Under the pieces are notes generated by a model. It was given only the letters and a program-made list of their open reading frames with translations, did not search any database and was not told where the DNA came from. A DNA stretch of 64,000 nt, taken from contig NZ_JANLCN010000003.1 in assembly GCF_024979255.1 (NCBI RefSeq), positions 310,001-374,000 of the forward strand, in the 5' to 3' direction. Of this stretch, positions 1 to 64,000 are shown in pieces (position 1 is the stretch's first letter; each line of letters begins with the position of its first letter). Source of the DNA: Herbiconiux moechotypicola (GTDB lineage: Bacteria; Actinomycetota; Actinomycetes; Actinomycetales; Microbacteriaceae). The position numbers and the translations under genes were made by a program.

Positions 1-511
1 GTCCGAGCGAATGCGTCTGCTCGTCGACAAGCTCGCCCAACTCGCTCGCGCCGAGAGCGGGGCGCCGGTGCGTGAGCGTTTCGATCTCGCGGCGATCTGC
101 CACGAAGCCGTCGGGGACGCCGCCCTCATCGAGTCGGAAGCGACGGTCGAACTGGTCACCCGCTCAGTGGTGATGCTCCTCGGCGACTCCGCGGCGTTGA
201 CGCAGGTAGTGCGCAATCTCGTCGGCAACGCGCTCATCCACGGCGGACCGAAAGTGACCGTGGCCATCGGTGTCACGGAGATAGCAGGGCAGGTCGAGCT
301 GACCGTTTCCGACAACGGCCAGGGCATGCCGCCCGCGATTCGCGATCGAGCCTTCGAGAGATTCGTGACCAGGGATCGCCGGACGGGTACAGGACTCGGC
401 CTGTCCATCGTCCAGGCGATCGTCCGGTCCCACAGCGGGACGGTGGAGCTCGAATCCGAGCCGGGCGAGGGTACCAGGGTGACCGTGCGACTGCCGGGAG
501 CTGCGGACTGA
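1..511 (+). CDS. Sensor histidine kinase, C-terminal part (gene runs off the left edge)
   Basis: The frame is open to the first base, so only the end of the gene is present. It begins in the dimerisation region (LVDKLAQLARAES) and contains a complete HATPase catalytic domain: N box QVVRNLVGNALIHG, G1 box DNGQGMP, F box FERF and G2 box GTGLGLSIV. This is the ATP-binding half of a two-component kinase that would phosphorylate a response regulator encoded upstream, outside the window. The DUF2993 and MMPL genes follow on the same strand, an arrangement in which the kinase pair commonly controls the membrane genes. The sensing domain is not visible, so the signal is unknown. Confidence 0.88.
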   Translation, partial: SERMRLLVDKLAQLARAESGAPVRERFDLAAICHEAVGDAALIESEATVELVTRSVVMLLGDSAALTQVVRNLVGNALIHGGPKVTVAIGVTEIAGQVELTVSDNGQGMPPAIRDRAFERFVTRDRRTGTGLGLSIVQAIVRSHSGTVELESEPGEGTRVTVRLPGAAD

Positions 512-580
512 ACCCGCATCGTCAGGATTTCGTCAGCTCGATGTCCAGTTTTCGGCAGGACGAGACGCTGAAGTGGCTCC

Positions 581-1240
581 ATGGCTACTCGACGCAGGCG
601 AACGTGGATCATTGCGGGCACGATCGCGCTCGCAGCCGTCGTGGCGATCGCGGTCGGTGGCGAGCTGATCGCTCGCAACCAGATCGAGAATCGAATCGCT
701 GACGTCGGGGACGCCCTGCCGGGAGTGACGAGCACGCTCTCCGGTGGCCCCGCGCTGATGCAGCTTGCCAGCGGACGAATCGACGTCCAGCTGACCGTCT
801 CAGACGAAGCCCTCAGCGCCTACGCGAACTGTCGAACGGACCAAGAACTCACCGTCCGCACCGCGGACGGTGGTCTGATCGTCGCGACGGAACGGACGGT
901 GCGCGGCATGACCTTGCCCGTGGAGGTGTTCCTCGTCCCGAGGAAGGACGGCGATAGCTGGTCGCTCATCGCGGATTCGGTGAGCGCGGGGGGCATTTCT
1001 CTTCCCGCAGAACGGGCGCTGAAGATCCTCGCCGGAAAGGACGGCACTGGATCACGACTCGCCACGCGCCTGCTCGACGGCATCCCGCTGCCCAGTGACG
1101 AGCGACTCGACATCACCTCGGTGAGCTTCACCGACGGCGCGGCCCTCGTCACGGCACTCACCCCCCTGAACCGCACAGGCACCACAGAAGGAGGCGGGCT
1201 CGCGAGCCTGCGCTCATGCCTGGAAACCCCGGAAGGCTGA
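581..1240 (+). CDS. DUF2993 (LmeA-like) membrane-anchored lipid-binding protein
   Basis: 219 residues. A basic start (MATRRRR) is followed by one membrane or signal segment at about residues 9-27, then an extracytoplasmic domain with the DUF2993 pattern (VTSTLSGGPALMQLASGRID near the start and a DITSVSFTDGAALVTA strand near the end). Family members include mycobacterial LmeA, a phosphoinositide-binding envelope protein. The gene ends three bases before the MMPL gene, so they are very likely co-transcribed and perhaps act together on an envelope lipid. The substrate cannot be read from sequence. The start has only a weak ribosome site. Confidence 0.75.
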   Translation: MATRRRRTWIIAGTIALAAVVAIAVGGELIARNQIENRIADVGDALPGVTSTLSGGPALMQLASGRIDVQLTVSDEALSAYANCRTDQELTVRTADGGLIVATERTVRGMTLPVEVFLVPRKDGDSWSLIADSVSAGGISLPAERALKILAGKDGTGSRLATRLLDGIPLPSDERLDITSVSFTDGAALVTALTPLNRTGTTEGGGLASLRSCLETPEG

Positions 1241-1243
1241 CCG

Positions 1244-3379
1244 ATGAAACGCATCGTCTCCACCATCGCCCGCGCCTGCGCCCGTCGACGCTGGCTCACG
1301 CTCGCAGTCTGGGTCGTGCTGGTCGGCGGTGTCTTTGGCACCGCGTTCGTGATCGGCCCGAACCTCCAGGACGACGTCGAGGTCGCAGGGAGCGACAGCC
1401 AGTCCGCCGCAGCGTTGCTCAGTGCCCGAACCGACACGGAGAGCGAGGAGACCACGCCATCGAGTCGAATCGTGATCGCGGGCAATGACATCACCACGGA
1501 AACCTCCGTCATCTCCGATGTCGTCGATGCGTTGACCGCAGCAACGGGAGAGACTGTCACCAACCCGCTCGACGATCCGGGAGCTTCCGCTCGCTCCGGA
1601 GCGATCGCCCCCGACGGTGACGCCCTGACCATCACCGTCACCGGCGATCCGAAAGAGGAGGGCAAGTCTTGGCAACGTGAGATCGACGAGGCCCTCGACC
1701 CCGCCAGGGACGCCGGGCTCGACGTCGCCATCGGTGCACCACTGGGCACCCAACTCGACCGCGCGGGCACGATCAACAGCGAGATCGTCGGAGTCGTGGC
1801 TGCCTTGATCGTCCTGCTCATCGCGCTCGGCTCCGCACTAGCCGCTATGGTCCCGATCGCAACGGGCATCATCGCCGTCGCGGGCGGGGTCGGCTCAGTG
1901 TGGCTGCTCAGCCACGGGTTCTCGATCCCGGAGAGCGCGGTGACCCTCGCGATCATGGTCGGACTTGGAGTCGGGATCGACTACGCACTCTTCCTGCTCT
2001 CCCGGTTCCGCCAGGCGCTCCGTGACGGCGCGGAGGTCGTGGACGCCGTCGCCGACACTGGCCACACGGCTGGAGAGGCTGCGATGGTCGCCGGACTGAC
2101 GGTCGCGGTGTGTGCCACCGGACTCGCGATCTCCGGGGTCGAGTTCGTCGCGTGGCTCGGATTCGCCACCGCCATCGTCGTCGTCTTCGCGGTGGCATCC
2201 ACTCTCACACTGACTCCCGCGGTGCTCGCCATCATCGGGCGCCGCGCCCTGCCCCGACGCGAACGGCGCACCCCACTGGCATCGACCGACACCGCGACCG
2301 CCCAACCCGCACAACGCCGCGGCCCCTGGGAGAGAATCGCCCCACGACTGACGCGCCACCCGGTGATCGCCGGAGTCGTCTCATTGATCATCCTGACCGC
2401 CGTCTCGCTGCCGGCGCTCGCCCTCCAGCTGGGACAATCCAGCGCCGGAAACGCACTGCCAGGCTCGAACCAGAGGGCCTCCTTCGACCTGATCGCCGAC
2501 CATTGGGGCCCCGGACAGAACGCGCCCCTGATCCTCGTGGGAGAAGGCGACGACGCCTCGACCTGGACACATCTGAACGACGACTTGGCGAACCTCGACG
2601 ACGTCGCCGCCGTCTCCCCCGCAGTCTCCAACGACGGCATCATCACCATGCAGGTGATCCCCGAGAGCGGCCCCAGCGACCCCGCGACCGCCGACCTCGT
2701 GCACACGATGCGCACTGACACCATCCCGTCGAGCAACATCGACGCGCACGTCGGCGGCGCGGTCGCGACGCGCATCGACCTGAGCGACCGCATCGCCGAG
2801 CGTCTGCCATGGCTCATCGGCATCGTCATCGTCGCCTCCATGATCCTCGTCGCCTTTACCTTCCGCTCGATCCTGCTGCCGCTGAAGGCCGCCCTGTGCA
2901 ACGCGCTCTCGATCACCGCCGCGTTCGGCGTCCTCGTCTGGGTGTTCCAGGAAGGGCACGGTGTAGAGCTGTTCGGCCTCGATGGGCCAATGCCCCTCGA
3001 CCCATACGTTCCGATGATGCTCTTTGCCGTGCTATTCGGACTCTCGATGGACTACGAGGTCTTCCTCCTGTCCGCCGTGCGCCAGTCGTGGGCACGGGGC
3101 GCGACCCCGAAGGACGCAGTCACTCGGGGCCTCGCCGAGACCGGGGGCGTCATCTCGGCCGCAGCCATCATCATGATCGCCGTCTTCCTCAGCTTCACGT
3201 TCAGCCCCAACCCCGTCATCAAAGTATTCGGAGTCGGACTCGCCGTCGCCGTCTTCATCGATGCCACCGTGATCCGGCTGCTGCTCGTGCCTGCGATCAT
3301 GACACTGCTGGGCAAAGCTGCATGGTGGTGGCCTGCGGGACGTCGCCGGCGTCGGACCGGCATGCCAGCTCTTGACTGA
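1244..3379 (+). CDS. MMPL-family RND transporter
   Basis: 711 residues with the two-fold MMPL design: an N-terminal membrane helix (about 18-38), a periplasmic loop, a helix block at about 180-340, a second loop and a second helix block at about 520-695. Each half carries the Asp-Tyr pair of the proton relay, IDYALFLLSRFRQ around residue 246 and MDYEVFLLSAVRQ around residue 603. Such proteins export lipids or hydrophobic compounds using proton motive force. It starts three bases after the DUF2993 stop. The convergent HxlR gene ends one base away. The cargo is unknown. Confidence 0.9.
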   Translation: MKRIVSTIARACARRRWLTLAVWVVLVGGVFGTAFVIGPNLQDDVEVAGSDSQSAAALLSARTDTESEETTPSSRIVIAGNDITTETSVISDVVDALTAATGETVTNPLDDPGASARSGAIAPDGDALTITVTGDPKEEGKSWQREIDEALDPARDAGLDVAIGAPLGTQLDRAGTINSEIVGVVAALIVLLIALGSALAAMVPIATGIIAVAGGVGSVWLLSHGFSIPESAVTLAIMVGLGVGIDYALFLLSRFRQALRDGAEVVDAVADTGHTAGEAAMVAGLTVAVCATGLAISGVEFVAWLGFATAIVVVFAVASTLTLTPAVLAIIGRRALPRRERRTPLASTDTATAQPAQRRGPWERIAPRLTRHPVIAGVVSLIILTAVSLPALALQLGQSSAGNALPGSNQRASFDLIADHWGPGQNAPLILVGEGDDASTWTHLNDDLANLDDVAAVSPAVSNDGIITMQVIPESGPSDPATADLVHTMRTDTIPSSNIDAHVGGAVATRIDLSDRIAERLPWLIGIVIVASMILVAFTFRSILLPLKAALCNALSITAAFGVLVWVFQEGHGVELFGLDGPMPLDPYVPMMLFAVLFGLSMDYEVFLLSAVRQSWARGATPKDAVTRGLAETGGVISAAAIIMIAVFLSFTFSPNPVIKVFGVGLAVAVFIDATVIRLLLVPAIMTLLGKAAWWWPAGRRRRRTGMPALD

Positions 3380-3380
3380 G

Positions 3381-3983
3381 CTACTTCGCCGCCGGAAGGA
3401 GCGAGCGAAGCGCCCCGTCGCGGTCTTCGATGTCGACGCCGAACGCATGGACACGCTCGATCGGGATCGCTGCGGCGAGCGTGCCGAGAACCGCCGCAGG
3501 TGCGCCCGTGATCTGAACGACAGCTGCGTCGACGTCATCGGCGCGGATGGTCAACGCAACACGCCCCTCCTGGTCCAGCTTGGGCTCTACAGCGTCAACG
3601 GTCGCGTTCGGCAGGAGCGCTTCAGCCGCCAGCTGGATCCACTCCCCCCGCACAAGATCTCCCTGGCTTGGGCCAGCAGCCATGAACTGTGCTCCCCAGC
3701 GCACGAGCGCGTGCACCGGCTCGCGCAACCCCGCTCCCGTCGGGGTCAGCGAATACTCGACTGCCTTGCGACTCGGATCATGCGATCTGGCGAGCAGACC
3801 GCGATCCTCCAGCGTGCGCAGGCGTTCGGTGAGGAGATTGCTGGCCGCGCCGGGAAGCGCGGCCCGCAACTGCGAGAACCGGCGCGGGGCGATCAGCAGT
3901 TCACGGATGATGAGCAGGTTCCAGCGGTCGCCGACAACATCCAGAGCAACCGCGAGCCCGCAGAACTGCCTGTAACCGCTCAT
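3381..3983 (-). CDS. HxlR-type winged-helix regulator with SCP2-like C-terminal domain
   Basis: 200 residues. The first 100 are an HxlR/DUF24 winged helix (VVGDRWNLLIIRELLIAPRRFSQL and LLTERLRTLEDRGLL). The last 90 (DAVEPKLDQEGRVALTIRADD onwards) resemble the SCP2 lipid-binding fold that some actinobacterial HxlR proteins carry as a ligand domain. It is divergent from the dehalogenase-like hydrolase across 62 bases holding a perfect palindrome, so it probably represses that gene and itself. There is no cysteine in the DNA-binding part suggesting a redox switch; a hydrophobic ligand is more likely. Confidence 0.85.
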   Translation of the reverse strand: MSGYRQFCGLAVALDVVGDRWNLLIIRELLIAPRRFSQLRAALPGAASNLLTERLRTLEDRGLLARSHDPSRKAVEYSLTPTGAGLREPVHALVRWGAQFMAAGPSQGDLVRGEWIQLAAEALLPNATVDAVEPKLDQEGRVALTIRADDVDAAVVQITGAPAAVLGTLAAAIPIERVHAFGVDIEDRDGALRSLLPAAK

Positions 3984-4004
3984 CGATGTCCCCTTTCATT
4001 CACT

Positions 4005-4027
4005 TATGGTTTATATTATAAACCATA
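4005..4027. promoter_or_regulatory. Palindromic operator between the HxlR gene and the hydrolase gene
   Basis: Perfect inverted repeat with arms TATGGTTTATA (4005-4015) and TATAAACCATA (4017-4027) around one base. It is an AT-rich island in GC-rich DNA, lies in the only divergent space of the two genes and probably overlaps both -10 regions. An HxlR dimer is the obvious ligand. Confidence 0.65.
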
Positions 4028-4045
4028 GTTCGCAAGGAGGTTCCG

Positions 4046-4963
4046 ATGACCGACGTTCATCCGCACGACCCGCTCTGGCTGGACCGTGAGCAGTACCCGT
4101 TCGACGACCACTATCTGGATCTCGACGGCCACCGCATCCACTTCGTCGACACCGGCGCTGGCCAAACCCTGCTGTTCCTGCACGGGAACCCGACCTGGTC
4201 GTTCGTCTACCGCAAGGTGATCGCCGCGCTCGCGCCGCACTCACGCTGTGTCGCGCCGGATCTTCCCGGCTTCGGTCTCTCGACTGCGGCTGTCGGCTAC
4301 TCAGGCACGTACCTGGAGCACGCCGACGTGATCCAACGATTCGTCGAGGCGCTCGATCTCCGCGACATTGTCCTCGTCGTCCAGGATTGGGGCGGACCGA
4401 TCGGACTACGCCTCGTCGAACGCCAACCCGAGAGGTTCCGTGCTGTCGTGATCTGCAACTCATGGGCATGGCCTGTCGCCGACAACCCCCACTTCGCCCG
4501 ATTCGCCGGGCTCATGGGCGGGCGCGTCGGCAGCTTCCTCATTCGGCATGCGAACCTGTTCGTAAACGCGATGGTCCCGATGGGGCACCGGCGCCGGCGG
4601 CTGAGCCGAGCAGAGATGCGGCACTACCGAGCCCCGCTCGCGACACCCGCACGACGCGAACTCAGCGCGGTGCTGCCCCGCGAGATCATCGACGCAACAA
4701 GCCCTCTCGCAGAACTGGCTGAAGGCCTCGGGGTTCTCCGTGATCTTCCGGTGCTGATCGTGTGGGGTGACAGCGACATGGCCTTCCGCGAGCCCGAATT
4801 GCTGCGCTGGCGCGCTGAGGTGCCGGAGGCCACCGTTCAGGTCATCGAGGGCGCCGGTCACTTCGTGCAGTCAGATGCACCTGGCGAAGTCGGGGCCGCC
4901 ATCGCCTCCTGGCTTGAACGCCTCGAGCCAGGCCTATCGTTACGTCATGACCGTAACGAGTGA
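4046..4963 (+). CDS. Alpha/beta hydrolase, haloalkane-dehalogenase-like
   Basis: 305 residues. The oxyanion motif HGNPTW (46-51) and the nucleophile elbow VVQDWGG with Asp114 match haloalkane dehalogenases, where Asp replaces the serine of ordinary esterases; the catalytic histidine is in GAGHFVQSD near residue 270. The family hydrolyses carbon-halogen bonds to alcohols in the cytoplasm, but close relatives include epoxide and fluoroacetate hydrolases, so the substrate is open. A strong ribosome site (AAGGAGG, 4034-4040) fixes the start. It is divergent from the HxlR regulator and overlaps the AraC gene start by 17 bases, which suggests a small regulated unit. Confidence 0.85.
   Translation: MTDVHPHDPLWLDREQYPFDDHYLDLDGHRIHFVDTGAGQTLLFLHGNPTWSFVYRKVIAALAPHSRCVAPDLPGFGLSTAAVGYSGTYLEHADVIQRFVEALDLRDIVLVVQDWGGPIGLRLVERQPERFRAVVICNSWAWPVADNPHFARFAGLMGGRVGSFLIRHANLFVNAMVPMGHRRRRLSRAEMRHYRAPLATPARRELSAVLPREIIDATSPLAELAEGLGVLRDLPVLIVWGDSDMAFREPELLRWRAEVPEATVQVIEGAGHFVQSDAPGEVGAAIASWLERLEPGLSLRHDRNE
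4937..4959 (+). promoter_or_regulatory. Inverted repeat centred on the araC-like start codon
   Basis: Arms TCGTTACG (4937-4944) and CGTAACGA (4952-4959) flank TCATGAC, which contains the ATG at 4947. It could be an autoregulatory operator or an mRNA hairpin exposing or hiding the start codon. Confidence 0.4.
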
Positions 4964-5942
4964 GAGCGACATCTCGCCGCCCATCATCGCTCGCACGGAG
5001 AGTTGGCGAGACGCGGTCGCGCCGACCGCACACGACTGCGTCACCGTCATCGTTGTTCGGGCAGGCATCGCAGAGTTGCTCAGCGAGTTCGGAAAGCGTC
5101 AGGTGACGCCCGGCGACATCGCCCTCCTAGGCGGGAACACCCTCTATGGAGTCGAACCGGCTGGTGAGGTGACGCTGACGATCCTCCACCTCGATACCGA
5201 ATACATCATCGACCAGATCTACTGGCAGAACGTCGCAGCCGTTGGCGACCGAGACTTCGCCCAGCACTACGCTGACACCGTCTACACCGACCCCGCGCAG
5301 ATCATCCGAGTCGGCTTAGCGCGGCTCGATCGACTCGCTCCCTGGCTCGACGAGCTGACGACACTCACGACATCTGGCGCAAGGACGGAGCGCTTTTACC
5401 GCATCCAAGCACTGCTGTTCGCCGTGCTGGACGTCATCATTCCCTTCGTGAAGACCAGCCCGCCCCCGGCGGTTCGCGACAGCGGGGATGTGCCGGCGCG
5501 AGACCGGTTCCGGGCGCTGCGTGCGGAAGCGGTGGCCACACGAGGGCTCCTCGACGAGCACCCCGAGAGTGCCTGGACGCTCGCGCTCCTCGCGCAGCAC
5601 GTCCACCTCTCAGAGAAGCAGCTCGCACGAGTCTTCATCGACGCCTACGGCACGACGCCCTTGGCCTATCTGACCATGCTGCGAGTTCGACGCATGGCCG
5701 GCCTGTTGACACACGACGAATGTGGCATCGCAGAAGCGGGCCGCCGCGTCGGATGGACGAGCCGAAGCCACGCCACCGAGGCATTCCGAAGAACCCTCGG
5801 CGTCACACCAAAGCAGTACCGCGCACGAACCCTCGCCGGGATGCGAACTGAACGGGAACGAGACAGATCCGACGGCCATCTGGACATCGACCGCGGCATC
5901 CGTGACTCGCTGGTCGAGAAGGATGCTTGGATCGCCTCGTGA
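4947..5942 (+). CDS. AraC-family transcriptional regulator
   Basis: 331 residues from the chosen ATG. The N-terminal 170 residues form a cupin-like ligand domain (VTPGDIALLGGNTLYGVEPAGEV). The C-terminus has the two AraC helix-turn-helix units (TLALLAQHVHLSEKQLARVF and GIAEAGRRVGWTSRSHATEAF) and the closing GVTPKQYR signature. The open frame extends further upstream, but that extension lies wholly inside the hydrolase gene and looks like a shadow; the ATG at 4947 gives a normal domain boundary. The overlap with the hydrolase suggests it senses that enzyme's substrate or product. Confidence 0.82.
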   Translation: MTVTSESDISPPIIARTESWRDAVAPTAHDCVTVIVVRAGIAELLSEFGKRQVTPGDIALLGGNTLYGVEPAGEVTLTILHLDTEYIIDQIYWQNVAAVGDRDFAQHYADTVYTDPAQIIRVGLARLDRLAPWLDELTTLTTSGARTERFYRIQALLFAVLDVIIPFVKTSPPPAVRDSGDVPARDRFRALRAEAVATRGLLDEHPESAWTLALLAQHVHLSEKQLARVFIDAYGTTPLAYLTMLRVRRMAGLLTHDECGIAEAGRRVGWTSRSHATEAFRRTLGVTPKQYRARTLAGMRTERERDRSDGHLDIDRGIRDSLVEKDAWIAS

Positions 5943-6153
5943 GGCTCGGAGTCTTGCAGGGCGAAGATGTGCTTCGCTCACACGAGTCGACTCGCTGACG
6001 CGACGTCATCCGCAGACGCGGACGCGGGCGGTGCGGCACTGGCGGCTCCGGTTCCTCCCGAGGGGATGACCGGCGCGCTAGCGGTTGGCTCGCGCGAACA
6101 GGTGGACTGCCATCTACGGACTCCCCGACCAAGGATGGAGCTGGAGTCCGCAC

Positions 6154-7005
6154 ATGCACGAACAATCCCACTTGACCAATGGGACTCCGTCGACAGTTCG
6201 ACGGCCCGGCGGGCTCGCGGTGTTCCTGGTCGTCGCATTCGGAGCGACTTGGGCGATGTGGTTGCCGATCCTCGTCGAAGCACAAACGACCGGGCTCGAC
6301 GCAATGCCGTGGACGTTCTTCCTCGCCTCCGCCGGGCCTGCGTGCGGTGCGATCACCGCGACCCTCTGGGAAAGCGGGCCGCGCGGATTGGGGGCGTGGG
6401 TGAGGCGCACCTTCTCGGTACACCTCTCATGGAAGTGGTGGCTCGCCGGCATCGGTATGCCGGTGGCGTACTTCGCCATCGCCTGGGTGACCACGCTCAT
6501 CGTGACGGGTTCGTGGCCGGACTCCGCCGCGTTCGGCCTCACCGACAAACTCCCCGGCCTGGCATGGCCGGCTGTCGCGTTCGTCTGGGTGCTCACCTTC
6601 GGTCTCGGGGAGGAGGCGGGATGGCGAGGCTGGCTTCTGCCCGCCCTGTCCCAGCGGATGCCGATGTTCTGGTCTGCGCTCATTGTGGCCGGGGTGTGGA
6701 TCGCCTGGCATGTCCCCGCGTTCTTCTTCAACCCGACCTACATGGCGATGGGCGCCGGAATCATCGGATGGATGCTAGCGCTGGTCTGCGGCTCGTACCT
6801 GCTCGCCTGGATGACCGTCGGCGCACGCTGGAGCATCATCCCGGTGCTGCTCTGGCATGCCGGGTTCGACCTGCTGACCGCCGCTGACCAGTCCGCCGGG
6901 ATCATCGCCTCAACGATCAGCGCCATCGTCATGATCCAGGGCGTGCTCTGCGCCTGGCTCCTGTGGCGCAGGCGGAACCAACCGCGAGCAGCTGAAGCGT
7001 CTTGA
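6154..7005 (+). CDS. CPBP-family intramembrane metalloprotease (CAAX-protease-like)
   Basis: About 283 residues with eight predicted membrane helices. The CPBP/Abi motifs are present: GLGEEAGWRGWLLP (EExxxR, motif 1), WIAWHVPAFF (motif 2 histidine) and LWHAGFDLL (HxxxD, motif 3). Bacterial members are linked to prenyl-protein-type proteolysis and bacteriocin self-immunity; no peptide precursor is visible nearby. The ATG at 6154 follows a GGATGGAG ribosome site; an in-frame ATG at 6085 would add an uncharacteristic 23-residue tail. The 211 bases before it (5943-6153) show no gene. Confidence 0.85.
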   Translation: MHEQSHLTNGTPSTVRRPGGLAVFLVVAFGATWAMWLPILVEAQTTGLDAMPWTFFLASAGPACGAITATLWESGPRGLGAWVRRTFSVHLSWKWWLAGIGMPVAYFAIAWVTTLIVTGSWPDSAAFGLTDKLPGLAWPAVAFVWVLTFGLGEEAGWRGWLLPALSQRMPMFWSALIVAGVWIAWHVPAFFFNPTYMAMGAGIIGWMLALVCGSYLLAWMTVGARWSIIPVLLWHAGFDLLTAADQSAGIIASTISAIVMIQGVLCAWLLWRRRNQPRAAEAS

Positions 7006-7204
7006 GCGTTCAACGCGAGCGTCGTTCGCTCACTCATGATTCAGCCATGCCCGCCGCAGTGCGGATGACACACGGTACGACCCTCTCCTCTCGGCCAGCG
7101 AGGGCGCACGAGTTGGTTGCCAGTCACTACAGCCGTGTGCGTCGCCCCACCCATCCTCGCGTCGGCGGGCTTTTCGCCGGTGCGCGACGAACAGGAGGAA
7201 TCTA

Positions 7205-7534
7205 GTGGCTCAGCTCTCGCTCCCCTCAGCGGTCGGCACATACGTCACCGCCGTGAACGGCCACGATCTTGACGGCATCGTCGGATCGTTCATCCCGACT
7301 GGGGTGATCGTGGACGTTGGTCGGCACATCGAGGGCCATGGCGCGATCCGCCGCTGGGCAGAAACCGAAGTGGTCGGCGGTCGCCTTGACGTCCTGGAAG
7401 AACACCCCACCGCTCATGGTGCCGATCTCTTGGTCCGCTTCACCCCACCTGGGTCAGCGAGCGGCTTTCGCGCCTGGTACCGCTTCGCCGTCACCGAAGA
7501 CGGCATCACGCAGGCCGGTCTCACCTACGCATAG
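7205..7534 (+). CDS. SnoaL/NTF2-like small protein
   Basis: 109 residues starting at GTG after a strong AGGAGGA site (7191-7198). The pattern YVTAVNGHDLDGIVGSF, then a central WAETEV helix and alternating strands ending in FRAWYRFAVTEDGITQAGLTY, matches the cone-shaped NTF2/SnoaL fold, used by small isomerases, cyclases and ligand-binding proteins. No catalytic set can be assigned. It stands upstream of the TMEM175 gene with a 46-base gap. The 199 bases before it show no gene. Confidence 0.65.
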   Translation: MAQLSLPSAVGTYVTAVNGHDLDGIVGSFIPTGVIVDVGRHIEGHGAIRRWAETEVVGGRLDVLEEHPTAHGADLLVRFTPPGSASGFRAWYRFAVTEDGITQAGLTYA

Positions 7535-7580
7535 ACCCAGCTCAACCGACAGACCGCTCAACAACAGCCAGGAGCAACGA

Positions 7581-8261
7581 ATCAAGACAGCAGCGCCCGA
7601 CGCGAACGACGACTTCGCCGAGACATCAACGATCCTGCCTACCCGGACTGAACTGTTCAGCGATGCGGTGTTCGCCATCGCCATCACCCTGCTCGTCATC
7701 GAAATCGAAGTGCCAGAAGGAGGGACCAACCTCCTAGGTCAACTCCTCGATCTCTGGCCAAACTACGTCGGCTACGTCCTCAGCTTCGCGCTCATCGGGC
7801 AAGTCTGGCTCAACCATCACGCCATGTTCCAACGCCTGAAAAGCCTCGACCACTGGACCATGATCTGCAACCTCGCGCTGCTCCTGAACGTCGCCTTCCT
7901 GCCCTTCCCCACCGCTGTACTCGCACAAGCTCTGCGAACAGGTGAAGGCACCACCGTTGCTGCAGTGTTCTACGGCCTCGTCATGGTCATCGGCGGGATC
8001 TTCTTCAACGCCGTCTGGTGGAGCGCGCGACGCGGCGGACACCTCAAAGAAGACACCACGCCCGTCGAAATCGGGGCGATCACCCGACGGTTCGCACTCG
8101 GCCCGCTCCTCTATGGAGTCGCTACCGCTCTCGGCCTGATCAACGCGTGGCTCAGCATCGCGACCTACATCATCCTCATCGGATTCTTCATGATGGAGAA
8201 CCGACCACACCGCACACGAGAAAGGCCTCGGTCCCGACAGAGCAGAGGGAAGATATCGTGA
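7581..8261 (+). CDS. TMEM175-family (DUF1211) potassium channel, apparent ATC start
   Basis: About 226 residues with the TMEM175 signature FSD in the first helix (RTELFSDAVFAIAITLLVIEI) and six predicted membrane helices. Prokaryotic TMEM175 proteins form tetrameric K+-permeable channels. The odd point is the start: no ATG, GTG or TTG in this frame lies in a sensible place, but ATC at 7581 sits six bases after a good AGGAG (7570-7574) and gives the normal length of N-terminus (KTAAPDANDDFAETSTILPT before the signature). An in-frame ATG exists only deep inside the preceding gene and would add a long arginine/proline-rich tail. Confidence 0.75.
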   Translation: MKTAAPDANDDFAETSTILPTRTELFSDAVFAIAITLLVIEIEVPEGGTNLLGQLLDLWPNYVGYVLSFALIGQVWLNHHAMFQRLKSLDHWTMICNLALLLNVAFLPFPTAVLAQALRTGEGTTVAAVFYGLVMVIGGIFFNAVWWSARRGGHLKEDTTPVEIGAITRRFALGPLLYGVATALGLINAWLSIATYIILIGFFMMENRPHRTRERPRSRQSRGKIS

Positions 8262-8273
8262 TACGCAGTCGCA

Positions 8274-9470
8274 ATGCAGTTCACCGACTTCGTTGGAAAC
8301 ACGATCGGTGACATGGGTGCAGCGACTACGGTTGAGTGCCCGTTCGAGCACCCGTCGGGTCACAGGGGCTTTCGGTCGGAAAGGACGCCGCTTCTTCCGT
8401 CGCGCACGGCGCGACGCTTCGGGTGCCGCGGTCGGAGCATCGCAAGAGGTGCGACTTCTCCGCTGCGTACCCGTACCGCAGCATGGTCCGCGAAGGTGAT
8501 CGGCACCCGCCGTCGTGTCCTGCTGACCGCGGTCGAAAGTGTCCGCACGGAGCCTGTGCGCAGGGCCGTCTTTGCACACGCAAAGCTCGTGCATGTCATG
8601 GAGGGACGGATCGAGCTAGAGACCGCCTCCGGCTCTCGTGAACTTTGGGCAGGCAGCGCGTTGCTGCTCGGCGTGGGGCACTGGTGTTCGATTCGGCCGC
8701 TCCCATCGGCCCGCCTGTGGACCGTGTACGTCGATGACAGCTTCTTTCGCGCACACATGCGCTGGATACTGTCCGACATCGCCGACGTCGACACGAGTGT
8801 CCGGGTAGACACCTGGGACGGGTCTGCCGTCGTCCTTCAGCTCGGCCAGGCCATACTCCGTCGGAACGAGCGGGTTTGGCGCCAGATGAGCGTCGCTTGC
8901 CAACAACACCCCACCGGGCTGGCGGCAGCCCGTCTCATCAGCCTGTTCACACAGACAGTCGAAGTGAGCCTGCCGACGCTTCTCGATCACCGGATACATG
9001 AATCAGTAGGCACCCGGGCTGAGTTCCCAATACGTGGGGCTCTTGCCCGCCCCCTCTACTCCCCGCCCGTCCGGAAGGCGATCACTCTCCTGCGTTCGAC
9101 CATGACTGAGCCATGGTCGATACCGCGGCTCTCCGGTGAGATCGCGATGTCGAAGGCCCACTTGACGAGGCAGTTCAACGAGCAGGTCGGCGTTGCCCCC
9201 ATGCGCTTCCTGACTGAGGTTCGGCTCACTGAGTTTACCCGGCTGATCGAAGAAACTGAACTCAGTGTGTCGGCGGCTGCGGAGGCAGTCGGATGGGATG
9301 ATGCGCGCGTCGCGACCCGGTGGTTCCGCCGCAGATTTGGCACAAGTCCCTCGCACTTCCGACTGCACCCGCACCCGCAAAGCGAATCCTTACCGTCGGA
9401 GATCAACTCGCAGAGCGTCGAGGGATCTCCGGGTCTGGCTCCTTCGTTCGACGCGCAGTCTGACTCATAG
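8274..9470 (+). CDS. AraC-family regulator (AraC-binding-like domain); start uncertain
   Basis: The C-terminal 100 residues are a clear AraC double helix-turn-helix (WSIPRLSGEIAMSKAHLTRQF and SVSAAAEAVGWDDARVATRWF, then FGTSPSHFR). The middle (HAKLVHVMEGRIELETASG, WAGSALLLGVGHW) resembles the cupin-like sensory domain. The first 70 residues from the ATG at 8274 are arginine-rich and unlike the family; GTG at 8496 would give a more usual protein of about 324 residues. It lies 12 bases after the TMEM175 gene. The 208 bases after it (9471-9678) contain no convincing gene except ICE leader sequence. Confidence 0.72.
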   Translation: MQFTDFVGNTIGDMGAATTVECPFEHPSGHRGFRSERTPLLPSRTARRFGCRGRSIARGATSPLRTRTAAWSAKVIGTRRRVLLTAVESVRTEPVRRAVFAHAKLVHVMEGRIELETASGSRELWAGSALLLGVGHWCSIRPLPSARLWTVYVDDSFFRAHMRWILSDIADVDTSVRVDTWDGSAVVLQLGQAILRRNERVWRQMSVACQQHPTGLAAARLISLFTQTVEVSLPTLLDHRIHESVGTRAEFPIRGALARPLYSPPVRKAITLLRSTMTEPWSIPRLSGEIAMSKAHLTRQFNEQVGVAPMRFLTEVRLTEFTRLIEETELSVSAAAEAVGWDDARVATRWFRRRFGTSPSHFRLHPHPQSESLPSEINSQSVEGSPGLAPSFDAQSDS

Positions 9471-9614
9471 ATCTCACTTCGCCACTCACAATTTGGCGTT
9501 TTCCTCGACCGAACGCCTCACCTCGGGGTAGGCCAGATATCTCGCGTCGGGTTCATCGGGGATCCTGACGGCAGCCTCATTTCGCTCCGCCTGCTCCGAT
9601 TCCTGATCCTCCCG

Positions 9615-9622
9615 GCGCACCT
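9615..9622 (+). promoter_or_regulatory. ICE leader box GCGCACCT, copy 1 (before the ardC-like gene)
   Basis: GCGCACCT ends 56 bases before the ATG at 9679. The downstream ribosome site is embedded in CCTCGCCGGGAGG, which can fold on itself. Confidence 0.5.
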
Positions 9623-9678
9623 CATGGTCGCAGCGGTCACCGGCACACGCCGTTGGCCTCGCCGGGAGGAGGGCAGCC

Positions 9679-10743
9679 ATGGCGACGGATGACGAGGCTC
9701 GCGCGGTGCGAGATGCGAAGCTGGACGAGCTTCACGAACGTCTGGCGGACGCGGTTGGGCGTCTCGCATCGGGTGATGACTGGCGGCGTGCGTTGGTGTT
9801 CGCGGCGCGGTTTCGGTCGAGGTCGTTTGGGAACACGCTGCTGATCTGGTCGCAGCACCTGGATGCGTTCGAGAAGGGGCGAGTGCCGGATCCAGAGCCG
9901 TCGTACGTCGCCGGCTACAAACAGTGGCAGTCGCTCGGCCGTCAGGTCGCGAAGGGTCAGCCAGGGTACATGATCTTCGCCCCGGTGACGGGTCGGTTCG
10001 CGTCTTCGACGCCGCAGGGTGCCGAGTCGTGGCGACGGCTCGGGAGGTTCGAGAAGCCCAAGCCTGGTGAGGCGGTGCGCTCCCGGATGATCTCCGCCTG
10101 CCCCGCCTATGTCTGGGATGTCTCGCAGACCACCGGCGACCCGATCCCTGAGCGTCCGACGCCGCGGCTGCTGGAGGGCGAGGCACCCGCGGGGCTGTGG
10201 GATGGGCTGGCGGCGCTGGTAGAGGCGGACGGGTACCGAGTGCTGCGGGTGGAGCACGAGGGCATAATCGGCGGCGCGAACGGCCTGACCGACTACCGGG
10301 CGCGCACGGTCACGGTCAGGACGAACATGGACCCGGCCGCGCAGGTGAAGACGCTGGCGCACGAACTCGGCCATGTCCGCCTGCACGGCCCCGACAACCC
10401 GGATTGGCCGGGACATCGCGGGATCGGCGAGGTGGAGGCGGAGTCGGTGGCGTTGATGATCGGCGCCGCGCACGGCATGGACACCGCCTCCTATGCGATC
10501 CCGTACGTCTCTGGCTGGGCCGGCACGGTGACGGACAAGGACCCCGCCGAGGTGGTGCAGGCCACCGGCGAACGGGTGCGGAAAGCAGCCGGCGTGATCC
10601 TCGACGCTCTCGACACGGTGCAGCTCGGCGGCGGTGATCCGCCCGGCCTGACCCGCGAGACGCCGCCGCGCGTCGACCGGACACCGCCAGCCGCCATCGA
10701 ACCGATGCGTCCGGTGGCAGGTGTTGCGGCGAGGAGCCTCTGA
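9679..10743 (+). CDS. ArdC-like antirestriction protein (ssDNA-binding domain plus zincin)
   Basis: 354 residues. The N-terminal half (RSRSFGNTLLIWSQ, then YKQWQSLGRQVAKGQPGYMIF) is the ArdC ssDNA-binding domain. The second half is an ImmA/IrrE-type metallopeptidase domain with HELGH at residues 228-232 and the further acidic ligand in GEVEAES near 250. ArdC proteins coat incoming single strands and protect conjugated DNA from restriction. It is the first ICE backbone gene; the ATG follows GGGAGGAGGG. Its stop overlaps the next start (TGATG), implying coupled translation. In related elements a relaxase often stands upstream; none is seen here. Confidence 0.85.
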   Translation: MATDDEARAVRDAKLDELHERLADAVGRLASGDDWRRALVFAARFRSRSFGNTLLIWSQHLDAFEKGRVPDPEPSYVAGYKQWQSLGRQVAKGQPGYMIFAPVTGRFASSTPQGAESWRRLGRFEKPKPGEAVRSRMISACPAYVWDVSQTTGDPIPERPTPRLLEGEAPAGLWDGLAALVEADGYRVLRVEHEGIIGGANGLTDYRARTVTVRTNMDPAAQVKTLAHELGHVRLHGPDNPDWPGHRGIGEVEAESVALMIGAAHGMDTASYAIPYVSGWAGTVTDKDPAEVVQATGERVRKAAGVILDALDTVQLGGGDPPGLTRETPPRVDRTPPAAIEPMRPVAGVAARSL

Positions 10744-11648
10744 TGAACCCCGCGCGCCTGTTCGCTGCGGTAGCGGGGATGCCGCTGCCGGCTGCCGCGG
10801 CGCGGATCGCAGCGGCTGGGGTGCCGGTGTTTCCGTGTGTGCCGGGCGGGAAGCGTCCCCTGGTGGAGCATGGCTTCCACGAGGCGACCACGGATGCCGG
10901 TCAGGTCGCGGGGTGGTGGCGGCGGTGGCCTGCCTCGAACATCGGCGTGCCGACGGGAGCCGCGTCGGGTCTGGACGTCGTCGACGTGGACGTCAAGGCT
11001 GCCGGCTCGGGGTTCGCCGCGTTCGACCGGGCCCGGCAGGCCGGGCTGGTGACGGGGTGGGTGGCGTTGGTGCACACGCCTTCGGGCGGGATGCACGCCT
11101 ACTTCCCGGCCGATCCCGAGCGGCAACAGTCGTCGTGGCAGGCCGCGGGTGCGCGGGTGGATTTCCGCGGCACCGGCGGGTACATCATCGTCCCGCCCTC
11201 GATCATCGAGGTGCAGGGTGGTTTGCCGGGCCGGTATGAGCTGATCGGCGGATCACAGCCAGCACCCGGGCCGGTGGACGCCGTCGCCCTGCGGGAGTTC
11301 CTTGACCCTCGCCCGGCGTCGTCGTTCCGTGCTGGTGGGGTGTCGCGGGAGCAGGATGCGCGGCGGCTGGCCGGGTGGGTCGCCGCTCTCGGGGAGGGCG
11401 AACGCAACCGCGGTCTGTTCTGGGCCGCGTGCCGCCTCGCAGAAGCCGGCGCACCGCCGAACGCCGCGTTGGATGTGCTGGGGCCAGCGGCGCAGCATGC
11501 GGGGTTGCCGCCGCGGGAGGTGTTCACCACGATCCGCTCCGCGTACCGAGCCGTCGGCGCCGGCGCGGCCCCGACCAGCACCGATTCGAGATCGCACGAC
11601 GATACGGGGCATCGAGCGGTGGCGTCTCGAACCCGGGTGCTGTCGTGA
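10743..11648 (+). CDS. Bifunctional primase-polymerase (AEP, Prim-Pol N-terminal type)
   Basis: 301 residues. The archaeo-eukaryotic primase core is visible: SGLDVVDVDVK (metal-binding aspartates), TPSGGMHAYF and GARVDFRGTGGYIIVPPS. The tail (AGWVAALGEGERNRGLFWAACRLAEAG) is the small helical region usual after Prim-Pol. It probably primes replication or second-strand synthesis of the transferred element. There is no fused helicase, so it would need a host helicase. It is translationally coupled at both ends (TGATG with ardC, GTGATG with the DUF2637 gene). Confidence 0.85.
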   Translation: MNPARLFAAVAGMPLPAAAARIAAAGVPVFPCVPGGKRPLVEHGFHEATTDAGQVAGWWRRWPASNIGVPTGAASGLDVVDVDVKAAGSGFAAFDRARQAGLVTGWVALVHTPSGGMHAYFPADPERQQSSWQAAGARVDFRGTGGYIIVPPSIIEVQGGLPGRYELIGGSQPAPGPVDAVALREFLDPRPASSFRAGGVSREQDARRLAGWVAALGEGERNRGLFWAACRLAEAGAPPNAALDVLGPAAQHAGLPPREVFTTIRSAYRAVGAGAAPTSTDSRSHDDTGHRAVASRTRVLS

Positions 11649-12322
11649 TGCCCGAGGTGGGGTCGCGGGGCGGGCGGCTGGCGGTGGTGACGGCGGTCGC
11701 GGGGACGGTGCTGATCGCGGCCGGCGCGTTCTGGCTCTCGTTCACCGCCCTGGCTGATCTCGCCCATCGCTCAGGGGTCGCGGCGGATCAGGCATGGGCG
11801 TGGCCGGTGATCGTGGATGGTCTGATCGTCGTCGCGACGGTCGCGGTCGTTGCTCTCGCGGGGCAGCGCGCGGCGTGGTACCCGTGGGTGCTGCTGGCCG
11901 GTGGTGCGCTGATCTCGGTCACCGCGAACGCCCTGCACGCGATCGTCGCCGCCGACGCCGACGTGCCCGCCGTCCTCGCCGCATCCGTCGCCGCCGTGCC
12001 GCCGCTGGTGCTACTCGCCTCCACGCACCTCACCGTCGTGCTCGTCCGATCACGCACCGCCGAGCCCGCCCCCGCAACCGAGCCTGCTGCGGATGTTCTG
12101 TCGGGGCTCGAGCCTCCCCCGCCGCCACCGGCCGATACGTCAGCGTCGGTGCCGGTGCGGGTCGGGCGGCGGTTGGTGGCGGTGCGGTTGCGGGAGGAGG
12201 GGTGGTCGAACAAGGCGATCGCCCGGCACCTCCAGGTGGCGCCATCGACGGTGGGCCGCTGGTTCGCGGCAGCGCCGGTCGCACCTGATGTGCAGGAGAG
12301 CCCGAAGGAGCTGACCGTATGA
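11648..12322 (+). CDS. DUF2637 membrane protein with C-terminal helix-turn-helix
   Basis: 224 residues. Four membrane helices (about 10-32, 48-70, 76-96, 100-122) match DUF2637, a family found in actinobacterial conjugative elements and related to Spd plasmid-spread proteins. After a Pro-rich linker (EPPPPPPADT) comes a helix-turn-helix, VAVRLREEGWSNKAIARHLQVAPSTVGRWF. The join of a membrane domain and a DNA-binding motif suggests it tethers DNA or reads membrane state. It overlaps its neighbours by one and four bases. Confidence 0.75.
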   Translation: MPEVGSRGGRLAVVTAVAGTVLIAAGAFWLSFTALADLAHRSGVAADQAWAWPVIVDGLIVVATVAVVALAGQRAAWYPWVLLAGGALISVTANALHAIVAADADVPAVLAASVAAVPPLVLLASTHLTVVLVRSRTAEPAPATEPAADVLSGLEPPPPPPADTSASVPVRVGRRLVAVRLREEGWSNKAIARHLQVAPSTVGRWFAAAPVAPDVQESPKELTV

Positions 12323-12744
12323 CCGAGCCGACCATCACCCCGCGTTCCATGCTCCGCACCCCGGACCCCCACCCGCACCGCCCTGCCGCCGCTGTTGAGG
12401 CGGCGGAGGTATCGGAGCTGGCCCGGCACCGGGACCCGTCGCTGACCGACGCCGCACGAACGGTGCCGCGCCGAGGGTCCGGCGTGGAGTGGGTACGCCC
12501 CAGCGACCTGCTGGTATCGCGCTCTGCCCGCATCGCCGGACGCGGGATCGACTTCCAGGCCGAGCTCGCCCGCCGCACCCGCTCCCTGCCAGTGCACGCG
12601 GCGCGGGCGACCGGCCGCAGCGTCCAGCGTCTCGGTGCGGGGGTCAGTGATGGTGCGCGGCGGTTGCCGCCGGTGTCGGCGTTCGGTCAAGGCGCGACGC
12701 CATCGGGGTCGCCGGTGTCACGGTCCGGGATCGGGCTGGGGTAA
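12319..12744 (+). CDS. ICE protein of unknown function
   Basis: 141 residues, start overlapping the preceding stop (ATGA). Basic and proline/arginine-rich, with no membrane segment, cysteine cluster or recognised domain. The only regular stretch is a probable helix around PSDLLVSRSARIAGRGIDFQAELARRTR. Its place in a coupled replication block suggests a role in element replication or DNA binding, but no function can be assigned. Confidence 0.6.
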   Translation: MTEPTITPRSMLRTPDPHPHRPAAAVEAAEVSELARHRDPSLTDAARTVPRRGSGVEWVRPSDLLVSRSARIAGRGIDFQAELARRTRSLPVHAARATGRSVQRLGAGVSDGARRLPPVSAFGQGATPSGSPVSRSGIGLG

Positions 12745-12798
12745 CCCCATGTACGCCCCCGGCAGGAGAGCGCGCAGCGCGCCGGCTGGGGAGCGTGT

Positions 12799-12822
12799 GC
12801 GCACCTCCTGGTCAGGAGGTGC
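12799..12822 (+). promoter_or_regulatory. ICE leader box, copy 2, inside a perfect hairpin that hides the ribosome site
   Basis: GCACCTCCTG (12801-12810) and CAGGAGGTGC (12813-12822) form a perfect 10-bp stem with a two-base gap. The right arm contains the AGGAGGT ribosome site for the ATG at 12827. The left arm includes the box GCGCACCT (12799-12806). Confidence 0.6.
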
Positions 12823-12826
12823 CGGA

Positions 12827-13690
12827 ATGCCCACAACAAGGACCCGCCCGGTGCGGGATCGTTTCGAGGACTCGGAAGCGCTGCGCGCCCTGCTGAACCG
12901 ACTGCACAACGCCGGCCGCGGCGCGTGGCGCACCGACCCGGACGCGGCAGCGCTGATGCGGCACGCGGCGCAGAAGTACGCGGCGCTAGCGAAGAAACAC
13001 AGCCTCGACCCGTGGGAAGCCGCATCGGCGGCCTTCGAAGCGATGCGAGGCGCCGCCACACGTCGAGCGGATGACCCGTGGGCGGTGGTGACCCGAGCAG
13101 TAAAGGTCACCTGCATCGGCGAGGAACGCGGCAACGGGCTGCTCTGCTCCGTGCACCAAGCCCGCCGCCCCCGCTACTCGGTCTTCCACGACGCGGAACG
13201 GTTCAGCGACCGCGAGAACCCGCTGACCGACTACCACCCCGCCTTCCATATCGCCCCCTTCACCGACACCGACGTCGACAAGGCAGATGCGGATGGGCCG
13301 GGGCAGATGGTGGATGTGGGTTCGGCGGTGGAGGACACGATCGCGTTGCTCGGCCTGCTCCGCTGGCGGCCGGAGACGGCGCGCGCCGCGGTGGAATATG
13401 TGACGGCCCGCCTCGCGCTGGCGCCATCGCGGGCGTCGGCGTTCGAGGTGCTGCGCCGGGACCGGCAAGCCCGCGCCCTCCTCGATCTGCCCGCCGCATC
13501 CTGGAGGGGGCTGCTGCGGGTCGTTCTCGGTGCCCCCGACCCGCAGCTCGCGCACACGAACGCGGGCCGTGGGGTGCTGCTGCGGCTGCTGATCGGCGAA
13601 CCGCTGCGGGCGCTCCTAGCAGACGATGATCTCGTGCTGGCTGCGAGCGTCGCGGCCCCTGGGCTCGATCCGGGACCGGAGGGGCGATGA
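12827..13690 (+). CDS. ICE protein of unknown function (conserved-looking, soluble)
   Basis: 287 residues from the ATG after AGGAGGT; an earlier in-frame start would place the hairpin inside the coding region. The protein is soluble and mostly helical (FEDSEALRALLNRLHNAGRGAW, WEAASAAFEAMR), with a central segment HPAFHIAPFTDTDVDKADAD. No recognised domain. Its stop overlaps the ParB-like start by four bases, so it belongs to the replication/partition block. The hairpin on its ribosome site suggests translation is controlled. Confidence 0.65.
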   Translation: MPTTRTRPVRDRFEDSEALRALLNRLHNAGRGAWRTDPDAAALMRHAAQKYAALAKKHSLDPWEAASAAFEAMRGAATRRADDPWAVVTRAVKVTCIGEERGNGLLCSVHQARRPRYSVFHDAERFSDRENPLTDYHPAFHIAPFTDTDVDKADADGPGQMVDVGSAVEDTIALLGLLRWRPETARAAVEYVTARLALAPSRASAFEVLRRDRQARALLDLPAASWRGLLRVVLGAPDPQLAHTNAGRGVLLRLLIGEPLRALLADDDLVLAASVAAPGLDPGPEGR

Positions 13691-14760
13691 GCGCGCCGTC
13701 CGGGCATATCGAGCTGGAGCGCACCGTCGAATCCATCGTCGTCGGGCTCCGGCACCGCCACGACCTCGGGGACCTTTCCCCCCTGGTGGAATCGATCCGC
13801 CGCAGCGGGCTCTTGCAGCCGATCACCGTCACCCCAACCGGGCATCTGATCTGCGGCGCCCGACGTCTGGCCGCGCTCCGGATCCTCGGCATCAGGACCG
13901 TAAACGTGTGGGTCCGCAGTGGCATCTCGGACCGGCTCGGACAACTCCTGGCGGAGCAGGACGACAACCTCCTCCACAAGCCCCTGACCCAGCTGGAGGC
14001 CGCCGGCCTGTACCGGGAGCTCAAGGCTCTGCTGGCAGAAGACGCCGCCCGCCGCCAGGAAGCCACCCGGTTCCGCACCGCCGACGACGCCTGGGAGGAC
14101 GGTGGTGGCAAGTTGCCACCACCGCAGTCCGCGCACGGCAAGTCCCGCTCGCAGGCGGCGATCATGGTGACCGGCCGGGACTCGCACAAGTCGCTGGAAC
14201 GTATCGGCAGGATCGAACACCTCGCCGCCGACGAGTCCCAACCGGAGGCGGTGCGCCGCCAGGCGGCCGAGGAGCTCGCACGCCTCCAAGCCGGCGGGAG
14301 CGTGCACCCTTCGCACCTGCGCGTGAACACGGAACTGTCCCTCGCCGAGCTTGACCGCCTCGCCACCGACCCGACCCAACCCGAGGAAGTGCGCGGGCAG
14401 GCTCGCGCGGAGGCCGCGGCGATCCGGGATGCCGAGCGGGTCGCGAAGGCCGCGGAGCTGGACGCACTGGCGACGGCCGCGCTCGCCCGCGTGAAGGCAG
14501 CGAAGACCACCGCCCGTAAAGGCAAGCGACAGGTGTTGACGGCGGTCGAGACGGGTGCACCGGTGCCGTTCCCGCTGAGCGTGTTCACGGCCACCTGGGA
14601 CGACATGGCCTCCTGGTGGACCCACTACGACCCCACCGTGATCGGCACTGCGCTCACCGATGAGCAATGGACCCGGTTCGAGCAGACCCTCGCCGGCACG
14701 ATCGCGTTCGCCGACGCCGCCCGCACGGTCAGGCAGACCCGGGGCGAACGAACCGCCTGA
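13687..14760 (+). CDS. ParB-like nuclease/partition-domain protein
   Basis: 357 residues. The first 110 hold a ParB N-terminal domain (ERTVESIVVGLRHRHDLGDLSPLVESIRRSGLLQPITVTP, ending ICGARRLAALRILG, the CTP/phosphate-binding GxRR-type motif). A helix-turn-helix-like middle and a long charged helical region (about 180-290) follow. It may partition the excised circular form or act in nicking or regulation. The unusual PPPQSAHGKSRSQAAIM segment is a flexible linker. No ParA partner is seen in the window. Confidence 0.78.
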   Translation: MSAPSGHIELERTVESIVVGLRHRHDLGDLSPLVESIRRSGLLQPITVTPTGHLICGARRLAALRILGIRTVNVWVRSGISDRLGQLLAEQDDNLLHKPLTQLEAAGLYRELKALLAEDAARRQEATRFRTADDAWEDGGGKLPPPQSAHGKSRSQAAIMVTGRDSHKSLERIGRIEHLAADESQPEAVRRQAAEELARLQAGGSVHPSHLRVNTELSLAELDRLATDPTQPEEVRGQARAEAAAIRDAERVAKAAELDALATAALARVKAAKTTARKGKRQVLTAVETGAPVPFPLSVFTATWDDMASWWTHYDPTVIGTALTDEQWTRFEQTLAGTIAFADAARTVRQTRGERTA

Positions 14761-14776
14761 ACCGACGGCGGTGCGG

Positions 14777-14784
14777 GCGCACCT
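14777..14784 (+). promoter_or_regulatory. ICE leader box GCGCACCT, copy 3
   Basis: It lies just after the ParB stop, 47 bases before the ATG at 14832. CCTTCCCAG overlapping the box can pair with CTGGAAGG, which holds the downstream ribosome site, with one bulged base. Confidence 0.5.
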
Positions 14785-14831
14785 TCCCAGCGACACCACA
14801 CCTGTTGCCGCCCTGGAAGGGAGACCCGCGC

Positions 14832-15518
14832 ATGAACCCTGCTGCCGACCGTCGCCGTCGCCGTCTGCTGATCGCCGCGACCGCCGGAGGTCTTGCCCTG
14901 CTGATCCTCGTCGGCGGCGGCATCTACGGACTCCTCCGCGGCCCCGCCACACCCGCCCCCGAGACCCCGGGCCGCACGTCCCCGTCCGCAACCGCGACCC
15001 CGGGCCGACCGGACGCTCCTGCACCTGAGGCCGTGTCACCTTTCGGTGGCCCGGTGGCGTTCGCCCGCAACATCGCTGCTGCGCTGTTCGCCTGGGACAC
15101 CGCCTCCGGGTACGGTCCTGCCGACTACGCCCAAGTGATCGCGGATGTCGCTCACCCCTCGGAGGCGGATGCGCTGGTGACCGACGTGCGCGCCTACCTC
15201 CCCGCCACGGAGGCATGGGCGCAGCTGCGGCAGTACCAGACCCGCCAGTGGATGACCATCGACGACGTGTTCGTCCCCGACGCGTGGGAGACCGCGCTGA
15301 CGCAGGCCGCACCCGGGCAGATCCCTGACGGGGCGACCGCAATCACGGTCACCGGCACGAGGCACCGTGACGGCATCTGGGACACCACACCGGTCGAGGC
15401 ATCCCGGCCGGTGGCGTTCACGGTGTTCATGATCTGCACACCCCCGATCCCGGGTCGCGGCGGGACAGGGGCATGTGAGCTGCTGCGGCTGTCCGCCCTC
15501 GACAACCCCCTCCGCTGA
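14832..15518 (+). CDS. Membrane-anchored transfer protein, VirB8/TcpC-like by position
   Basis: 228 residues. A basic tail (ADRRRRR) precedes one membrane helix (about 11-33), a Pro/Thr-rich linker (TPAPETPGRTSPSATATPG) and a soluble extracytoplasmic domain of about 160 residues. That architecture, and its place before the VirB1-like hydrolase, fits the VirB8/TcpC class, bitopic proteins with NTF2-like outer domains that scaffold the secretion channel. The assignment rests on architecture and context; I see no diagnostic motif. The ribosome site GGAAGGGAG supports the start. Confidence 0.6.
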   Translation: MNPAADRRRRRLLIAATAGGLALLILVGGGIYGLLRGPATPAPETPGRTSPSATATPGRPDAPAPEAVSPFGGPVAFARNIAAALFAWDTASGYGPADYAQVIADVAHPSEADALVTDVRAYLPATEAWAQLRQYQTRQWMTIDDVFVPDAWETALTQAAPGQIPDGATAITVTGTRHRDGIWDTTPVEASRPVAFTVFMICTPPIPGRGGTGACELLRLSALDNPLR

Positions 15519-15532
15519 GAACCGGTGTCGCT

Positions 15533-16708
15533 GTGATGCGGAAGCTGGGCGTCCTGCTCGTCGCGCTGCTGTTCTTCGCCCCCTCGACTGTGCTCATCGG
15601 CGTCGCCACGCTCCTGAACCCCGCAGCGACCGCGACCTGCCTGCCCGGGTCGCTGCTGGTCGGCCCGATCCCCGACTCGCTGACCGCCACCACTCGCGAC
15701 GGGGCCACGGTGACGCTGAACCGCACCCAGCTCAACCATGCCGCCACGATCATCACCACGGGTTCGCAGACCACCGGCGTCGGCCGGCCAGGAGTGGTCA
15801 TCGCGCTCATGGCCGCGCTCACCGAATCGAGCCTGCGGATGCTCGCCAACACCGGCGCGTATCCCGAGTCGGCGGACTACCCCAACGACGGCAACGGCTC
15901 AGATCACGACAGCCTCGGGCTGTTCCAGATGCGACCGCAGTCCGGGTGGGGCACGGTCGCGGAACTCATGGACGCGAGCTACCAGGCCCGCGCGTTCTAC
16001 GGTGGGCCAACCGGCCCGAACTACCCCTCGCCGCGCGGCCTGCTGGACATCCCCGGCTGGCAGAGCCTCGACCCGGGCGAGGCCGCCCAGGCGGTCGAGG
16101 TGAGCGCGTACCCGGACAGGTATCAGAACTACCAGCCGGTCGCTGAGGCGATCGTGACCGCCCTCACCCGGCCCGCGGGCTCAGGAGGTGGCAGCGGCGC
16201 AACACCGGTCGTACCCGAGACCACCCGGCTGGTGTTCCCCCTGCCCGAGGGGACCTGGGTGCGCACCAGCGGGTTCGGGTGGCGTGAGGACCCGATGACC
16301 GGGGAACGAGCGTTCCACGCGGGCTCCGACTTCGCCGCCGCGGACGGCACCCCGATCCTCGCCGTCGCCGACGGCCTCGTCGTACATGCGGAGTACACGG
16401 GCAACTACGGCGGCCTGGTCATCATCGAGCACACCGTGAACGGGGAACGAGTCGCGTCGTACTACGCCCATATGTGGGAGACCGGCATCCATGTCACCGA
16501 AGGGCAGACGGTCACTGCCGGGCAGCACATCGGCGATGTCGGCTCCTCCGGGAAGTCCACCGGCCCGCACCTGCACCTGGAGATCCACCCCGGCGGACAA
16601 GGGCACGACCCCGTCGACGCGGACGCCTGGCTCACCGACCACGCCGCAGAAGGCGTCACCGCGGGCGACACGACCCTCACCACCTGCACCGCAGGCGGGA
16701 GCGCCTGA
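15533..16708 (+). CDS. VirB1-like cell-wall hydrolase (lysozyme-like plus M23 peptidase)
   Basis: 391 residues. A signal peptide or anchor (about 4-28) is followed by a lytic-transglycosylase-like domain (IALMAALTESSLRML with the catalytic Glu, then DSLGLFQMRP) and a C-terminal M23/LytM domain with Zn ligands in HAGSDF (about 262) and HLHLEI (about 346). A Gly/Ser linker (SGGGSGA) joins them. It opens the peptidoglycan for the conjugation channel, acting outside the membrane. The start is GTG directly followed by ATG. Its stop overlaps the next gene by one base. Confidence 0.87.
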   Translation: MMRKLGVLLVALLFFAPSTVLIGVATLLNPAATATCLPGSLLVGPIPDSLTATTRDGATVTLNRTQLNHAATIITTGSQTTGVGRPGVVIALMAALTESSLRMLANTGAYPESADYPNDGNGSDHDSLGLFQMRPQSGWGTVAELMDASYQARAFYGGPTGPNYPSPRGLLDIPGWQSLDPGEAAQAVEVSAYPDRYQNYQPVAEAIVTALTRPAGSGGGSGATPVVPETTRLVFPLPEGTWVRTSGFGWREDPMTGERAFHAGSDFAAADGTPILAVADGLVVHAEYTGNYGGLVIIEHTVNGERVASYYAHMWETGIHVTEGQTVTAGQHIGDVGSSGKSTGPHLHLEIHPGGQGHDPVDADAWLTDHAAEGVTAGDTTLTTCTAGGSA

Positions 16709-16974
16709 TGGACGTGTTCCCCGACTTCGACGGCGTCGGCGCAACCGGCGAACTGCAGTCCATCGTCGGCGCGCTGCTGATGTTCGTGCTCATCATCGCC
16801 GTCCTCATGCTCATCATCTGCGCCATCGTCTGGGCTGTTGCGTCATCGTCCGGCAACCATCAGGCGGCTACCAAGGCCCGCACCGGCCTGTGGGTGTCGG
16901 TCGGCGCCGCCGCGCTCGCCGGCGCCGGGGTCGCGTGGATGAACTTCCTCCTCGACCTCGGCACCCAGCTCTGA
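16708..16974 (+). CDS. Small two-helix membrane protein, pilin-like (DUF6112 type), copy 1
   Basis: 88 residues with two hydrophobic helices (about 22-46 and 61-82) separated by a short basic loop (SGNHQAATKARTG). Size and topology match VirB2/TrbC-like subunits, and the family I recall at this position is DUF6112. It is paralogous to the gene at 17054: both share a GAL/V..V..II..V..LII.AIVW helix followed by a basic loop. It may form the extracellular or channel-lining component of the secretion system. Confidence 0.7.
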   Translation: MDVFPDFDGVGATGELQSIVGALLMFVLIIAVLMLIICAIVWAVASSSGNHQAATKARTGLWVSVGAAALAGAGVAWMNFLLDLGTQL

Positions 16975-17005
16975 CCGGCCCCGCCGGCCGAGCGGGACAG
17001 ACGGG

Positions 17006-17013
17006 GCGCACCT
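17006..17013 (+). promoter_or_regulatory. ICE leader box GCGCACCT, copy 4
   Basis: It extends to GGGGCGCACCTGACCG. CCTGAC can pair with GTCAAGG, the ribosome site of the GTG at 17054, with one bulged A. Confidence 0.5.
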
Positions 17014-17053
17014 GACCGTCGAGAACTCGTCTCGTCACCGTCAAGGAGCAATC

Positions 17054-17323
17054 GTGATCGACATCGACCCCAACTCGTCCGGCCTTCCCGGCATCGAGCA
17101 ACTGCGCATCATCGTCGGGGCCGTCATGACGGTCGGGCTCATCCTCAGCGTCCTGGCGCTGATCATCAGCGCGATCGTGTGGGGCTTCGGCGCCAATAGC
17201 TCCAACCCCCACCTCGCCTCACGCGGCAAGGTCGGCGTCCTCGTGTCCTGCGGGGCGGCGATCATCTGCGGTGCCGCGGTCACGCTCATCAACTTCTTCT
17301 GGGGCGTCGGGCAAGCGGTATGA
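17054..17323 (+). CDS. Small two-helix membrane protein, pilin-like (DUF6112 type), copy 2
   Basis: 89 residues, GTG start after AAGGAG. Two hydrophobic helices (about 20-46 and 60-84) with a basic loop (SNPHLASRGK), and clear resemblance to the 16708 protein, so this is a tandem duplication. Having two diverged copies suggests two different subunits, for example a major and a minor pilin-like protein, rather than redundancy. A leader box separates the pair, so each is translated independently. Confidence 0.7.
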   Translation: MIDIDPNSSGLPGIEQLRIIVGAVMTVGLILSVLALIISAIVWGFGANSSNPHLASRGKVGVLVSCGAAIICGAAVTLINFFWGVGQAV

Positions 17324-17363
17324 CACCGAACAGCGCGCACCCGGCCGAGCGGGGGCCGGGCCG

Positions 17364-18791
17364 ATGAGTGTCTGCGATGTCCCGGTCATCTCCTCGGTGT
17401 GCGATGCCGTGGGCGAGGGGGCGGCCTCCCTCGTCGCCGCCCCGTTCGACTGGCTCGGGCAGGCGATGGCAGGCGCCGCCGCGTGGCTGTTCGAGGCCGT
17501 ATGGCAGGTGTTCGACACCACCACCCTGGTCGACGTGACCAGCGCCGAGTACGTCGGCGTCTACAACGTCCTGTTTGGTGTTGCGATCTTCGTGATGCTG
17601 ATCTTCTTCTGCCTCCAGCTCATCTCTGGCCTCATCCACCGCGACCCCACCGCCCTGTCCCGCGCCGCACTCGGGCTCGCCAAGAGCGTCCTCGGGTCGT
17701 TCCTCGTCATCACCCTCACGGCGCTGCTGCTGGAGGTCACCGACCAGCTCGCGGTCGGGATCGTGCAGGCCACCGGGAACTCGATGGAGACGATGGGCAC
17801 CCAGATCGCTCTCCTCGCCGCAGGCCTCGCGGGCATCAACATCGCCGCTCCGGGCGTCGGGGCGATCCTCACGATCTTCCTCGCGGGCCTTGCCATCAGC
17901 GCAGCGGCGATCGTGTGGTTCTCCCTGCTGATCCGCAAAGCCCTGTTGTTGGTCGCGATCGTGTTCGGCCCCATCGCCCTGGCCGGTGCGACCTGGGATG
18001 CGACCAAGGGATGGTTCGCCAAATGGGCGGCGTTCGTGATCGCCCTGATCGTCTCCAAGCTCGTCCTGGTCGTGATCTTCCTCGTCGCGATCGGCCAGGT
18101 CTCCACTCCCATCGAGGCCGACCTCGCCTCCATCAGCGACCCCATCGCCGGCGTCGTTCTGATGTTCATCGCCGCGTTTGCCCCGTACATCACGTACAAG
18201 TTCTTGTCGTTCGTCGGCTTCGATATGTACCACGCGATGAGCAGCGAGCAGGAGGCCAAGTCGGCGCTCAACCGGCCGATCCCGATCCCTTCCGCGCCCT
18301 CGGCGGACACGGCCAAGAAAGTGCTCGACGGCGGCTCCTCACCCGGCGGCGGATCGGGCGGGTCCGGTGCAACCCCCGCGTCAGCCTCTGTCGGCGCAGG
18401 CTCGAGCGCGGCCACGGCCGGGGGCGAGGTCGCCGCAGGCTCGACCGGAGCCGGAGCCGGAGCCGGGGCGGGCGCGAGCGCGGGAGCCGGAGCCGCGGGT
18501 GCGGGTGCGGGCGCGGGACCGGTCGGCGCGGCCGTGGTCGCGGGCGCCGCGATCGTCAAGGGTGCCGCGACCGCCGGGCCGAAGCTCGGCGGCGCGGTCG
18601 GCGGGGCCGCCGAGAGCCACGCGGGCGCGGCTGCCGAGCAGGCATCGCCGCCGCCCGTCCCGCCGGCACAGGCCAGCCCGCCGGTGCGGCCCGCGCCGTC
18701 ATCCGCCCCACCGCAAGCTCCGCCGTCCTCGGCGCCGCGCCGGTCGGACCCGGCGCCTGCGCCGTCGTCCACGCCGTCTGGGAAGGAGTGA
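17364..18791 (+). CDS. Polytopic transfer protein, VirB6/TrbL-like, with low-complexity tail
   Basis: 475 residues. About seven membrane helices between residues 60 and 290, including IAAPGVGAILTIFLAGLAI and ALLLVAIVFGPIALAGATWD, match the VirB6/TrbL inner-membrane channel class. From about residue 320 the protein is a disordered Gly/Ala/Pro tail with dense GAGAGAG repeats, ending PSSAPRRSDPAPAPSS. The ATG at 17364 was chosen because the upstream frame overlaps the previous gene and is not hydrophobic. A 3-base gap leads to the SCO6880 gene. Confidence 0.75.
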   Translation: MSVCDVPVISSVCDAVGEGAASLVAAPFDWLGQAMAGAAAWLFEAVWQVFDTTTLVDVTSAEYVGVYNVLFGVAIFVMLIFFCLQLISGLIHRDPTALSRAALGLAKSVLGSFLVITLTALLLEVTDQLAVGIVQATGNSMETMGTQIALLAAGLAGINIAAPGVGAILTIFLAGLAISAAAIVWFSLLIRKALLLVAIVFGPIALAGATWDATKGWFAKWAAFVIALIVSKLVLVVIFLVAIGQVSTPIEADLASISDPIAGVVLMFIAAFAPYITYKFLSFVGFDMYHAMSSEQEAKSALNRPIPIPSAPSADTAKKVLDGGSSPGGGSGGSGATPASASVGAGSSAATAGGEVAAGSTGAGAGAGAGASAGAGAAGAGAGAGPVGAAVVAGAAIVKGAATAGPKLGGAVGGAAESHAGAAAEQASPPPVPPAQASPPVRPAPSSAPPQAPPSSAPRRSDPAPAPSSTPSGKE

Positions 18792-18794
18792 CCG

Positions 18795-20255
18795 ATGGCG
18801 ACGAACGCGAACAGCGACTACCCGCTCGCCCCGGTGCAGTTCTCCCGTCTCACCAAGCGCGGGATCATGCTCGGCCTGTCCCTGCCGCAGTTCGTCGTCC
18901 TCGGCGTCGCGATCCTCACCGTCGTCGCCTCCCTCTACGCGGGCGGCGGGATGGGACTCGCGTGGACCTCGCCTCTGTGGGGTTCTGCGGCGCTCGTGGC
19001 GGTGATCCCCGCCGGCGGACGGAAGATCATCGAGTGGGTGCCGATCCTCGCCCGCTGGGTCGCCCGCACCTCCCTCGGGCAGCTCATCTACCGACGCCGG
19101 ATCATCAAGCCCCGCCCCGCCGGAACCCTCGCCCTGCCCGGTGATGCGGCGTCGTTGCGGGAGTGGGAGGACCCGGAGACCGGTGCGGCAATGATCCACG
19201 ACCCGCACGCCCAGACCCTCACCGTCATCCTCGGCGTCTCGCATCCGGCGTTCGTGCTCCTCGACCCGGGCGAACAGCAACGCCGCGTCGGAGGGTGGGG
19301 CCGGGTGCTGGCCGCCGCCTGCCGGTCGGGCAGGATCGCCCGGATTCAGGTCTCCGAGCGGACCCTTCCGGATTCCGGCTCGGGCCTTGCCGAGTGGTGG
19401 CGCACCCACGGCACCAATGACGGTTCCTGGGCCGCGACCACCTACGCCGAGCTGATCGACCGTGCTGGCCCTGCCGGGGAACGGCACGCGACGACCATCA
19501 GCCTCGCCCTGGACATGAAAGCCGCCGCCCGGCAGATCAGAACCTCCGGCGGCGGGATGCGAGGCGCTGCCACGGTGCTGCGTCAGGAGATGACGACCAT
19601 GACGACCGCGCTGCGTGCGGCGGAGCTGACCTCGACCGGGTGGCTCACGCCCGGCGAGGTCGCGGTTGTTCTCCGTTCCGCCTACGACCCCGCCGCCGCG
19701 CCCGCCTTGGAGCGTCACGGTGTGCTCGGCCGGGACCTCGCGACCGCTGGCCCGGTCGCGGTCACCGAGACCTGGGACCGGTTGCGGTCGGACTCCGCGT
19801 TCCATGCGGTGCTGTGGATCAGCGAATGGCCCCGCTCGCAGGTCTTCCCCGGCTTCCTCGCCCCGCTCGTGCTGTCCAACGGCATCCTCCGCACCCTGGC
19901 CTTGCACTACACACCTGTCCGGGCGGACCAGGCCGCGCGGGATCTGCGGAAGAAGAAGACCGAGCTCATCTCCGATGCGTCCCAACGCAGGAAGATCGGG
20001 CAGGTCGAAGACGCTGCCAGCAGCGCGGAACTGGATGATGTGCTCCAGCAGGAGGCCGACCTGACCGCCGGGCACGGCGTCCTGCGCGTGTCCGGCCTCA
20101 TCTCCGTGTCCGCGCCGACCGCCGACGAGCTCGACGCCGCCGTGGCTGCCGTCGAGCAGGCAGCCATCCAAGCGTCCTGCGAGACGCGGAGGCTCGCGGG
20201 TCAGCAGGCGGTCGCGTTCACCGTCGCCGCGCTGCCGCTGTGCCGGTCGGTCTGA
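18795..20255 (+). CDS. SCO6880-family transfer protein (PrgI-like membrane start)
   Basis: 486 residues, start after GGAAGGAG. The N-terminus (PVQFSRLTKRGIMLGLSLPQ, two membrane helices at about 33-75) is of the PrgI/SCO6880 type seen in Gram-positive secretion systems. The rest is soluble (EWEDPETGAAMIHDPHAQTLTVILGV, then ISEWPRSQVFPGFLAPLVL). In other elements this protein is encoded just before the VirB4 ATPase and is thought to act with it as its membrane half. The arrangement is conserved here with one extra gene between. Confidence 0.8.
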   Translation: MATNANSDYPLAPVQFSRLTKRGIMLGLSLPQFVVLGVAILTVVASLYAGGGMGLAWTSPLWGSAALVAVIPAGGRKIIEWVPILARWVARTSLGQLIYRRRIIKPRPAGTLALPGDAASLREWEDPETGAAMIHDPHAQTLTVILGVSHPAFVLLDPGEQQRRVGGWGRVLAAACRSGRIARIQVSERTLPDSGSGLAEWWRTHGTNDGSWAATTYAELIDRAGPAGERHATTISLALDMKAAARQIRTSGGGMRGAATVLRQEMTTMTTALRAAELTSTGWLTPGEVAVVLRSAYDPAAAPALERHGVLGRDLATAGPVAVTETWDRLRSDSAFHAVLWISEWPRSQVFPGFLAPLVLSNGILRTLALHYTPVRADQAARDLRKKKTELISDASQRRKIGQVEDAASSAELDDVLQQEADLTAGHGVLRVSGLISVSAPTADELDAAVAAVEQAAIQASCETRRLAGQQAVAFTVAALPLCRSV

Positions 20256-20259
20256 CCGG

Positions 20260-20267
20260 GCGCACCT
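20260..20267 (+). promoter_or_regulatory. ICE leader box GCGCACCT, copy 5
   Basis: Five bases after the SCO6880 stop and 40 before the ATG at 20308; extends to CCGGGCGCACCTGACGG. GGTGAGGAG, the ribosome site, can pair partly with CCTGAC. Confidence 0.5.
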
Positions 20268-20307
20268 GACGGACAGCCCAACCCCCCGCGACGGTGAGGA
20301 GCCGATC

Positions 20308-21096
20308 ATGCCGACCTTCGATGACCCCCGGAAGGATGCGACCGAGGCGTATGAGGCGCTGCGGGGTCTCGCTCACGCCTCGCGCGCCTTCACCGAACCG
20401 GCCGACACCTATGCGGTGATCGGCGATCTGCTCGGTGGGGTGCGGTCACTGCGGCAGGTGTTCGAGCAGCTCGCCACGGCTCACATTGCCAACCGCGCCC
20501 GCGCCTACGACGACGTGGGAAGCCAGGCTGCCGGCGCGACCGCTGCTCTGGCCGCCGCCGATGAGCTGCACCATGCCGGTGCCCTGCTCGATCAGGTCGA
20601 ATCCCGGCTGGACGCTGCCTCCCAGCAGTCCGGGCGCATCGCCTGGCATCCGGCCGACCCGGTCCAGGTGCCGGTGCGACGCTGGATCAGCGTCGTGTTC
20701 CTCGACGGCGCCGAGGCAGACACGGTGCTCGACCTCATCCACGCCGCAGGCACCGACGCCGCGATCGAGCACCTGGCCGGGTACGACCGCGGCGAGGACA
20801 CCGTGCGCGACGCGCTCGCCAACGGATACGTCTACGACAACCCGCCGCGCGGAGCACTGGACCGGATGGCGACCAAGAACGTCTACACGCTGACCTACAG
20901 CCCGTTCCTCGGCCACGTCTCGCTGCTACGCGAGTACGACGCCGTGCCCGACCCGGCGCTCCTCGGCATCGACACCGCTCAGCCCGTCGCCCGGAGCGCC
21001 GAGCGGGCACCGGCCCGCGCCGCCCGTGCGGAGGCGACGGACTGGTTCGCTCGCACCCCGCGCGCGGCATTGCCCGGCCAGGGCCTTTCGCTGTGA
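20308..21096 (+). CDS. ICE protein of unknown function next to the VirB4-like ATPase
   Basis: 262 residues. The first half is helical and Ala-rich (SLRQVFEQLATAHIANRARAY, ELHHAGALLDQVESRLDAASQQ); the middle contains WISVVFLDGAEADTVLDLIHAAG and a compact region ending GHVSLLREYDAVPDPALLG. There is no membrane helix or known motif. The stop overlaps the VirB4-like start by four bases, so the two are made together; it may be a chaperone or accessory of that ATPase, which is inference from position only. Confidence 0.65.
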   Translation: MPTFDDPRKDATEAYEALRGLAHASRAFTEPADTYAVIGDLLGGVRSLRQVFEQLATAHIANRARAYDDVGSQAAGATAALAAADELHHAGALLDQVESRLDAASQQSGRIAWHPADPVQVPVRRWISVVFLDGAEADTVLDLIHAAGTDAAIEHLAGYDRGEDTVRDALANGYVYDNPPRGALDRMATKNVYTLTYSPFLGHVSLLREYDAVPDPALLGIDTAQPVARSAERAPARAARAEATDWFARTPRAALPGQGLSL

Positions 21097-22586
21097 GCGG
21101 GCCGGAGGAGGGCCGGCTGCACACCAGCGTCCTGGTCGGCCCGCAAGGCGAGCGGCGCCAGCACCGCAAGGCACGCCAGAGGGCCGCCGCCCAGGTCGAG
21201 GCCGAAGCCCGGCAGATGCGTAAGGACGATGCGAAGGCCAAGTGGGATGCGGAGCAGGCTGAGCGTCGCGCGACGACCTACCTGCCCGCCAGCGGCGAGC
21301 CGGGGCCGGCGGCGCTCCGCACGCCCGGCCGGTTCCGTCTCCCGAAGCACCAGGACACCTCCGCGACCCTCGCCGGGCAGTACCCGTTCCTGGCCGAGGG
21401 TGGCCTCGGCTCGGACGGGGTGTTCGTCGGGCAGGACCTCTACTCGGGCGGCAGCTTCGTCTACGACCCGTGGACCCTCTACCAGCGCGGCCATATCACC
21501 GCTCCGAACGTTGTGCTCGCCGGGATCGTCGGTTCCGGCAAGTCGAGCCTGGCGAAATCCCTCTACACGAGGTCGCTGCCGTTCGGGCGACGCGTCTACG
21601 TCCCCGGCGACCCCAAGGGAGAGCACACGGCAGTCGCGGAAGCCGTCGGCGGGCGGGCGATCATCCTGGGCCACGGGCTCCGCAATCGCCTCAACCCCCT
21701 CGATGAAGGACACCGCCCGTCCGCGGTGTCGGACGCAGAATGGGCGATCCAGGTCGCCTCGCGTCGCCGTGACCTGATCGGCGCGCTCGCGGAGACCGTG
21801 CTGGACCGGGTGCTGTCGCCCCTGGAGCACACCGCGATCGACCTCGCCCTGCGAGACGCGGTGAGCAGCGCGGAGGTTCCGATCCTGCCGATGGTCGTGG
21901 ATCGCATCCTTGCTCCGAGCCCGGGCGACGACGAGGATGGGCGGCTCACGGAGGACGGGCGCCTCGTCGGCCACGCCCTGCGGCGTCTCGTGGCCGGGGA
22001 CTTGCAGGGCCTGTTCGACGGGCCCTCGACAGTGCGGTTCGATCCGTCGCTGCCGATGGTATCCCTGGACCTGTCCCGCGTGGCGGAGAACTCGACACTC
22101 ATCTCCGTGCTGATGACCTGCTCCTCGGCATGGATGGAATCAGCCCTCTCGGACCCCACCGGCGGGCAGCGATGGGTGATCTACGACGAAGCATGGCGCT
22201 TGATGGCCTACCCGTCGCTGCTGCGACGGATGGATGCCCAGTGGAGGCTCGCCCGCCACTTCGGGATCGCCAACCTGCTCATCTTCCACAAGCTCTCCGA
22301 CCTCGACAACGTCGGCGACCAGGGCTCCGCGATGCGGGCGCTCGCCTCATCCCTGCTGGCGAACGCGGAGACCCGGATCGTCTACCGCCAGGGAGCCGAC
22401 CAGCTCGGCTCCACCGCGCTCGCGCTCGGGCTGACCGGCACCGAGCAGCGGCTTCTGCCGTCCCTCGGCACCGGGCAAGGGCTCTGGCGCATCAAGGACC
22501 GCTCCTTCGTGGTCCAGCACCAGCTCCACCCCGCCGAGCTCGCCGCCTTCGACACCACCGGACGCATGAACGGGAAAACCCCGTAA
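21093..22586 (+). CDS. VirB4-like secretion ATPase
   Basis: 497 residues, GTG start overlapping the previous stop. Walker A GIVGSGKS at 144-151, Walker B in WVIYDEAWRLM near 363, and a later NLLIFHKLSDLDNVGDQGS segment typical of VirB4/TraC ATPases. It energises substrate transfer at the cytoplasmic face of the channel. It is shorter than classical VirB4 (about 800), because the N-terminal domain is apparently supplied by the SCO6880 protein. It is the last transfer gene before the metal island; its stop codon is within the left border repeat of that island. Confidence 0.87.
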   Translation: MSGPEEGRLHTSVLVGPQGERRQHRKARQRAAAQVEAEARQMRKDDAKAKWDAEQAERRATTYLPASGEPGPAALRTPGRFRLPKHQDTSATLAGQYPFLAEGGLGSDGVFVGQDLYSGGSFVYDPWTLYQRGHITAPNVVLAGIVGSGKSSLAKSLYTRSLPFGRRVYVPGDPKGEHTAVAEAVGGRAIILGHGLRNRLNPLDEGHRPSAVSDAEWAIQVASRRRDLIGALAETVLDRVLSPLEHTAIDLALRDAVSSAEVPILPMVVDRILAPSPGDDEDGRLTEDGRLVGHALRRLVAGDLQGLFDGPSTVRFDPSLPMVSLDLSRVAENSTLISVLMTCSSAWMESALSDPTGGQRWVIYDEAWRLMAYPSLLRRMDAQWRLARHFGIANLLIFHKLSDLDNVGDQGSAMRALASSLLANAETRIVYRQGADQLGSTALALGLTGTEQRLLPSLGTGQGLWRIKDRSFVVQHQLHPAELAAFDTTGRMNGKTP

Positions 22587-22600
22587 GTTCACGATTCCTG
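22581..22600. repeat. Left border repeat of the metal island
   Basis: 20 bases starting CCGTAAGTTCACG match 30800-30819 at 17 of 20 positions and include the VirB4 stop codon. GTAAGTTC (22583-22590) also forms an inverted repeat with GAACTTAC (22617-22624). A third relative of the GTTCACGA..CCTGAA part lies at 30977-30992. Confidence 0.55.
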
Positions 22601-22640
22601 AAGCCGGTTGAGGCGGGAACTTACGAGTCGATGGGTCGAT

Positions 22641-23642
22641 TCAGGGTATCTCTGGGCGTGAGTTCGCGGCCGGGGCGCCATCTCGGGCTGGGAGGAGCCG
22701 CGGGATGAGGCGGACGAAGATGACCATGACGATGAGCTCGACGAGGGTCTGCGTGACGACCACGAGCGGGGCGAGGTCGAAGGCGGCGGGTAGGGCGAGG
22801 ACGAGCGGGAGCACGACGAGGGAGTTGCGGGTCGCGCCGCTGAACACGATGGCCCTGCGCGCCGGCACGTCGAGCCGGGCGATCTTCCCGGCGACCGCGC
22901 CGATGGGGACCATGACCGCGGCGAACAGGACGTAGACGGGGATGGCGAGCAGCAGCGCGCCGAGTTGCTGTCCGACGCCGGCGATCTGCGAGGCGACGAC
23001 GATCGCGAGGGTGAGCATCATCAGCGGCACCATTGCCCCGAGCACGACCTCCTGGATGACCGCGCCCCAGCGGGTGCGGGCGGCGGCGAGCTGGGTGAGC
23101 CCGGCTGCGACGAGCGGGAGGGCGATGAGCAGCAGGAACGCCTCGACGAACGGGGCAAGGTCCACCGCGGCCACGAACTCCGCGCCGACGAACAGCCACA
23201 GGTAGAGCGGCAGCAGGAGCATTTGCGCGAGCATCAGCAGCGGCGCGGCGGCCAGCAGCCGCTCCTTCGCGCCGCCGGCGATCCCGGTGAACACGATCAC
23301 ATAGTCCACGCACGGAGTCAGCAGCACGAACAGCACCCCGACCAGCAACACCTGGTCGGGGGCGACGATCCGTGACAGCAGGAACACCACGACGGGTACG
23401 AGGACGAAGTTGACGACGAGGATCGTGGTGAGGAAGCGCCAGTCGCGGAATGCTTGCCCGATCTTCGCGAACGGGACCCCGAGGAAGGTGGCGTAGAGCA
23501 GCAGTCCGAGCACGGGGTTGATCGCCAGCTCGGCCGGGTGCGCGACCGCAGGGATCAGCAGGCCGACCGCGGCGCCGACGACGAGCGCGGCGAGGTAGAG
23601 CGGCACCTGATGCCGCTCCATCCACTCCGCGCCTGTCCGCAT
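22641..23642 (-). CDS. Arsenite efflux permease, ACR3/bile-acid-symporter superfamily
   Basis: About 333 residues with ten predicted membrane helices. The segment LLTPCVDYVIVFTGIAGG carries the conserved cysteine of ACR3 permeases (usual form TPCTDYVIVF), needed for As(III) transport. The tail helix region ALPAAFDLAPLVVVTQTLVELIVMV also fits. It exports arsenite, or antimonite, driven by proton exchange. The chosen start has GGGAGG nine bases upstream; longer starts at 23651 and 23675 are possible. It is divergent from the CmtR gene and so may answer to that regulator rather than to ArsR. Confidence 0.85.
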   Translation of the reverse strand: MRTGAEWMERHQVPLYLAALVVGAAVGLLIPAVAHPAELAINPVLGLLLYATFLGVPFAKIGQAFRDWRFLTTILVVNFVLVPVVVFLLSRIVAPDQVLLVGVLFVLLTPCVDYVIVFTGIAGGAKERLLAAAPLLMLAQMLLLPLYLWLFVGAEFVAAVDLAPFVEAFLLLIALPLVAAGLTQLAAARTRWGAVIQEVVLGAMVPLMMLTLAIVVASQIAGVGQQLGALLLAIPVYVLFAAVMVPIGAVAGKIARLDVPARRAIVFSGATRNSLVVLPLVLALPAAFDLAPLVVVTQTLVELIVMVIFVRLIPRLLPARDGAPAANSRPEIP

Positions 23643-23696
23643 GGTTCTCATCCTCCCAGTCTTCCGATTGGTCATTGGTCGCTGTATGGTCAGTGG

Positions 23697-24059
23697 ATGC
23701 TGACTCTTGTTTCGCGGGTGGACGTGATGAACCGGCTGGGCCGGGCGATGGCCGACCCGACCCGCTCCCGCATCCTCCTGTCGCTGCTCGATGCGCCGGG
23801 GTATCCGGCGAAGCTCGCCCGCAACCTGGACCTGACCCGCACGAACGTCTCCAATCACCTTTCGTGTCTGCGAGGCTGCGGGATCGTGGTCGCCGAGCCG
23901 GAGGGCCGGCAGACCCGGTACGAGATCGCCGACCCGCACCTGACGGCCGCGCTCGTTGCCCTGGTGGATGTGACGCTCGCTGTCGACGAGAGCGCGCCAT
24001 GCCTGGACCCGGCCTGCACCGTCCCCGGCTGCTGCGACACCGAGGCCACGGCCGGATGA
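23697..24059 (+). CDS. cmtR: CmtR-type ArsR/SmtB metalloregulator (Cd/Pb sensor)
   Basis: 120 residues. The winged helix includes LARNLDLTRTNVSNHLSCLRGCG. All three metal-binding cysteines known from Mycobacterium tuberculosis CmtR are at the same numbers: Cys57 and Cys61 in LSCLRGC and Cys102 in APCLDP. That points to Cd(II)/Pb(II)-responsive derepression. The tail has three more cysteines (CTVPGCC) that could modify specificity. The start MLTLVSRVDV matches the CmtR N-terminus. It is coupled (ATGA) to the CDF transporter and divergent from the ACR3-like pump. Confidence 0.88.
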   Translation: MLTLVSRVDVMNRLGRAMADPTRSRILLSLLDAPGYPAKLARNLDLTRTNVSNHLSCLRGCGIVVAEPEGRQTRYEIADPHLTAALVALVDVTLAVDESAPCLDPACTVPGCCDTEATAG

Positions 24060-24724
24060 GCGTGCCGTCGCTGACCGACGAGCGTCGCGCTCGGCTGCAC
24101 CGCCGGGTGAGGTTCATTGTCTTCTTCACGATCACCTGGAACGTCATCGAGGCGATCATCGCGCTCTCCGCCGGCGCGGTCGCGTCCTCGGCCGCGCTGA
24201 TCGGCTTCGGGCTGGACTCGGTGATCGAGGTCGCCTCCGCCGCGGCGATCGCCTGGCAGTTCACCCGCAAAGACCCCGAGCGGTGGGAGAAGGCCACGGT
24301 CCGGGTCATCGGGATCGCGTTCTTCGCCCTGGCCGCCTACGTCACCGTCGACGCGATCCTCGCCCTCACCGGCCTGCGAGAGCCCGAGCACAGCCCCGTC
24401 GGCATCGGCATCGCCGTGGCGAGTCTGATCGTGATGCCCGCGCTGGCGTGGTTCGAGTTCCGAACCGGCCGCGAGCTGGGCTCCAGGAGCGTGCGGGCCG
24501 ACGCGAAGCAGCTGCTGCTGTGCATCTACCTCTCCGGCACCGTCCTCATCGGCCTCGTCCTCAACAGCCTGTTCGGCTGGGCCTGGGCCGACTCGATCGC
24601 CGCCCTCGTCGTCGCGGTGCTCGCGATCCGGGAGGGCATCGAGGCATGGCACGGCGACATCGAATCCCCGTTCGAGGTCCTCGAAGACCTCGACCACGAC
24701 AACCATGAGGAGGTCGCCCCATGA
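24056..24724 (+). CDS. CDF-like cation transporter, membrane domain only
   Basis: 222 residues with six membrane helices. The second helix carries GFGLDSVIEVASAAAIAW, matching the HxxxD/DxxxD-type metal site of cation diffusion facilitators (here Asp retained, His absent), and helix five has WADSIAALVVAVLAI with a second acidic site. There is no C-terminal metallochaperone domain; it ends in an acidic stretch with histidines (DLDHDNHEE). It overlaps the cmtR stop, so it is very probably the Cd/Zn/Pb efflux protein governed by CmtR. Confidence 0.8.
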   Translation: MSVPSLTDERRARLHRRVRFIVFFTITWNVIEAIIALSAGAVASSAALIGFGLDSVIEVASAAAIAWQFTRKDPERWEKATVRVIGIAFFALAAYVTVDAILALTGLREPEHSPVGIGIAVASLIVMPALAWFEFRTGRELGSRSVRADAKQLLLCIYLSGTVLIGLVLNSLFGWAWADSIAALVVAVLAIREGIEAWHGDIESPFEVLEDLDHDNHEEVAP

Positions 24725-25032
24725 CCCACATCGGCCCGCTCAACAGCCTGCCGATCGCCTGCACCCTCACCCCCGCGGCGGGTAAGGCACAGCTAGAGAA
24801 GTGGCAGGCGTTCGACGAGCACTACGCGCTGGAGACCGAGCGCACGGACAGCCGTCTGACTATCCATTACGCGAAGGTGGATGACTCCACTCGACGGTTG
24901 CGGGAGCTGGTCGCGACCGAGAGCACATGCTGCGCCTTCGTGGACTGGAGCATCGACGAGTCACACGCCGACCTTCGGCTCGTCGTCACCGGGACGCCGG
25001 AGCAGCTTTCCGCGCTCAACGTCGGCTCCTAG
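24721..25032 (+). CDS. Small cysteine-containing protein of the metal operon
   Basis: 103 residues, coupled (ATGA) to the CDF gene. The pattern LRELVATESTCCAFVDWSI, then DLRLVVTGTPEQL, resembles small proteins found beside mercury and heavy-metal genes, in which the CC pair probably binds metal. A further cysteine (PIACTLT) lies near the start. A cytoplasmic metal-binding or sensing helper is plausible; no enzyme motif is present. Its end overlaps the convergent flavoprotein gene by four bases. Confidence 0.65.
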   Translation: MTHIGPLNSLPIACTLTPAAGKAQLEKWQAFDEHYALETERTDSRLTIHYAKVDDSTRRLRELVATESTCCAFVDWSIDESHADLRLVVTGTPEQLSALNVGS

Positions 25033-26411
25033 ACCAGCACTTTCGCGTTCGCGGCCGACCACGCTTGCGCCGCGACCTGGACGGCGTCCCACGGGGAGCC
25101 GAGGGGTGGGGTGTAGGAGAGGTCGAGGTCGTCGAACTGCTCGATGGTGAGTCCGGCGTAGAGGGCGGTGGCGTAGGTGTCCACGCGTTTTGCGACCTCG
25201 GTGCCGCGCCTGCCGACCAGTTGTGCGCCGAGCAGTCGCCCGTCGCTGGTGTCGCCGGTGATGCGGAAGTGGATCGGGTGGGCGCCCGGGTAGTACCGCT
25301 TGTGGTCATCCGCGGCGGCAGCGACTGTTGCGGGCGTGAAGCCGGCGGTGATCGCCTCGTGGTCGCGCAGGCCGGTGCGGGCGGCGACGAGGTCGAAGAC
25401 CTTGACGACCTGGGTGCCGACGGAGCCGGCGAAGGCCCGGTCGCTGCCGAGGGCGTTCTCCCCGGCGATGCGGCCCTGCTTGTGGCTCGTGGTGCCCAGC
25501 GGCAGGTAGGTGACCCCGAGGAGGCGGTGGTGGGTGACGATGCCGTCGCCGGCGGCCCAGACGTGCGGGAGCCCGGTTCGCATGTGCTCGTCGACCACGA
25601 CCGCGCGGCCCGCGCCGAGGGACGCGCCGGCCTGCTCGAGCAGCTCGGTGTTCGGGCGCACCCCGACGACGACGAGCACGAGGTCCGCGGTCTGCTCGAA
25701 CGGCTGCCCGTCGCGGCTGCCGTTGACGGTGAGCCCGGCGGGGGTCTTCTCGATCCCGGTGACGGTCGTGTTCGTGACGACCTCGACGCCGTGGGTGGTG
25801 AGTTCGTCGTGGACGAGGGCGCCGAGTTCGGGGTCGAGGGTGGAGAGCACTTCGGGACCGCGCTGAAGCTGGGTGACGGTCATGCCTCGGGTGATGAAGG
25901 CTTCGGCCATCTCCAGGCCGACGTAGCCGGCGCCGACGATGATCGCCGACTGCGGCTGCCGGGTGGTGAGGTCGTGGTCGAGGGCGAACGTGTCGCCCAT
26001 CGAGTGGATGACATGCGCCCCGTCCTCCGGGGACAGGGCTTCGAGGCCGGCGATGCCGGCGTGGGACGGGAGTGCGCCGGTGCCGACGATCAGCTCGTCG
26101 TAGGCCAGATCCTCGAAGGCGCCGTCGGGGGTGCGGACGGTGAGCCGGCGACCTGCGACGTCGATGCCGGTGGCGAAGGTGTTCAGCCGCAGTCGCATGC
26201 CGGTGGCCTCCAGATCGGCGCTGGTGCGGTGCGCGAGCGACTGCCACGGGGCGACCTCGCCGGTGAAGTAGTACGGGATGCCGCAGATGGAGAAGTTCGG
26301 ATACTCGTCCGCCACCACCACCGTCACGTCGGTGCTGGGGTCGAGTTCGCGGGCGCGAAGCGCTGCAGAGATGCCGGCGTCGGAGCCGCCGATGGCAATC
26401 AGGTGGGTCAT
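25029..26411 (-). CDS. FAD-dependent pyridine nucleotide-disulfide oxidoreductase (CoA-disulfide reductase/NADH oxidase-like)
   Basis: 460 residues. FAD-binding start IAIGGSDAGISAALRA (the usual GGxAxG has become GGSDAG), active cysteine Cys43 in SICGIPYYF, NAD(P)-binding IIVGAGYVGLEMAEAF, second FAD motif VWAAGDG and a C-terminal dimerisation domain. Relatives reduce CoA or other thiol disulfides, or polysulfide, with NAD(P)H. In arsenic clusters such an enzyme may supply reduced thiols for arsenate reduction. Its start overlaps the aquaporin stop by four bases; both are divergent from the arsR-arsC fusion gene. Confidence 0.85.
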   Translation of the reverse strand: MTHLIAIGGSDAGISAALRARELDPSTDVTVVVADEYPNFSICGIPYYFTGEVAPWQSLAHRTSADLEATGMRLRLNTFATGIDVAGRRLTVRTPDGAFEDLAYDELIVGTGALPSHAGIAGLEALSPEDGAHVIHSMGDTFALDHDLTTRQPQSAIIVGAGYVGLEMAEAFITRGMTVTQLQRGPEVLSTLDPELGALVHDELTTHGVEVVTNTTVTGIEKTPAGLTVNGSRDGQPFEQTADLVLVVVGVRPNTELLEQAGASLGAGRAVVVDEHMRTGLPHVWAAGDGIVTHHRLLGVTYLPLGTTSHKQGRIAGENALGSDRAFAGSVGTQVVKVFDLVAARTGLRDHEAITAGFTPATVAAAADDHKRYYPGAHPIHFRITGDTSDGRLLGAQLVGRRGTEVAKRVDTYATALYAGLTIEQFDDLDLSYTPPLGSPWDAVQVAAQAWSAANAKVLV

Positions 26412-27100
26412 GGCTGGGCCTTTCGGTTCGGGAACAGCAAGAGGACCAGCCCGACGCCCACAGCGGCGCCGACGAGTTGAGCGGCGAGGAACCACAGCGC
26501 GGACGTCGGGGCGATGCCGGCGAAGGTGTCGGTGAAGATCCGGCCGATGGTCACGGCGAGGTTGGCGAACGATGTGGACGACGTGAACCAATAGGCGGCG
26601 CCGATGTAGGCACCGACCGCGGGAGCGACCACGGCGCTGCGGCCGGTGCGGGCCAGGGCGAAGATCAGCACCACCAACCCGGCGGTGGCGACGACCTCGC
26701 CGAGCAGATTCCCGGCCGAGAGCCGGTCGGTCGTAGCCAGGACGGTGGGCGTCTGGAACATCAGGTTCGCCAGGACTGCGCCGCCGATCCCGCCGGCGAG
26801 CTGCGCGGCGAGGTAGACCACGATCTCTGCCGGAGCGTGGCGGGTGCCGAGGAGGCGGTCGGCGAGGGTGACGACGGGGTTGAGATGCGCGCCGCTGACG
26901 GGCTGGAAGATCACGATGAGCACCGTCAGCCCGAGCGCCGTCGCCAGCGAGTTCTCCAGTAGCTGCAACCCGACATCTGCCGGCGAGAGGCGCTGCGCGG
27001 CGATGCCGGAGCCGACCACGACGGTCACCAGCAGACCGGCGCCGAGGAACTCCGCGACCGCGCGCCGCCACAACGGGACCGGGACGAATGTCGTGCTCAT
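26408..27100 (-). CDS. Aquaporin-family channel of the arsenic operon, altered second NPA box
   Basis: 230 residues with six helices and two half-helices. The first box is NPV (GAHLNPVVT), the second is NLA (TSFANLAVTIGR), where most relatives have NPA. Arsenic-linked aquaporins such as AqpS of Sinorhizobium let As(III) produced by ArsC flow out down its gradient. The start follows AAGGTGAT. It begins 48 bases from the divergent ArsR-phosphatase fusion, with a shared operator between them. Confidence 0.82.
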   Translation of the reverse strand: MSTTFVPVPLWRRAVAEFLGAGLLVTVVVGSGIAAQRLSPADVGLQLLENSLATALGLTVLIVIFQPVSGAHLNPVVTLADRLLGTRHAPAEIVVYLAAQLAGGIGGAVLANLMFQTPTVLATTDRLSAGNLLGEVVATAGLVVLIFALARTGRSAVVAPAVGAYIGAAYWFTSSTSFANLAVTIGRIFTDTFAGIAPTSALWFLAAQLVGAAVGVGLVLLLFPNRKAQP

Positions 27101-27124
27101 GTGCGGATCACCTTGACGACGATA

Positions 27125-27151
27125 CATTGCTCAGTCACTATTGAGGTAATG
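27125..27151. promoter_or_regulatory. Probable operator between aquaporin and arsR-arsC fusion genes
   Basis: Nested imperfect inverted repeat: CATT (27125-27128) and CTCA (27130-27133) mirrored by TGAG (27142-27145) and AATG (27148-27151). It covers the start region of the fusion gene in a short divergent interval. Confidence 0.45.
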
Positions 27152-27826
27152 AACATTGAGCGAACTGACCTGGCGGGGCGGGTGGCGCGGTACGCGGCCC
27201 TCGCCGATCCGGCGCGGCTGCGGATCATGGACCTGCTCACGCTGGGCGATGTCGCCCCGGTCGAGCTGCAAGCCGAGCTCGGGGTCTCCTCAAGCCTGCT
27301 CGCGCACCACCTGAACCAGCTCGAACAGGCAGGGCTGCTGCTGCGCACCCGGTCGGAAGCAGATCGGCGCCGCACCTACCTGCACCTCGCTCCCGATGCC
27401 TTCGCGGGGCTGACCCCGTCGCCGGCCCTCGGCGTGCGGCGGGTGGTGTTCGTCTGCACCGGCAACTCCGCACGCTCGCAACTCGCCGCCGCGCTCTGGC
27501 ACGACGCCAGCGACGTCCCGGTGGCCTCGGCGGGCACGCACCCGGCGGACGCGATCGAGCCCGGCGCGATCGCCGCCGCGAACCGGCACGGCCTCACCCT
27601 CCGCGCTCCCCGCCCGCAGGCGCTGGAAGACGTGGTCGAAGCGGACGACTTCGTGGTCACCGTCTGCGACACCGCCCACGAGGAACTCGACGGCGCGGGC
27701 CGGGTGCATTGGTCGGTGCCCGACCCGGTGCGTGACGGATCGGATGCCGCGTTCGATGCCGCCTTCGAGGACATCGCCGCCCGTATCCACAACCTCGCCC
27801 CGCGGCTGACCACAACGAAGGGATGA
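27149..27826 (+). CDS. ArsR repressor fused to a low-molecular-weight phosphatase/ArsC-like domain
   Basis: 225 residues. Residues 1-85 are an ArsR winged helix (LADPARLRIMDLLT, ELGVSSSLLAHHLNQLEQAG). Residues 95-220 are an LMW-phosphatase-type arsenate reductase domain with P-loop VCTGNSARSQ (CX5R) and the closing VHWSVPDPVRDG acid motif. The DNA-binding half has no cysteine, so it cannot bind As(III) in the usual ArsR way; sensing may pass through the reductase domain, whose cysteines are in VCTGN and TVCDTAHEE. The stop overlaps the next arsC by four bases. Confidence 0.87.
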   Translation: MNIERTDLAGRVARYAALADPARLRIMDLLTLGDVAPVELQAELGVSSSLLAHHLNQLEQAGLLLRTRSEADRRRTYLHLAPDAFAGLTPSPALGVRRVVFVCTGNSARSQLAAALWHDASDVPVASAGTHPADAIEPGAIAAANRHGLTLRAPRPQALEDVVEADDFVVTVCDTAHEELDGAGRVHWSVPDPVRDGSDAAFDAAFEDIAARIHNLAPRLTTTKG

Positions 27827-28488
27827 CTACGATGTCGCACCAGGAACCGCATGCCACGATCACCATCGACCAGGAGGCCGCCCTCGCCTCCGGCGCGGAG
27901 CGGCTGACCCGGGAGTTCGACGGCACGTTCGGACGGGAGACGATCGACCGCTTCCTGCACACCTCCTACGCCGACCTCGCCGCCCGAGCGACCGTGCCGA
28001 ACTATCTGCCGCTGCTGACCGAGAAGTTCGCCAGGCAACGCCTGCACGCCCTCGCCAAGGTCGACGGCCTCCACGTCGACGGGAAGCCGACGGTGCTGTT
28101 CCTATGCGTCCACAACGCCGGCCGATCGCAGATGGCCCTCGGGTTCTTTCAGCACCATGCGGGCGAGCACGCGGTCGGCTGGTCGGGCGGCTCCGAACCC
28201 GGCCACGAGGTCAGCCCGGTCGCCGTCGAGGTGATGGCCGAGCGCGGCATCGACATCGCCGACGAGTACCCGAAGCCGTGGACCGACGAGGTCGTGCGGG
28301 CCGCGGACGTGGTGATCACGATGGGCTGCGGCGACGCCTGCCCGGTGTTCCCCGGCAAACGCTACGAGGAATGGTCCCTCCCCGACCCCGCCGGATGGAC
28401 CCCCGAAGGCGTCCGGCCGGTGCGCGACGAGATCGAGGCTCGCGTCCTGAACCTGCTCGCCGAGCTCGGCGTCCCCGCGAGAACCTAG
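27823..28488 (+). CDS. arsC: Arsenate reductase, actinobacterial mycothiol-type ArsC
   Basis: 221 residues. An N-terminal three-helix segment (about 20-80, TIDRFLHTSYADLAAR) precedes the LMW-phosphatase fold. The P-loop is CVHNAGRSQ with Cys95 and Arg101; then GSEPGHEVSPVAVEVM, the MGCGDACPVFPGKRYEEW segment and the acid LPDPAGW. This architecture matches Corynebacterium ArsC1/ArsC2, which use mycothiol and mycoredoxin to reduce arsenate. Product arsenite would leave through the ACR3-like pump or the aquaporin. Convergent overlap of three bases with the flavoprotein gene. Confidence 0.87.
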   Translation: MTTMSHQEPHATITIDQEAALASGAERLTREFDGTFGRETIDRFLHTSYADLAARATVPNYLPLLTEKFARQRLHALAKVDGLHVDGKPTVLFLCVHNAGRSQMALGFFQHHAGEHAVGWSGGSEPGHEVSPVAVEVMAERGIDIADEYPKPWTDEVVRAADVVITMGCGDACPVFPGKRYEEWSLPDPAGWTPEGVRPVRDEIEARVLNLLAELGVPART

Positions 28489-29813
28489 ACCGCAGTACCC
28501 GCGGGGGCGCGGCCGAGCTGGATCACCTGCAGCACTCCTGATGCGCAGCAGGCACCGCCCTTGGCCCCGGTCGGGTCATCGAACAGGCCGGCCCCGCCGC
28601 ACACGCCCGTGTCCGGCAACGCCAGCTCGACCCGTTGTGCAGCCTCGTGGTCTCCGGCAAGTTCGGCGACCACGCTGCGGACCTGCTCGTAGCCGGTCAG
28701 GGCGAGGAAAGTCGGGGCGCGGCCGTAGGACTTCGCCCCCACGATAAACAGGCCCGGCTCCGGCTGGGCCAGGTCGGCGGCTCCAGTGGCGCGCACCGAC
28801 CCGCAGGAGTGGATGTTGGGGTCGATGTCGGCGGCGATCCGCGCCGGCGCCTGCAGCCGGGCATCCAGCTCCAGCCGCACCTCGGACAGGATCGACAGAT
28901 TCGGTCGGAACCCGGTGAGCACCACGACCCGATCGGCGGGCTCGAGCGTCCGGCCGTCCTCGGCGACCAGGACCGCTCCCTGCTCCGCGGTGTCGATCCG
29001 CTCGATCCGGAACCCGGTCACCATGCTCACAAGACCCTGCTCGACCGCGGCGCGGGCGCGCTGGCCGAGTGCGCCGCGCTCGGGAAGCTCGTCAGCCTCC
29101 CCGCCGCCGAACGTGCCGCCAATCGTCCCGCGCCGCAGCACCCAGGCGATCCGAGTGTCGGGATGCTGACGGGCGATCCGGGCCAGCTCGGTGATCGCGG
29201 TCGCTGCGGAGTGCCCATTGCCGACCACAACCGTGTGCCGCCCCGCATACAGCTCGGCGTCGGCGAACGACGGAATCCGGTACGTCAGGAGCCCGGCCGC
29301 AGCCCCCTCGCCGAGCGCAGGCAACCCGTCGGCGCCAGCCGGGTTCGGTGTGGTCCAGGTGCCCGAGGCATCGATGACCGCCTGCGCCTCGATCCGCGAC
29401 TGCGTGCCATCCGCCTCCTCGACGTGAACGACGAACGGCTGCTCGGCACGCCCGGCATCCACCAGCAAGTCGCGTCCCTTGCGGCCGACGCCGGTGACCT
29501 TCGCGCCGTAACGGACGCGATCTCCAAGAACCTGCGCGAGAGGCGCGAGGTATCCGGTGATCCAGGCGCCGCCGGTCGGATACCCCCGCTCGGGTCGCTG
29601 CCACCCGGAGGGCTCCAGTAGCCGAGCCGCGGCGGGGTCGACGAGCTCGGGCCACTCGGAGAACAGCCGCACATGCCCCCACTCCGACACCGCCGCCGCA
29701 GGACCCGCCCCCTGCTCCAGCACCAGCGGCGTGAGGCCCCGCTCCAGCAGACGCGCTGCCGCTGCCAGCCCCTGCGGCCCTGCGCCGATCACCACGACAG
29801 GAAGACCCACCAT
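28485..29813 (-). CDS. ArsO-like FAD/NAD(P)-dependent monooxygenase
   Basis: 442 residues. FAD motif VVIGAGPQGLAAAARL, a central VIDASGTWTTPNPAG, NAD(P) motif HTVVVGNGHSAATAI, then VVVLTGFRPNLS. Related flavoproteins (ArsO) occur in Streptomyces arsenic clusters; their reaction is not settled. The last 30 residues are odd for the family: CGGAGLFDDPTGAKGGACC has three cysteines and could bind arsenic or metal. The ribosome site GAGGAG supports the start. It is divergent from arsR across a 75-base region with repeats. Confidence 0.8.
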   Translation of the reverse strand: MVGLPVVVIGAGPQGLAAAARLLERGLTPLVLEQGAGPAAAVSEWGHVRLFSEWPELVDPAAARLLEPSGWQRPERGYPTGGAWITGYLAPLAQVLGDRVRYGAKVTGVGRKGRDLLVDAGRAEQPFVVHVEEADGTQSRIEAQAVIDASGTWTTPNPAGADGLPALGEGAAAGLLTYRIPSFADAELYAGRHTVVVGNGHSAATAITELARIARQHPDTRIAWVLRRGTIGGTFGGGEADELPERGALGQRARAAVEQGLVSMVTGFRIERIDTAEQGAVLVAEDGRTLEPADRVVVLTGFRPNLSILSEVRLELDARLQAPARIAADIDPNIHSCGSVRATGAADLAQPEPGLFIVGAKSYGRAPTFLALTGYEQVRSVVAELAGDHEAAQRVELALPDTGVCGGAGLFDDPTGAKGGACCASGVLQVIQLGRAPAGTAV

Positions 29814-29822
29814 CCACTCCTC

Positions 29823-29865
29823 ACATCGACTAACCTCAATACATCGAGAATCCTCGATACATCGA
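29823..29865. promoter_or_regulatory. arsO-arsR operator: three ACATCGA repeats at 18-base spacing plus a palindrome
   Basis: ACATCGA begins at 29823, 29841 and 29859, exactly 18 bases apart, so all three lie on nearly the same face of the helix over two turns each. ATCGAG (29843-29848) and CTCGAT (29853-29858) form a perfect inverted repeat around AATC. Confidence 0.6.
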
Positions 29866-29888
29866 CAGATGTCAATGCGACTGGCAGG

Positions 29889-30248
29889 ATGGGAACCGTG
29901 ACCATCGCACTCCCGCTTCTCGCCCGAGGCGACGCCGCCTGTTGCGGCACGGTCGCCGGCGGCGTGCTCGACTCTGAGCAGGCGGAGCGGATCGCCCGCG
30001 TCTTCAAGGCCCTCGGCGACCCCACCCGGGTCAAGCTCCTCTCCCTGATCGGCGGCAGCGAGACCGGCGAGATGTGCATCTGCGACCTCACCGACCCCGT
30101 GGGCCTGTCCCAGCCGACCGTCTCGCACCACATGAAGCAGCTCGTCGACGCTGGCCTCGCCACCCGCGAGCAGCGCGGCAAGTGGGCCTACTTCCGCGTC
30201 GTCGACGGCGCGCTCGAGAACGCCGCCCGGACCCTCCTGCCCGAATGA
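29889..30248 (+). CDS. arsR: ArsR-family arsenite-responsive repressor
   Basis: 119 residues. A winged helix with the As(III) site in GEMCICDLTD (CxC in the recognition-helix region, as in plasmid R773 ArsR ELCVCDL) and helix-turn-helix LSQPTVSHHMKQLVDAGL. An extra CC pair near the start (DAACCGTV) could give a third ligand, as in actinobacterial ArsR types. It overlaps the acetyltransferase by four bases and faces the ArsO-like gene, so it probably controls both directions. Confidence 0.88.
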   Translation: MGTVTIALPLLARGDAACCGTVAGGVLDSEQAERIARVFKALGDPTRVKLLSLIGGSETGEMCICDLTDPVGLSQPTVSHHMKQLVDAGLATREQRGKWAYFRVVDGALENAARTLLPE

Positions 30249-30805
30249 TCCGCGTCGTCATCCGTCCGATGACGCCTGCGGACTGGCCCGCCGTCGAGCA
30301 CATCTACCGCGAAGGCATCACCACCGGGCACGCCACCTTCGAGGCAGAACCGCCCGCCTGGGATGGCTTCGACAAGAGCAAGCTCCCCGGTCCGCGCCTC
30401 GTCGCCACTGACACCGACGGCGTCGTCGTGGGGTGGGCGGCAGCCAGCGCCGTGTCATCGCGGCCGGTGTACCGTGGGATGGTCGAGCACTCGATCTACA
30501 TCGCCGACGCCGCACGTGGTCAAGGCGCCGGGGGCGCCCTTCTGGAAGCGTTCATCGCTGCCGCGGACACCGCGGGCATCTGGACCATCCAGTCGTCGAT
30601 CTTCCCGGAGAACACGGCGAGTCTCCGCCTGCACGAGCGCTACGGGTTCCGCACCGTGGGCATCCGCGAACGTATCGCGCTGATGGGTTACGGGCCGCTG
30701 GCTGGCGCTTGGCGAGATACCGTGCTGATCGAGCGTCGTCGCCCGCACCAACACATGACGCCTTACATGCGAGCGCGACTGAGTCAGCTCGACATGAACC
30801 CGTGA
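30245..30805 (+). CDS. GNAT acetyltransferase, ArsN/phosphinothricin-acetyltransferase-like
   Basis: 186 residues coupled to arsR (ATGA). GNAT core: VRPMTPADWPAVEHIYREGI, acetyl-CoA loop RGQGAGGALLEAFI, then FPENTASLRLHERYGFRTVG and WRDTVLIERR, matching phosphinothricin N-acetyltransferases. The ars-linked member ArsN1 acetylates the antibiotic arsinothricin. Position right after arsR supports that role, but phosphinothricin or methionine-sulfone acetylation is also possible. Its stop codon lies in the right border repeat of the island. Confidence 0.78.
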   Translation: MIRVVIRPMTPADWPAVEHIYREGITTGHATFEAEPPAWDGFDKSKLPGPRLVATDTDGVVVGWAAASAVSSRPVYRGMVEHSIYIADAARGQGAGGALLEAFIAAADTAGIWTIQSSIFPENTASLRLHERYGFRTVGIRERIALMGYGPLAGAWRDTVLIERRRPHQHMTPYMRARLSQLDMNP

Positions 30806-30819
30806 GTTCATGAATCCTG
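30800..30819. repeat. Right border repeat of the metal island
   Basis: CCGTGAGTTCATGAATCCTG, 17 of 20 identical to 22581-22600 and likewise containing the stop codon of the gene before it. GTGAGTTC (30802-30809) has an inverted partner GAACTCAC at 30944-30951. Confidence 0.55.
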
Positions 30820-31092
30820 CACACCCATCAGGACTCCTGCGAAACCTTCGGGAATCTCGACATTCCATCACGCTGACCGACAAGCGCCGCCATACACGGC
30901 GCACCTAGAGAGCACGGAACAACGCGCGACTCGCGTCGGTAACGAACTCACGGCAGTTGGGACACAAGCCCCACAGGTTCACGAAACCTGAACCCCTGCC
31001 CGCTTCGCACTCGCTCCGGCGGGTAAGGCCGGGTGCACCTGCTGGCTGGACGGCTCTCTCGTCGTCCGTTCACCGAGCCAGGAGGACAGCAC
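30806..31092 (+). promoter_or_regulatory. Gene-free leader of the surface-protein gene with two ICE boxes
   Basis: 287 bases without a gene. It holds the island border, GCGCACCT (30899-30906), GGTTCA/TGAACC as an inverted repeat within 30976-30994, the variant box GTGCACCT (31033-31040), and CTGGCT that can pair with AGCCAG next to the AGGAGG ribosome site (31079-31086). Confidence 0.5.
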
Positions 31093-34000
31093 ATGTCTGC
31101 ATCGCCCCTATCCCCGCCCGCGAACCGGAAGCACCCGCCGGGTGGCCTGTGGCGCCGCATGGCCTCGCTGCTGGTCGTCCTCCTCGTCGCCGCCGGCTCG
31201 GTCGTCCTCGGCACCTCCTCGGCGCACGCCGGCAGCCATGGCGTCGGCTACGACGAGGGGCTGGGGTTCCTCGGCGCCTACAGCACCGACATCGACGGCC
31301 GGCAGGCGTACTGCATCGACCTCGGCGCCGATGCCCCGTTCGGCCAGACCTCGGGGCCGCAGACCGTGGGCTCGCTGGACTCGCTTTCGCGGCAGCAGCT
31401 CGCGGAGCTGAACTACGTCCTGGATCGGTGGGGGCAGTCGGGCGATCCGAATATCACGGCGGCGGTCGCACTGTATGTGTGGTCGGTCGCTGATCCCGGC
31501 GTCTATAACAGCCACGGCATGTCGGGCGATGACTACTACGTCGCCCGCGCCCCGTTCGGGGTTCGGGGCACGATCCTGGGCAACCTCGCGGTGATGCGCC
31601 AGGAGGCCAGCGTGAACGCGGTCACCGACCCGTCGCTGACCCTGGGCCTGTCGATGTCGGATCAGTACGCCGGGACGCTGACCGTCGCCGCGCACCCCGC
31701 GTCGTTGCAGGGCACCGCGACGCTCACCGATGCGGTGTTCGCCGGCGGCGGTTCCTCCCGCACGGTCAGTGCCGGGCAGTACGGCATCACCGGCACCCCG
31801 GCGGACGGTGCGCCCTCGTATCGGATCGAGGCGTCGATGAGCGTTGCCGCCGCCGGGTACGGCGCTCAGGTGGACCTCTATACGACGCCGGGCGCGCAAA
31901 GGCTCATCGCGGCGGTTGCCGGTTCCTCCACGGGCCTGTCCGCGACCGAGCAGACGCCGGTGATCGACCTGGACTTTCAGCCGCAGATCGGCACCCAGGT
32001 TGCCGCCCGCTACGTCACTGAGGGTGAGGCGTTCGTGGACGAGCTGGCGGTCACGGTGACCAAGGGCACCTGGATCAGAGTGGGAGGTCAGCCAGTCGAG
32101 GTGACCGCGACCGGCACCCTCTATGGGCCGTTCGATGAGCAACCCGCCGAATCCGACACCCCGCCGGTCGGCACCCCGATCGCCGGCGCCGAGGAGGTCG
32201 TGCTTACCAGGCCGGGCTCCTACACCTCGCCGGGCACGATCACCGCCCCCGAGTCCGGGTTCTACACCTGGGTTTGGGCGATCGACAAGACGGCGCAGGG
32301 CGAGACGGGCAAGTATCTGACGGACTCGTTCACCGACAGGTTCGGGAAGGTTGCGGAGACCTCGGTGGTCCCGTTCCAGCCGCGCGCGGTCTCCGAAGCC
32401 GACCAGCACCTTGCCGTGCCCGGCGACGCGCTGACTGACACGATCACCGTGTCCAGCTCCAACGGGGCATGGCTCAAGCACGACGGGGCGTTCATCCCCG
32501 TCGTGCTTGAGGGCACCGCCTATCAGGTGCCCGGCACCCTGCCCCCGGCCCGCGACGGCACCGTGCCCGCCGGCGCGGTGCCGCTGGGCACCGTGACGGT
32601 CACCGCGACCGGCCCCGGCGTCTACACGTCGCCTGCGGTTGTCGCACCACAAGGCGGGTTCGTGACCTGGGTCTGGGAAGTGCGAAAGAGCACGCAGCCG
32701 GAGTGGGTACGCGACTACCTCGCCACCGACTGGACCGATGACTACGGCATCCCGGTCGAGACGACCTCCGTGCGGTGGCCGATCACGACGACCTCGCTGA
32801 TGCGCGAATACAACGTCCACCCCGGCGGGCGCGCGTTCGACACCGTGACCGTCACCGGGTTCCCCGCGAACCACGGCGACTTCACCGGCGACGGCTACTG
32901 GCAGGCCGACGTGGATCAGCTCGTCCACACCATCTACGGCCCGTTCAGCACGGACGCGGTGCTCACCGACGACCTCGACCTGACCGACGCGCCCATGCTC
33001 ACGAGCATCACGACGCCCGCCCGCAACGGGGTCTACCGTCTCGGGTACACCGACGCCGACCAGATCACCCCGACCGAGCCCGGCTACTACGTCCTGGTCA
33101 CCACCTTCGAGGGCGATGACCGCGTACAGCCCTACCAGTCGTCCCCGGCGGACGTGCTGGAACGCTTCTACGTCCCACCGACGCCGGAGGTCGAGCTGCC
33201 GGTCACGGTCATCACCCAGGCCACCCCGGCCGCACTCGTCGGCGAGCCGTTCGGGGACACTGCGCTCGTGCAGGGCAGCATCCCCGACGGCGCCTCGCTC
33301 GTGTTCCGCGCCTACGGCCCTCAGCCCGCCGACCAGACCCCGATGTGCGAGATAGCGTTCTACGAGTCCGCGCCGATCCCGGTCACCCGGGCCGGCGTCT
33401 ACACCTCGCCCACCAGGAGCGTCGACGAGCCGGGGAACGTCTACTGGATCGAGACCCTGTACGACGCCGACGGCGACGTGCTCGTGGAGGGAACCTGCGG
33501 CGCCCCGGGCGAGACGACCGTCGTCACCGAGCAGCCCGAGGGGCTGACCGTGACCACGATGGCCGTCGCGGAGGTCACCCTGGGCGAACCCGCGCACGAC
33601 ACCGCCAAGGTCACCGGCACCGTGCCCGAGGGCGTGACGCTGGTGTTCGAGGCGTACCGGCAGGACGACGACACTGCTACCTGCACCCCCGAGGAGCTGG
33701 TGTTCACCTCGGAGACCGTGCCTGTTGACGGTCCCGGCGAGTACGCCTCCGACGAGGTCGTGTTCGAGCAGGCCGGTACCTACTACTGGATAGAGACGCT
33801 GCACAACCGGGACGGCGAGGTGATCCACCGTGGCCTGTGCGGGGCACCGAACGAGACCACCATGGTGACGCCGGTGGTCGTCCCGCCGGACACTCCTGAT
33901 CTGCCACCGGGGCTGGCTCTGACCGGTGGCGGGGACTGGATGCTGCCCGTCGGGATCGGTGCCGGGGTCTTCACCCTCGCCGGCCTGCTCACCCTCTGGT

Positions 34001-34095
34001 GCGGGCGGCGCCTGGCGATCCACCGGGAACGCACCGGATACGTCCGAGAGGAGGACCAGGACTTCCAGAACCTCATGGACTCCATGAACCGCTGA
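31093..34095 (+). CDS. Large membrane-anchored surface protein with thioester-like head and repeated beta domains
   Basis: 1000 residues. Signal peptide to about 47 (cut near SSAHA-G). The head has AYCIDLG and ITAAVALYVWSV, resembling actinobacterial thioester domains, but Ala stands where the bond-forming Gln (AVQxAIW) is expected. Five related beta modules follow, each with a PGxYTSP strand and a closing tryptophan strand (for example PGSYTSPGTIT, AGVYTSPTRSV, PGEYASDEVVF); the last two share GTCGAPGE/GLCGAPNE ends. The C-terminus is LALTGGGD, one membrane helix and a 35-residue cytoplasmic tail, so it is membrane-held rather than clearly sortase-linked. It probably promotes contact between mating cells. 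Confidence 0.75.
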   Translation: MSASPLSPPANRKHPPGGLWRRMASLLVVLLVAAGSVVLGTSSAHAGSHGVGYDEGLGFLGAYSTDIDGRQAYCIDLGADAPFGQTSGPQTVGSLDSLSRQQLAELNYVLDRWGQSGDPNITAAVALYVWSVADPGVYNSHGMSGDDYYVARAPFGVRGTILGNLAVMRQEASVNAVTDPSLTLGLSMSDQYAGTLTVAAHPASLQGTATLTDAVFAGGGSSRTVSAGQYGITGTPADGAPSYRIEASMSVAAAGYGAQVDLYTTPGAQRLIAAVAGSSTGLSATEQTPVIDLDFQPQIGTQVAARYVTEGEAFVDELAVTVTKGTWIRVGGQPVEVTATGTLYGPFDEQPAESDTPPVGTPIAGAEEVVLTRPGSYTSPGTITAPESGFYTWVWAIDKTAQGETGKYLTDSFTDRFGKVAETSVVPFQPRAVSEADQHLAVPGDALTDTITVSSSNGAWLKHDGAFIPVVLEGTAYQVPGTLPPARDGTVPAGAVPLGTVTVTATGPGVYTSPAVVAPQGGFVTWVWEVRKSTQPEWVRDYLATDWTDDYGIPVETTSVRWPITTTSLMREYNVHPGGRAFDTVTVTGFPANHGDFTGDGYWQADVDQLVHTIYGPFSTDAVLTDDLDLTDAPMLTSITTPARNGVYRLGYTDADQITPTEPGYYVLVTTFEGDDRVQPYQSSPADVLERFYVPPTPEVELPVTVITQATPAALVGEPFGDTALVQGSIPDGASLVFRAYGPQPADQTPMCEIAFYESAPIPVTRAGVYTSPTRSVDEPGNVYWIETLYDADGDVLVEGTCGAPGETTVVTEQPEGLTVTTMAVAEVTLGEPAHDTAKVTGTVPEGVTLVFEAYRQDDDTATCTPEELVFTSETVPVDGPGEYASDEVVFEQAGTYYWIETLHNRDGEVIHRGLCGAPNETTMVTPVVVPPDTPDLPPGLALTGGGDWMLPVGIGAGVFTLAGLLTLWCGRRLAIHRERTGYVREEDQDFQNLMDSMNR

Positions 34096-34193
34096 CCGGC
34101 GGCACCCCCAACACCACGGTCAGCTTCCCCAGGAAGGGCGCGAACCCCGGCCGGTTCGCGCCCTTCCGCCCTGTGCCCGGTCGGAGGCGGCGG

Positions 34194-34201
34194 GCGCACC
34201 T
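34194..34201 (+). promoter_or_regulatory. ICE leader box GCGCACCT, copy 8 (before dprA)
   Basis: Extends to GCGGGCGCACCTG. CCTGTTCGG can pair with CCGGCAGG, which contains the ribosome site of the ATG at 34229. Confidence 0.5.
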
Positions 34202-34228
34202 GTTCGGTGAGCACCCCGGCAGGAGGAC

Positions 34229-35194
34229 ATGATGACCGACAACGATGATGCGCGCGTGGCTCTGGCGGTCGTCTCCGAACCCGGCGACCGCGTCACCGGG
34301 ACCCTTCTCGCCGCTGTCGGCGCGGCCGAGACGCTGCGGCTGATCACATCTGAAACGCCGCTGCCCGCGGTCGTCGACCCGGTCGAGGGCGGGCTCTGGC
34401 GGGGACGACTGGCCTCGCGCCTGACGGCGGCCAGCGTCGACCGAGTGCGGGAGCACAGTGACCGGCTCGGGCTGCGGATCATCACCCCTGACGCTGCCGG
34501 ATGGCCGGAAGGGCTGTCCGATCTTGGCGTCCTCGCGCCGGTCGCGCTATGGGCCAAGGGCGACATCGGGGTACTGTCCAGTTCGCTCGGAAGCCGGGTC
34601 ACGATCGTCGGCGCACGCGCTGCCACCGGGTATGGCGAGCACGTCGCCACCGAACTCGCCCGTGACCTCGCTGAACTCCCCCGAGTGGTCGTCTCCGGCG
34701 GGGCATACGGGATCGACGGGGCCGCGCACCGTGCCGCGCTCGCCACCCGCCCCGGCGCCACGATCGCGATCCTCGCGGGAGGGTTGGACCGCTACTACCC
34801 CGCCGGGCACCAGGAGTTGCTCAGCAGGGTCGCGGAGTCCGGCGTCGTCGCCTCCGAACTGCCACCCGGGGCAGCGCCGACCAGGTGGAGGTTCCTGCAA
34901 CGAAACCGGCTGCTGGCGGCGATCTCCGCCTCGACCGTCGTCGTGGAAGCCGGATACCGGTCCGGTTCGCTGAACACTGCCGCCCACGCCCACGCGCTCG
35001 GCCGGCCCGTGGGAGCCGTCCCCGGCCCGATCACCAGTGCGGCATCCGCTGGCTGCCACCGGCTGCTGCACGAACGGATCGCCACCGTCATCACCAGCAC
35101 CACAGACATCACCAACCTCAGCGAACCGGCCACGCCATCTGCCGCGACCCTGCGCCCGGCAATCTCTGTCAGGCCGCCGGCGCAGACGCTCTAA
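34229..35194 (+). CDS. dprA: DprA/Smf-like DNA-processing protein
   Basis: 321 residues, start after CAGGAGGA. Rossmann-like DprA core: VTIVGARAATGYG, VVSGGAYGIDGAAHRAAL, GGLDRYYPAGH and FLQRNRLLAAIS. DprA protects incoming single strands and loads RecA during transformation. An ICE copy between the surface protein and the coupling protein suggests it handles the transferred strand in the recipient. The N-terminal 100 residues are only weakly SAM-like, and there is no clear C-terminal winged helix. Confidence 0.87.
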   Translation: MMTDNDDARVALAVVSEPGDRVTGTLLAAVGAAETLRLITSETPLPAVVDPVEGGLWRGRLASRLTAASVDRVREHSDRLGLRIITPDAAGWPEGLSDLGVLAPVALWAKGDIGVLSSSLGSRVTIVGARAATGYGEHVATELARDLAELPRVVVSGGAYGIDGAAHRAALATRPGATIAILAGGLDRYYPAGHQELLSRVAESGVVASELPPGAAPTRWRFLQRNRLLAAISASTVVVEAGYRSGSLNTAAHAHALGRPVGAVPGPITSAASAGCHRLLHERIATVITSTTDITNLSEPATPSAATLRPAISVRPPAQTL

Positions 35195-35204
35195 GGAGCC
35201 AGCG

Positions 35205-35212
35205 GCGCACCT
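35205..35212 (+). promoter_or_regulatory. ICE leader box GCGCACCT, copy 9
   Basis: Ten bases after the DprA stop and 63 before the ATG at 35276; AGCGGCGCACCTGCCGG. ACTCC downstream of it can pair with GGAGT in the GGGAG ribosome site. Confidence 0.45.
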
Positions 35213-35275
35213 GCCGGTCATGACCACTCCGCTGCCCCTCACCCACCCAAGCCCAGAACCACGGGAGTCCGCCTG

Positions 35276-35830
35276 ATGCCGCGGCCCCGTTACCGGCGAA
35301 ACATCGGCGTCCCTGAGCAGGTGGAGGTTCCCGTGGTGCTGCCGCTGGTGATCATGACCGTCGCCGATGACGACACGATGAACGCAGTCGTCGACGGCGT
35401 CCCGTATCTCCCGGCCGCGTTCGCACCGCCGTGGCGGCGGGACTCGTTCGCGATGATCCTCGACCAGCTGACGGCCCGGCACCGAACCCCGCTGCGAGTA
35501 GAGGTCCGCGAGGCCGACGGCACCGTGTTCACCGACATCATCACCCCCGCACGAACCCGCACCCTGCTTCCAGCGCAGACGCCCGATCCAGAACCCGCCG
35601 CCGACCCGCCACCGGTTCCTGCCGCAGGCGTTCTGGTCGGGTTGGTCGAGTCAGGGTTCGTGCCCGGCGAGGACATCGCCGTCGCTGTCGTAATCGGTCA
35701 CTCCGACGCCGCCCCGGACGGCACCGCTCGAGGCCTCCTCACCAGAACGCAGCTGGCCGCAAGCCCGACGAGGGAGGTGATCCTGCTGGGCAGGGTCTCC
35801 GGGACCCTCACGATCGGGCACCCGGAATGA
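35276..35830 (+). CDS. ICE protein of unknown function upstream of the coupling protein
   Basis: 184 residues with no membrane helix. Two small beta-rich segments (VVLPLVIMTVADDDTMNAVVDG and GVLVGLVESGFVPGEDIAVAVVIGH) are joined by a Pro-rich linker (AQTPDPEPAADPPPVPAAG). No catalytic pattern is visible. The stop overlaps the TraG start by four bases, so the two are made together, and it could be an adaptor for the coupling protein; that is positional inference. Confidence 0.6.
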   Translation: MPRPRYRRNIGVPEQVEVPVVLPLVIMTVADDDTMNAVVDGVPYLPAAFAPPWRRDSFAMILDQLTARHRTPLRVEVREADGTVFTDIITPARTRTLLPAQTPDPEPAADPPPVPAAGVLVGLVESGFVPGEDIAVAVVIGHSDAAPDGTARGLLTRTQLAASPTREVILLGRVSGTLTIGHPE

Positions 35831-37629
35831 GCACCCCACGGCCCTCCGGATCGCTCGGAGACGAACTGTCGAACCTCGGAATCGGCGTCCTGATCAGCGC
35901 GGCGATCCTCGCCTGCATCCTGCGGGCAGCGGGATCTGCCGCCGCTTGGGTCGCCGGCATCCCGCAGCCCACCGGCGGCATCGAGACTGGGCTGGGCGTG
36001 CTGCTGACCCCCGCAGACCCGGCAACCGCGCTCCACGCACCCGGCCTGCACCCCGTCGTCTACTGGATCACTGCGGGACTGCTCCTCGTCGGAGCCGGAA
36101 CGGCGGGATGGTGGGTGTGGCGGGCACTTCGCGACCACACCCGGCAGACGAACATGGATCCGTACCGGATCGCCGGGATCGCCACCCGGGCCGATGTTGC
36201 ACGGCATGCCTCCACCGCAGCGCTGCTGCGCCGCGCACGGCACCTGCGCCCCTCCCTGTCCTCGCCCGGGCCCGGGCCCGGGGATGTCGGCTACCGGATC
36301 GGCACCTCCCGCGGGCGTGAGGTGTGGGCGTCGGTCGAAGACAGCATCCTGCTGATCGGGCCGCCCCGGTCGGGGAAGGGCGCGCACATCGTCATCAACA
36401 CGATCCTCGACGCGCCCGGCGCAGTCATCACCACCAGCACCAGGCCCGACAACCTCACCGCCACCCTTCATGCCCGGGGGCGCATCGGGCCGGTGGCTGT
36501 GTTCGACCCGCAGCACCTCGCCGACGGCATCCCCGCCGGGCTCCGCTGGTCGCCGATCCGCGGGTGCGAGGACCCGCTGACCGCGATGATCCGCGCCACC
36601 GGTCTCGCCGCCGGCACCGGCCTCTCCGCAGGTGGTGTCGAAGGGGGTGGGTTCTGGGAAGGCAAGACCCGCACCGCACTCCAAGCCCTCCTCCACGCCG
36701 CAGCCCTCGACCACCGGCCACCCGCCGAGCTGTTCCGGTGGACCCTCGACCCATCTGCCGCCGCCGACGCCGTCGCGATCCTCACCACCCATCCTGGTGC
36801 CGCGACCGGATGGTCCGACTCGCTCCAGGCGATGATCGAATCCGATCCGAGAACCCGTGACTCCATCTGGCAGGGCGTGTCCCTCGCCCTAGCCGCCCTC
36901 GCAGACCCGCGCGTCCTCGACGCCGTGACCCCCGGTGAGGGTGAGGACTTCGACCCGGAAGCGTTCCTCCATGCGAAAGGAACCCTCTACCTCCTCGCCA
37001 CCGGAGCCGGAGCGAACAACTCCGCCTCCCTGGTAGCCGCGTTCGTGGAAGACCTCGTTGAAGCAGCCCGGCGCCTCGCCGCCCGCAGTCCCGGTGCACG
37101 CCTGGACCCACCCGTGCTCCTCGCCCTCGACGAAGTCGGCAACCTCGCGCCACTGCCCTCACTGCCGACGTTGATGGCCGAAGGCGGCGGCACCGGCATC
37201 ACCACCATGCCCGTGCTGCAATCCCTCGCCCAAGCACGCGAGAAATGGTCGGAGAACGCCGCCTCCGCGATCTGGGACGCCTCGATCGTCAAGATCGTCC
37301 TCGGCGGAGCTTCCAACAGCCGCGACCTCCACGACCTCACTACCCTCATCGGAGAACGAGACGAGATCACAGACTCCACCACCATCGGCGACCACGGCAC
37401 CCGCTCCGCGCAGCGCTCCATCCGCCGCGTCCCGATCATGCCGCCCGACACCATCCGCACCCTCCCATTCGGCACCGCACTCGTACTCCTACGCTCCTCG
37501 CCACCCATCGTCACCCGCATGCGCACCTGGACCACCCGACCCGACGCAAAACACCTGCGCGCAGACCGCGCCGACATCGAGGCGATGCTGCGGCGTCCCC
37601 CGATGGGGAGCACGGGCGCACCTGACTGA
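35827..37629 (+). CDS. VirD4/TraG-type coupling ATPase
   Basis: 600 residues. Two N-terminal membrane helices (about 18-45 and 77-99), Walker A GPPRSGKG (178-185), Walker B PPVLLALDEVGNLAPLPSLP, and the TraG-type GGTGITTMPVLQSLAQAREKW segment. It brings the DNA-protein substrate to the secretion channel. The end of its reading frame contains leader box copy 10, so the signal for the next gene is embedded in coding DNA. No relaxase was found for it to bind. Confidence 0.88.
   Translation: MSTPRPSGSLGDELSNLGIGVLISAAILACILRAAGSAAAWVAGIPQPTGGIETGLGVLLTPADPATALHAPGLHPVVYWITAGLLLVGAGTAGWWVWRALRDHTRQTNMDPYRIAGIATRADVARHASTAALLRRARHLRPSLSSPGPGPGDVGYRIGTSRGREVWASVEDSILLIGPPRSGKGAHIVINTILDAPGAVITTSTRPDNLTATLHARGRIGPVAVFDPQHLADGIPAGLRWSPIRGCEDPLTAMIRATGLAAGTGLSAGGVEGGGFWEGKTRTALQALLHAAALDHRPPAELFRWTLDPSAAADAVAILTTHPGAATGWSDSLQAMIESDPRTRDSIWQGVSLALAALADPRVLDAVTPGEGEDFDPEAFLHAKGTLYLLATGAGANNSASLVAAFVEDLVEAARRLAARSPGARLDPPVLLALDEVGNLAPLPSLPTLMAEGGGTGITTMPVLQSLAQAREKWSENAASAIWDASIVKIVLGGASNSRDLHDLTTLIGERDEITDSTTIGDHGTRSAQRSIRRVPIMPPDTIRTLPFGTALVLLRSSPPIVTRMRTWTTRPDAKHLRADRADIEAMLRRPPMGSTGAPD
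37616..37623 (+). promoter_or_regulatory. ICE leader box GCGCACCT, copy 10 (before ssb)
   Basis: CGGGCGCACCTGACTGAGG; GCGCACCTGACTG is identical to 13 bases of tRNA-Pro (complement of 40366-40378). CCTG can pair with CAGG of the AGGAGGA ribosome site before 37677. Confidence 0.55.
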
Positions 37630-37676
37630 GGAAGCGACCCAGTCACCGTGTCGCCGTGAGAGCAGGAGGAGCCCCG

Positions 37677-38120
37677 ATGAGTATCCGTACCTATCAGTCG
37701 TTCTCGGGATACATCGCGACCGACCCGAGCATCGAGCCCACCCGGGACGACACGCCCCGGTTCTACGCCCGGGCCGGGCAACGCCAGGCTCAGCGGGAAG
37801 CCGACGGGTCGTTCACGAAGCTGCCGACCCAGTACATGCCGGTCGTGGCTCTCGGGACCGCCGCCGAAGAAGCTGCGCTGCTGAGCCGGGGCGATGACTT
37901 CGTCGCAGAGGGCCGCATCCGCACCGTCAGCTACGAGAAGGACGGCGCACAGGTCGAGGGCGAGGAGTTCGAGATCTTCAAGATCGGCCGGCGCCCGAGC
38001 GACAACGAACGCACTGCAGAAGGCAGCACGCCACGACGGGCATCGCAGTCCCGTGAGATCCCGTCGGAGTTCACCGGGCCGCGCGCAGCGCCGACTGCCG
38101 CTGCAGCGCGGGCCATGTGA
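37677..38120 (+). CDS. Single-stranded DNA-binding protein-like (OB fold)
   Basis: 147 residues, start after AGGAGGA. SSB pattern: FSGYIATDPSIE at the start, RFYARAGQRQ and PTQYMPVVALGTAAEEAALLSRGDDFVAEGRIRT, then a disordered C-terminal tail. It lacks the acidic tip of housekeeping SSB, so it is a specialised element protein, probably for the transferred or replicating single strand. Confidence 0.78.
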   Translation: MSIRTYQSFSGYIATDPSIEPTRDDTPRFYARAGQRQAQREADGSFTKLPTQYMPVVALGTAAEEAALLSRGDDFVAEGRIRTVSYEKDGAQVEGEEFEIFKIGRRPSDNERTAEGSTPRRASQSREIPSEFTGPRAAPTAAAARAM

Positions 38121-38135
38121 GACGGGCGGACCGAG

Positions 38136-38702
38136 ATGGCCGAGAACCCCTTCCCCACGACCGAGCCCGACTTCGACGCCAACCCGGAGTCGTTCGAGGG
38201 ACCGCTGATCCCGGAGCCGCCGCACCCGATCAACTGGAACCTCCTCACCGCCGAGGAAGCCGAGGCCGAGTGGCTCGAGCTCAACCGGTGGATCGACTGG
38301 TTGCGCCGCACCTACGGGCTGCCCGCCTCCGTGATCCCGCCGCTGTGGCACCGGCACCCCGAGCTGGTCTGGGAGCTGTCCGCCCTGCACCTGCACTGGC
38401 TGTGCGCATACGACCCCGAACAGAACGGGTCCGCGCCGCTGGGCTGGCACCGCGACTTCGCCGACGCCCGGCAACGCCTGCGCGACTGGACCGCCGCGTG
38501 TGGCACCCGTCTGGACCGTGACCGCCCCACCCGGCAGACCTCCTGGCCCGGCGAAGACCCCGCCCCGTCCGTCGAGGATCAGCCGATCGCGAACCGTGAC
38601 GAGGACTTCGTCCGGTTCGTGCTCGACGACGTCACCGCCCGCCGCCAGGCCGAGGACGAGTTCTACGCGAACCTAGACCCTGCGACCGGTGAACTGCCAT
38701 GA
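38136..38702 (+). CDS. DUF4913-family protein
   Basis: 188 residues. The core NRWIDWLRRTYGLPASVIPPLWHRHPELVWELSALHLHWL... with WHRDFADARQRLRDW matches DUF4913, common in actinobacterial plasmids and ICEs near the end of transfer regions. Function unknown. The stop overlaps the excisionase start by four bases. Confidence 0.75.
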   Translation: MAENPFPTTEPDFDANPESFEGPLIPEPPHPINWNLLTAEEAEAEWLELNRWIDWLRRTYGLPASVIPPLWHRHPELVWELSALHLHWLCAYDPEQNGSAPLGWHRDFADARQRLRDWTAACGTRLDRDRPTRQTSWPGEDPAPSVEDQPIANRDEDFVRFVLDDVTARRQAEDEFYANLDPATGELP

Positions 38703-38914
38703 CCGACCCGTCCGGCGGGGTCTCGGTGTCACCGCTGATGGACAGTCGGGAGGTCGCCGCGTACCTCAAGGTGTCCGAGTCGACGCTGTCGCGGTGGCGG
38801 TCGGCCGGGCACGGGCCGCCGTTCCTGCGACTGGGCGGGATCGCCCGGTACCGGATCGAAGCGGTCGACGCATGGCTCGCGGGACTGGAGCACGACCATG
38901 CCGCGGAAGGCTGA
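38699..38914 (+). CDS. xis: Excisionase (AlpA/MerR-type helix-turn-helix)
   Basis: 71 residues: LMDSREVAAYLKVSESTLSRWRSAGHGPPFLRLGGIARYR, the excisionase winged helix. It overlaps the integrase start by 17 bases, the common xis-int order, and should direct the integrase toward excision. Confidence 0.85.
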   Translation: MTDPSGGVSVSPLMDSREVAAYLKVSESTLSRWRSAGHGPPFLRLGGIARYRIEAVDAWLAGLEHDHAAEG

Positions 38915-40130
38915 ACCACTCCCGTCCGCACCCCCGAAGCCCGTCCCGCCGGTCGGAGTGAAGATCTCCACCGACATGGAACGCCGCTCCTACGGCATCC
39001 GAGCCCGCGCCCGCTGGACAGACCCCGTCAGCAAACGCCGAATCATCCGCTCCGAGATCGTTGCCGACGAGACCGCCGCGCACACATTCTTCGACTCGCT
39101 AAGGCACTCCTCCGCCAAAGGCATGGACGTGTCGATGACGCTGATCGAGTTCGTCACCGCGCTCAGCGGCCGGTGGGCGCGCGGGCTAGACCCGACCTCG
39201 ACCGGCGAAACCTACGAGTACGGGCTGAAGCTGCGGGTGCTGCCCGCGCTCGGACACCTCCCGGTGACGCAGATCACCGCCGGGATCATCGACCGCACCA
39301 TCGACGCGTGGGAGACCCGCTACGGCGCGTCCACGATCAAGAACTCCATCGCGCCGCTCGTGCGTGTGCTCGACGAGGCCGTCCGTGACGGGCTCATCCC
39401 GATCAACCCGGCGAAGAATCGCGCCAAACGCAGCCTGAACCGCAACGCGTTCCGCGCCGGCCAGAACATCGAGCCGACTTCCCCGCGCGCACATGCCATC
39501 CCCGACATGAAGACCCTGAACCGCCTCGCCTCAGCCTGCGCGAAGATCGACCAGTCCTACAGCGACTTCGTCATGCTCGCAGCCCTCCTCGCCGCCCGTT
39601 CCTCCGAAGTGTCCGGGCTGCAGGCCGGCGACGTGCGCTTCGAGAAGAACCTCGTCGTCATCTCCCGGCAGGTCTATCCAGGACGGGGAGGGCTGATCAC
39701 CAAACCCACCAAGAGCCGCAAGGAACGGCGGGTGCCGATTCTCGACCCGCTGCGTCCTGTGCTCGAACGCCTCACCGAAGGCAAAGCGCCCGAGGACCAG
39801 TTGCTCATCGGCCCCAAAGGCGGTGTACTGACCACCGCGACCGTCCGTGACGCGACGAACTGGGACGCGATCGTCGCGAAGCTCGGACTGCCCGACCTCA
39901 CCCGCCACGGCCTCCGCCACACCGGCGCGACCTGGATGGCGGACGCCGGTGTCCCCCTTCATGTCCTCCAGGAGATCCTCGGGCACGCATCGATGGAAAC
40001 CACCCGCGGCTACCTCCACCCCGACGATCGCCACCTCGCCTCCGCTGCCGAGCAAGCCAGCGCGTTCCTCTCCGCCGCCGGGCAACGACGCCACGCCCGC
40101 CAGGGCACCGCTCCGGCACGCGGAATCTGA
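38898..40130 (+). CDS. int: Tyrosine integrase of the ICE
   Basis: 410 residues. Catalytic set visible: Arg234 (AARSSEVSGL), Lys272, HGLRH with His337 and Arg340, His363 (GHAS) and Tyr372 (TTRGYLHP). An Arm-binding and core-binding N-terminus precedes it. It integrates the element at tRNA-Pro, whose 3' end lies 197 bases downstream, and excises it with Xis. Paired GGTCCCC repeats between this gene and the tRNA look like arm sites. Confidence 0.92.
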   Translation: MPRKAEPLPSAPPKPVPPVGVKISTDMERRSYGIRARARWTDPVSKRRIIRSEIVADETAAHTFFDSLRHSSAKGMDVSMTLIEFVTALSGRWARGLDPTSTGETYEYGLKLRVLPALGHLPVTQITAGIIDRTIDAWETRYGASTIKNSIAPLVRVLDEAVRDGLIPINPAKNRAKRSLNRNAFRAGQNIEPTSPRAHAIPDMKTLNRLASACAKIDQSYSDFVMLAALLAARSSEVSGLQAGDVRFEKNLVVISRQVYPGRGGLITKPTKSRKERRVPILDPLRPVLERLTEGKAPEDQLLIGPKGGVLTTATVRDATNWDAIVAKLGLPDLTRHGLRHTGATWMADAGVPLHVLQEILGHASMETTRGYLHPDDRHLASAAEQASAFLSAAGQRRHARQGTAPARGI

Positions 40131-40158
40131 GGCCCCGAGATGGCTCTCACAGGTGGTC

Positions 40159-40262
40159 TGGTCCCCTTTTGGTCCCCTTATCCACAGGCCGAACTCGGCG
40201 CGACCCTGCCGCGGCACCCGCAGGACACTTCCCGGAGCGTGAGGGGGACCACAGGGGGACCA
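40159..40262. promoter_or_regulatory. Probable integrase arm sites (two inverted pairs of TGGTCCCC)
   Basis: TGGTCCCC at 40159-40166 and 40170-40177, and GGGGACCA at 40244-40251 and 40255-40262. Within each pair the copies are 11 bases apart, one helical turn, and the pairs face each other, as expected for arm sites of a tyrosine integrase. Confidence 0.6.
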
Positions 40263-40286
40263 ACGAAAACGACTTGCGGAAACGAC

Positions 40287-40322
40287 AAAGCCCTGATGAA
40301 AATGGCTTCTCATCAGGGCTTT
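40287..40322. terminator. Rho-independent terminator beside tRNA-Pro
   Basis: AAAGCCCTGATGA (40287-40299) and TCATCAGGGCTTT (40310-40322) form a perfect 13-bp stem with a 10-base loop, with T or A runs on both sides. It can end transcripts from int (plus) and from the tRNA (minus). Confidence 0.85.
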
Positions 40323-40326
40323 TCTG

Positions 40327-40400
40327 TCGGGATGACAGGATTTGAACCTGCGACCCCCTGACCCCCAGTCAGGTGCGCTACCAAGCTGCGCCACATCCCG
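40327..40400 (-). tRNA. tRNA-Pro (GGG anticodon)
   Basis: Acceptor stem CGGGATG/CATCCCG, discriminator A, D-arm GCGCAGCTTGGTAGCGC, anticodon stem CCTGA with loop containing GGG, and T-arm GCAGGTTCAAATCCTG. CCA is not encoded. 74 bases. It is intact and flanked by the ICE on its 3' side and a prophage integrase on its 5' side. Confidence 0.95.
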
Positions 40401-40498
40401 TGGCCTTCGATATTCACTTATTCGGGCTGGCTGGAGGGGGTAAACCCCTTATCCCCCAGCTATCCCAAGCCCTTCCGAGCGGGTCTGCTCGAACGCTT

Positions 40499-40553
40499 GT
40501 GGACGGGAGCGGAATACCTGGTCAGCACCCAAGTAATCCTGATTCCCGTCCAC
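40499..40553. repeat. Inverted repeat at the left end of the prophage
   Basis: GTGGACGGGA (40499-40508) and TCCCGTCCAC (40544-40553), 35 bases apart, lie between the tRNA and the end of the prophage integrase. Two CGTTGGGGTCA copies (40591-40601, 40603-40613) at the end of the integrase could be arm sites. The rest of 40401-40584 shows no gene. Confidence 0.4.
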
Positions 40554-40584
40554 CAGCGTCCGACAGCCTCCACAGCCGTTCGCG

Positions 40585-41748
40585 TTATCGCGTTGGGGTC
40601 AGCGTTGGGGTCAAAGCCGCTGCAAGCACGTCTGCCGCTGAGCGCTGCCCGGCATGCGTGACATGCCCGTAGATATCACCGGTGATGGCGATAGACGAGT
40701 GCCCGAGCATGGCCGAGACTTCCGTGATCGGCACGCCCGCCGCGAGCATCATCGACGCGGCCGTGTGCCGGAGAGTGTGAAGACCTACTTCACCTTCCAG
40801 GCCTGCCGCTTGCGCGCCGGACTGCACGGCACGCAAGGCATTGCGCGGGTCGAGCGGCGAGCCGACCGCGGTAGTGAAGACGAAGTCGCGCTCGACCCAT
40901 CGATCGCAAGCGCGCTCCCGGGCACTCCGTTGCTTCTCCTCGACTCCTCGGAGTATCTGGATTGCAGTTGGCGACAGGGCCACGGTGCGCCGTGACCTCG
41001 CGGACTTAGGCTCGGACACCACGGGCTCGCGCCCGGCCTGGCCGAGGGTGCCCCGGATGTGGGCCACCCGCCGATCCAGATCCACCGCCGACCATCGCAG
41101 CGCGAGGGCCTCCCCGCGACGCAGCCCCGTCAGCGCGAGGAACCGGACTAGATCCTCGAACGGGCCGCCCTCGATCGCTGACAAGAGACGGGCTAGCTCC
41201 GCCGCGCTTAGCGCCCGCGCCTCGACGCGTGGCACCCCCGGCCTACCGACCTGAGCGGCGACATTCTTCGCTACGGCGCCGTCTCGGACCGCGGCGTCGA
41301 GCACCGCCCGGAGCACCGTGTAGGCCTGACGCACGGTGCTGGGGGCCTTACCGTCCGCTCGCATCGCGAGTAGCAGCTCCTCGACGTCCCGCGCCCGAAG
41401 GCGGGCCAGGGGTACCTCGGCGATCTTCCCCTTCATGAGGTACCCCCGCGCCAGCGTGGAGTAGGTCGCCTTGGTGGAGTCCTTCCTGCCGGACGCGGCC
41501 AGCGTGGAGCGCACCCAGGAGTCCGCGAAGGCCCCCAGCTTGACCGCGGAATCCGTCGCGGGCTTCCCCTCGTCGACACGCTTCCGCTTCTCAGCCATGC
41601 GCGCCCGAGCCTCGGCCTGAGTCCTCCCGTACGAGGTGACTCGCTTCGTCTCTCCCGTGGCAGCGTCGATGTAGGAGAACCTGCTTTCCCACCGGCCGTC
41701 GCTCCGCTTCCGAAGTGATCCGTCACCGTTCGCTCTCTTCCCAGACAT
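40585..41748 (-). CDS. int: Tyrosine integrase of the prophage
   Basis: 387 residues. N-terminal arm domain (GSLRKRSDGRWESRFSYIDAATG), SAM-like core-binding domain and a catalytic domain with Arg210 (TGLRRGE), Lys248, HTLRH with His324 and Arg327, His350 (GHSS) and Tyr360 (GDIYGHV). The last residues LTPTLTPTR are encoded by a tandem repeat. It reads toward the tRNA-Pro and is divergent from the excisionase gene. Confidence 0.92.
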   Translation of the reverse strand: MSGKRANGDGSLRKRSDGRWESRFSYIDAATGETKRVTSYGRTQAEARARMAEKRKRVDEGKPATDSAVKLGAFADSWVRSTLAASGRKDSTKATYSTLARGYLMKGKIAEVPLARLRARDVEELLLAMRADGKAPSTVRQAYTVLRAVLDAAVRDGAVAKNVAAQVGRPGVPRVEARALSAAELARLLSAIEGGPFEDLVRFLALTGLRRGEALALRWSAVDLDRRVAHIRGTLGQAGREPVVSEPKSARSRRTVALSPTAIQILRGVEEKQRSARERACDRWVERDFVFTTAVGSPLDPRNALRAVQSGAQAAGLEGEVGLHTLRHTAASMMLAAGVPITEVSAMLGHSSIAITGDIYGHVTHAGQRSAADVLAAALTPTLTPTR

Positions 41749-41787
41749 GCGTCAATCGTACAGCGTAAAACGACTCACGCAAGTGCC

Positions 41788-41826
41788 TGAGCAGCCATGG
41801 CCGTCTGGCCCCCTCCTCATCTGTCC
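41788..41826 (+). promoter_or_regulatory. Prophage leader repeat, copy 1 (before xis)
   Basis: TGAGCAGCC (41788-41796) followed by CTGGCCCCCTCCTCATCTG and TCC (41805-41826). CTCCT can pair with the AGGAG ribosome site before 41855. Confidence 0.6.
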
Positions 41827-41854
41827 ACACGAGTCCAGAGAGAAGGAGAACCCC

Positions 41855-42034
41855 ATGGACGCACTGCTCATCACGCCGACCGAGGCGGCGAAGTCACTCG
41901 GGATCGGTCGCTCGACGATCTACGAACTCATGGCCGCCGGGCAGATCCCCTCGGTCAAGATCGGATCGAGCCGCCGGATCCGTACCTCCGACCTGGCTCG
42001 CTACGTCGACTCGCTCGAAGAGGTTGCATCGTGA
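41855..42034 (+). CDS. Prophage excisionase-like helix-turn-helix protein
   Basis: 59 residues after AAGGAG: LITPTEAAKSLGIGRSTIYELMAAGQIPSVKIGSSRRI, an AlpA/Xis-type winged helix. It is divergent from the integrase, and its stop overlaps the next GTG by four bases. It may serve excision or regulate early genes. Confidence 0.8.
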   Translation: MDALLITPTEAAKSLGIGRSTIYELMAAGQIPSVKIGSSRRIRTSDLARYVDSLEEVAS

Positions 42035-42540
42035 GCCGGCGCTACATCCGACACTCGTCAATCGTGAAGGCATGGGCCACGCTCGGAGAAGAGTGTCCCT
42101 TCGAACTTCTGAGGGCGGACCCCGGCGAGCCTGGCTGCTTCGGTTGTGGCTGGCGAACCCCCACCCCTGACGCGGCGGAACGGCTCGGCGACTCCTTCAG
42201 TGAGTGGGACCTCGTCGGCGGCCTCTTGGAGAAGGCGCACCTCGTCGATCACTCCGCGGACCCCTCGCTGGACGACGACCCGCTAAACTACGCGCTTCTC
42301 TGCCGTCGCTGTCATAGGTCGATGACACGAACGGTGTTCGGGGTTGGGGACGCCGAAGCGGCGATCTCCTGGATCCTTGGCCGCCCGGAGAGGGAGTGGG
42401 CCTATCAGCTCCTCACCGACTCGCCGGAGATACGCGCGGCCGTCGACCAGAGCAACAAGCGCGAGTACGCCCGCGCTCTCGACAAGCTCCGCGATGGGCT
42501 GGACGCCGAGCTGGCGCGGGAGCGGACGTGCGCCTCGTGA
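42031..42540 (+). CDS. HNH-like zinc protein
   Basis: 169 residues, GTG start. CFGCG is followed about 40 residues later by KAHLVDHSADPSLDDDPLNYALLCRRCHRSM, the CxxC...H...N...CxxCH arrangement of HNH endonucleases. It is probably a nuclease or recombination helper. Its stop codon lies in the left arm of a large inverted repeat. Confidence 0.68.
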   Translation: MSRRYIRHSSIVKAWATLGEECPFELLRADPGEPGCFGCGWRTPTPDAAERLGDSFSEWDLVGGLLEKAHLVDHSADPSLDDDPLNYALLCRRCHRSMTRTVFGVGDAEAAISWILGRPEREWAYQLLTDSPEIRAAVDQSNKREYARALDKLRDGLDAELARERTCAS

Positions 42541-42640
42541 CGAAGTGACGGAAGTGACGCTCTCTTCCATTCCTCTTCTAAGTGTCTCTCTCCTATAGCC
42601 CGGAATGAGAAGCACCGTCACTTCCGTCACTTCGTCACGA
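42535..42640. repeat. 25-bp perfect inverted repeat built of GTGACG(G)AA units
   Basis: Arms 42535-42559 and 42616-42640 are perfectly complementary, each made of three spaced GTGACG units; inner bases CATTCC/GGAATG extend the pairing. No T run follows, so it is not an ordinary terminator. It includes the stop codon of the HNH-like gene. Confidence 0.8.
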
Positions 42641-42657
42641 ACAATTCCAAATCAATT

Positions 42658-42725
42658 TGAGCAGCCGCCCCCTCCTGGCCCCCTCCTCATCTGTCCAAAC
42701 AAATTCCGACAGAAGAGAAGGGGGC
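42658..42725 (+). promoter_or_regulatory. Prophage leader repeat, copy 2
   Basis: TGAGCAGCC (42658-42666), CTGGCCCCCTCCTCATCTG (42675 on). GGCCCCCTCCTC can pair with GAGAAGGGGGCC (42714-42725), which includes the ribosome site of the TTG at 42733. Confidence 0.6.
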
Positions 42726-42732
42726 CGCTTCA

Positions 42733-43059
42733 TTGCCGCTACCGCTCACCGCCACCGCTGAAGAGCCCGAGCCGATCGACCACAAGGAGCTCGGCCTCCT
42801 CGCTCTCGAATACGCCGAGGACCTGCCGCCCTACTCCGAGGCGAAACCTGCCGTCCTCCTCCAGGCCATCGCCCACCTCCTCCTCGCACAGATCGAACAG
42901 CGCGCCGAGACGGACCGGGCGATCGCCGAGATCCTAGCGGCCGTCACCCCGCCGGAGCCCTTCACCCTCAACGTCCAGGCGCCGGCCGAACCGGACCCCG
43001 CCGAGGCGCCGAAGCCGCGACCTCGACCCAGCCGACAGAAAGAGACCCCCTCCTCGTGA
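42733..43059 (+). CDS. Prophage early protein, unknown
   Basis: 108 residues, TTG start. A helical middle (LGLLALEYAEDLPPY, VLLQAIAHLLLAQIEQRAETDRAIAEIL) and a Pro/Glu-rich tail. It starts the run of coupled early genes; the stop overlaps the next GTG. No domain recognised. Confidence 0.65.
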   Translation: MPLPLTATAEEPEPIDHKELGLLALEYAEDLPPYSEAKPAVLLQAIAHLLLAQIEQRAETDRAIAEILAAVTPPEPFTLNVQAPAEPDPAEAPKPRPRPSRQKETPSS

Positions 43060-43259
43060 ACCACGAAATCGCCCAGCTCATCGAGACCGCCTCGATCGAG
43101 GGCCAGACCCTCACCATCCGCAAGACCGACGGCCGCACCTTCACCGGAGTGCCCTCCAAGCATCCAACGGACCCGGCCCTCTACACCCTCCAGACCGGCC
43201 GCCGTGGTCGCCCCGCGGTCATCCACCCGGAGGACGTCGAGGAGGTGTTCTTCGAGTGA
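43056..43259 (+). CDS. Prophage early protein, small beta-rich
   Basis: 67 residues, GTG start overlapping the previous stop. Alternating strands (QTLTIRKTDGRTFTGVP, RPAVIHPEDVEEVFFE) suggest an Sm-like or SH3-like barrel. Unknown function. Confidence 0.62.
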   Translation: MNHEIAQLIETASIEGQTLTIRKTDGRTFTGVPSKHPTDPALYTLQTGRRGRPAVIHPEDVEEVFFE

Positions 43260-43408
43260 GCCTCGACGAACTCATCCTGAAGCTCCTCGCGCTGAAAGCC
43301 GAGGGCCACGGCCACGCGCCGGTCTACATCGAGTCTCTGGCCGGTGTCGAGTGGGGCATGCCGAGCGACGCCCGCTTCCGCGCCGACGCCGTGGAGATCG
43401 TCTCGTGA
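43256..43408 (+). CDS. Prophage early protein, 50 residues
   Basis: GTG start overlapping the previous stop; begins VSLDELILKLLALKAEGHGH and ends DAVEIVS. Amphipathic, no domain recognised. Supported by unbroken coupling with both neighbours. Confidence 0.55.
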   Translation: MSLDELILKLLALKAEGHGHAPVYIESLAGVEWGMPSDARFRADAVEIVS

Positions 43409-43515
43409 CCGCCCTCCCGCCGCCGAATCGCGGCTTCTCCCCGCTTCTCGCCTACTACATCGGTCTCACCCTCGGGCTCCTCGCGGGCCTCCTCACCGGC
43501 GGAGGGCTCCCGTGA
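43405..43515 (+). CDS. Single-helix membrane peptide, 36 residues
   Basis: GTG start; LLAYYIGLTLGLLAGLLTGG is one membrane helix with a short tail. Coupled on both sides by four-base overlaps. Possibly acts on the envelope or superinfection. Confidence 0.5.
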   Translation: MTALPPPNRGFSPLLAYYIGLTLGLLAGLLTGGGLP

Positions 43516-43610
43516 TCGGCGCAGTCGACGACCTGATCTATGCCCTGAACGGCGCGATCAGCACCCTCCAGAACCTCTTCTTCCGCATCAAGCGAAAGGT
43601 GCTCCCATGA
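43512..43610 (+). CDS. Small amphipathic prophage peptide, 32 residues
   Basis: GTG start; VIGAVDDLIYALNGAISTLQ then a basic end FRIKRKVLP. Coupled to both neighbours. Function unknown. Confidence 0.45.
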   Translation: MIGAVDDLIYALNGAISTLQNLFFRIKRKVLP

Positions 43611-43873
43611 ATACCCCCACCCCGCCCGTCGACTTCGTCGTCGACTCCTCCGGCGTCGCCACCGTGACCGGCCCGCGCGCCGCCCTGGCCGACCGCCTCG
43701 CCGAAGCCCAGGGCCTCACCTCCAACTCATTCCAGCGACGAATCCTCTTCGCTCTCACCTGGACCGGCAAGCACGTCTACGCCGGGACGGTGCCGGCGGA
43801 CGAGGTCATGCGCCGCCGCCGTCGCAACAAGGCGGCCAGGGCGAGCCGCCGCCTGAACAGGAAGGCGGCTTAG
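43607..43873 (+). CDS. Prophage early protein with basic tail
   Basis: 88 residues. The start PPVDFVVDSSGVATVTGPRAAL is beta-like and the end (MRRRRRNKAARASRRLNRKAA) strongly basic, suggesting nucleic-acid contact. Unknown function; start overlaps the previous stop. Confidence 0.6.
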   Translation: MNTPTPPVDFVVDSSGVATVTGPRAALADRLAEAQGLTSNSFQRRILFALTWTGKHVYAGTVPADEVMRRRRRNKAARASRRLNRKAA

Positions 43874-43875
43874 GG

Positions 43876-44238
43876 ATGACCGAGATCGCAACCCTGAAGG
43901 ACGGTAACGCGAAGATCGTCGTGAGCCAGGTCGGCGACGACGTCGTCTTCCACCTCTACGGCGAGACCTCCGCCCAGTACTCGGTCGGCTACGTCGGCAC
44001 GAGGTTCTTCCGCAAAGGCTCCGCCACCGAGTTCGCGAAGGCCATCCTCCGCGTCACCTCCCCCGACTCCCTCGCCCCCGGGCTCCCGACCGAGGAGGGC
44101 GTCTACCTGGACGCCGACGGTGACCTCTGGCGCCTGCGCGGCGAGAAGTGGATCTATGTCTCCGATCCCGACGGGCTGGTCGACGACCCCAAGAACTACC
44201 TCCCCTTCACCCGCCTCGTCCCGGAGACCACCTCATGA
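43876..44238 (+). CDS. Prophage early protein with LPTxxGxY module
   Basis: 120 residues. The second half, GLPTEEGVYLDADGDLWRLR, contains a short WW- or SH3-like module that recurs in the next two genes. Stop overlaps the next start. Unknown function. Confidence 0.62.
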   Translation: MTEIATLKDGNAKIVVSQVGDDVVFHLYGETSAQYSVGYVGTRFFRKGSATEFAKAILRVTSPDSLAPGLPTEEGVYLDADGDLWRLRGEKWIYVSDPDGLVDDPKNYLPFTRLVPETTS

Positions 44239-44627
44239 GCGCCACACTCGCCGAGGTCGAACTCCCGACCGAGCACGGGGTCTACACCGCCCAGCCGGAG
44301 CGCCCCCAGACGGGCATCATCTACGTCCTCGACGACCGCGGCTGGAAAGTCGTCTGGAACGGCGAGCCGGGAGACCACCTCACTAGCGCCCGCCGTACGC
44401 CCCAGCCCGGCAGCCGCCCGCTCGTCCGCCTGGCACCGCCCCCGCCCGGCCTCCCCACCGCCCCCGGCCTCTACCAGGACAAAGACGGCGACGCCTGGCT
44501 CCTCGACGTGCACGACTCCTGGTCCCTCGTCACCGTGAGCGGTCGCCTGCCCGACTCCGACGAGGCCCGGGACTACCGTCCGCACGCCTTCCTCCCCTTC
44601 TCCCCTCTCACCATCGCAAAGGACTGA
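44235..44627 (+). CDS. Prophage early protein with two LPTxxGxY modules
   Basis: 130 residues. Modules ELPTEHGVYTAQ...WKVVWNG and GLPTAPGLYQDKDGDAWLLD are internal repeats and relatives of those in the flanking genes. Unknown function, probably protein-protein contact. Confidence 0.62.
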   Translation: MSATLAEVELPTEHGVYTAQPERPQTGIIYVLDDRGWKVVWNGEPGDHLTSARRTPQPGSRPLVRLAPPPPGLPTAPGLYQDKDGDAWLLDVHDSWSLVTVSGRLPDSDEARDYRPHAFLPFSPLTIAKD

Positions 44628-44630
44628 CCG

Positions 44631-45116
44631 ATGCCCTACGAACCCTTCTCCTCCACCGACCTCTACTCGACGATCGGGTCGCGCTACTTCTGCGACTACC
44701 TCGACCGCCCCGCGATCATCGCCACCCCCGCCTACACCGGCTCGGCCCGCAAGGGCGACCTCGTCGAGATCACGAAGGGCGAGGTGAAGCACACCGCCCG
44801 CGCCCAGGAGCGTATCGGCGGCGACCTCTACGTCGCCGACTTCCGCAGCGCGGCGAGCTTCGGCCGCCTGGTCGCCTCGGGCTTCTCGATCCGCGTCGTC
44901 GAGCGCGCCGTCGTCCCGCTTCCGACGAAGCCGGGCTACTACACGGCCCACCGCGCCCACCCGATCGGGTGGGTAATCTACGCCCTCAGCACGCGCGGTG
45001 AGTGGTACTCGTTCAACTGGGACGGAGCCCGGTCGCAACGGATCAGCGAGGCCGAGATCCGCTCCCAGGCTGGCGGCCGTGAGCTCGTCGAGCTCACCCC
45101 GGCGGTGACCGCATGA
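44631..45116 (+). CDS. Prophage early protein joining KGDLV and LPTxxGxY modules
   Basis: 161 residues. The first part (KGDLVEITKGEVKHTARAQE...GRLVASGFSIRVVE) resembles the next protein; the end PLPTKPGYYTAH...WYSFNWDG is the module of the two previous ones. It is thus a bridge between two small families. Unknown function. Confidence 0.62.
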   Translation: MPYEPFSSTDLYSTIGSRYFCDYLDRPAIIATPAYTGSARKGDLVEITKGEVKHTARAQERIGGDLYVADFRSAASFGRLVASGFSIRVVERAVVPLPTKPGYYTAHRAHPIGWVIYALSTRGEWYSFNWDGARSQRISEAEIRSQAGGRELVELTPAVTA

Positions 45117-45382
45117 CCGCCTCGATCGAGCGCCGCGAGGCCATCCTCACCCCCGCTGCCGTCACGGCCGCCGTTCGCTCCTTCGGCGAGGGCGACCTCG
45201 TCCAGGCCGAGAAGGGCGAGTCCCTCGTGAAGGGCCGCGTCGAGACCTACGGCTCGGCCGGCTTCCTCTACCTCGGCGGGCGCACGCTCCAGCGCCTCGT
45301 CCGCCGAGGCTACACGCTGACACTCCTTCAGGCCCTCGGTCGCTACACCCTCCGCCGCCTCGTCTCGGAGGTGACACCGTGA
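45113..45382 (+). CDS. Prophage early protein, KGDLV-module paralogue
   Basis: 89 residues: EGDLVQAEKGESLVKGRVET...LYLGGRTLQRLVRRGYTLTLL parallels the first half of the 44631 protein. Coupled by four-base overlaps at both ends. Unknown function. Confidence 0.62.
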   Translation: MTASIERREAILTPAAVTAAVRSFGEGDLVQAEKGESLVKGRVETYGSAGFLYLGGRTLQRLVRRGYTLTLLQALGRYTLRRLVSEVTP

Positions 45383-45672
45383 CCCTCCTCGCCCGCCTGA
45401 AGTCTCTCTTCAGCCCCGCCTCCCGCACGCACCGCGGCCGGGCCTTCGTCCCGGTCGACCCGCCGGCCGACTTCGAGATCGAGTACCGCCAGGGCGCAAC
45501 GCTGGTCATCGATCACGTCCGCGAGGTTGCCTACCCGTTCCCGAGGAGCCGCGAGGACCTCGCCGAGGCCGCCGTGGCGAAGCTCCTCGACGGCACAGCT
45601 CCCACGCTGTACGGCTTCCCGACGGAGGAGTCCGAGCGGCGGTTCGGCTCGCTCCAGGACCAGACCTCGTGA
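45379..45672 (+). CDS. Prophage early protein, unknown
   Basis: 97 residues, GTG start. Begins with an amphipathic helix (LLARLKSLFSPASRTHRG), which may be a membrane anchor; later REDLAEAAVAKLLDGTAPTLYG. No domain recognised. Confidence 0.58.
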   Translation: MTLLARLKSLFSPASRTHRGRAFVPVDPPADFEIEYRQGATLVIDHVREVAYPFPRSREDLAEAAVAKLLDGTAPTLYGFPTEESERRFGSLQDQTS

Positions 45673-45794
45673 GCCGCCGAGACTCCCTCCGCGGCGCCCT
45701 CGCGCTGGCCGCCTCGGTCGCCATCATCGGCGCCTTCCTCCTCGGTGGGCTGCTCCTCCTCGGGAGCCCGTCCGATCCGGGGGTGACCCCGTGA
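45669..45794 (+). CDS. Single-helix membrane peptide, 41 residues
   Basis: GTG start; VSRRDSLRGALALAASVAIIGAFLLGGLLLLG is a basic start plus one membrane helix. Coupled on both sides. One of several tiny membrane proteins in this block. Confidence 0.5.
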   Translation: MSRRDSLRGALALAASVAIIGAFLLGGLLLLGSPSDPGVTP

Positions 45795-46111
45795 CGGGGC
45801 TCGGGACCGTGACGATCGACGTCGTGCCCCGGCTCGACGCCGAAGCGCTCGGCAAGGCCGTCCGCGAGGCCCTGGCAAAGGCACTCCGCGAGGTCGCGTC
45901 CGAGCTGGAGGGCGAGCCCGCGCGGTTCGAGTATTTCGTGAGCAAGTTCGGGATGCACGTCATCCGAGACCGGGTGACCGGCTTCGAGTATGCGAGCCGC
46001 GAGCGCGGCGACCTGCACGATCGTGCCCGCGAGATCCTCGATGGTAGACCGATCCACTACGCGCCGGGTCACCACGTTCAGACCGGGACCCCGGAGGAGA
46101 TCCGCCTATGA
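45791..46111 (+). CDS. Prophage early protein, unknown
   Basis: 106 residues, GTG start overlapping the previous stop. Central helix LGKAVREALAKALREVASEL, then FEYASRERGDLHDRAREILDG. Unknown function. Confidence 0.58.
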   Translation: MTGLGTVTIDVVPRLDAEALGKAVREALAKALREVASELEGEPARFEYFVSKFGMHVIRDRVTGFEYASRERGDLHDRAREILDGRPIHYAPGHHVQTGTPEEIRL

Positions 46112-46440
46112 CCTCACCAGAGCCGGACCTCGATCGCCTCTCGTCGATCTTCCTCGATGCCGAGATGGAAGCTGACGCCCGGGGCGAGGTCCGCCGCGGC
46201 GTCCGCGCCGGCCTGACCGCCGTCCTCGGCGACCTCGGGCTCATCCCTCCGGCGCCGCCCTACCAGGTGCTCCCGGGCGCCTTCGGGTGGTCGCTCCGGG
46301 AGACCTCGACCGGCCGGTCGCTGGTCTTCCTGAGCGAGTCCTTCGCGCGCGAGTACGCGGCGGACCTCCAGGTCGGTCGCCGCACCTGGCCGGACTTCGT
46401 CCCGTCCACCGATCCACCCGTCGGGCTGTCGTCCGACTAG
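46108..46440 (+). CDS. Last protein of the coupled early block, unknown
   Basis: 110 residues; RLSSIFLDAEMEADARGEVRRGVRAGLTAVLGDLG then a small beta region. A strong terminator follows three bases after the stop, ending the long early operon that began near 42.7 kb. Confidence 0.6.
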   Translation: MTSPEPDLDRLSSIFLDAEMEADARGEVRRGVRAGLTAVLGDLGLIPPAPPYQVLPGAFGWSLRETSTGRSLVFLSESFAREYAADLQVGRRTWPDFVPSTDPPVGLSSD

Positions 46441-46443
46441 CTG

Positions 46444-46476
46444 AGAGGCCCTTCTCTTCGGAGAGGGGCCTCTTTT
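46444..46476 (+). terminator. Terminator of the early operon
   Basis: AGAGGCCCTTCTC, loop TTCG, GAGAGGGGCCTCT, then TTT. Strong hairpin with a UUCG loop. Nearly identical to the terminator at 46881. Confidence 0.88.
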
Positions 46477-46486
46477 GCTTTGCGTC

Positions 46487-46515
46487 TTGCGTGAGACGTC
46501 TCACGTTAGTATTCT
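46487..46515 (+). promoter_or_regulatory. Moron promoter 1 with palindromic operator
   Basis: -35 TTGCGT (46487-46492), 17-base spacer, -10 TATTCT (46510-46515). The perfect palindrome GTGAGACGTCTCAC (46491-46504) overlaps the -35 and spacer, so a bound dimer would block polymerase. Confidence 0.7.
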
Positions 46516-46553
46516 CGAACCATGCCCCGCCGGGGCGGAAGGAGCCAACACCG

Positions 46554-46874
46554 ATGACCGAGACCGCCGAGGCCACCACAGACCCGCTCTACACCGAGGT
46601 CGCCGGCTGCACCTGCTACATCGGCGGCCAGCGCGGCGTCACCACCGGCTTCACGTACAGCCCGGGTCTCAGCGGCCCCGAGATGAACGGCGCGTTCGTG
46701 AAGCTCGACGAGGGCGACCGGCCCATGTTGTACGTAACGCTCGGCGCCCCCGTGTCCGGTGACAACGCGCGGATGACCCATCGCGAGGTTCTAGCCTGGC
46801 GGGAGATCAGCCGTGACGGCTTCGACAGCCTCACTGGCCTGGCCGATGCTCGCCGCAAAATGGGCTGGCGGTGA
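46554..46874 (+). CDS. Moron-like prophage protein 1, unknown
   Basis: 106 residues after GGAAGGA. AGCTCYIGGQRGVTTGFTYSP, LDEGDRPMLYVTLGAP and ARMTHREVLAWREISRDGFD show a mixed alpha/beta protein with no recognised family. It has its own promoter, operator and terminator, so it is a single-gene cassette, perhaps expressed in the lysogen or on induction. Confidence 0.65.
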   Translation: MTETAEATTDPLYTEVAGCTCYIGGQRGVTTGFTYSPGLSGPEMNGAFVKLDEGDRPMLYVTLGAPVSGDNARMTHREVLAWREISRDGFDSLTGLADARRKMGWR

Positions 46875-46880
46875 CCGACC

Positions 46881-46913
46881 AGAGGCCCTTCTCTTCGGAG
46901 TGGGGTCTCTTTT
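46881..46913 (+). terminator. Terminator of moron cassette 1
   Basis: AGAGGCCCTTCTC, loop TTCG, GAGTGGGGTCTCT, then TTT; a diverged copy of 46444-46476. Confidence 0.85.
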
Positions 46914-46923
46914 GCATTTCATC

Positions 46924-46952
46924 TTGCGTGAGACGTCTCACGTTGATAGACT
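46924..46952 (+). promoter_or_regulatory. Moron promoter 2 with the same operator
   Basis: -35 TTGCGT (46924-46929), 17-base spacer, -10 TAGACT (46947-46952), palindrome GTGAGACGTCTCAC (46928-46941). The predicted start of transcription falls at or next to the ATG at 46959, suggesting a leaderless message. Confidence 0.68.
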
Positions 46953-46958
46953 GCTGAC

Positions 46959-47210
46959 ATGACGAAGAACAGCAGCCAGCTCATCGCTACCGCCCTCACC
47001 GCCGACAGCTCGACCCGCGTCAGCATCTTCCGCAAGGTTGCCTACACCGGCAAGACGATCTACATCGTCGACTTCGTTCACATGCTCAAGCGTGATGCCG
47101 ACCGCCGCTCGGTGACCTGGAAGGTCGAGCGGACCGAGGCAGCCGCCCGCGAGGCAGCTAACGCCTGCTTCGCTCGCTGGAACGGCACCATGCGGATGAT
47201 CGTCGAGTAG
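46959..47210 (+). CDS. Moron-like prophage protein 2, unknown
   Basis: 83 residues: STRVSIFRKVAYTGKTIYIVDFVHMLKRDAD... ending FARWNGTMRMIVE. Small basic alpha/beta protein without a known family. There is no ribosome site; the promoter places the RNA start at the ATG. A terminator follows at 47229. Confidence 0.62.
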   Translation: MTKNSSQLIATALTADSSTRVSIFRKVAYTGKTIYIVDFVHMLKRDADRRSVTWKVERTEAAAREAANACFARWNGTMRMIVE

Positions 47211-47228
47211 CTGCCAAGCCGGCTAAGT

Positions 47229-47257
47229 GGCCCTCTCCTTCACCGGAGGGGGCCTTT
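47229..47257 (+). terminator. Terminator of moron cassette 2
   Basis: GGCCCTCTCC (47229-47238) with GGAGGGGGCC (47245-47254), one G-T pair, followed by TTT. Confidence 0.75.
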
Positions 47258-47266
47258 CGGCGTTTA

Positions 47267-47297
47267 TGAGCAGCCGGAGAGGCCTCGGCCCCCTCCT
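47267..47297 (+). promoter_or_regulatory. Prophage leader repeat, copy 3 (before the dead methyltransferase)
   Basis: TGAGCAGCC (47267-47275) and GGCCCCCTCCT (47287-47297), six bases before the ATG at 47303. Confidence 0.55.
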
Positions 47298-47302
47298 CCG
47301 GT

Positions 47303-47546
47303 ATGACTCGATCTCTCATCGCCCTCGACCTCTTCGCCGGGACCGGGTGGGGCGTCGCATGCCAGCGTCTCAGCATCGAGGAACCGCCGTGTCAGACCTT
47401 CTCTGTGGCGGGGAAGGGGGCGGGCCGAGCCGCTCTCGACGAGGTGCTCGCAGCCATCGACCGCGGCGACTACCAAATCCGTCGACGCCCTCCGCGCGCT
47501 CGCCTACGCCTATCTCGACCGGCCGACCTTCGTCGTTCTGGAGCAG
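47303..47546 (+). pseudogene. Remnant of a C5-cytosine DNA methyltransferase
   Basis: MTRSLIALDLFAGTGWGVACQ is the SAM-binding motif I of C5 methyltransferases. It jumps directly to PPCQTFSVAGKGAGR (motif IV with the catalytic cysteine), so about 50 codons are missing between them. After GDY an extra C shifts the frame; DALRALAYAYLDRPTFVVLEQ, a further methyltransferase segment, continues in the other frame. The rest of the enzyme, including the target-recognition domain, is absent. It cannot make an active protein. The original probably protected phage DNA from restriction. Confidence 0.8.
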
Positions 47547-47877
47547 GGCGCGATCCGAGCGGGCAAAGGGCGACCTCGCCCTCATCCCGGGCAGCATGGG
47601 CACAGGCTCCTACATCGTCCGCGGCCTCGGAAACCCGGCAAGCTTCCAGAGCGCCTCGCACGGCGCCGGCCGGAAGATGAGCCGGAGCGCCGCGAAGCGG
47701 GCCTTCACGGTCGACGACCTCGTCGAGCAGACCGCGGGCATCGAGTCCCGGAAGGACGCAGGCGTGGTCGACGAGATCCCCGGCGCCTACAAGGACATTC
47801 ACGGGGTCATCGCCGCACAGCGCGACCTCGTGGACGTCGTCGAGCACCTTCAGACCGTGCTCTGCGTGAAGGGCTGA
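47547..47877 (+). pseudogene. rtcB: Remnant of an RtcB RNA ligase, C-terminal part
   Basis: Directly joined to the methyltransferase remnant. GAIRAGKG is followed by one extra G in GGG (47568-47570), then DLALIPGSMGTGSYIVRG, ASHGAGRKMSR (the motif with the histidine that is guanylylated in RtcB), ESRKDAGVVDEIPGAYKDIHG and the terminal CVKG with the conserved lysine. Only about the last quarter of the family's 400-480 residues is left. RtcB repairs cleaved tRNAs, a useful phage function against tRNA-cutting defences. Confidence 0.8.
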
Positions 47878-47911
47878 GCTTCATTCCGGCGGATATAAGC
47901 CCTCGGCTTCA

Positions 47912-47943
47912 GAAGGCCCTCTCCACCTCGGAGGGGGCTTCTC
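47912..47943 (+). terminator. Probable terminator after the pseudogenes
   Basis: GAAGGCCCTCTCC and GGAGGGGGCTTC form a stem with a small bulge and loop ACCTC. No T run, so strength is uncertain. The 68 bases after it hold leader repeat copy 4. Confidence 0.5.
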
Positions 47944-47950
47944 CCGTATC

Positions 47951-47980
47951 TGAGCAGCCCGCCTCTCCTGGCCCCCTCCT
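47951..47980 (+). promoter_or_regulatory. Prophage leader repeat, copy 4 (before the clamp-like gene)
   Basis: TGAGCAGCC (47951-47959) and CTGGCCCCCTCCT (47968-47980), 31 bases before the TTG at 48012; CTCCT can pair with the AGGAG ribosome site. Confidence 0.58.
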
Positions 47981-48011
47981 ACTCCGACCCCTACGAAAGG
48001 AGCTCGGCCCC

Positions 48012-48662
48012 TTGTCCGAAACTCTCACCCTCAGCACGTCGGCGCTCGCCGCGGTCGCGTCCGTCGCCGTCGCGGCGTCGAAGGACGGCGTGACTCCCGT
48101 GATCCAGGCTGTCCACCTCAAAGCGTCCAGCGGCCAGCTCGTCGCCATTGCCACGGACCGCTACCGAGTCGCTCGCGTGACGATCATCCCGACCGGCGAA
48201 CAGGCGACCTTCACCGACATTGACGCCTTGATCCCGGCCAAGCTCCTCCAGGACTTCGCCTCCGCCGTGAAGCGCGCGAAGCTCCTCCCGATCCCTGACG
48301 GCGTCTCGATCGAGACCGACGGAGACGTAGTAAGTCTCTCGTGCGACCAGGCCGGCGTCTCGCAGAAAGGCCTCGTCGCGAAGGGCAACTACCCGCCCGT
48401 TGCACGACTGTTTCCGGCAGATGAGGACGCATTCGGCGAGATAGGAGAGATCAGCTTCCGGGCCGACTGGCTCGCCGACTTCGCCAAGCTCGACCACCCG
48501 GCCTACGCGTCTCGGAACACCGATCCGGACCGAAAGATCCCAAAGCTCCGCTTCATGAAGGGCGCGAGCTCCACAAAGCCCGGCCCGATCTACGCGACTC
48601 GGGACTTCGGCGCGGGCGGCTCGATCGAGTACCTGCTCCAGCCCCACATCCTCCTCCGCTGA
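48012..48662 (+). CDS. DnaN-like sliding-clamp protein of the prophage
   Basis: 216 residues, TTG start after AAAGGAG. AVHLKASSGQLVAIATDRYRVARVTI is the characteristic bacterial beta-clamp strand-loop; ALIPAKLLQDFASAVKRAK and ISFRADWLADFAKL fit clamp helices. At about 60% of host DnaN length it may hold two of the three clamp domains. It may recruit host polymerase to phage DNA or decoy the host clamp loader. No phage polymerase is seen nearby. Confidence 0.72.
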   Translation: MSETLTLSTSALAAVASVAVAASKDGVTPVIQAVHLKASSGQLVAIATDRYRVARVTIIPTGEQATFTDIDALIPAKLLQDFASAVKRAKLLPIPDGVSIETDGDVVSLSCDQAGVSQKGLVAKGNYPPVARLFPADEDAFGEIGEISFRADWLADFAKLDHPAYASRNTDPDRKIPKLRFMKGASSTKPGPIYATRDFGAGGSIEYLLQPHILLR

Positions 48663-48682
48663 CCCCCGAAAGGACCCTCACC

Positions 48683-48853
48683 GTGGTAACCAAGAAGCGC
48701 TACTCCGGCCGCGACTCCGTCAAGTGGAGCGTGAAGACCTACGCCGGGGAGATCCTCGCCCGCCTCCGCAACGGGGCCCCGCAGAAGTTCGACGGATTCG
48801 CCACCGCGAACGCCGTTGCCCGGCAGCTCGGCGGCGTCGCCGTCCGCGACTAG
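48683..48853 (+). CDS. Small basic prophage protein, 56 residues
   Basis: GTG start after GAAAGGA; VVTKKRYSGRDSVKWSVKTY, then ANAVARQLGGVAVRD. Basic, possibly nucleic-acid binding. Its stop overlaps the next GTG by one base. Confidence 0.55.
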   Translation: MVTKKRYSGRDSVKWSVKTYAGEILARLRNGAPQKFDGFATANAVARQLGGVAVRD

Positions 48854-49185
48854 TGGCAGAGCCCACGGTCACCGTCGAGCAGCACGTCGCAAGGCTCAGG
48901 GCCGACCCGGCACGCCGAGAGAAGCGCTACCCCTGGCAAGGCATCGCCGGGACCGAGCACGTCGAGCCCGCGTGGAACCAGCTTCTCCGCTCGATTGCCG
49001 ACTACATCGACGCCACCCGCGGCTCCGCCGTCGGCTACACCGCCGGCCGGATCGCCCTCTTCGAACTCGTCCGGCAGACCCCACCTCCACCCGTCCTCGA
49101 AATTCCCGACGACCTCATCCTCACCCCCGAGGAGCGCGCCTCGCTTGACGCTCCCGACAACCTCTCGAAAGGACCCATCGAATGA
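48853..49185 (+). CDS. Prophage protein, unknown
   Basis: 110 residues, GTG start within the previous stop. Helical: EQHVARLRADPARREKRYPW, NQLLRSIADYIDATRGSAVGYTAGRIALFELV. No recognised domain. Overlaps the next membrane-protein gene by four bases. Confidence 0.6.
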   Translation: MAEPTVTVEQHVARLRADPARREKRYPWQGIAGTEHVEPAWNQLLRSIADYIDATRGSAVGYTAGRIALFELVRQTPPPPVLEIPDDLILTPEERASLDAPDNLSKGPIE

Positions 49186-49427
49186 GCAACTCCTCCGGAG
49201 GGATCGGACTGGTTGGCCTCGGCCTCCTCGTCTCGATCGTCCTCGCCGTCCTGAAGCTGGCGGGCCCCCTGGCCGCCTGGTCGTGGGTGCTCGTCGCCTC
49301 TCCGTTCCTGATCGGCATCGCGACGACCCTCGCGATCATCTTCCTCGTCTTCATCTTCGCCGTCATCGGCGCCGCGGTGGTCGAGGCGAAGACCCAGAAG
49401 CCCGTCCGCAAGCTCTCGGCGCGTTAG
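49182..49427 (+). CDS. Two-helix membrane protein of the prophage
   Basis: 81 residues with two membrane helices (about 8-28 and 33-67, possibly three) and a basic end KTQKPVRKLSAR. Could be a holin-like or superinfection-exclusion protein; the endolysin is 2.4 kb away, so holin is only one option. Confidence 0.58.
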   Translation: MSNSSGGIGLVGLGLLVSIVLAVLKLAGPLAAWSWVLVASPFLIGIATTLAIIFLVFIFAVIGAAVVEAKTQKPVRKLSAR

Positions 49428-49471
49428 GAGATCGGCATGACCGAAACCGCGGTCATCTTCGACGCCGGGGC

Positions 49472-49735
49472 GTGACCGCTGAGGCCACGATCGCCTCGAT
49501 CGCAGCGAAGTACGACGACGAGCGGGGGACGTTGATCGCCAGCGCCCTCGCTCGCCGCGAATGGCGCCTCCGCCGCGGTGGCCGCGATTGCTCCCGCTGC
49601 CACCTGACCAAGCCCGTCTCGGCCTTCTCCCGAGACTCCAGAGAGAGGAGCGGCCTCCGGCGCTACTGCCGGGTTTGCGCCGCTCTCGCAGACCGTAAGA
49701 GGGCAGACGCCCTCCAGACCGAAGGACTCATATGA
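49472..49735 (+). CDS. Small zinc-ribbon protein
   Basis: 87 residues, GTG start. CSRCHLTKPVSAF...GLRRYCRVC gives two CxxC pairs 20-odd residues apart, a zinc-ribbon of the kind often found beside or within HNH nucleases. Likely DNA-binding. Stop overlaps the lipoprotein start by four bases. Confidence 0.65.
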   Translation: MTAEATIASIAAKYDDERGTLIASALARREWRLRRGGRDCSRCHLTKPVSAFSRDSRERSGLRRYCRVCAALADRKRADALQTEGLI

Positions 49736-50142
49736 AGAAACGAATCGCCGCCCTCGGCCTCCTCGGAGCGCTCGGAGCGGGCCTCCTGGCCGGGTGTACC
49801 TCGGACGCCGACCGCGCCTCCGAGAACCTCTCGACGGCCGCCGAGCAGTTCGAAGTCCAGCGCCAGATCACGTTCATCAACGGAATCACCGACCGCGAGA
49901 TGGTGGTGGTCGAGGGCCGATGCTCGGTCGAGACCGCCGACTCGTTCCTGGCCGGCGCCGTAGAGGTGACCTGCAAGGTGGGCGAGGACCAGTACAAGAA
50001 GAACTTCCTCGTCCCCGGCGACAACGCGATCGTGACCGTCGAGCAGCTCGACCCGATCGACGTCAGTGTCTACCACTACCGATTCATCATCAAGCCGGAG
50101 AACCTCCTACCCGACCTCGACGTCCAGACGGGCGACCAGTAG
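49732..50142 (+). CDS. Prophage-encoded lipoprotein
   Basis: 136 residues. A basic start, hydrophobic segment and lipobox LLAGC with Cys22. The mature part is beta-rich (FEVQRQITFINGITDREMVVVEG, VYHYRFIIKPENLLPDL). It would sit on the outer face of the membrane. Prophage lipoproteins of this size often block superinfection, which is an inference here. Confidence 0.78.
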   Translation: MKKRIAALGLLGALGAGLLAGCTSDADRASENLSTAAEQFEVQRQITFINGITDREMVVVEGRCSVETADSFLAGAVEVTCKVGEDQYKKNFLVPGDNAIVTVEQLDPIDVSVYHYRFIIKPENLLPDLDVQTGDQ

Positions 50143-50161
50143 CGCCCGATTCGGCGTAACC

Positions 50162-50176
50162 CTGGCCCCCTCCTCA
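50162..50176 (+). promoter_or_regulatory. Prophage leader repeat, copy 5 (before tRNA-Trp)
   Basis: CTGGCCCCCTCCTCAT without the TGAGCAGCC part, 75 bases before the tRNA. Confidence 0.45.
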
Positions 50177-50251
50177 TGTAGGGAAGCTCTTAGCCCTGTC
50201 CTCGCGCCCCGCGCTCCAACCCATACCGGAGGCGGCCGTAGACAGGTCATC

Positions 50252-50325
50252 GGGGCGGTAGCTCAATTGGTGAGAGCAGCGGCCTCCAAAGCCGCGAGAT
50301 GGTGGTTCGAGTCCATCCCGCCCCG
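50252..50325 (+). tRNA. tRNA-Trp (CCA anticodon), prophage-encoded
   Basis: Acceptor GGGGCGG/CCGCCCC, D-arm GCTCAATTGGTGAGAGC, anticodon stem GCGGC/GCCGC with loop CTCCAAA, T-arm GGTGGTTCGAGTCCATC and discriminator G as expected for Trp. CCA is not encoded. 74 bases. Confidence 0.93.
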
Positions 50326-50425
50326 CGAGGGTAGGCAGTAAGGCCGCGTCACGCGCCGGTCCGCTTCCGCCTGCCCGTGAACCCATCCGACCGCCGAGGT
50401 CGAGGCGACGACGCCTCCCCGGCCC

Positions 50426-50481
50426 GAGGCCCTTCGGCCGCTGACTCTGGACTCAATCCGGAAGAGCCGCCGAAGGGCCTC
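50426..50481 (+). terminator. Terminator after tRNA-Trp
   Basis: GAGGCCCTTCGGC (50426-50438) and GCCGAAGGGCCTC (50469-50481) pair perfectly, followed by TTTGTC. The loop is 30 bases. Confidence 0.75.
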
Positions 50482-50487
50482 TTTGTC

Positions 50488-50811
50488 ATGCCCTCCAGGA
50501 GGCGCCGAGTGTGGTCTGAGGATCGAAGCGCTCGCGCCGAGCGGCTCCCCGGGGACTGGGCAAAGCGCCGCATGAGGGTGCTCCGCCGCGACGCCTACCG
50601 GTGCCAAGCCCGAGACTCAGCGGGTATCCAGTGCGGCGCCCCAGCGAACCAGGTGGACCACATCGTCCATGGCGACGACCACGAGCTCGACAACCTACAG
50701 GCGCTCTGCCGCTGGCACCACGCGCGCAAGAGCAGCGCCGAGGGCGTGTCCTCGCGCCGCCCGCGAGCGCGCCAGAGCCGAGAGCCCGAGCGGCATCCGG
50801 GCTCCCTCTGA
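50488..50811 (+). CDS. HNH endonuclease beside the terminase genes
   Basis: 107 residues from the ATG just after the terminator; a longer frame upstream would run through the hairpin. YRCQARDSAGIQCGAPANQVDHIVHGDDHELDNLQALCRWHHARK has the CxxxxC, VDHI, N and CxxHH features of HNH nucleases. HNH proteins next to terminase assist packaging cleavage in many siphoviruses. Confidence 0.85.
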   Translation: MPSRRRRVWSEDRSARAERLPGDWAKRRMRVLRRDAYRCQARDSAGIQCGAPANQVDHIVHGDDHELDNLQALCRWHHARKSSAEGVSSRRPRARQSREPERHPGSL

Positions 50812-50916
50812 AAACGGGTGCAACCCGCGTCAGGGGTGGGGGTAGACCCTCTCCCGCCCCCATCGGCCCCGTCCGGTTCGGCATAGCGCCTTCACCAGCG
50901 CGCAAGTCTGAGGGTT

Positions 50917-51372
50917 TTGAAAAATCGCCACAAGACGGAGGTTTCGAACAAATTGACTGAGCCTCGACCCGCCACAGGCCAGGCCCGCCCCGGCAATGAC
51001 CACGCCCGCGGTCGTCGGAATGCCGCCCCCGACCTCTTCGATCGGGCAGAGCGCGCGCTCGTCGGCTCCTATTGGTACTTCAGTCGCCGAAACTGGCGCG
51101 GCGAGGCGAAGAAGCCAGACCTCGGTGGCATAACGATCGAGGTCGACCGCAAGACACCGGACCCGGCGAAGCCGTTCCTCGTTCGGTATAGCGCGACGCA
51201 CACGGAGCGGCACGCGCGAATCGACCGAGCCATGCTCGCCGTCGAGACCGTCCGCGCCGAGCAAATCGAAGTCGAGAACGAGCGCTATTACCGGGCCAAC
51301 CCGCTCGCCCGTCCTGGGCTCGCGCAGGCGCTCGCTGCCGCCCTCCAGCGCTCCACGGCCACCGAAAGCTAG
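50917..51372 (+). CDS. Prophage protein upstream of terminase, unknown
   Basis: 151 residues from a TTG. A basic start (NHARGRRNA) and a central RAERALVGSYWYFSRRNWRG. It may be a DNA-binding packaging accessory. No recognised family. Confidence 0.58.
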   Translation: MKNRHKTEVSNKLTEPRPATGQARPGNDHARGRRNAAPDLFDRAERALVGSYWYFSRRNWRGEAKKPDLGGITIEVDRKTPDPAKPFLVRYSATHTERHARIDRAMLAVETVRAEQIEVENERYYRANPLARPGLAQALAAALQRSTATES

Positions 51373-51422
51373 CTCGCCCGCCAACAATTCGCACAGCGTT
51401 TGTCAGACCCGAAGGAGGGCCC

Positions 51423-51860
51423 ATGGCCGCCGGCCCCCTCCCCAAGGAGCAACACCAGCGCGACCGCGACACCAAGCGCCGAAAGGCCGACGTCGTCGAG
51501 GTCAAGCGCGACGGCGAAGTCCGAGGACGCCCACTCCCCAGCGCCGAGCTCTACGACCAGCGGACAATCGCGTGGCACGACACGTGGCGCCGCTCGCCCC
51601 AGGCCCAGCTCTTCGAGGAAACCGACTGGCTCCGGCTCGAACTACTCGCCCCGCTCGTCGACTCCAACTTCCGGCGCCCGTCGGCCGCCGCCCTGTCTGA
51701 GATCCGGCTCAACGAAGAGCGCCTCGGCGCCCTCTACGTCGACCGCCTCCGGGCGAAGATCCGCATCGCCGAGCCCGAGTCCTCCGGCCACACCGCCCCC
51801 GTTCTCCAGCTCGCCACGCGGGCCGACGCTCACGCGCGCCTTCGCGGCGAGACGACCTAG
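51423..51860 (+). CDS. terS: Terminase small subunit
   Basis: 145 residues. A basic start (KEQHQRDRDTKRRKA) and YDQRTIAWHDTWRRSPQAQLFEETDWLRLELLAPLVDSNF resemble small terminases of actinophages. It recognises the packaging site. It is separated from the large subunit by the endolysin gene. Confidence 0.75.
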   Translation: MAAGPLPKEQHQRDRDTKRRKADVVEVKRDGEVRGRPLPSAELYDQRTIAWHDTWRRSPQAQLFEETDWLRLELLAPLVDSNFRRPSAAALSEIRLNEERLGALYVDRLRAKIRIAEPESSGHTAPVLQLATRADAHARLRGETT

Positions 51861-51873
51861 AAGGAGCCACCGC

Positions 51874-52722
51874 ATGGGAATGGTCGACGGAAACGGCCTG
51901 ATCGAGTGGGAAGGCGGGCTCTTCGACCCCGCGGGTGACCTGCTCCCCCGCGTGCGCTGGGCCTTCGAGCACATCCGCGCCGAGGGCATCCGAATCCTCC
52001 TCAACGAGGCCGGGCGCCCCTACGGAGTCCCCTCCGACCGCTACGCCACCTCGGCGGCCAACACCCAGTCCGGCCGGTCCACGGTCTGGTACCAGTGGGG
52101 TCGCTACCTCCGCGGCGAGACCCCCTCCGCCGCGAACCCCGCCCTTGGCCCCTACGCGAGCGAGCACACGCAGGGTAAAGCGATCGACTCGAACACCTCA
52201 GACATGAGCGCCCGGACCCGCATCCTCCGCATGGTCGGGATGATCAACACGATTGCGTCTGAGTCCTGGCACTCCGCGATTCGGTTCGACTCGCAGGTCG
52301 ACCTCTCCGCCTACGCATCCGGCGGCTACACCCCGATTTCTCCCGCCCTGACAGACGAGGACATTCTCTTGGCAAACATCGAAGACCTGAAGGACGTCCT
52401 CTCGGCCATCCTGACGACCATCGCCACCTCGGACGACGCGACGAAGACCGCGACCATCGTCCGGAACTACGTCGCAGAGAGCCAGAACACGGTCGCGACC
52501 GCGCTCATCTACCCCGATGGCACCGCCGTGAAGCTCAACGCCCAGCAGGACGTCGACGCCGCCGTCGTTGCGCACGCGATCGTCTACGGCTTGAAGCCGA
52601 CGAACGACAAGCTCTCGTCCCCGCGCGACCGATTCGGGTCGCAGCTCGTGACCGCCCAGTGGCAGGCCTTCTGGAAGAACTACCCCGGCACGAAGGTCGG
52701 CTTCGACAAGGACGGCCTCTAA
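51874..52722 (+). CDS. Endolysin, M15-type D-Ala-D-Ala carboxypeptidase-like
   Basis: 282 residues, start after AAGGAG. SEHTQGKAID (96-105, Zn ligands His98 and Asp105) and ESWH (His133) are the VanY/M15 signature. The second half (ENIEDLKDVLSAILTTIA, NYVAESQNTVATALIY) is helical and may bind the wall. It cuts peptidoglycan peptides at lysis. Its place between the two terminase genes is unusual. Confidence 0.82.
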   Translation: MGMVDGNGLIEWEGGLFDPAGDLLPRVRWAFEHIRAEGIRILLNEAGRPYGVPSDRYATSAANTQSGRSTVWYQWGRYLRGETPSAANPALGPYASEHTQGKAIDSNTSDMSARTRILRMVGMINTIASESWHSAIRFDSQVDLSAYASGGYTPISPALTDEDILLANIEDLKDVLSAILTTIATSDDATKTATIVRNYVAESQNTVATALIYPDGTAVKLNAQQDVDAAVVAHAIVYGLKPTNDKLSSPRDRFGSQLVTAQWQAFWKNYPGTKVGFDKDGL

Positions 52723-52747
52723 CCGACAACGCCGAGGAGGTCCCGAC

Positions 52748-54439
52748 TTGGCCCTCCTCCCCGTCGTCTCCGTCCCCGAGTTCCCGCTCGACGGGTCCAT
52801 CCCGACCCTCGGCTGGGGCGTCATCGCGTGGACCGAGGACTATCTACTCCAGCCCGACGGTGACCAGGCCGGAGAGCCCTTCCGCTTCACCCGCGAGCAA
52901 CTCAACTTCATCCTCTGGTGGTACGCCCTCGACCGGAACGGTCGCTTCACCTACCGCCGAGCGGTCCTCCGCCGCGCGAAGGGATGGGGCAAGTCCCCGT
53001 TCCTCGGCGCCCTCGCCCTCGCCGAGCTCCTCGGCCCTGTCCGCTTCGGCGGCTGGCTCGACAACGGCGAGCCCGACGCGATCCGCCACCCGATGCCGTG
53101 GATCGTCATCGCGGGTGTCTCCGAGCAGCAGACCCGAAACACCTTCGACGCCATCCGAGCGATGGCCGAGGACTCCGAACTCGTCGACGACTACGGCCTC
53201 GACGTCGGGATGACCCGCATCCTCGCCCCCGGCGGCGGCAAGATCATCATGATCACCGCGAACGCCGCGACGCAGGAGGGCGCCCGGCCGTCGTTCGCGA
53301 TCCTCGACGAGACGCACCACTGGACGAAGACGAACGGCGGCGCAAAGCTCGCCCGAGTCGTCCGCCGCAACCTCGCGAAGTCGCGCGACGGCGCCGCCCG
53401 CGCCATCGAGACCACGAACGCTCACGAGCCCGGACAAGAGTCCGTTGCCGAGGCCTCCTATCTCGCGTGGCGTGCAATCGTCGAAGGACGGTCGAAGTCG
53501 ACCGGCGTCCTCTACGACAGCCGCGAGGCTCCGGACACCGTCGACCTCGCCGACGAGCGCTCCGTCATGGAGGGCCTCCGGTGTGCATACGGCGACGCCT
53601 ATTGGGTCGACCTCGAACGCATTCTCTCCGAGGTATACGACCCCGACACTCCCCCTGAGGAAGCTCGCCGCTTCTACCTCAACCAGATCGTGGCCGCCGC
53701 CGACTCGTGGGTAGCTCCGCCCGAGTGGGCGAAGAACGAGCGCCAGGATCTCGCCCCGCTCGCGTTCGGCGACCCCAACGCCCGCCGACCCGGCGGGGAC
53801 ATGGTCGCTCTCGGATTCGACGGATCTCTGACCGACGACTCCACGGCCCTCGTCGCCTGCCGCATCTCCGACGGCGCGGCCTTCCTCCTGGCGATCTGGG
53901 AGAAGCCCGAAGGACCCGCCGGTCAAGGCTGGGAGGTCCCGAAGGACCAGGTCCGCGACGCCGTGGACCACGCCTTCTCAACCCTCGACGTCGTCGCGTT
54001 CTTCTCCGACGTCGCCTATTGGGAGACCGACGTCGACGCATGGCGCGACGAGTACGCCGAGCGCCTCGTCGTGAAAGCCACCACCCGTCACGCCGTCGGA
54101 TGGGACATGCGCGGCCACCAGATGGACACCACCCGATCGACCGAGGCGCTCCACCGCGCCATCACCGACGGCGAACTCCCCTGGGGCAAGCACGACCTCA
54201 TCGCCGGCCCCGGCGCCGGGTCGATCGCCGCGGACGAAGTCCTGAAGCGCCACGTCCTGAACGCTCGCCGCCGCCCGAACCGCTGGGGAATCAGCTTCGG
54301 CAAGGAGACCCGCGAGTCTCCGAAGAAGGTCGACGCGCTCGCCGCCCTCATCCTCGCCCGCATGGCCCGTACCCGCGCACTCGCGGACGGCGCCCTGAAG
54401 AAGCGACGCCGCCCCACGGGCCGCGTGGCCGGCTTCTAA
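52748..54439 (+). CDS. terL: Terminase large subunit
   Basis: 563 residues from TTG. ATPase motifs RRAKGWGKS (75-83) and FAILDETHHW (about 183-192), then the nuclease domain with MVALGFDGSLTDDSTALV. It translocates and cuts concatemer DNA at the portal. Full length for the family. Confidence 0.92.
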   Translation: MALLPVVSVPEFPLDGSIPTLGWGVIAWTEDYLLQPDGDQAGEPFRFTREQLNFILWWYALDRNGRFTYRRAVLRRAKGWGKSPFLGALALAELLGPVRFGGWLDNGEPDAIRHPMPWIVIAGVSEQQTRNTFDAIRAMAEDSELVDDYGLDVGMTRILAPGGGKIIMITANAATQEGARPSFAILDETHHWTKTNGGAKLARVVRRNLAKSRDGAARAIETTNAHEPGQESVAEASYLAWRAIVEGRSKSTGVLYDSREAPDTVDLADERSVMEGLRCAYGDAYWVDLERILSEVYDPDTPPEEARRFYLNQIVAAADSWVAPPEWAKNERQDLAPLAFGDPNARRPGGDMVALGFDGSLTDDSTALVACRISDGAAFLLAIWEKPEGPAGQGWEVPKDQVRDAVDHAFSTLDVVAFFSDVAYWETDVDAWRDEYAERLVVKATTRHAVGWDMRGHQMDTTRSTEALHRAITDGELPWGKHDLIAGPGAGSIAADEVLKRHVLNARRRPNRWGISFGKETRESPKKVDALAALILARMARTRALADGALKKRRRPTGRVAGF

Positions 54440-54461
54440 CCGAACCCTGGAGGTCGACCCT

Positions 54462-55985
54462 TTGGCTGTAGACGCGAAGCTCGTCGAGAAGCTCGACGAG
54501 CAGCTCCGCGCCGACCTCGACAAGGACGGCCGCCTCGGCCTCGTGCGGCGCTACCTGAGGGGTGACCACAATCTCCCCTACATGCCGAAGAAGGCGAAGA
54601 AGGAGTTCGCGCACCTCGCGAAGGTCGCGATCACCAACTGGACACCGCTGGTGTCCGACACCTACGCGAAGGGTCTCTTCGTCGACGGTTACCGCGCGGC
54701 GAAGACCCGAGACAACGCGGGCCCCTGGACCTACTGGCAAGAGAACGGTCTCGACGCCCGACAGGCAATCGCCCACCGCGGTGCGATCGAGTACGGCACC
54801 AGCTACGCGCTCATCCTGCCCGGTCAGGCTGGCGCACGGCGCACCCCGTACTTCCGCCCGCTCTCACCCCTGAAGAGCGCCGCCTGGTACCGAGACGACG
54901 ACGACGAGTTCCCCGAGATCGCCTTCCGGCGCCGCGGGGAGACGATCGACGGAACGCAGCTCGTCGAACTCTTCGACAACACGAACCGCTACACCTACGC
55001 GAAGCCAAAGGAGGGTAACTGGACCCAGTCGCGCGTTGACGCCCACGGCCTCGGCGTGACCCCATTCGTGCGCTTCCGAGACCGCCTGGACGACGAGGCC
55101 ACCGGAGTAATCCGGCCCATCCTGAACCTCCAGGACCGTGTAAACGAGATCGTCTTTTCGACTCTCATCGCGATCCAGTACGCCTCCTTCCGCCAGCGCT
55201 GGGCCACCGGCCTCGCGATCCCCGAGGACGAAGAGACCGGTGAGCCTGTCGAGCCCTTCGAAGCCGCGGTGAACCGCCTATGGGTTGCAGAGGACGCCGA
55301 GGCGCGCTTCGGCGACTTCGCCCAAACGGAACTCTCCGGCCACCACTCGGCCTACGACTCCGGCGTGAAGACGCTCGCCGCCATCTCCCAGGTGTCGCCC
55401 AACATCATGACCGGCGACCTCGTCAACGTGAATGCCGAGACGCTGGCCCAGATGCAGGACACCACGCAGCGCAAGCTCGGCGAGTACGAGACCCTCTTCG
55501 GCGAGGCTTGGGAGTCAGGCTTCCGCCTGGCCGCCCGAGCAGCCGGTGACTCCGCAGGCGCCGCCGACACGAGCGCCGAGGTTCGCTGGCGCGACACCGA
55601 GGCGCGCGCACTCGCCGCCACGGTCGACGCGCTCGGCAAGATGGCGACGATGCTCTCCGTGCCCGTTGAGGCGCTCTGGGAGCAGATCCCCGGCATCACC
55701 GACGGCGATATCGCCCGCTGGCGGGACCTTCGCGACACGACCGACCCGATCGCCGAGCTCGCGGCCGAGTTCGATCGCCAGACGGCGGCCTCGACTGAGA
55801 GCGCGTCCGGTGACACCGACGGCGTGAAGGCTCAGGCCGACGCGCTCGGCTCGCTGATCCGTGCCGGCGTCGAGCCGAGCAGCGCCGCCTCGAAGGTCGG
55901 CCTCACGGGTGTGACCTTCACAGGCGCCGTACCGGTGTCGCTCCGTCTCCCGCAGACGGATGCGTCGGAGCTCGAACAGACATAG
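54462..55985 (+). CDS. Portal protein
   Basis: 507 residues from TTG. KKEFAHLAKVAITNWTPLVSDTYAKGLFVDGYR, LNLQDRVNEIVFSTLIAIQYASF and the stem-like TLAQMQDTTQRKLGEYETLFGEAW match siphovirus portals of the SPP1/gp6 type. It forms the dodecameric DNA gate of the capsid. Confidence 0.9.
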   Translation: MAVDAKLVEKLDEQLRADLDKDGRLGLVRRYLRGDHNLPYMPKKAKKEFAHLAKVAITNWTPLVSDTYAKGLFVDGYRAAKTRDNAGPWTYWQENGLDARQAIAHRGAIEYGTSYALILPGQAGARRTPYFRPLSPLKSAAWYRDDDDEFPEIAFRRRGETIDGTQLVELFDNTNRYTYAKPKEGNWTQSRVDAHGLGVTPFVRFRDRLDDEATGVIRPILNLQDRVNEIVFSTLIAIQYASFRQRWATGLAIPEDEETGEPVEPFEAAVNRLWVAEDAEARFGDFAQTELSGHHSAYDSGVKTLAAISQVSPNIMTGDLVNVNAETLAQMQDTTQRKLGEYETLFGEAWESGFRLAARAAGDSAGAADTSAEVRWRDTEARALAATVDALGKMATMLSVPVEALWEQIPGITDGDIARWRDLRDTTDPIAELAAEFDRQTAASTESASGDTDGVKAQADALGSLIRAGVEPSSAASKVGLTGVTFTGAVPVSLRLPQTDASELEQT

Positions 55986-55998
55986 GTGAGGAGGGCGG

Positions 55999-56742
55999 AT
56001 GGACCAGCGTCTCTCCGCCCTCTCCCGCGACCACATGGTGCGTCAGGTGCGCGCCGAAGCCGCCATCCAGCGAGCGGTGTCGTCGGCGTGGGGCCGAACC
56101 CTTGACCCACTCAGCCTCGACGCTACCTTCCCCGACTTCGTCCGACTCACCCTTCCCCTCATCCGCGCCGGCCGCTCCCGCAGCACCGCGACCGCCCGCA
56201 CCTTCTACGCCCAGTCCAAGCTCATCGCTGGACTGACCACGCCCGCACCGGCTATCGCCGTGCCGATCCTCACAACCGAGGCCGCCACCGCCGCCCTCCG
56301 CATCAACGGTCCAGTGAACGTCAAGAAGCAGATGACCCGGGGCGTCCCGGTCGACGTCGCAATGACCGTCGCGCAGGCCGCAACCCTCCGAGCGGCGAAG
56401 CGACTCACACTCGACGCCTCACGCGCGACGATCATCGGCCTGACCAAGCGCGACACCGACGCCGAAGGCTGGGCTCGCGAGAGCGACGGGAAGCCGTGCT
56501 CCTTCTGCGCCATGCTCGTCGGCCGAGGCCCCGTGTACTCCGAGGCGACAGCTACCTTCCGCTCTCACAACGGATGCTGCTGCTCAGCCCGTCCCGTGTT
56601 CGACCGAGCCGACGGCTGGTCGCCCCAAGCTCGCGCGATCCGCGACCTCTACGACGAGGCCGGCGCGAGCGACTTCCGCACCGCCTACCGCGAGCGCATG
56701 GCCGAGTCGACCTCGGACCTTGCTCAGGCCCTCGCCGCCTGA
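55999..56742 (+). CDS. MuF-like minor capsid protein
   Basis: 247 residues. The end carries GKPCSFCAMLVGRGPVYSEATATFRSHNGCCCSARPVF, the cysteine-rich MuF/VG15-type core found after portal genes. It is probably carried inside the head or helps head assembly. A weak terminator follows. Confidence 0.82.
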   Translation: MDQRLSALSRDHMVRQVRAEAAIQRAVSSAWGRTLDPLSLDATFPDFVRLTLPLIRAGRSRSTATARTFYAQSKLIAGLTTPAPAIAVPILTTEAATAALRINGPVNVKKQMTRGVPVDVAMTVAQAATLRAAKRLTLDASRATIIGLTKRDTDAEGWARESDGKPCSFCAMLVGRGPVYSEATATFRSHNGCCCSARPVFDRADGWSPQARAIRDLYDEAGASDFRTAYRERMAESTSDLAQALAA

Positions 56743-56758
56743 CCCAGATCTCACCCCG

Positions 56759-56785
56759 CGCCCTGAGCACCCGCTCGGGGCGTTT
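56759..56785 (+). terminator. Terminator after the MuF-like gene
   Basis: CGCCCTGAG and CTCGGGGCG form nine pairs (one G-T) with loop CACCCG, then TTT. It would lower transcription between portal and capsid units. Confidence 0.6.
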
Positions 56786-56848
56786 CGCATACCCCCAGTG
56801 GCCCGGCAGGTCCGGTGCCTCGACCCGTCCCAGGAGGACGCAACACAA

Positions 56849-57373
56849 ATGCCAGACGCACCGAAGACCGACGAGCAGACGCAGACCCCGCCGTGGGGCG
56901 ACGACTTCGACGCCGCGAAGGCCTGGAACCTCATCCAGAACCTCCGCGCCGAGAAGACCGCCCTCCAGACCAAGGTCACCGACGTCACGACCGAGCGAGA
57001 CACCCTGAAGTCCGAGCGCCAGGCGCGCGAGAACGAGGGCAAGACCGCCGAGCAGAAGGCCGCCGACGACCTCACCGCCGCCCAGAGCGCGACCGCCGCA
57101 GCGCGGCGCGAGCTCTACATCGAGCGGGCTCTCCGGAAGCACGCCATCCCCGAGGACCTCGTCGAGTTCCTCTCCGGAGACACCGAAGAGGACATTCTCG
57201 CGAAGGCCGAGAAGCTCGCCGCCGTCAAGCCCGCCGAGAAGACCGACGAACAGCAGGTCACACCTCCGGCACCTGGCATGCCCACCCCCGCGCTGAAGCC
57301 CGGCCACGGAGGCGACGCCCCCGTCGAGTTCGACCCGGACGCCATCGCAGACGCCGCGCGCAAGTCCATCTAA
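56849..57373 (+). CDS. Scaffolding protein
   Basis: 174 residues after AGGAGG. A long charged coiled coil (NLRAEKTALQTKVTDVTTERDTLKSERQARENEGKTAEQKAADDL) and acidic end are typical phage scaffolds; it lies directly before the capsid gene. Confidence 0.82.
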   Translation: MPDAPKTDEQTQTPPWGDDFDAAKAWNLIQNLRAEKTALQTKVTDVTTERDTLKSERQARENEGKTAEQKAADDLTAAQSATAAARRELYIERALRKHAIPEDLVEFLSGDTEEDILAKAEKLAAVKPAEKTDEQQVTPPAPGMPTPALKPGHGGDAPVEFDPDAIADAARKSI

Positions 57374-57413
57374 CCCGTCCTCCACGGACCTCCTCATCTG
57401 AAAGGGCATACCC

Positions 57414-58397
57414 ATGCCGAACACCTTCGTCTACACCGCCCCCCAGGTCGCCCAGGTTGCGGCCTCCCTCGTCCAGAAGGACAGCGAGCTCTCGGCCCTC
57501 GTGTCGAAGAACTACGTCTCCGAGTTCCTCGGTGAGGGCACCGGCGGCCGACCCATCGCGATCAAGCAGCCGACCACGCTCATCGCACGCTCCCGCACCG
57601 TCGATGACGTGACCAGCTCGATCGTTCTCGATCAGATCGCCGAGGCCACGACCACCGTCAACCTGTCGAAGACCCACGACTACAGCGCCGTCGGCCTCTC
57701 GGAGGCGGACCTGACGCTGAACCTCACCGACTTCTCCGCGCAGGTGCTGAAGCCCCAGGCCGAGGCCATCGTGGACTCGCTGGAGCACAAGGTCGCGACC
57801 GCGCTCCTGGCGGTGCCGCTGACCACGCTCACCAAGCCCGACGGCGCCGACGCCGGTACCGACCCGGACGTCGTGGTCTTCGACCCGGCGAACCCGATTC
57901 CCTACATCACCCGCATCCGTAAGTGGCTCCGTGACAACGGCGTCCCGCAGTCGGGCATGCAGATGATCGTGGGTACCGAGGTCTACGCCGCGCTGCTCGA
58001 CGCGAAGGCCATCACCGACGCGAGCGAGTCCGCCTCCAGCGAGGCGCTCCGCGAGGGTGGCGTCGGCCGCATCCGTGGCTTCAACATCGTCGAGTCGAAC
58101 CGCGTGCCGGCCGACGAGATCCTGGCGTTCCACCGCGACGCCGTGACCCTCGTCACCCGCGCCCCCGCGGTCCCGGCCGGTGCCTCCTTCGGCGCCTCGG
58201 TCTCGGAGAAGGGCTTCTCGCTCCGCTACCTCCGCGACTACGACGCGACGAAGACCCAGGACCGCTCGATCGTCTCGACCTTCTCGGGCGTCGGCATCCT
58301 CCCGACCTACAAGATCGAGCGCGACTACGACACCCGCACGGTGAGCACGACCGCTCTCCCGAACGGCGGCGTGATCCACCTCGACACCGCAGCCTGA
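57414..58397 (+). CDS. Major capsid protein
   Basis: 327 residues. AAKSL-like start VAASLVQKDSELSALVSKNYVSEF, then GRPIAIKQPTTLIAR, GVGRIRGFNIVESNRVPADEILAFHRDAVTLVTRAP and a closing VGILPTYKIERDYDTRTV, consistent with a P22/HK97-fold coat. A hairpin terminator follows, as usual for this strongly expressed gene. Confidence 0.88.
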   Translation: MPNTFVYTAPQVAQVAASLVQKDSELSALVSKNYVSEFLGEGTGGRPIAIKQPTTLIARSRTVDDVTSSIVLDQIAEATTTVNLSKTHDYSAVGLSEADLTLNLTDFSAQVLKPQAEAIVDSLEHKVATALLAVPLTTLTKPDGADAGTDPDVVVFDPANPIPYITRIRKWLRDNGVPQSGMQMIVGTEVYAALLDAKAITDASESASSEALREGGVGRIRGFNIVESNRVPADEILAFHRDAVTLVTRAPAVPAGASFGASVSEKGFSLRYLRDYDATKTQDRSIVSTFSGVGILPTYKIERDYDTRTVSTTALPNGGVIHLDTAA

Positions 58398-58404
58398 CCC
58401 GATC

Positions 58405-58436
58405 CCGTGGAGCGTCCTTCGCCGGGCGCTCCACGG
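58405..58436 (+). terminator. Hairpin after the capsid gene
   Basis: CCGTGGAGCG (58405-58414) and CGCTCCACGG (58427-58436) pair perfectly with a UUCG-containing loop; no T run. Confidence 0.6.
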
Positions 58437-58455
58437 TGACCTCTAGGGAGGCCGA

Positions 58456-58854
58456 ATGGCGAACCCTCTACCCCCGGCCCTGAGCCTCCTGGAGAAGCGC
58501 CTAGGCGTAGCTCCCGGGTCACTCGCGGGCGAGGAGAAATCTCGAGCGGAAGCCGCCCTCGAAGACGCCGCGACGCTCGTCCTCGCCGAGGTGCGAGACA
58601 CCCTGGCCGCAGCCTGGGCAACCGACGCCCCGACGGTCGCGGTTCTCGTCGCACTGAAGGCCGCGCGGCGCGAGTTCGAGAACCCGCAGGGGATCTCGTC
58701 CGAAACCGTCGAGGGACACGCAGTCGGCATCACAGACGCCTCCGGCGTCTTCCTGACCAGCCGAGAGATCGCCCTCGTCCACCGCGCCGCATCCGGCCGC
58801 CGTGGCGGCTTTGTCGGTACCGTCCGCATCCTGACCGCCTACGAGGACTCATGA
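58456..58854 (+). CDS. Head-tail connector protein (gp6/gp15-like)
   Basis: 132 residues. AEAALEDAATLVLAEVRDTLAAAW, VLVALKAARREFENPQGISSETVEGHAVG is the small helical adaptor that docks on the portal. The ATG of the next small gene overlaps the stop. Confidence 0.78.
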   Translation: MANPLPPALSLLEKRLGVAPGSLAGEEKSRAEAALEDAATLVLAEVRDTLAAAWATDAPTVAVLVALKAARREFENPQGISSETVEGHAVGITDASGVFLTSREIALVHRAASGRRGGFVGTVRILTAYEDS

Positions 58855-58958
58855 TCCCTGACGCCGTGATCGTCGACGGGACGACCGTCTACATCCCGGG
58901 TAAGGACGAAGACTCCGACCCGATCGCATTCCTCGCCGAGGAGGACCTCTTTCAGTGA
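58851..58958 (+). CDS. Small acidic prophage protein, 35 residues
   Basis: MIPDAVIVDGTTVYIPGKDE... ending AEEDLFQ. Coupled by four-base overlaps to both connector genes, which supports translation. Unknown function. Confidence 0.52.
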   Translation: MIPDAVIVDGTTVYIPGKDEDSDPIAFLAEEDLFQ

Positions 58959-59314
58959 TCCTCACCGGCTACCGCAAACGCCCCGCGGTCTACCGGCTCC
59001 GGCCGGGCACCGTGACCGACTCCTACGGTGATCCGGTCGAAAGCTGGACCAGCCCGGTCCGAGCCGCCATCCCCTTCGCTGACTTCTCGACGCGGGACGC
59101 CGACGAGGACGAGACGAGCACGGGCAGCAGCACCAGCGAGACAGCGACCCTCACCATCCGTGGCGTCTTCGACCTCACCGAGGAAGACCGCGTCGAGGTC
59201 GACGGCCTCGTCTGGCGCGTCGACGGGCCACCGTCCCGACCTACCGGATTCATCGTCAAGGCGACCACCGTCGCCTCCCTGACTCGCACGAAGGGCAGGC
59301 CCACCGATGGCTAA
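58955..59314 (+). CDS. Head closure/head-tail adaptor protein
   Basis: 119 residues, GTG start. RPAVYRLRPGTVTDSYGDPVESW and LTEEDRVEVDGLVWRVDGPPS are the beta-barrel pattern of head-closure proteins (gp16/FII type). Confidence 0.75.
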   Translation: MILTGYRKRPAVYRLRPGTVTDSYGDPVESWTSPVRAAIPFADFSTRDADEDETSTGSSTSETATLTIRGVFDLTEEDRVEVDGLVWRVDGPPSRPTGFIVKATTVASLTRTKGRPTDG

Positions 59315-59597
59315 GAAGGTACGCATCGACTCAGCCGGCGCCCGCGAGATTCTGAAATGGGCCAGTCTCGGAAGCCTCACGGTCGACGTCGCCCAGAAGA
59401 TCGCCGACAGCGCCGAGCACACCACCAGCCGCGGCGTCGAGATGCCTATCGAGGTCTACGAGCGCGACGTCACCGACCGGGTCGGCGCGAACGTGGTCAT
59501 CGCCCACCCTGCCGGAATGGCCGTCGAAGCGAAGTACGGCATCCTCGCCCGCGCCGCGACCGACGCCGGGATCGAGATGAAGGCCAGGGCCTACTAG
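59307..59597 (+). CDS. Neck or tail-completion protein (HK97 gp10-like)
   Basis: 96 residues, overlapping the previous gene by eight bases. VTDRVGANVVIAHPAGMAVEAKYGILARAA is the core seen in small head-tail joining proteins. Confidence 0.68.
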   Translation: MAKKVRIDSAGAREILKWASLGSLTVDVAQKIADSAEHTTSRGVEMPIEVYERDVTDRVGANVVIAHPAGMAVEAKYGILARAATDAGIEMKARAY

Positions 59598-60019
59598 TGA
59601 CCGACGTACCGATCGCTTTCCCGGACCCGCAGCTCAGCACCCGTGACCTCCTTCGGATGCTGCTTGCCGGCCGCACAGAACCCGAGGCTGCCGACGTCAC
59701 CGTGTCAACCCGCGTTCTCCCCGGCGACGACACCTCTCGCTCCCTCCCCTACGTCCGCGTCCGCACAAACGGGTCGCTCCGTGACGCTCGCCTGAACGGT
59801 CGAGCTTCCGTGCAGATCTCCGTCTGGCACCGCGACGAAGGCCTCGCCGTCGCCCTCGCGACCCTCATCGAGGCCTTGCTCCTCGCCGCGACCAGCGACA
59901 CGATCCGCGGCTTCTCTCCCGTGTCTGGCCCGCTCCCCACCAGCGACCCGGACAACGGACTCCCCCTCGCATTCACCACCCTCACGGCGCGGCTCCGCCC
60001 CCGCCTTCTGACCCCCTGA
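59597..60019 (+). CDS. Tail terminator protein
   Basis: 140 residues, GTG start within the previous stop. SLPYVRVRTNGSLRDARLNGRASVQISVWHRDEGLAVALATLIEALL matches the gpU/gp17 type that caps the tail tube. Confidence 0.74.
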   Translation: MTDVPIAFPDPQLSTRDLLRMLLAGRTEPEAADVTVSTRVLPGDDTSRSLPYVRVRTNGSLRDARLNGRASVQISVWHRDEGLAVALATLIEALLLAATSDTIRGFSPVSGPLPTSDPDNGLPLAFTTLTARLRPRLLTP

Positions 60020-60035
60020 AACGGAGCGTGACGCC

Positions 60036-60578
60036 ATGACCGGCGACGCAAAGAACACCGCAGTCTGGCAGGGCGCCGACGTCTTCATCTCGTTCGACCT
60101 CGACGCCGAAGGCCCCACCGACCTGACCACCCCCTGGGATTCCGATTGGAGCCCCGTCGGCCTCCTCGACGGCGAGGAGGGCTTCGCCGAGGGCCGCGAG
60201 GACGAGACCTCCGAGAACTACGCCTGGGGCGGCCTCCTCTTCCGCCGGACCAAGTCCAAGCACAAGCGAACCGTGAAGTTCGTCGCGCTGGAGGACAACC
60301 CGACCACGTTCCGCCTGGTCAACCCCGGGTCGACCCGCACCACGACTGCAGGCGTCCGCACCGGCACCGTGAAGGTCCCGACGATCGAGAAGTTCCTCGT
60401 CGGCTTCGAACTCCGCGACGGAGCGAAGACCAAGCGCCGATACGGCGTCGCCGAGGTGTCCGAGATCGGCGAGATCAAGGAGTCCGAGACCGAGCCCACC
60501 GTCTACGAGATCACCGTCGTGATCTTCCCCGACGAGGAGGGCGTCCTCTTCCACACCGTGGAGACCGACCCCGCCTGA
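60036..60578 (+). CDS. Major tail protein
   Basis: 180 residues. ADVFISFDLDAEGPTDL, SEIGEIKESETEPTVYEITVVIFP and a regular beta pattern fit a siphovirus tail-tube subunit; it sits between the tail terminator and the tail chaperones and is followed by a strong hairpin. Confidence 0.85.
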   Translation: MTGDAKNTAVWQGADVFISFDLDAEGPTDLTTPWDSDWSPVGLLDGEEGFAEGREDETSENYAWGGLLFRRTKSKHKRTVKFVALEDNPTTFRLVNPGSTRTTTAGVRTGTVKVPTIEKFLVGFELRDGAKTKRRYGVAEVSEIGEIKESETEPTVYEITVVIFPDEEGVLFHTVETDPA

Positions 60579-60586
60579 CCCAGACC

Positions 60587-60621
60587 GACGGAGTAGCGCT
60601 CGCGCGGGGCGCTACTCCGTC
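60587..60621 (+). terminator. Hairpin after the major tail gene
   Basis: GACGGAGTAGCGC (60587-60599) and GCGCTACTCCGTC (60609-60621) pair perfectly; no T run follows. Confidence 0.65.
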
Positions 60622-60671
60622 CCTCCCACACCCGCGCACCCCTCCCCACCCGCGCTAAGGAGCTAACCAGT

Positions 60672-60941
60672 ATGGCTACACGTAAGACCCCCGCCGCCGC
60701 CGAAGCCCTCGGTGAGCGCATCCCCTTCTCCTACAGCGGCGTCGACTACCTCATCGACCCGACCACCGAATGGAGCTACGAGCTCCTCCTCGCCCTCGAA
60801 AACGGCCGCTTCGCGTCGTTCATCCAAGGCGTCCTCGGCGACGACCAGCACGAGATCTTCCGGGCAACGAAGCCGAAGATCGGCGAGCTGAACGACTTCG
60901 TGATCGCCATCCAGAAGGCGGCCGGCGTCTCGGGAAACTGA
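60672..60941 (+). CDS. Tail assembly chaperone, short form (gpG-like)
   Basis: 89 residues. GVDYLIDPTTEWSYELLLALENGRFASF... ending in VSGN. It lies just before the tape measure and overlaps a second frame that lacks its own start, the standard chaperone arrangement. Confidence 0.85.
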   Translation: MATRKTPAAAEALGERIPFSYSGVDYLIDPTTEWSYELLLALENGRFASFIQGVLGDDQHEIFRATKPKIGELNDFVIAIQKAAGVSGN

Positions 60942-61294
60942 CCGGGCTCGCCCGCCTGCTCCGCGAAGAGTCCGACCTCCTAGAAGCCGATCTCCAGCGC
61001 TTCTACGGGGTCGACCTCGCGGACTACTGGCGCGGCGAGCTGTCCCTCCGCCGCCTCTCGGTCCTCATCCACCGCCTTCCTGCCGATTCCGGGACCGCAG
61101 TCCGGTTCTCGGACCTGAAGGGCTGGACCGTCGAGGCCCTCGTGATGGCGGACGTCTTCCACGCACTCACCGGGCGCCCGCACCCGAACAGACCGCAGCC
61201 GTCGAAGAGCCAGCGCTACAGCGATCTTCGCGCGCGCCTCGAAGCGCAGCGGTCGCGTCTCCGCGCCCAGGAAACGGGGCGCCCGACCCCCTAG
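60672..61294 (+). CDS. Tail assembly chaperone, frameshift fusion (gpGT-like)
   Basis: A -1 slip at GGGAAAC (60932-60938) joins the first 89 residues to 118 more read from 60938 (LTGLARLLREESDLLEADLQRFYGVDLADYW...). The fused product of about 207 residues should bind the tape measure, and the ratio of short to long form sets tail assembly. The second part has no start codon or ribosome site of its own. Confidence 0.82.
60932..60938 (+). other. Programmed -1 frameshift site GGGAAAC
   Basis: G GGA AAC fits the X XXY YYZ rule in the frame of 60672 and is followed at once by the TGA of that frame. The -1 frame stays open to 61294. Confidence 0.85.
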
Positions 61295-61306
61295 GAGCGC
61301 CCGCCC

Positions 61307-63610
61307 TTGACGAACATCGGATACGCCACCCTCGACGTCATCCCGTCGCTGAAGGGCATGGGGTCCAAGCTCACGCAGGGCGTCGCCCCAGCCATGCGCT
61401 CCGCTGGCGTCTCCGGCGGTAACACCCTCGGCCAGACCCTCGTCGGGACGGCCGGCGGCTTCCTCATCGGCAAGATGGCCGAACTCGGCCTCAGCGCCGC
61501 AGGCGGCTTCGTCAAGAGCGTGATCGCCGGAGCGGCCGACCTGGAGCAGTCCGTCGGCGCCATTGACGCCGTCTTCAAGGGCAGCGCCGGGCAGATGCAC
61601 GAGTGGTCCCAGTCGGCCGCGACCGACGTCGGACTCACGAAAAACGAGTTCAACGAGCTCGGAACCCTCATCGGTGCACAGCTCAAAAACGGCGGCACCG
61701 CCATGGACCAGCTCGCACCGAAGACGAACGAGCTGATCGGCCTCGGCGCCGACCTGTCGTCGATGTTCGGCGGCACCACCCGCGACGCTGTCGACGCGCT
61801 GTCCGCCGCCCTGAAGGGCGAACGCGACCCGATCGAGCGCTACGGCGTCTCGCTGAACCAGGCCCGAGTCGACGCGAAGGCAGCCGAACTCGGCTTCCAG
61901 AAGGTCGGCGGAGCCCTCAGCCAGGAGGCCAACCAGGCCGCCACGATCGCCCTGATCATGGAGCAGACGGCGGATGCTCACGGCAACTTCGCCCGCGAGG
62001 CCGACACCCTCGCCCATAAACAGCAGGTCCTCAACGCCATGTGGCAGGACGGGAAGACCAAGCTCGGCGAGGCCTTCCTCCCTGCCGCTTCAGCCGCCGC
62101 CGGGGTCCTTATCTCCGTTCTCGGGCCAGCGATCGAGTCGACGACCTCGTTCGTGAACGAGGCGATCGGCGGCATCACCGCTTTCGGCGCCGCGTGGCGA
62201 GCGAACGACGGCGACGTCACCTCCTCGGGCTTCCCCGGCTTCATGGAGCGGATGGCGAACACCCTCCGTCCGATCTTCGACTCGTTCGGTCCGATGTTCG
62301 CGACGATCGGGACCTCGTTCCAGGCGGCCCTCGCTCCGCTGGCCCCCGTCTTCGCCGCGCTCCTCCCGCAGCTCGTCCAGCTCTGGACGTCGTTCTCGCC
62401 CTTCTCGCTGCTCCTCCAGGCGATCACCCCGATCCTCCCTCAGGTCGCGGCGATGGTCGCCCAACTGGCGTCGACCCTGGGCGGGGCTCTCGGTACCGCG
62501 CTGACCAGCATCCTTCCGGTGCTGACCTCGCTCGCGCAGACCCTCACCGGCACCCTCGGCGCGGCCCTCCAGGCCTTCGTCCCTGTCGTGAACCGACTTA
62601 TCGCGATCTTCTCCGGCTCGCTGTCGACGACGATCGAAGCGCTCATGCCGGTGATCGTCGAGATCGCCACCGTCCTCGGCGGCGTCCTCGGCTCGGTGCT
62701 GTCGTCACTGACCCCGGTCATCTCCATGGTCGCCGAGGCGCTCGGGACGATCCTCGGCGTTGTCTCGCCGCTGATCTCGGGCATCATGCCCCTGGTCTCC
62801 GCGGTGCTGAAGCTGGTCGCTCCGCTCATCCAGCTCACGGGCGCGATCCTCACCCCGCTCATTGGGCTCTTCACCGCGCTCCTCGGCCCGATCATCAAGA
62901 TCCTGGAGCCGATCCTCGCGCTGGTGACGCCGCTGCTCGATCTGGTGATGGTCATCCTGCAACCGCTCATCGACCTCTTCACGGCGCTGATCGGCATCAT
63001 CGGCCCTCTCCTGACCCCGATCATCGAGGCCCTGGAGCCAATCCTGACCGGAGTCGCCGACTCGATCGGCGCCGTCCTCACCCCCGCGATCGGCGTCCTG
63101 ACCGACGTCCTCGGCGGGCTGATCGAGTTCCTGACCGGCGTCTTCACGGGCGACTGGGAGAAGGCCTGGGGCGGGATCGTCCAGATCTTCGAAGGGATCT
63201 GGAACGGCATCGGAGAGATGGCTAAGGGCGCCCTGAACGGCCTCATCGACATAGTGAACGGCCTCATCGGCGGCGTCAACTCCATCACCGGAGCCGTCGG
63301 TATCCCGGAGATCCCGCTCATCCCCGGCCTCGCCAACGGTGGCACCGTCACCCGCAGCGGAACGGTCCTCGTCGGCGAGCGCGGCCCCGAGCTGCTCCGG
63401 CTCCCCAAGGGCGCCGAGGTCGACCCGGATATCTCCTCCGCGACCGCCTTCCGGTCCCCGCCGATCGACCCGTCTACCGCGGCGAACCGATCGGCCGACG
63501 AGAGGGCCGGCGCTGAGATCCACGTCCACCCCGCCCCCGGCATGTCCGAGGAGGCGATCGGAAAGGCCGCCAAGCGCGAGCTCGATTTCGATCTGAAACT
63601 AGGAGGCTAG
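61307..63610 (+). CDS. Tape measure protein
   Basis: 767 residues from TTG. A conserved start (GFQKVGGALSQEANQAATIALIMEQTADAHGNFAREADTLAHKQQVLNAMW region), a long run of hydrophobic helical repeats (PLLDLVMVILQPLIDLFTALIGI), then a Gly-rich end with ANGGTVTRSGTVLVGERGPELLRLP. It sets tail length and forms the DNA channel. At 767 residues it predicts a rather short tail by the usual length rule. Confidence 0.92.
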   Translation: MTNIGYATLDVIPSLKGMGSKLTQGVAPAMRSAGVSGGNTLGQTLVGTAGGFLIGKMAELGLSAAGGFVKSVIAGAADLEQSVGAIDAVFKGSAGQMHEWSQSAATDVGLTKNEFNELGTLIGAQLKNGGTAMDQLAPKTNELIGLGADLSSMFGGTTRDAVDALSAALKGERDPIERYGVSLNQARVDAKAAELGFQKVGGALSQEANQAATIALIMEQTADAHGNFAREADTLAHKQQVLNAMWQDGKTKLGEAFLPAASAAAGVLISVLGPAIESTTSFVNEAIGGITAFGAAWRANDGDVTSSGFPGFMERMANTLRPIFDSFGPMFATIGTSFQAALAPLAPVFAALLPQLVQLWTSFSPFSLLLQAITPILPQVAAMVAQLASTLGGALGTALTSILPVLTSLAQTLTGTLGAALQAFVPVVNRLIAIFSGSLSTTIEALMPVIVEIATVLGGVLGSVLSSLTPVISMVAEALGTILGVVSPLISGIMPLVSAVLKLVAPLIQLTGAILTPLIGLFTALLGPIIKILEPILALVTPLLDLVMVILQPLIDLFTALIGIIGPLLTPIIEALEPILTGVADSIGAVLTPAIGVLTDVLGGLIEFLTGVFTGDWEKAWGGIVQIFEGIWNGIGEMAKGALNGLIDIVNGLIGGVNSITGAVGIPEIPLIPGLANGGTVTRSGTVLVGERGPELLRLPKGAEVDPDISSATAFRSPPIDPSTAANRSADERAGAEIHVHPAPGMSEEAIGKAAKRELDFDLKLGG

Positions 63611-64000
63611 ATGGCCCACCCGGCCGACCTCGTCGCCGAGCTCCCCGCCCTCGGCCTCCGCTTCGTAGGCACCCCGGCCCGGACCCCTGACCCCCAACTG
63701 GTCATCGGTCCGGGCGGCTACGACGGCTGGGAGGGCGGAACCGAACTCGTCCGCGAGACCATCAAGTTCCCGCGCGCGGCCGGCGGCTACGCCCTCCCCG
63801 GCACCGTCGACTCGCGCATGATCCGCTTGGGCGGCGTCGCCGTCGCGGCCTCCCCCGAGGCGCTCCGCCGGCTCGGCGACCGGCTCTCCGCCGCGCTGAT
63901 CGATGGCAGCTACACGAAGCTCGCCGTCACCCACGGTGGAGCCACTCGCTGGGCCCTCGTCGGCCTCGCCGCGACGACACGATTCGTCACCCGCGGCGAG
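63611..64000 (+). CDS. Distal tail or minor tail protein, N-terminal part
   Basis: Starts at ATG after AGGAGG directly behind the tape-measure stop and runs off the right edge (130 codons seen). LVIGPGGYDGWEGGTELVRETIKFPRAAGGYALPG resembles the start of Dit-like distal tail proteins. Confidence 0.75.
   Translation, partial: MAHPADLVAELPALGLRFVGTPARTPDPQLVIGPGGYDGWEGGTELVRETIKFPRAAGGYALPGTVDSRMIRLGGVAVAASPEALRRLGDRLSAALIDGSYTKLAVTHGGATRWALVGLAATTRFVTRGE

Follow-up and report, generated by a model that had tools for sequence, protein, structure and literature searches.

The closest proven precedent that we found for the system described here is SigN (ZpdN) of plasmid pBS32 in Bacillus subtilis. 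According to the available parts of the report, it is an experimentally proven sigma factor with a weak resemblance to the ECF type that activates itself and other promoters of its element, and the authors found none of its promoters in the chromosome (PMC6751061). The same parts tie SigN to cell death after DNA damage and include a table in which its promoters are AT-rich (PMC6751061). Another relevant example is the SAS/ESAS repeat of cluster K mycobacteriophages which, in the parts of the reports available, is short and asymmetric, lies before many genes and almost always in one orientation, and is conserved among relatives; close to the start codon, its consensus, GGGATAGGAGCCC, is able to base-pair with 16S rRNA (PMC3203893, PMC12699233). 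The literature that we searched gave no account of how transfer is switched on in ICEs with the type of secretion system considered here. Two other kinds of systems are useful for comparison. Sigma-54 promoters (-24/-12) have GG and GC twelve bases apart, and a start twelve bases further on. In phage T4 late genes and in the fold-back inhibition of IS10, the ribosome site is hidden in read-through RNA and not in RNA made from the gene's own promoter.

We analyzed a stretch of 64,000 nucleotides (the window, G000:C22:310001-374000) containing an ICE in which a short box, GCGCACCT, is repeated before many genes. This motif is not described in the available parts of PMC3203893, PMC12699233, PMC6751061, PMC3218068, and PMC6540685, nor in the literature listings searched. 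From comparisons of sequences, we estimate at roughly 75% the probability that the promoters used throughout this ICE family are recognized mainly through the box, and that an element-encoded sigma factor (12827-13690) reads ten of them here.

The box in the window and in related elements

Genes were placed using codon composition, Pfam, and NCBIfam, and their start codons were picked by eye. The following frames are named by their position in the window:

9679: ArdC-like
10743: primase
12827-13690 (+): candidate sigma factor of 287 aa, with its own promoter copy and matching no family of the searched libraries
13687 (13687-14760): ParB-like
15536: M23 peptidase
16708 and 17054: DUF6112 frames
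17364: SCO6881-like, below its cut-off
18795: SCO6880-like
21093: VirB4-like, matches below cut-offs
about 22.7-30.8 kb: island with cation-efflux, ArsR, and phosphatase-type frames
31093: large protein, no Pfam match
34229: DprA-like
35827: TraG
37677: SSB-like, weak match
38699: HTH_17 frame, probably an excisionase
38898: integrase, adjoining a tRNA-Pro

The two DUF6112 frames are in tandem (16708-17323), with the promoter preceding the second, and are several kilobases apart in some relatives.

The earlier note had listed nine copies of GCGCACCT and one of GTGCACCT at 31033, and all were confirmed at their coordinates. Dinucleotide shuffles predict 4.0 copies of GCGCACCT on the two strands of the window together, and none of 100 shuffles reaches the 16 that are present; of these, 13 lie on the + (gene) strand. 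The copies missing from the earlier list are at 6405, 37521, 42235, and 54609 on the + strand and at 3505, 40378, and 56052 on the - strand. The loose 13-mer form, GGGCGCACCTGAC, is not enriched when up to three mismatches are allowed (50 found vs 59 expected); flanks at a fixed spacing describe the motif better. We scored the window with a weight matrix made from the relatives' loci, with the window held out, and counted ten sites at 15.3-26.4 bits. These are nine of the ten sites listed earlier (18.5-26.4 bits) and a new one at 12279. The listed copy of GCGCACCT at 30899..30906 (+) was rejected as a site, its fit to the motif being only 7.3 bits. The predicted promoters are the following:

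9604..9630 (+): predicted ardC promoter; box 9615-9622, predicted transcription start 9630; 19.2 bits
12268..12294 (+): probable promoter of the 12319 gene; box variant TCGCACCT 12279-12286; 15.3 bits
12788..12814 (+): predicted promoter of the candidate sigma gene; box 12799-12806; 26.4 bits
14766..14792 (+): predicted promoter of the 14832 gene, with leaderless cases among its orthologues; box 14777-14784; 18.5 bits
16995..17021 (+): predicted promoter of the DUF6112 gene 17054; box 17006-17013; 23.4 bits
20249..20275 (+): predicted promoter of the 20308 gene; box 20260-20267; 21.3 bits
31022..31048 (+): predicted promoter of the 31093 gene; box GTGCACCT 31033-31040; 20.5 bits
34183..34209 (+): predicted promoter of the DprA-like gene 34229; box 34194-34201; 23.1 bits
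35194..35220 (+): predicted promoter of 35276 and of traG (35827), whose frame overlaps it; box 35205-35212; 21.0 bits
37605..37631 (+): predicted promoter of the SSB-like gene 37677; box 37616-37623, within the end of traG; 21.4 bits

The site at 12268..12294 sits within the end of the preceding reading frame, and the start predicted at 12814 is the A of AGGAGG. The description of the box as an element-wide punctuation preceding uncoupled genes was upheld. A few other places in the window deserve mention. The copy at 6405-6412 is a borderline match (12.5 bits), 24 bases 5' of an ATG in a CAAX-protease reading frame; given the rate on the reverse strand, around one such match would arise by chance over the length of the window. 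The tRNA-Pro at the integrase end contains GCGCACCTGAC (40371-40378, -), which reaches only 10.4 bits and looks like a coincidence. The metal/arsenic-type island (22600-30805), between the VirB4-like and 31093 genes, has no motif match above 9 bits.

To compare with relatives, we took the best 80 of 245 candidate loci from one scan with the 18795 product, to which they have 71-97% identity in the best segment. They are labelled Microbacterium, Leucobacter, Cryobacterium, Agromyces, Tessaracoccus, and others, and it is on such labels that host and relatives are taken to be actinobacteria. One locus labelled Acidobacteria bacterium UBA2994 (L032) is a relative of this ICE, with 95% identity in the 18795 product, and its contig is probably mis-binned. 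The 80 loci contain 261 copies of GCGCACCT on the gene strand vs 68 on the opposite strand. The upstream regions of orthologous genes, collected by tblastn, have the 8-mer at these frequencies (exact; at most one mismatch):

ardC: 27/37; 37/37
12827: 27/52; 42/52
14832: 10/51; 45/51
DUF6112: 18/70; 64/70
20308: 25/58; 38/58
31093: 3/6; 6/6
dprA: 6/20; 15/20
37677: 31/49; 48/49

The box thus precedes the orthologues in relatives, with exact copies in 147 of the 343 regions of these eight boxed families vs 7 of 576 in eleven others, mostly coupled, this comparison leaving out families 12319 (2/27 exact) and 35276 (1/34 exact). With at most one mismatch, the values are 295/343 and 74/576. Judging from these sequences, the box is real, oriented, and conserved across an actinobacterial ICE family.

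Motif shape, genome specificity, and gene starts

The motif was characterized from 229 rows, chosen by the presence of one of eight box spellings and from which similar rows were dropped. The full motif has a fixed spacing, with G at -10 (in a G-run at about -10 to -8), GYGCACCT at 0-7, Y14, and R15, and conservation extends from about -14 to +26. Across the rows, G is found at -10 in 91%, at -9 in 60%, and at 12 in 67%, there is a pyrimidine at 14 in 91% and a purine at 15 in 99%, and T is rare past 15. The window sites have the purine in 10/10 and the pyrimidine in 9/10. A covariation test within the motif (-25 to +25, 233 rows) revealed no convincing pair, the largest paired-cell excess being 0.11, at -5/20.

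Is the box equally frequent in the chromosome? We searched the whole motif in the 4.28-Mb host genome using a 75-row model from relatives only, with the window held out, and 150 of the 3613 first-look candidates were scored. The six best of the 107 listed matches are all in the element, the top one being the promoter at 12788..12814. Nine of the ten window sites are among the 107 listed matches, the one missing being 12279. The exact degenerate pattern lacks this specificity (24 forward and 28 reverse matches in the genome), hence specificity resides in the summed motif.

We then related the motif to 286 orthologous start codons (252 distinct leaders), chosen with a preference for sites with a Shine-Dalgarno. 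At least 27 positions separate 279 of them from the beginning of the box, none is at 16-26, and five are exactly at 15; two more, assigned to 9, are false matches. Start codons exactly at 15 are without Shine-Dalgarno. A mechanical scan for the first in-frame ATG or GTG at 345 sites gave 19 cases at 10-13, 7 at 15, and 14 at 21-26. Review by eye covered the 24 cases at 10-13, 21, and 23, most of which show a Shine-Dalgarno and a later start (L095:759 is ambiguous); the other nine are at 24-26. An ATG at 15 is found in six 14832 orthologues (L072, L081, L094, L102, L108, and L109) and in two 181-aa frames resembling 35276 by eye (L161 and L164), while the cases of L056 (in-frame starts upstream) and L160 (55 aa) are doubtful. 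Upstream in-frame ATG, GTG, and TTG are all absent from L072, L094, L161, and L164.

In its relation to start codons, position 15 behaves like a transcription start. If it is taken as the predicted start, the box covers -15 to -8 and the G-run falls near -25. The earlier note had offered three options for the box, of which the regulator site is the nearest. The fixed-spacing motif lacking convincing covariation, the Y14/R15 bias, and the Shine-Dalgarno-less genes with an ATG at 15 favour a putative core promoter element over the other two, an mRNA-processing site or a translational leader.

The candidate reader of the box

The 12827 product is conserved (37-member alignment) and its gene is present in 58 of the 80 related loci. 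Of the 21 genomes to which the remaining 22 loci belong, 15 also have it; six genomes have boxes and no 12827-type gene was found in them. Among the 37 genomes of the same family that have DUF6112, 32 have the gene, with G096, one of the 32, having a 46-residue fragment only. The phylum sample has it in 6 of 396 genomes, counting the host's own. There was no usable match to the product in Pfam, NCBIfam, PHROGs, or PDB sequences, the Sigma70_r2 sequence profile matched none of the 37 family members, and hhalign of the family against the region-2 sequences of host sigma factors was negative. The PLSDB table, which is incomplete, has no gene entered at the position of the homologue in the single plasmid record carrying it. 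The predicted fold consists of two helical domains with a loose linker, and sigma chains (region 2) make up 20 of the 21 top structural neighbours of the N-terminal domain model, as judged by entry title and chain length. This suggests, but does not prove, that the 12827 product is a sigma factor.

The gene and the box tend to occur together. We read 29 DUF6112 stretches of the 34 positive genomes in the phylum sample, leaving out the window's own, and found a box above 12 bits in 4/5 from genomes with the 12827 gene vs 2/24 from genomes without it (Fisher p 0.003). At one locus (L144, around 2742), DUF6112 has a 14.6-bit box nearby, and the candidate sigma gene was looked for in that genome and not found; this box is possibly served by a more distant reader. 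The ten loci with distant homologues (L128-L130 and L160-L166, duplicates L167 and L168 excluded) keep the box with position 0 free (C19, G12, A10, and T11 of 52) and position 1 being C in 37/52 and T in 3/52. In the near family, position 0 is G in 355/441, and position 1 is C in 289/441 and T in 118/441. The reverse-strand background is 9 for the distant and 95 for the near set (forward 52 and 441). A promoter shift at positions 0-1 with the gene subfamily is what a sigma-promoter pair would be expected to show.

Any gene travelling with the 12827 gene would give the same co-occurrence and the same shift. The promoter might be as proposed and its specificity factor be another element protein, e.g., an activator such as the ParB-like protein (13687-14760) with its overlapping frame, or a host sigma; the host genome has 11 Sigma70_r2 matches. 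We regard this as unlikely. The box occupies the position of the -10 element, a region contacted by sigma rather than by an activator, and the restriction of the six best genome matches to the element is unlike a host regulon. In addition, the modelled 12827 product, the sole element product that was folded, appears to resemble a sigma fold.

Read-through RNA, the proposed switch, and known systems

Across 202 leaders, the predicted openness of the Shine-Dalgarno is 0.28 in RNA holding the box vs 0.53 in RNA starting at position 15. It is 0.31 when the 5' part is exchanged between genes, meaning that most of the masking stems from features common to all 5' parts and a smaller share is gene-specific. 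This share is absent on average in 20308 (0.35 vs 0.32) and 37677 (0.36 vs 0.35). Within the window, masking is clear at 9615, 12799, 14777, 17006, 31033, and 35205; there is none at 12279, 20260, 34194, and 37616. There is modest support for the box masking the Shine-Dalgarno in read-through RNA as a secondary effect. The lower openness, together with hairpins such as the one at 12799, would also fit an RNA-level element, where the box is an anti-Shine-Dalgarno arm coupling or repressing translation of the next gene. We find this very improbable, since the box is retained before genes without Shine-Dalgarno, and the conserved G at -10 and the 14-15 step do not pair convincingly with any position from -25 to +25. 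Cleavage of long mRNAs by an endonuclease at position 15 would likewise yield fixed 5' ends, leaderless messages, and intergenic placement, but it is equally hard to credit, as it requires a nuclease of a new kind with a long single-strand motif, and the Y-R step and such spacing are typical of promoters.

We therefore return to the promoter read by a dedicated sigma factor. The element-encoded alternative sigma factor (12827-13690) would guide the host RNA polymerase to the ten promoters, which would jointly turn on antirestriction, replication, transfer, and coupling genes. As the candidate sigma gene is preceded by its own promoter copy, there is probably positive feedback. In read-through RNA that begins upstream, the CACCT part of the box may help to fold over the next Shine-Dalgarno, which the above values partly support, and several genes would then be quiet unless transcribed from their own start. 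We give even odds to a broader proposal, where 12827 founds a sigma family unseen by the libraries used, present in actinobacterial ICEs of the SCO6880/DUF6112 type. Its promoter would be rich in GC and spaced like those of sigma-54 (G-run near -25, GYGCACCT at -15 to -8), and the factor would activate itself and produce leaderless or leadered messages; the box would be an anti-Shine-Dalgarno muting read-through, and the element would be silent until the sigma is made. Matching on switches read by the element's own protein would explain how the transfer genes are turned on together. If true, the promoter of a dedicated sigma could be read from sequence, so that the regulon of every element of this kind could be predicted and the switch put to a direct test, and a family that escapes profile searches would join the sigma factors.

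The comparison with known systems reveals partial similarities. As in sigma-54 promoters, G at -10, GC at 2-3, and R15 show equal spacing; unlike in these promoters, the box extends to CACCT. The sigma-54 DNA-binding domain PF04552 was not found in the host genome (4/14 control genomes were positive). The hiding of the ribosome site in read-through RNA resembles that of T4 late genes and IS10, and is here suggested, with modest statistics, at several promoters of one element. The box is similar to SAS, as far as the available parts of those reports go, in being short, asymmetric, oriented, placed before many genes, and conserved between related elements. It differs from SAS in lying farther upstream, in its sequence, and in appearing to mark a transcription start. 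We thus rejected its identification as the cluster K SAS, because both motif and position differ from those of the consensus near the start codon. Finally, like SigN as portrayed in the available parts of its report, the 12827 product is a candidate sigma of a mobile element with its own promoter copy and a set of element promoters. Unlike SigN, it belongs to a high-GC actinobacterial ICE family, would read a GC-rich box, and has no sequence match to sigma factors.
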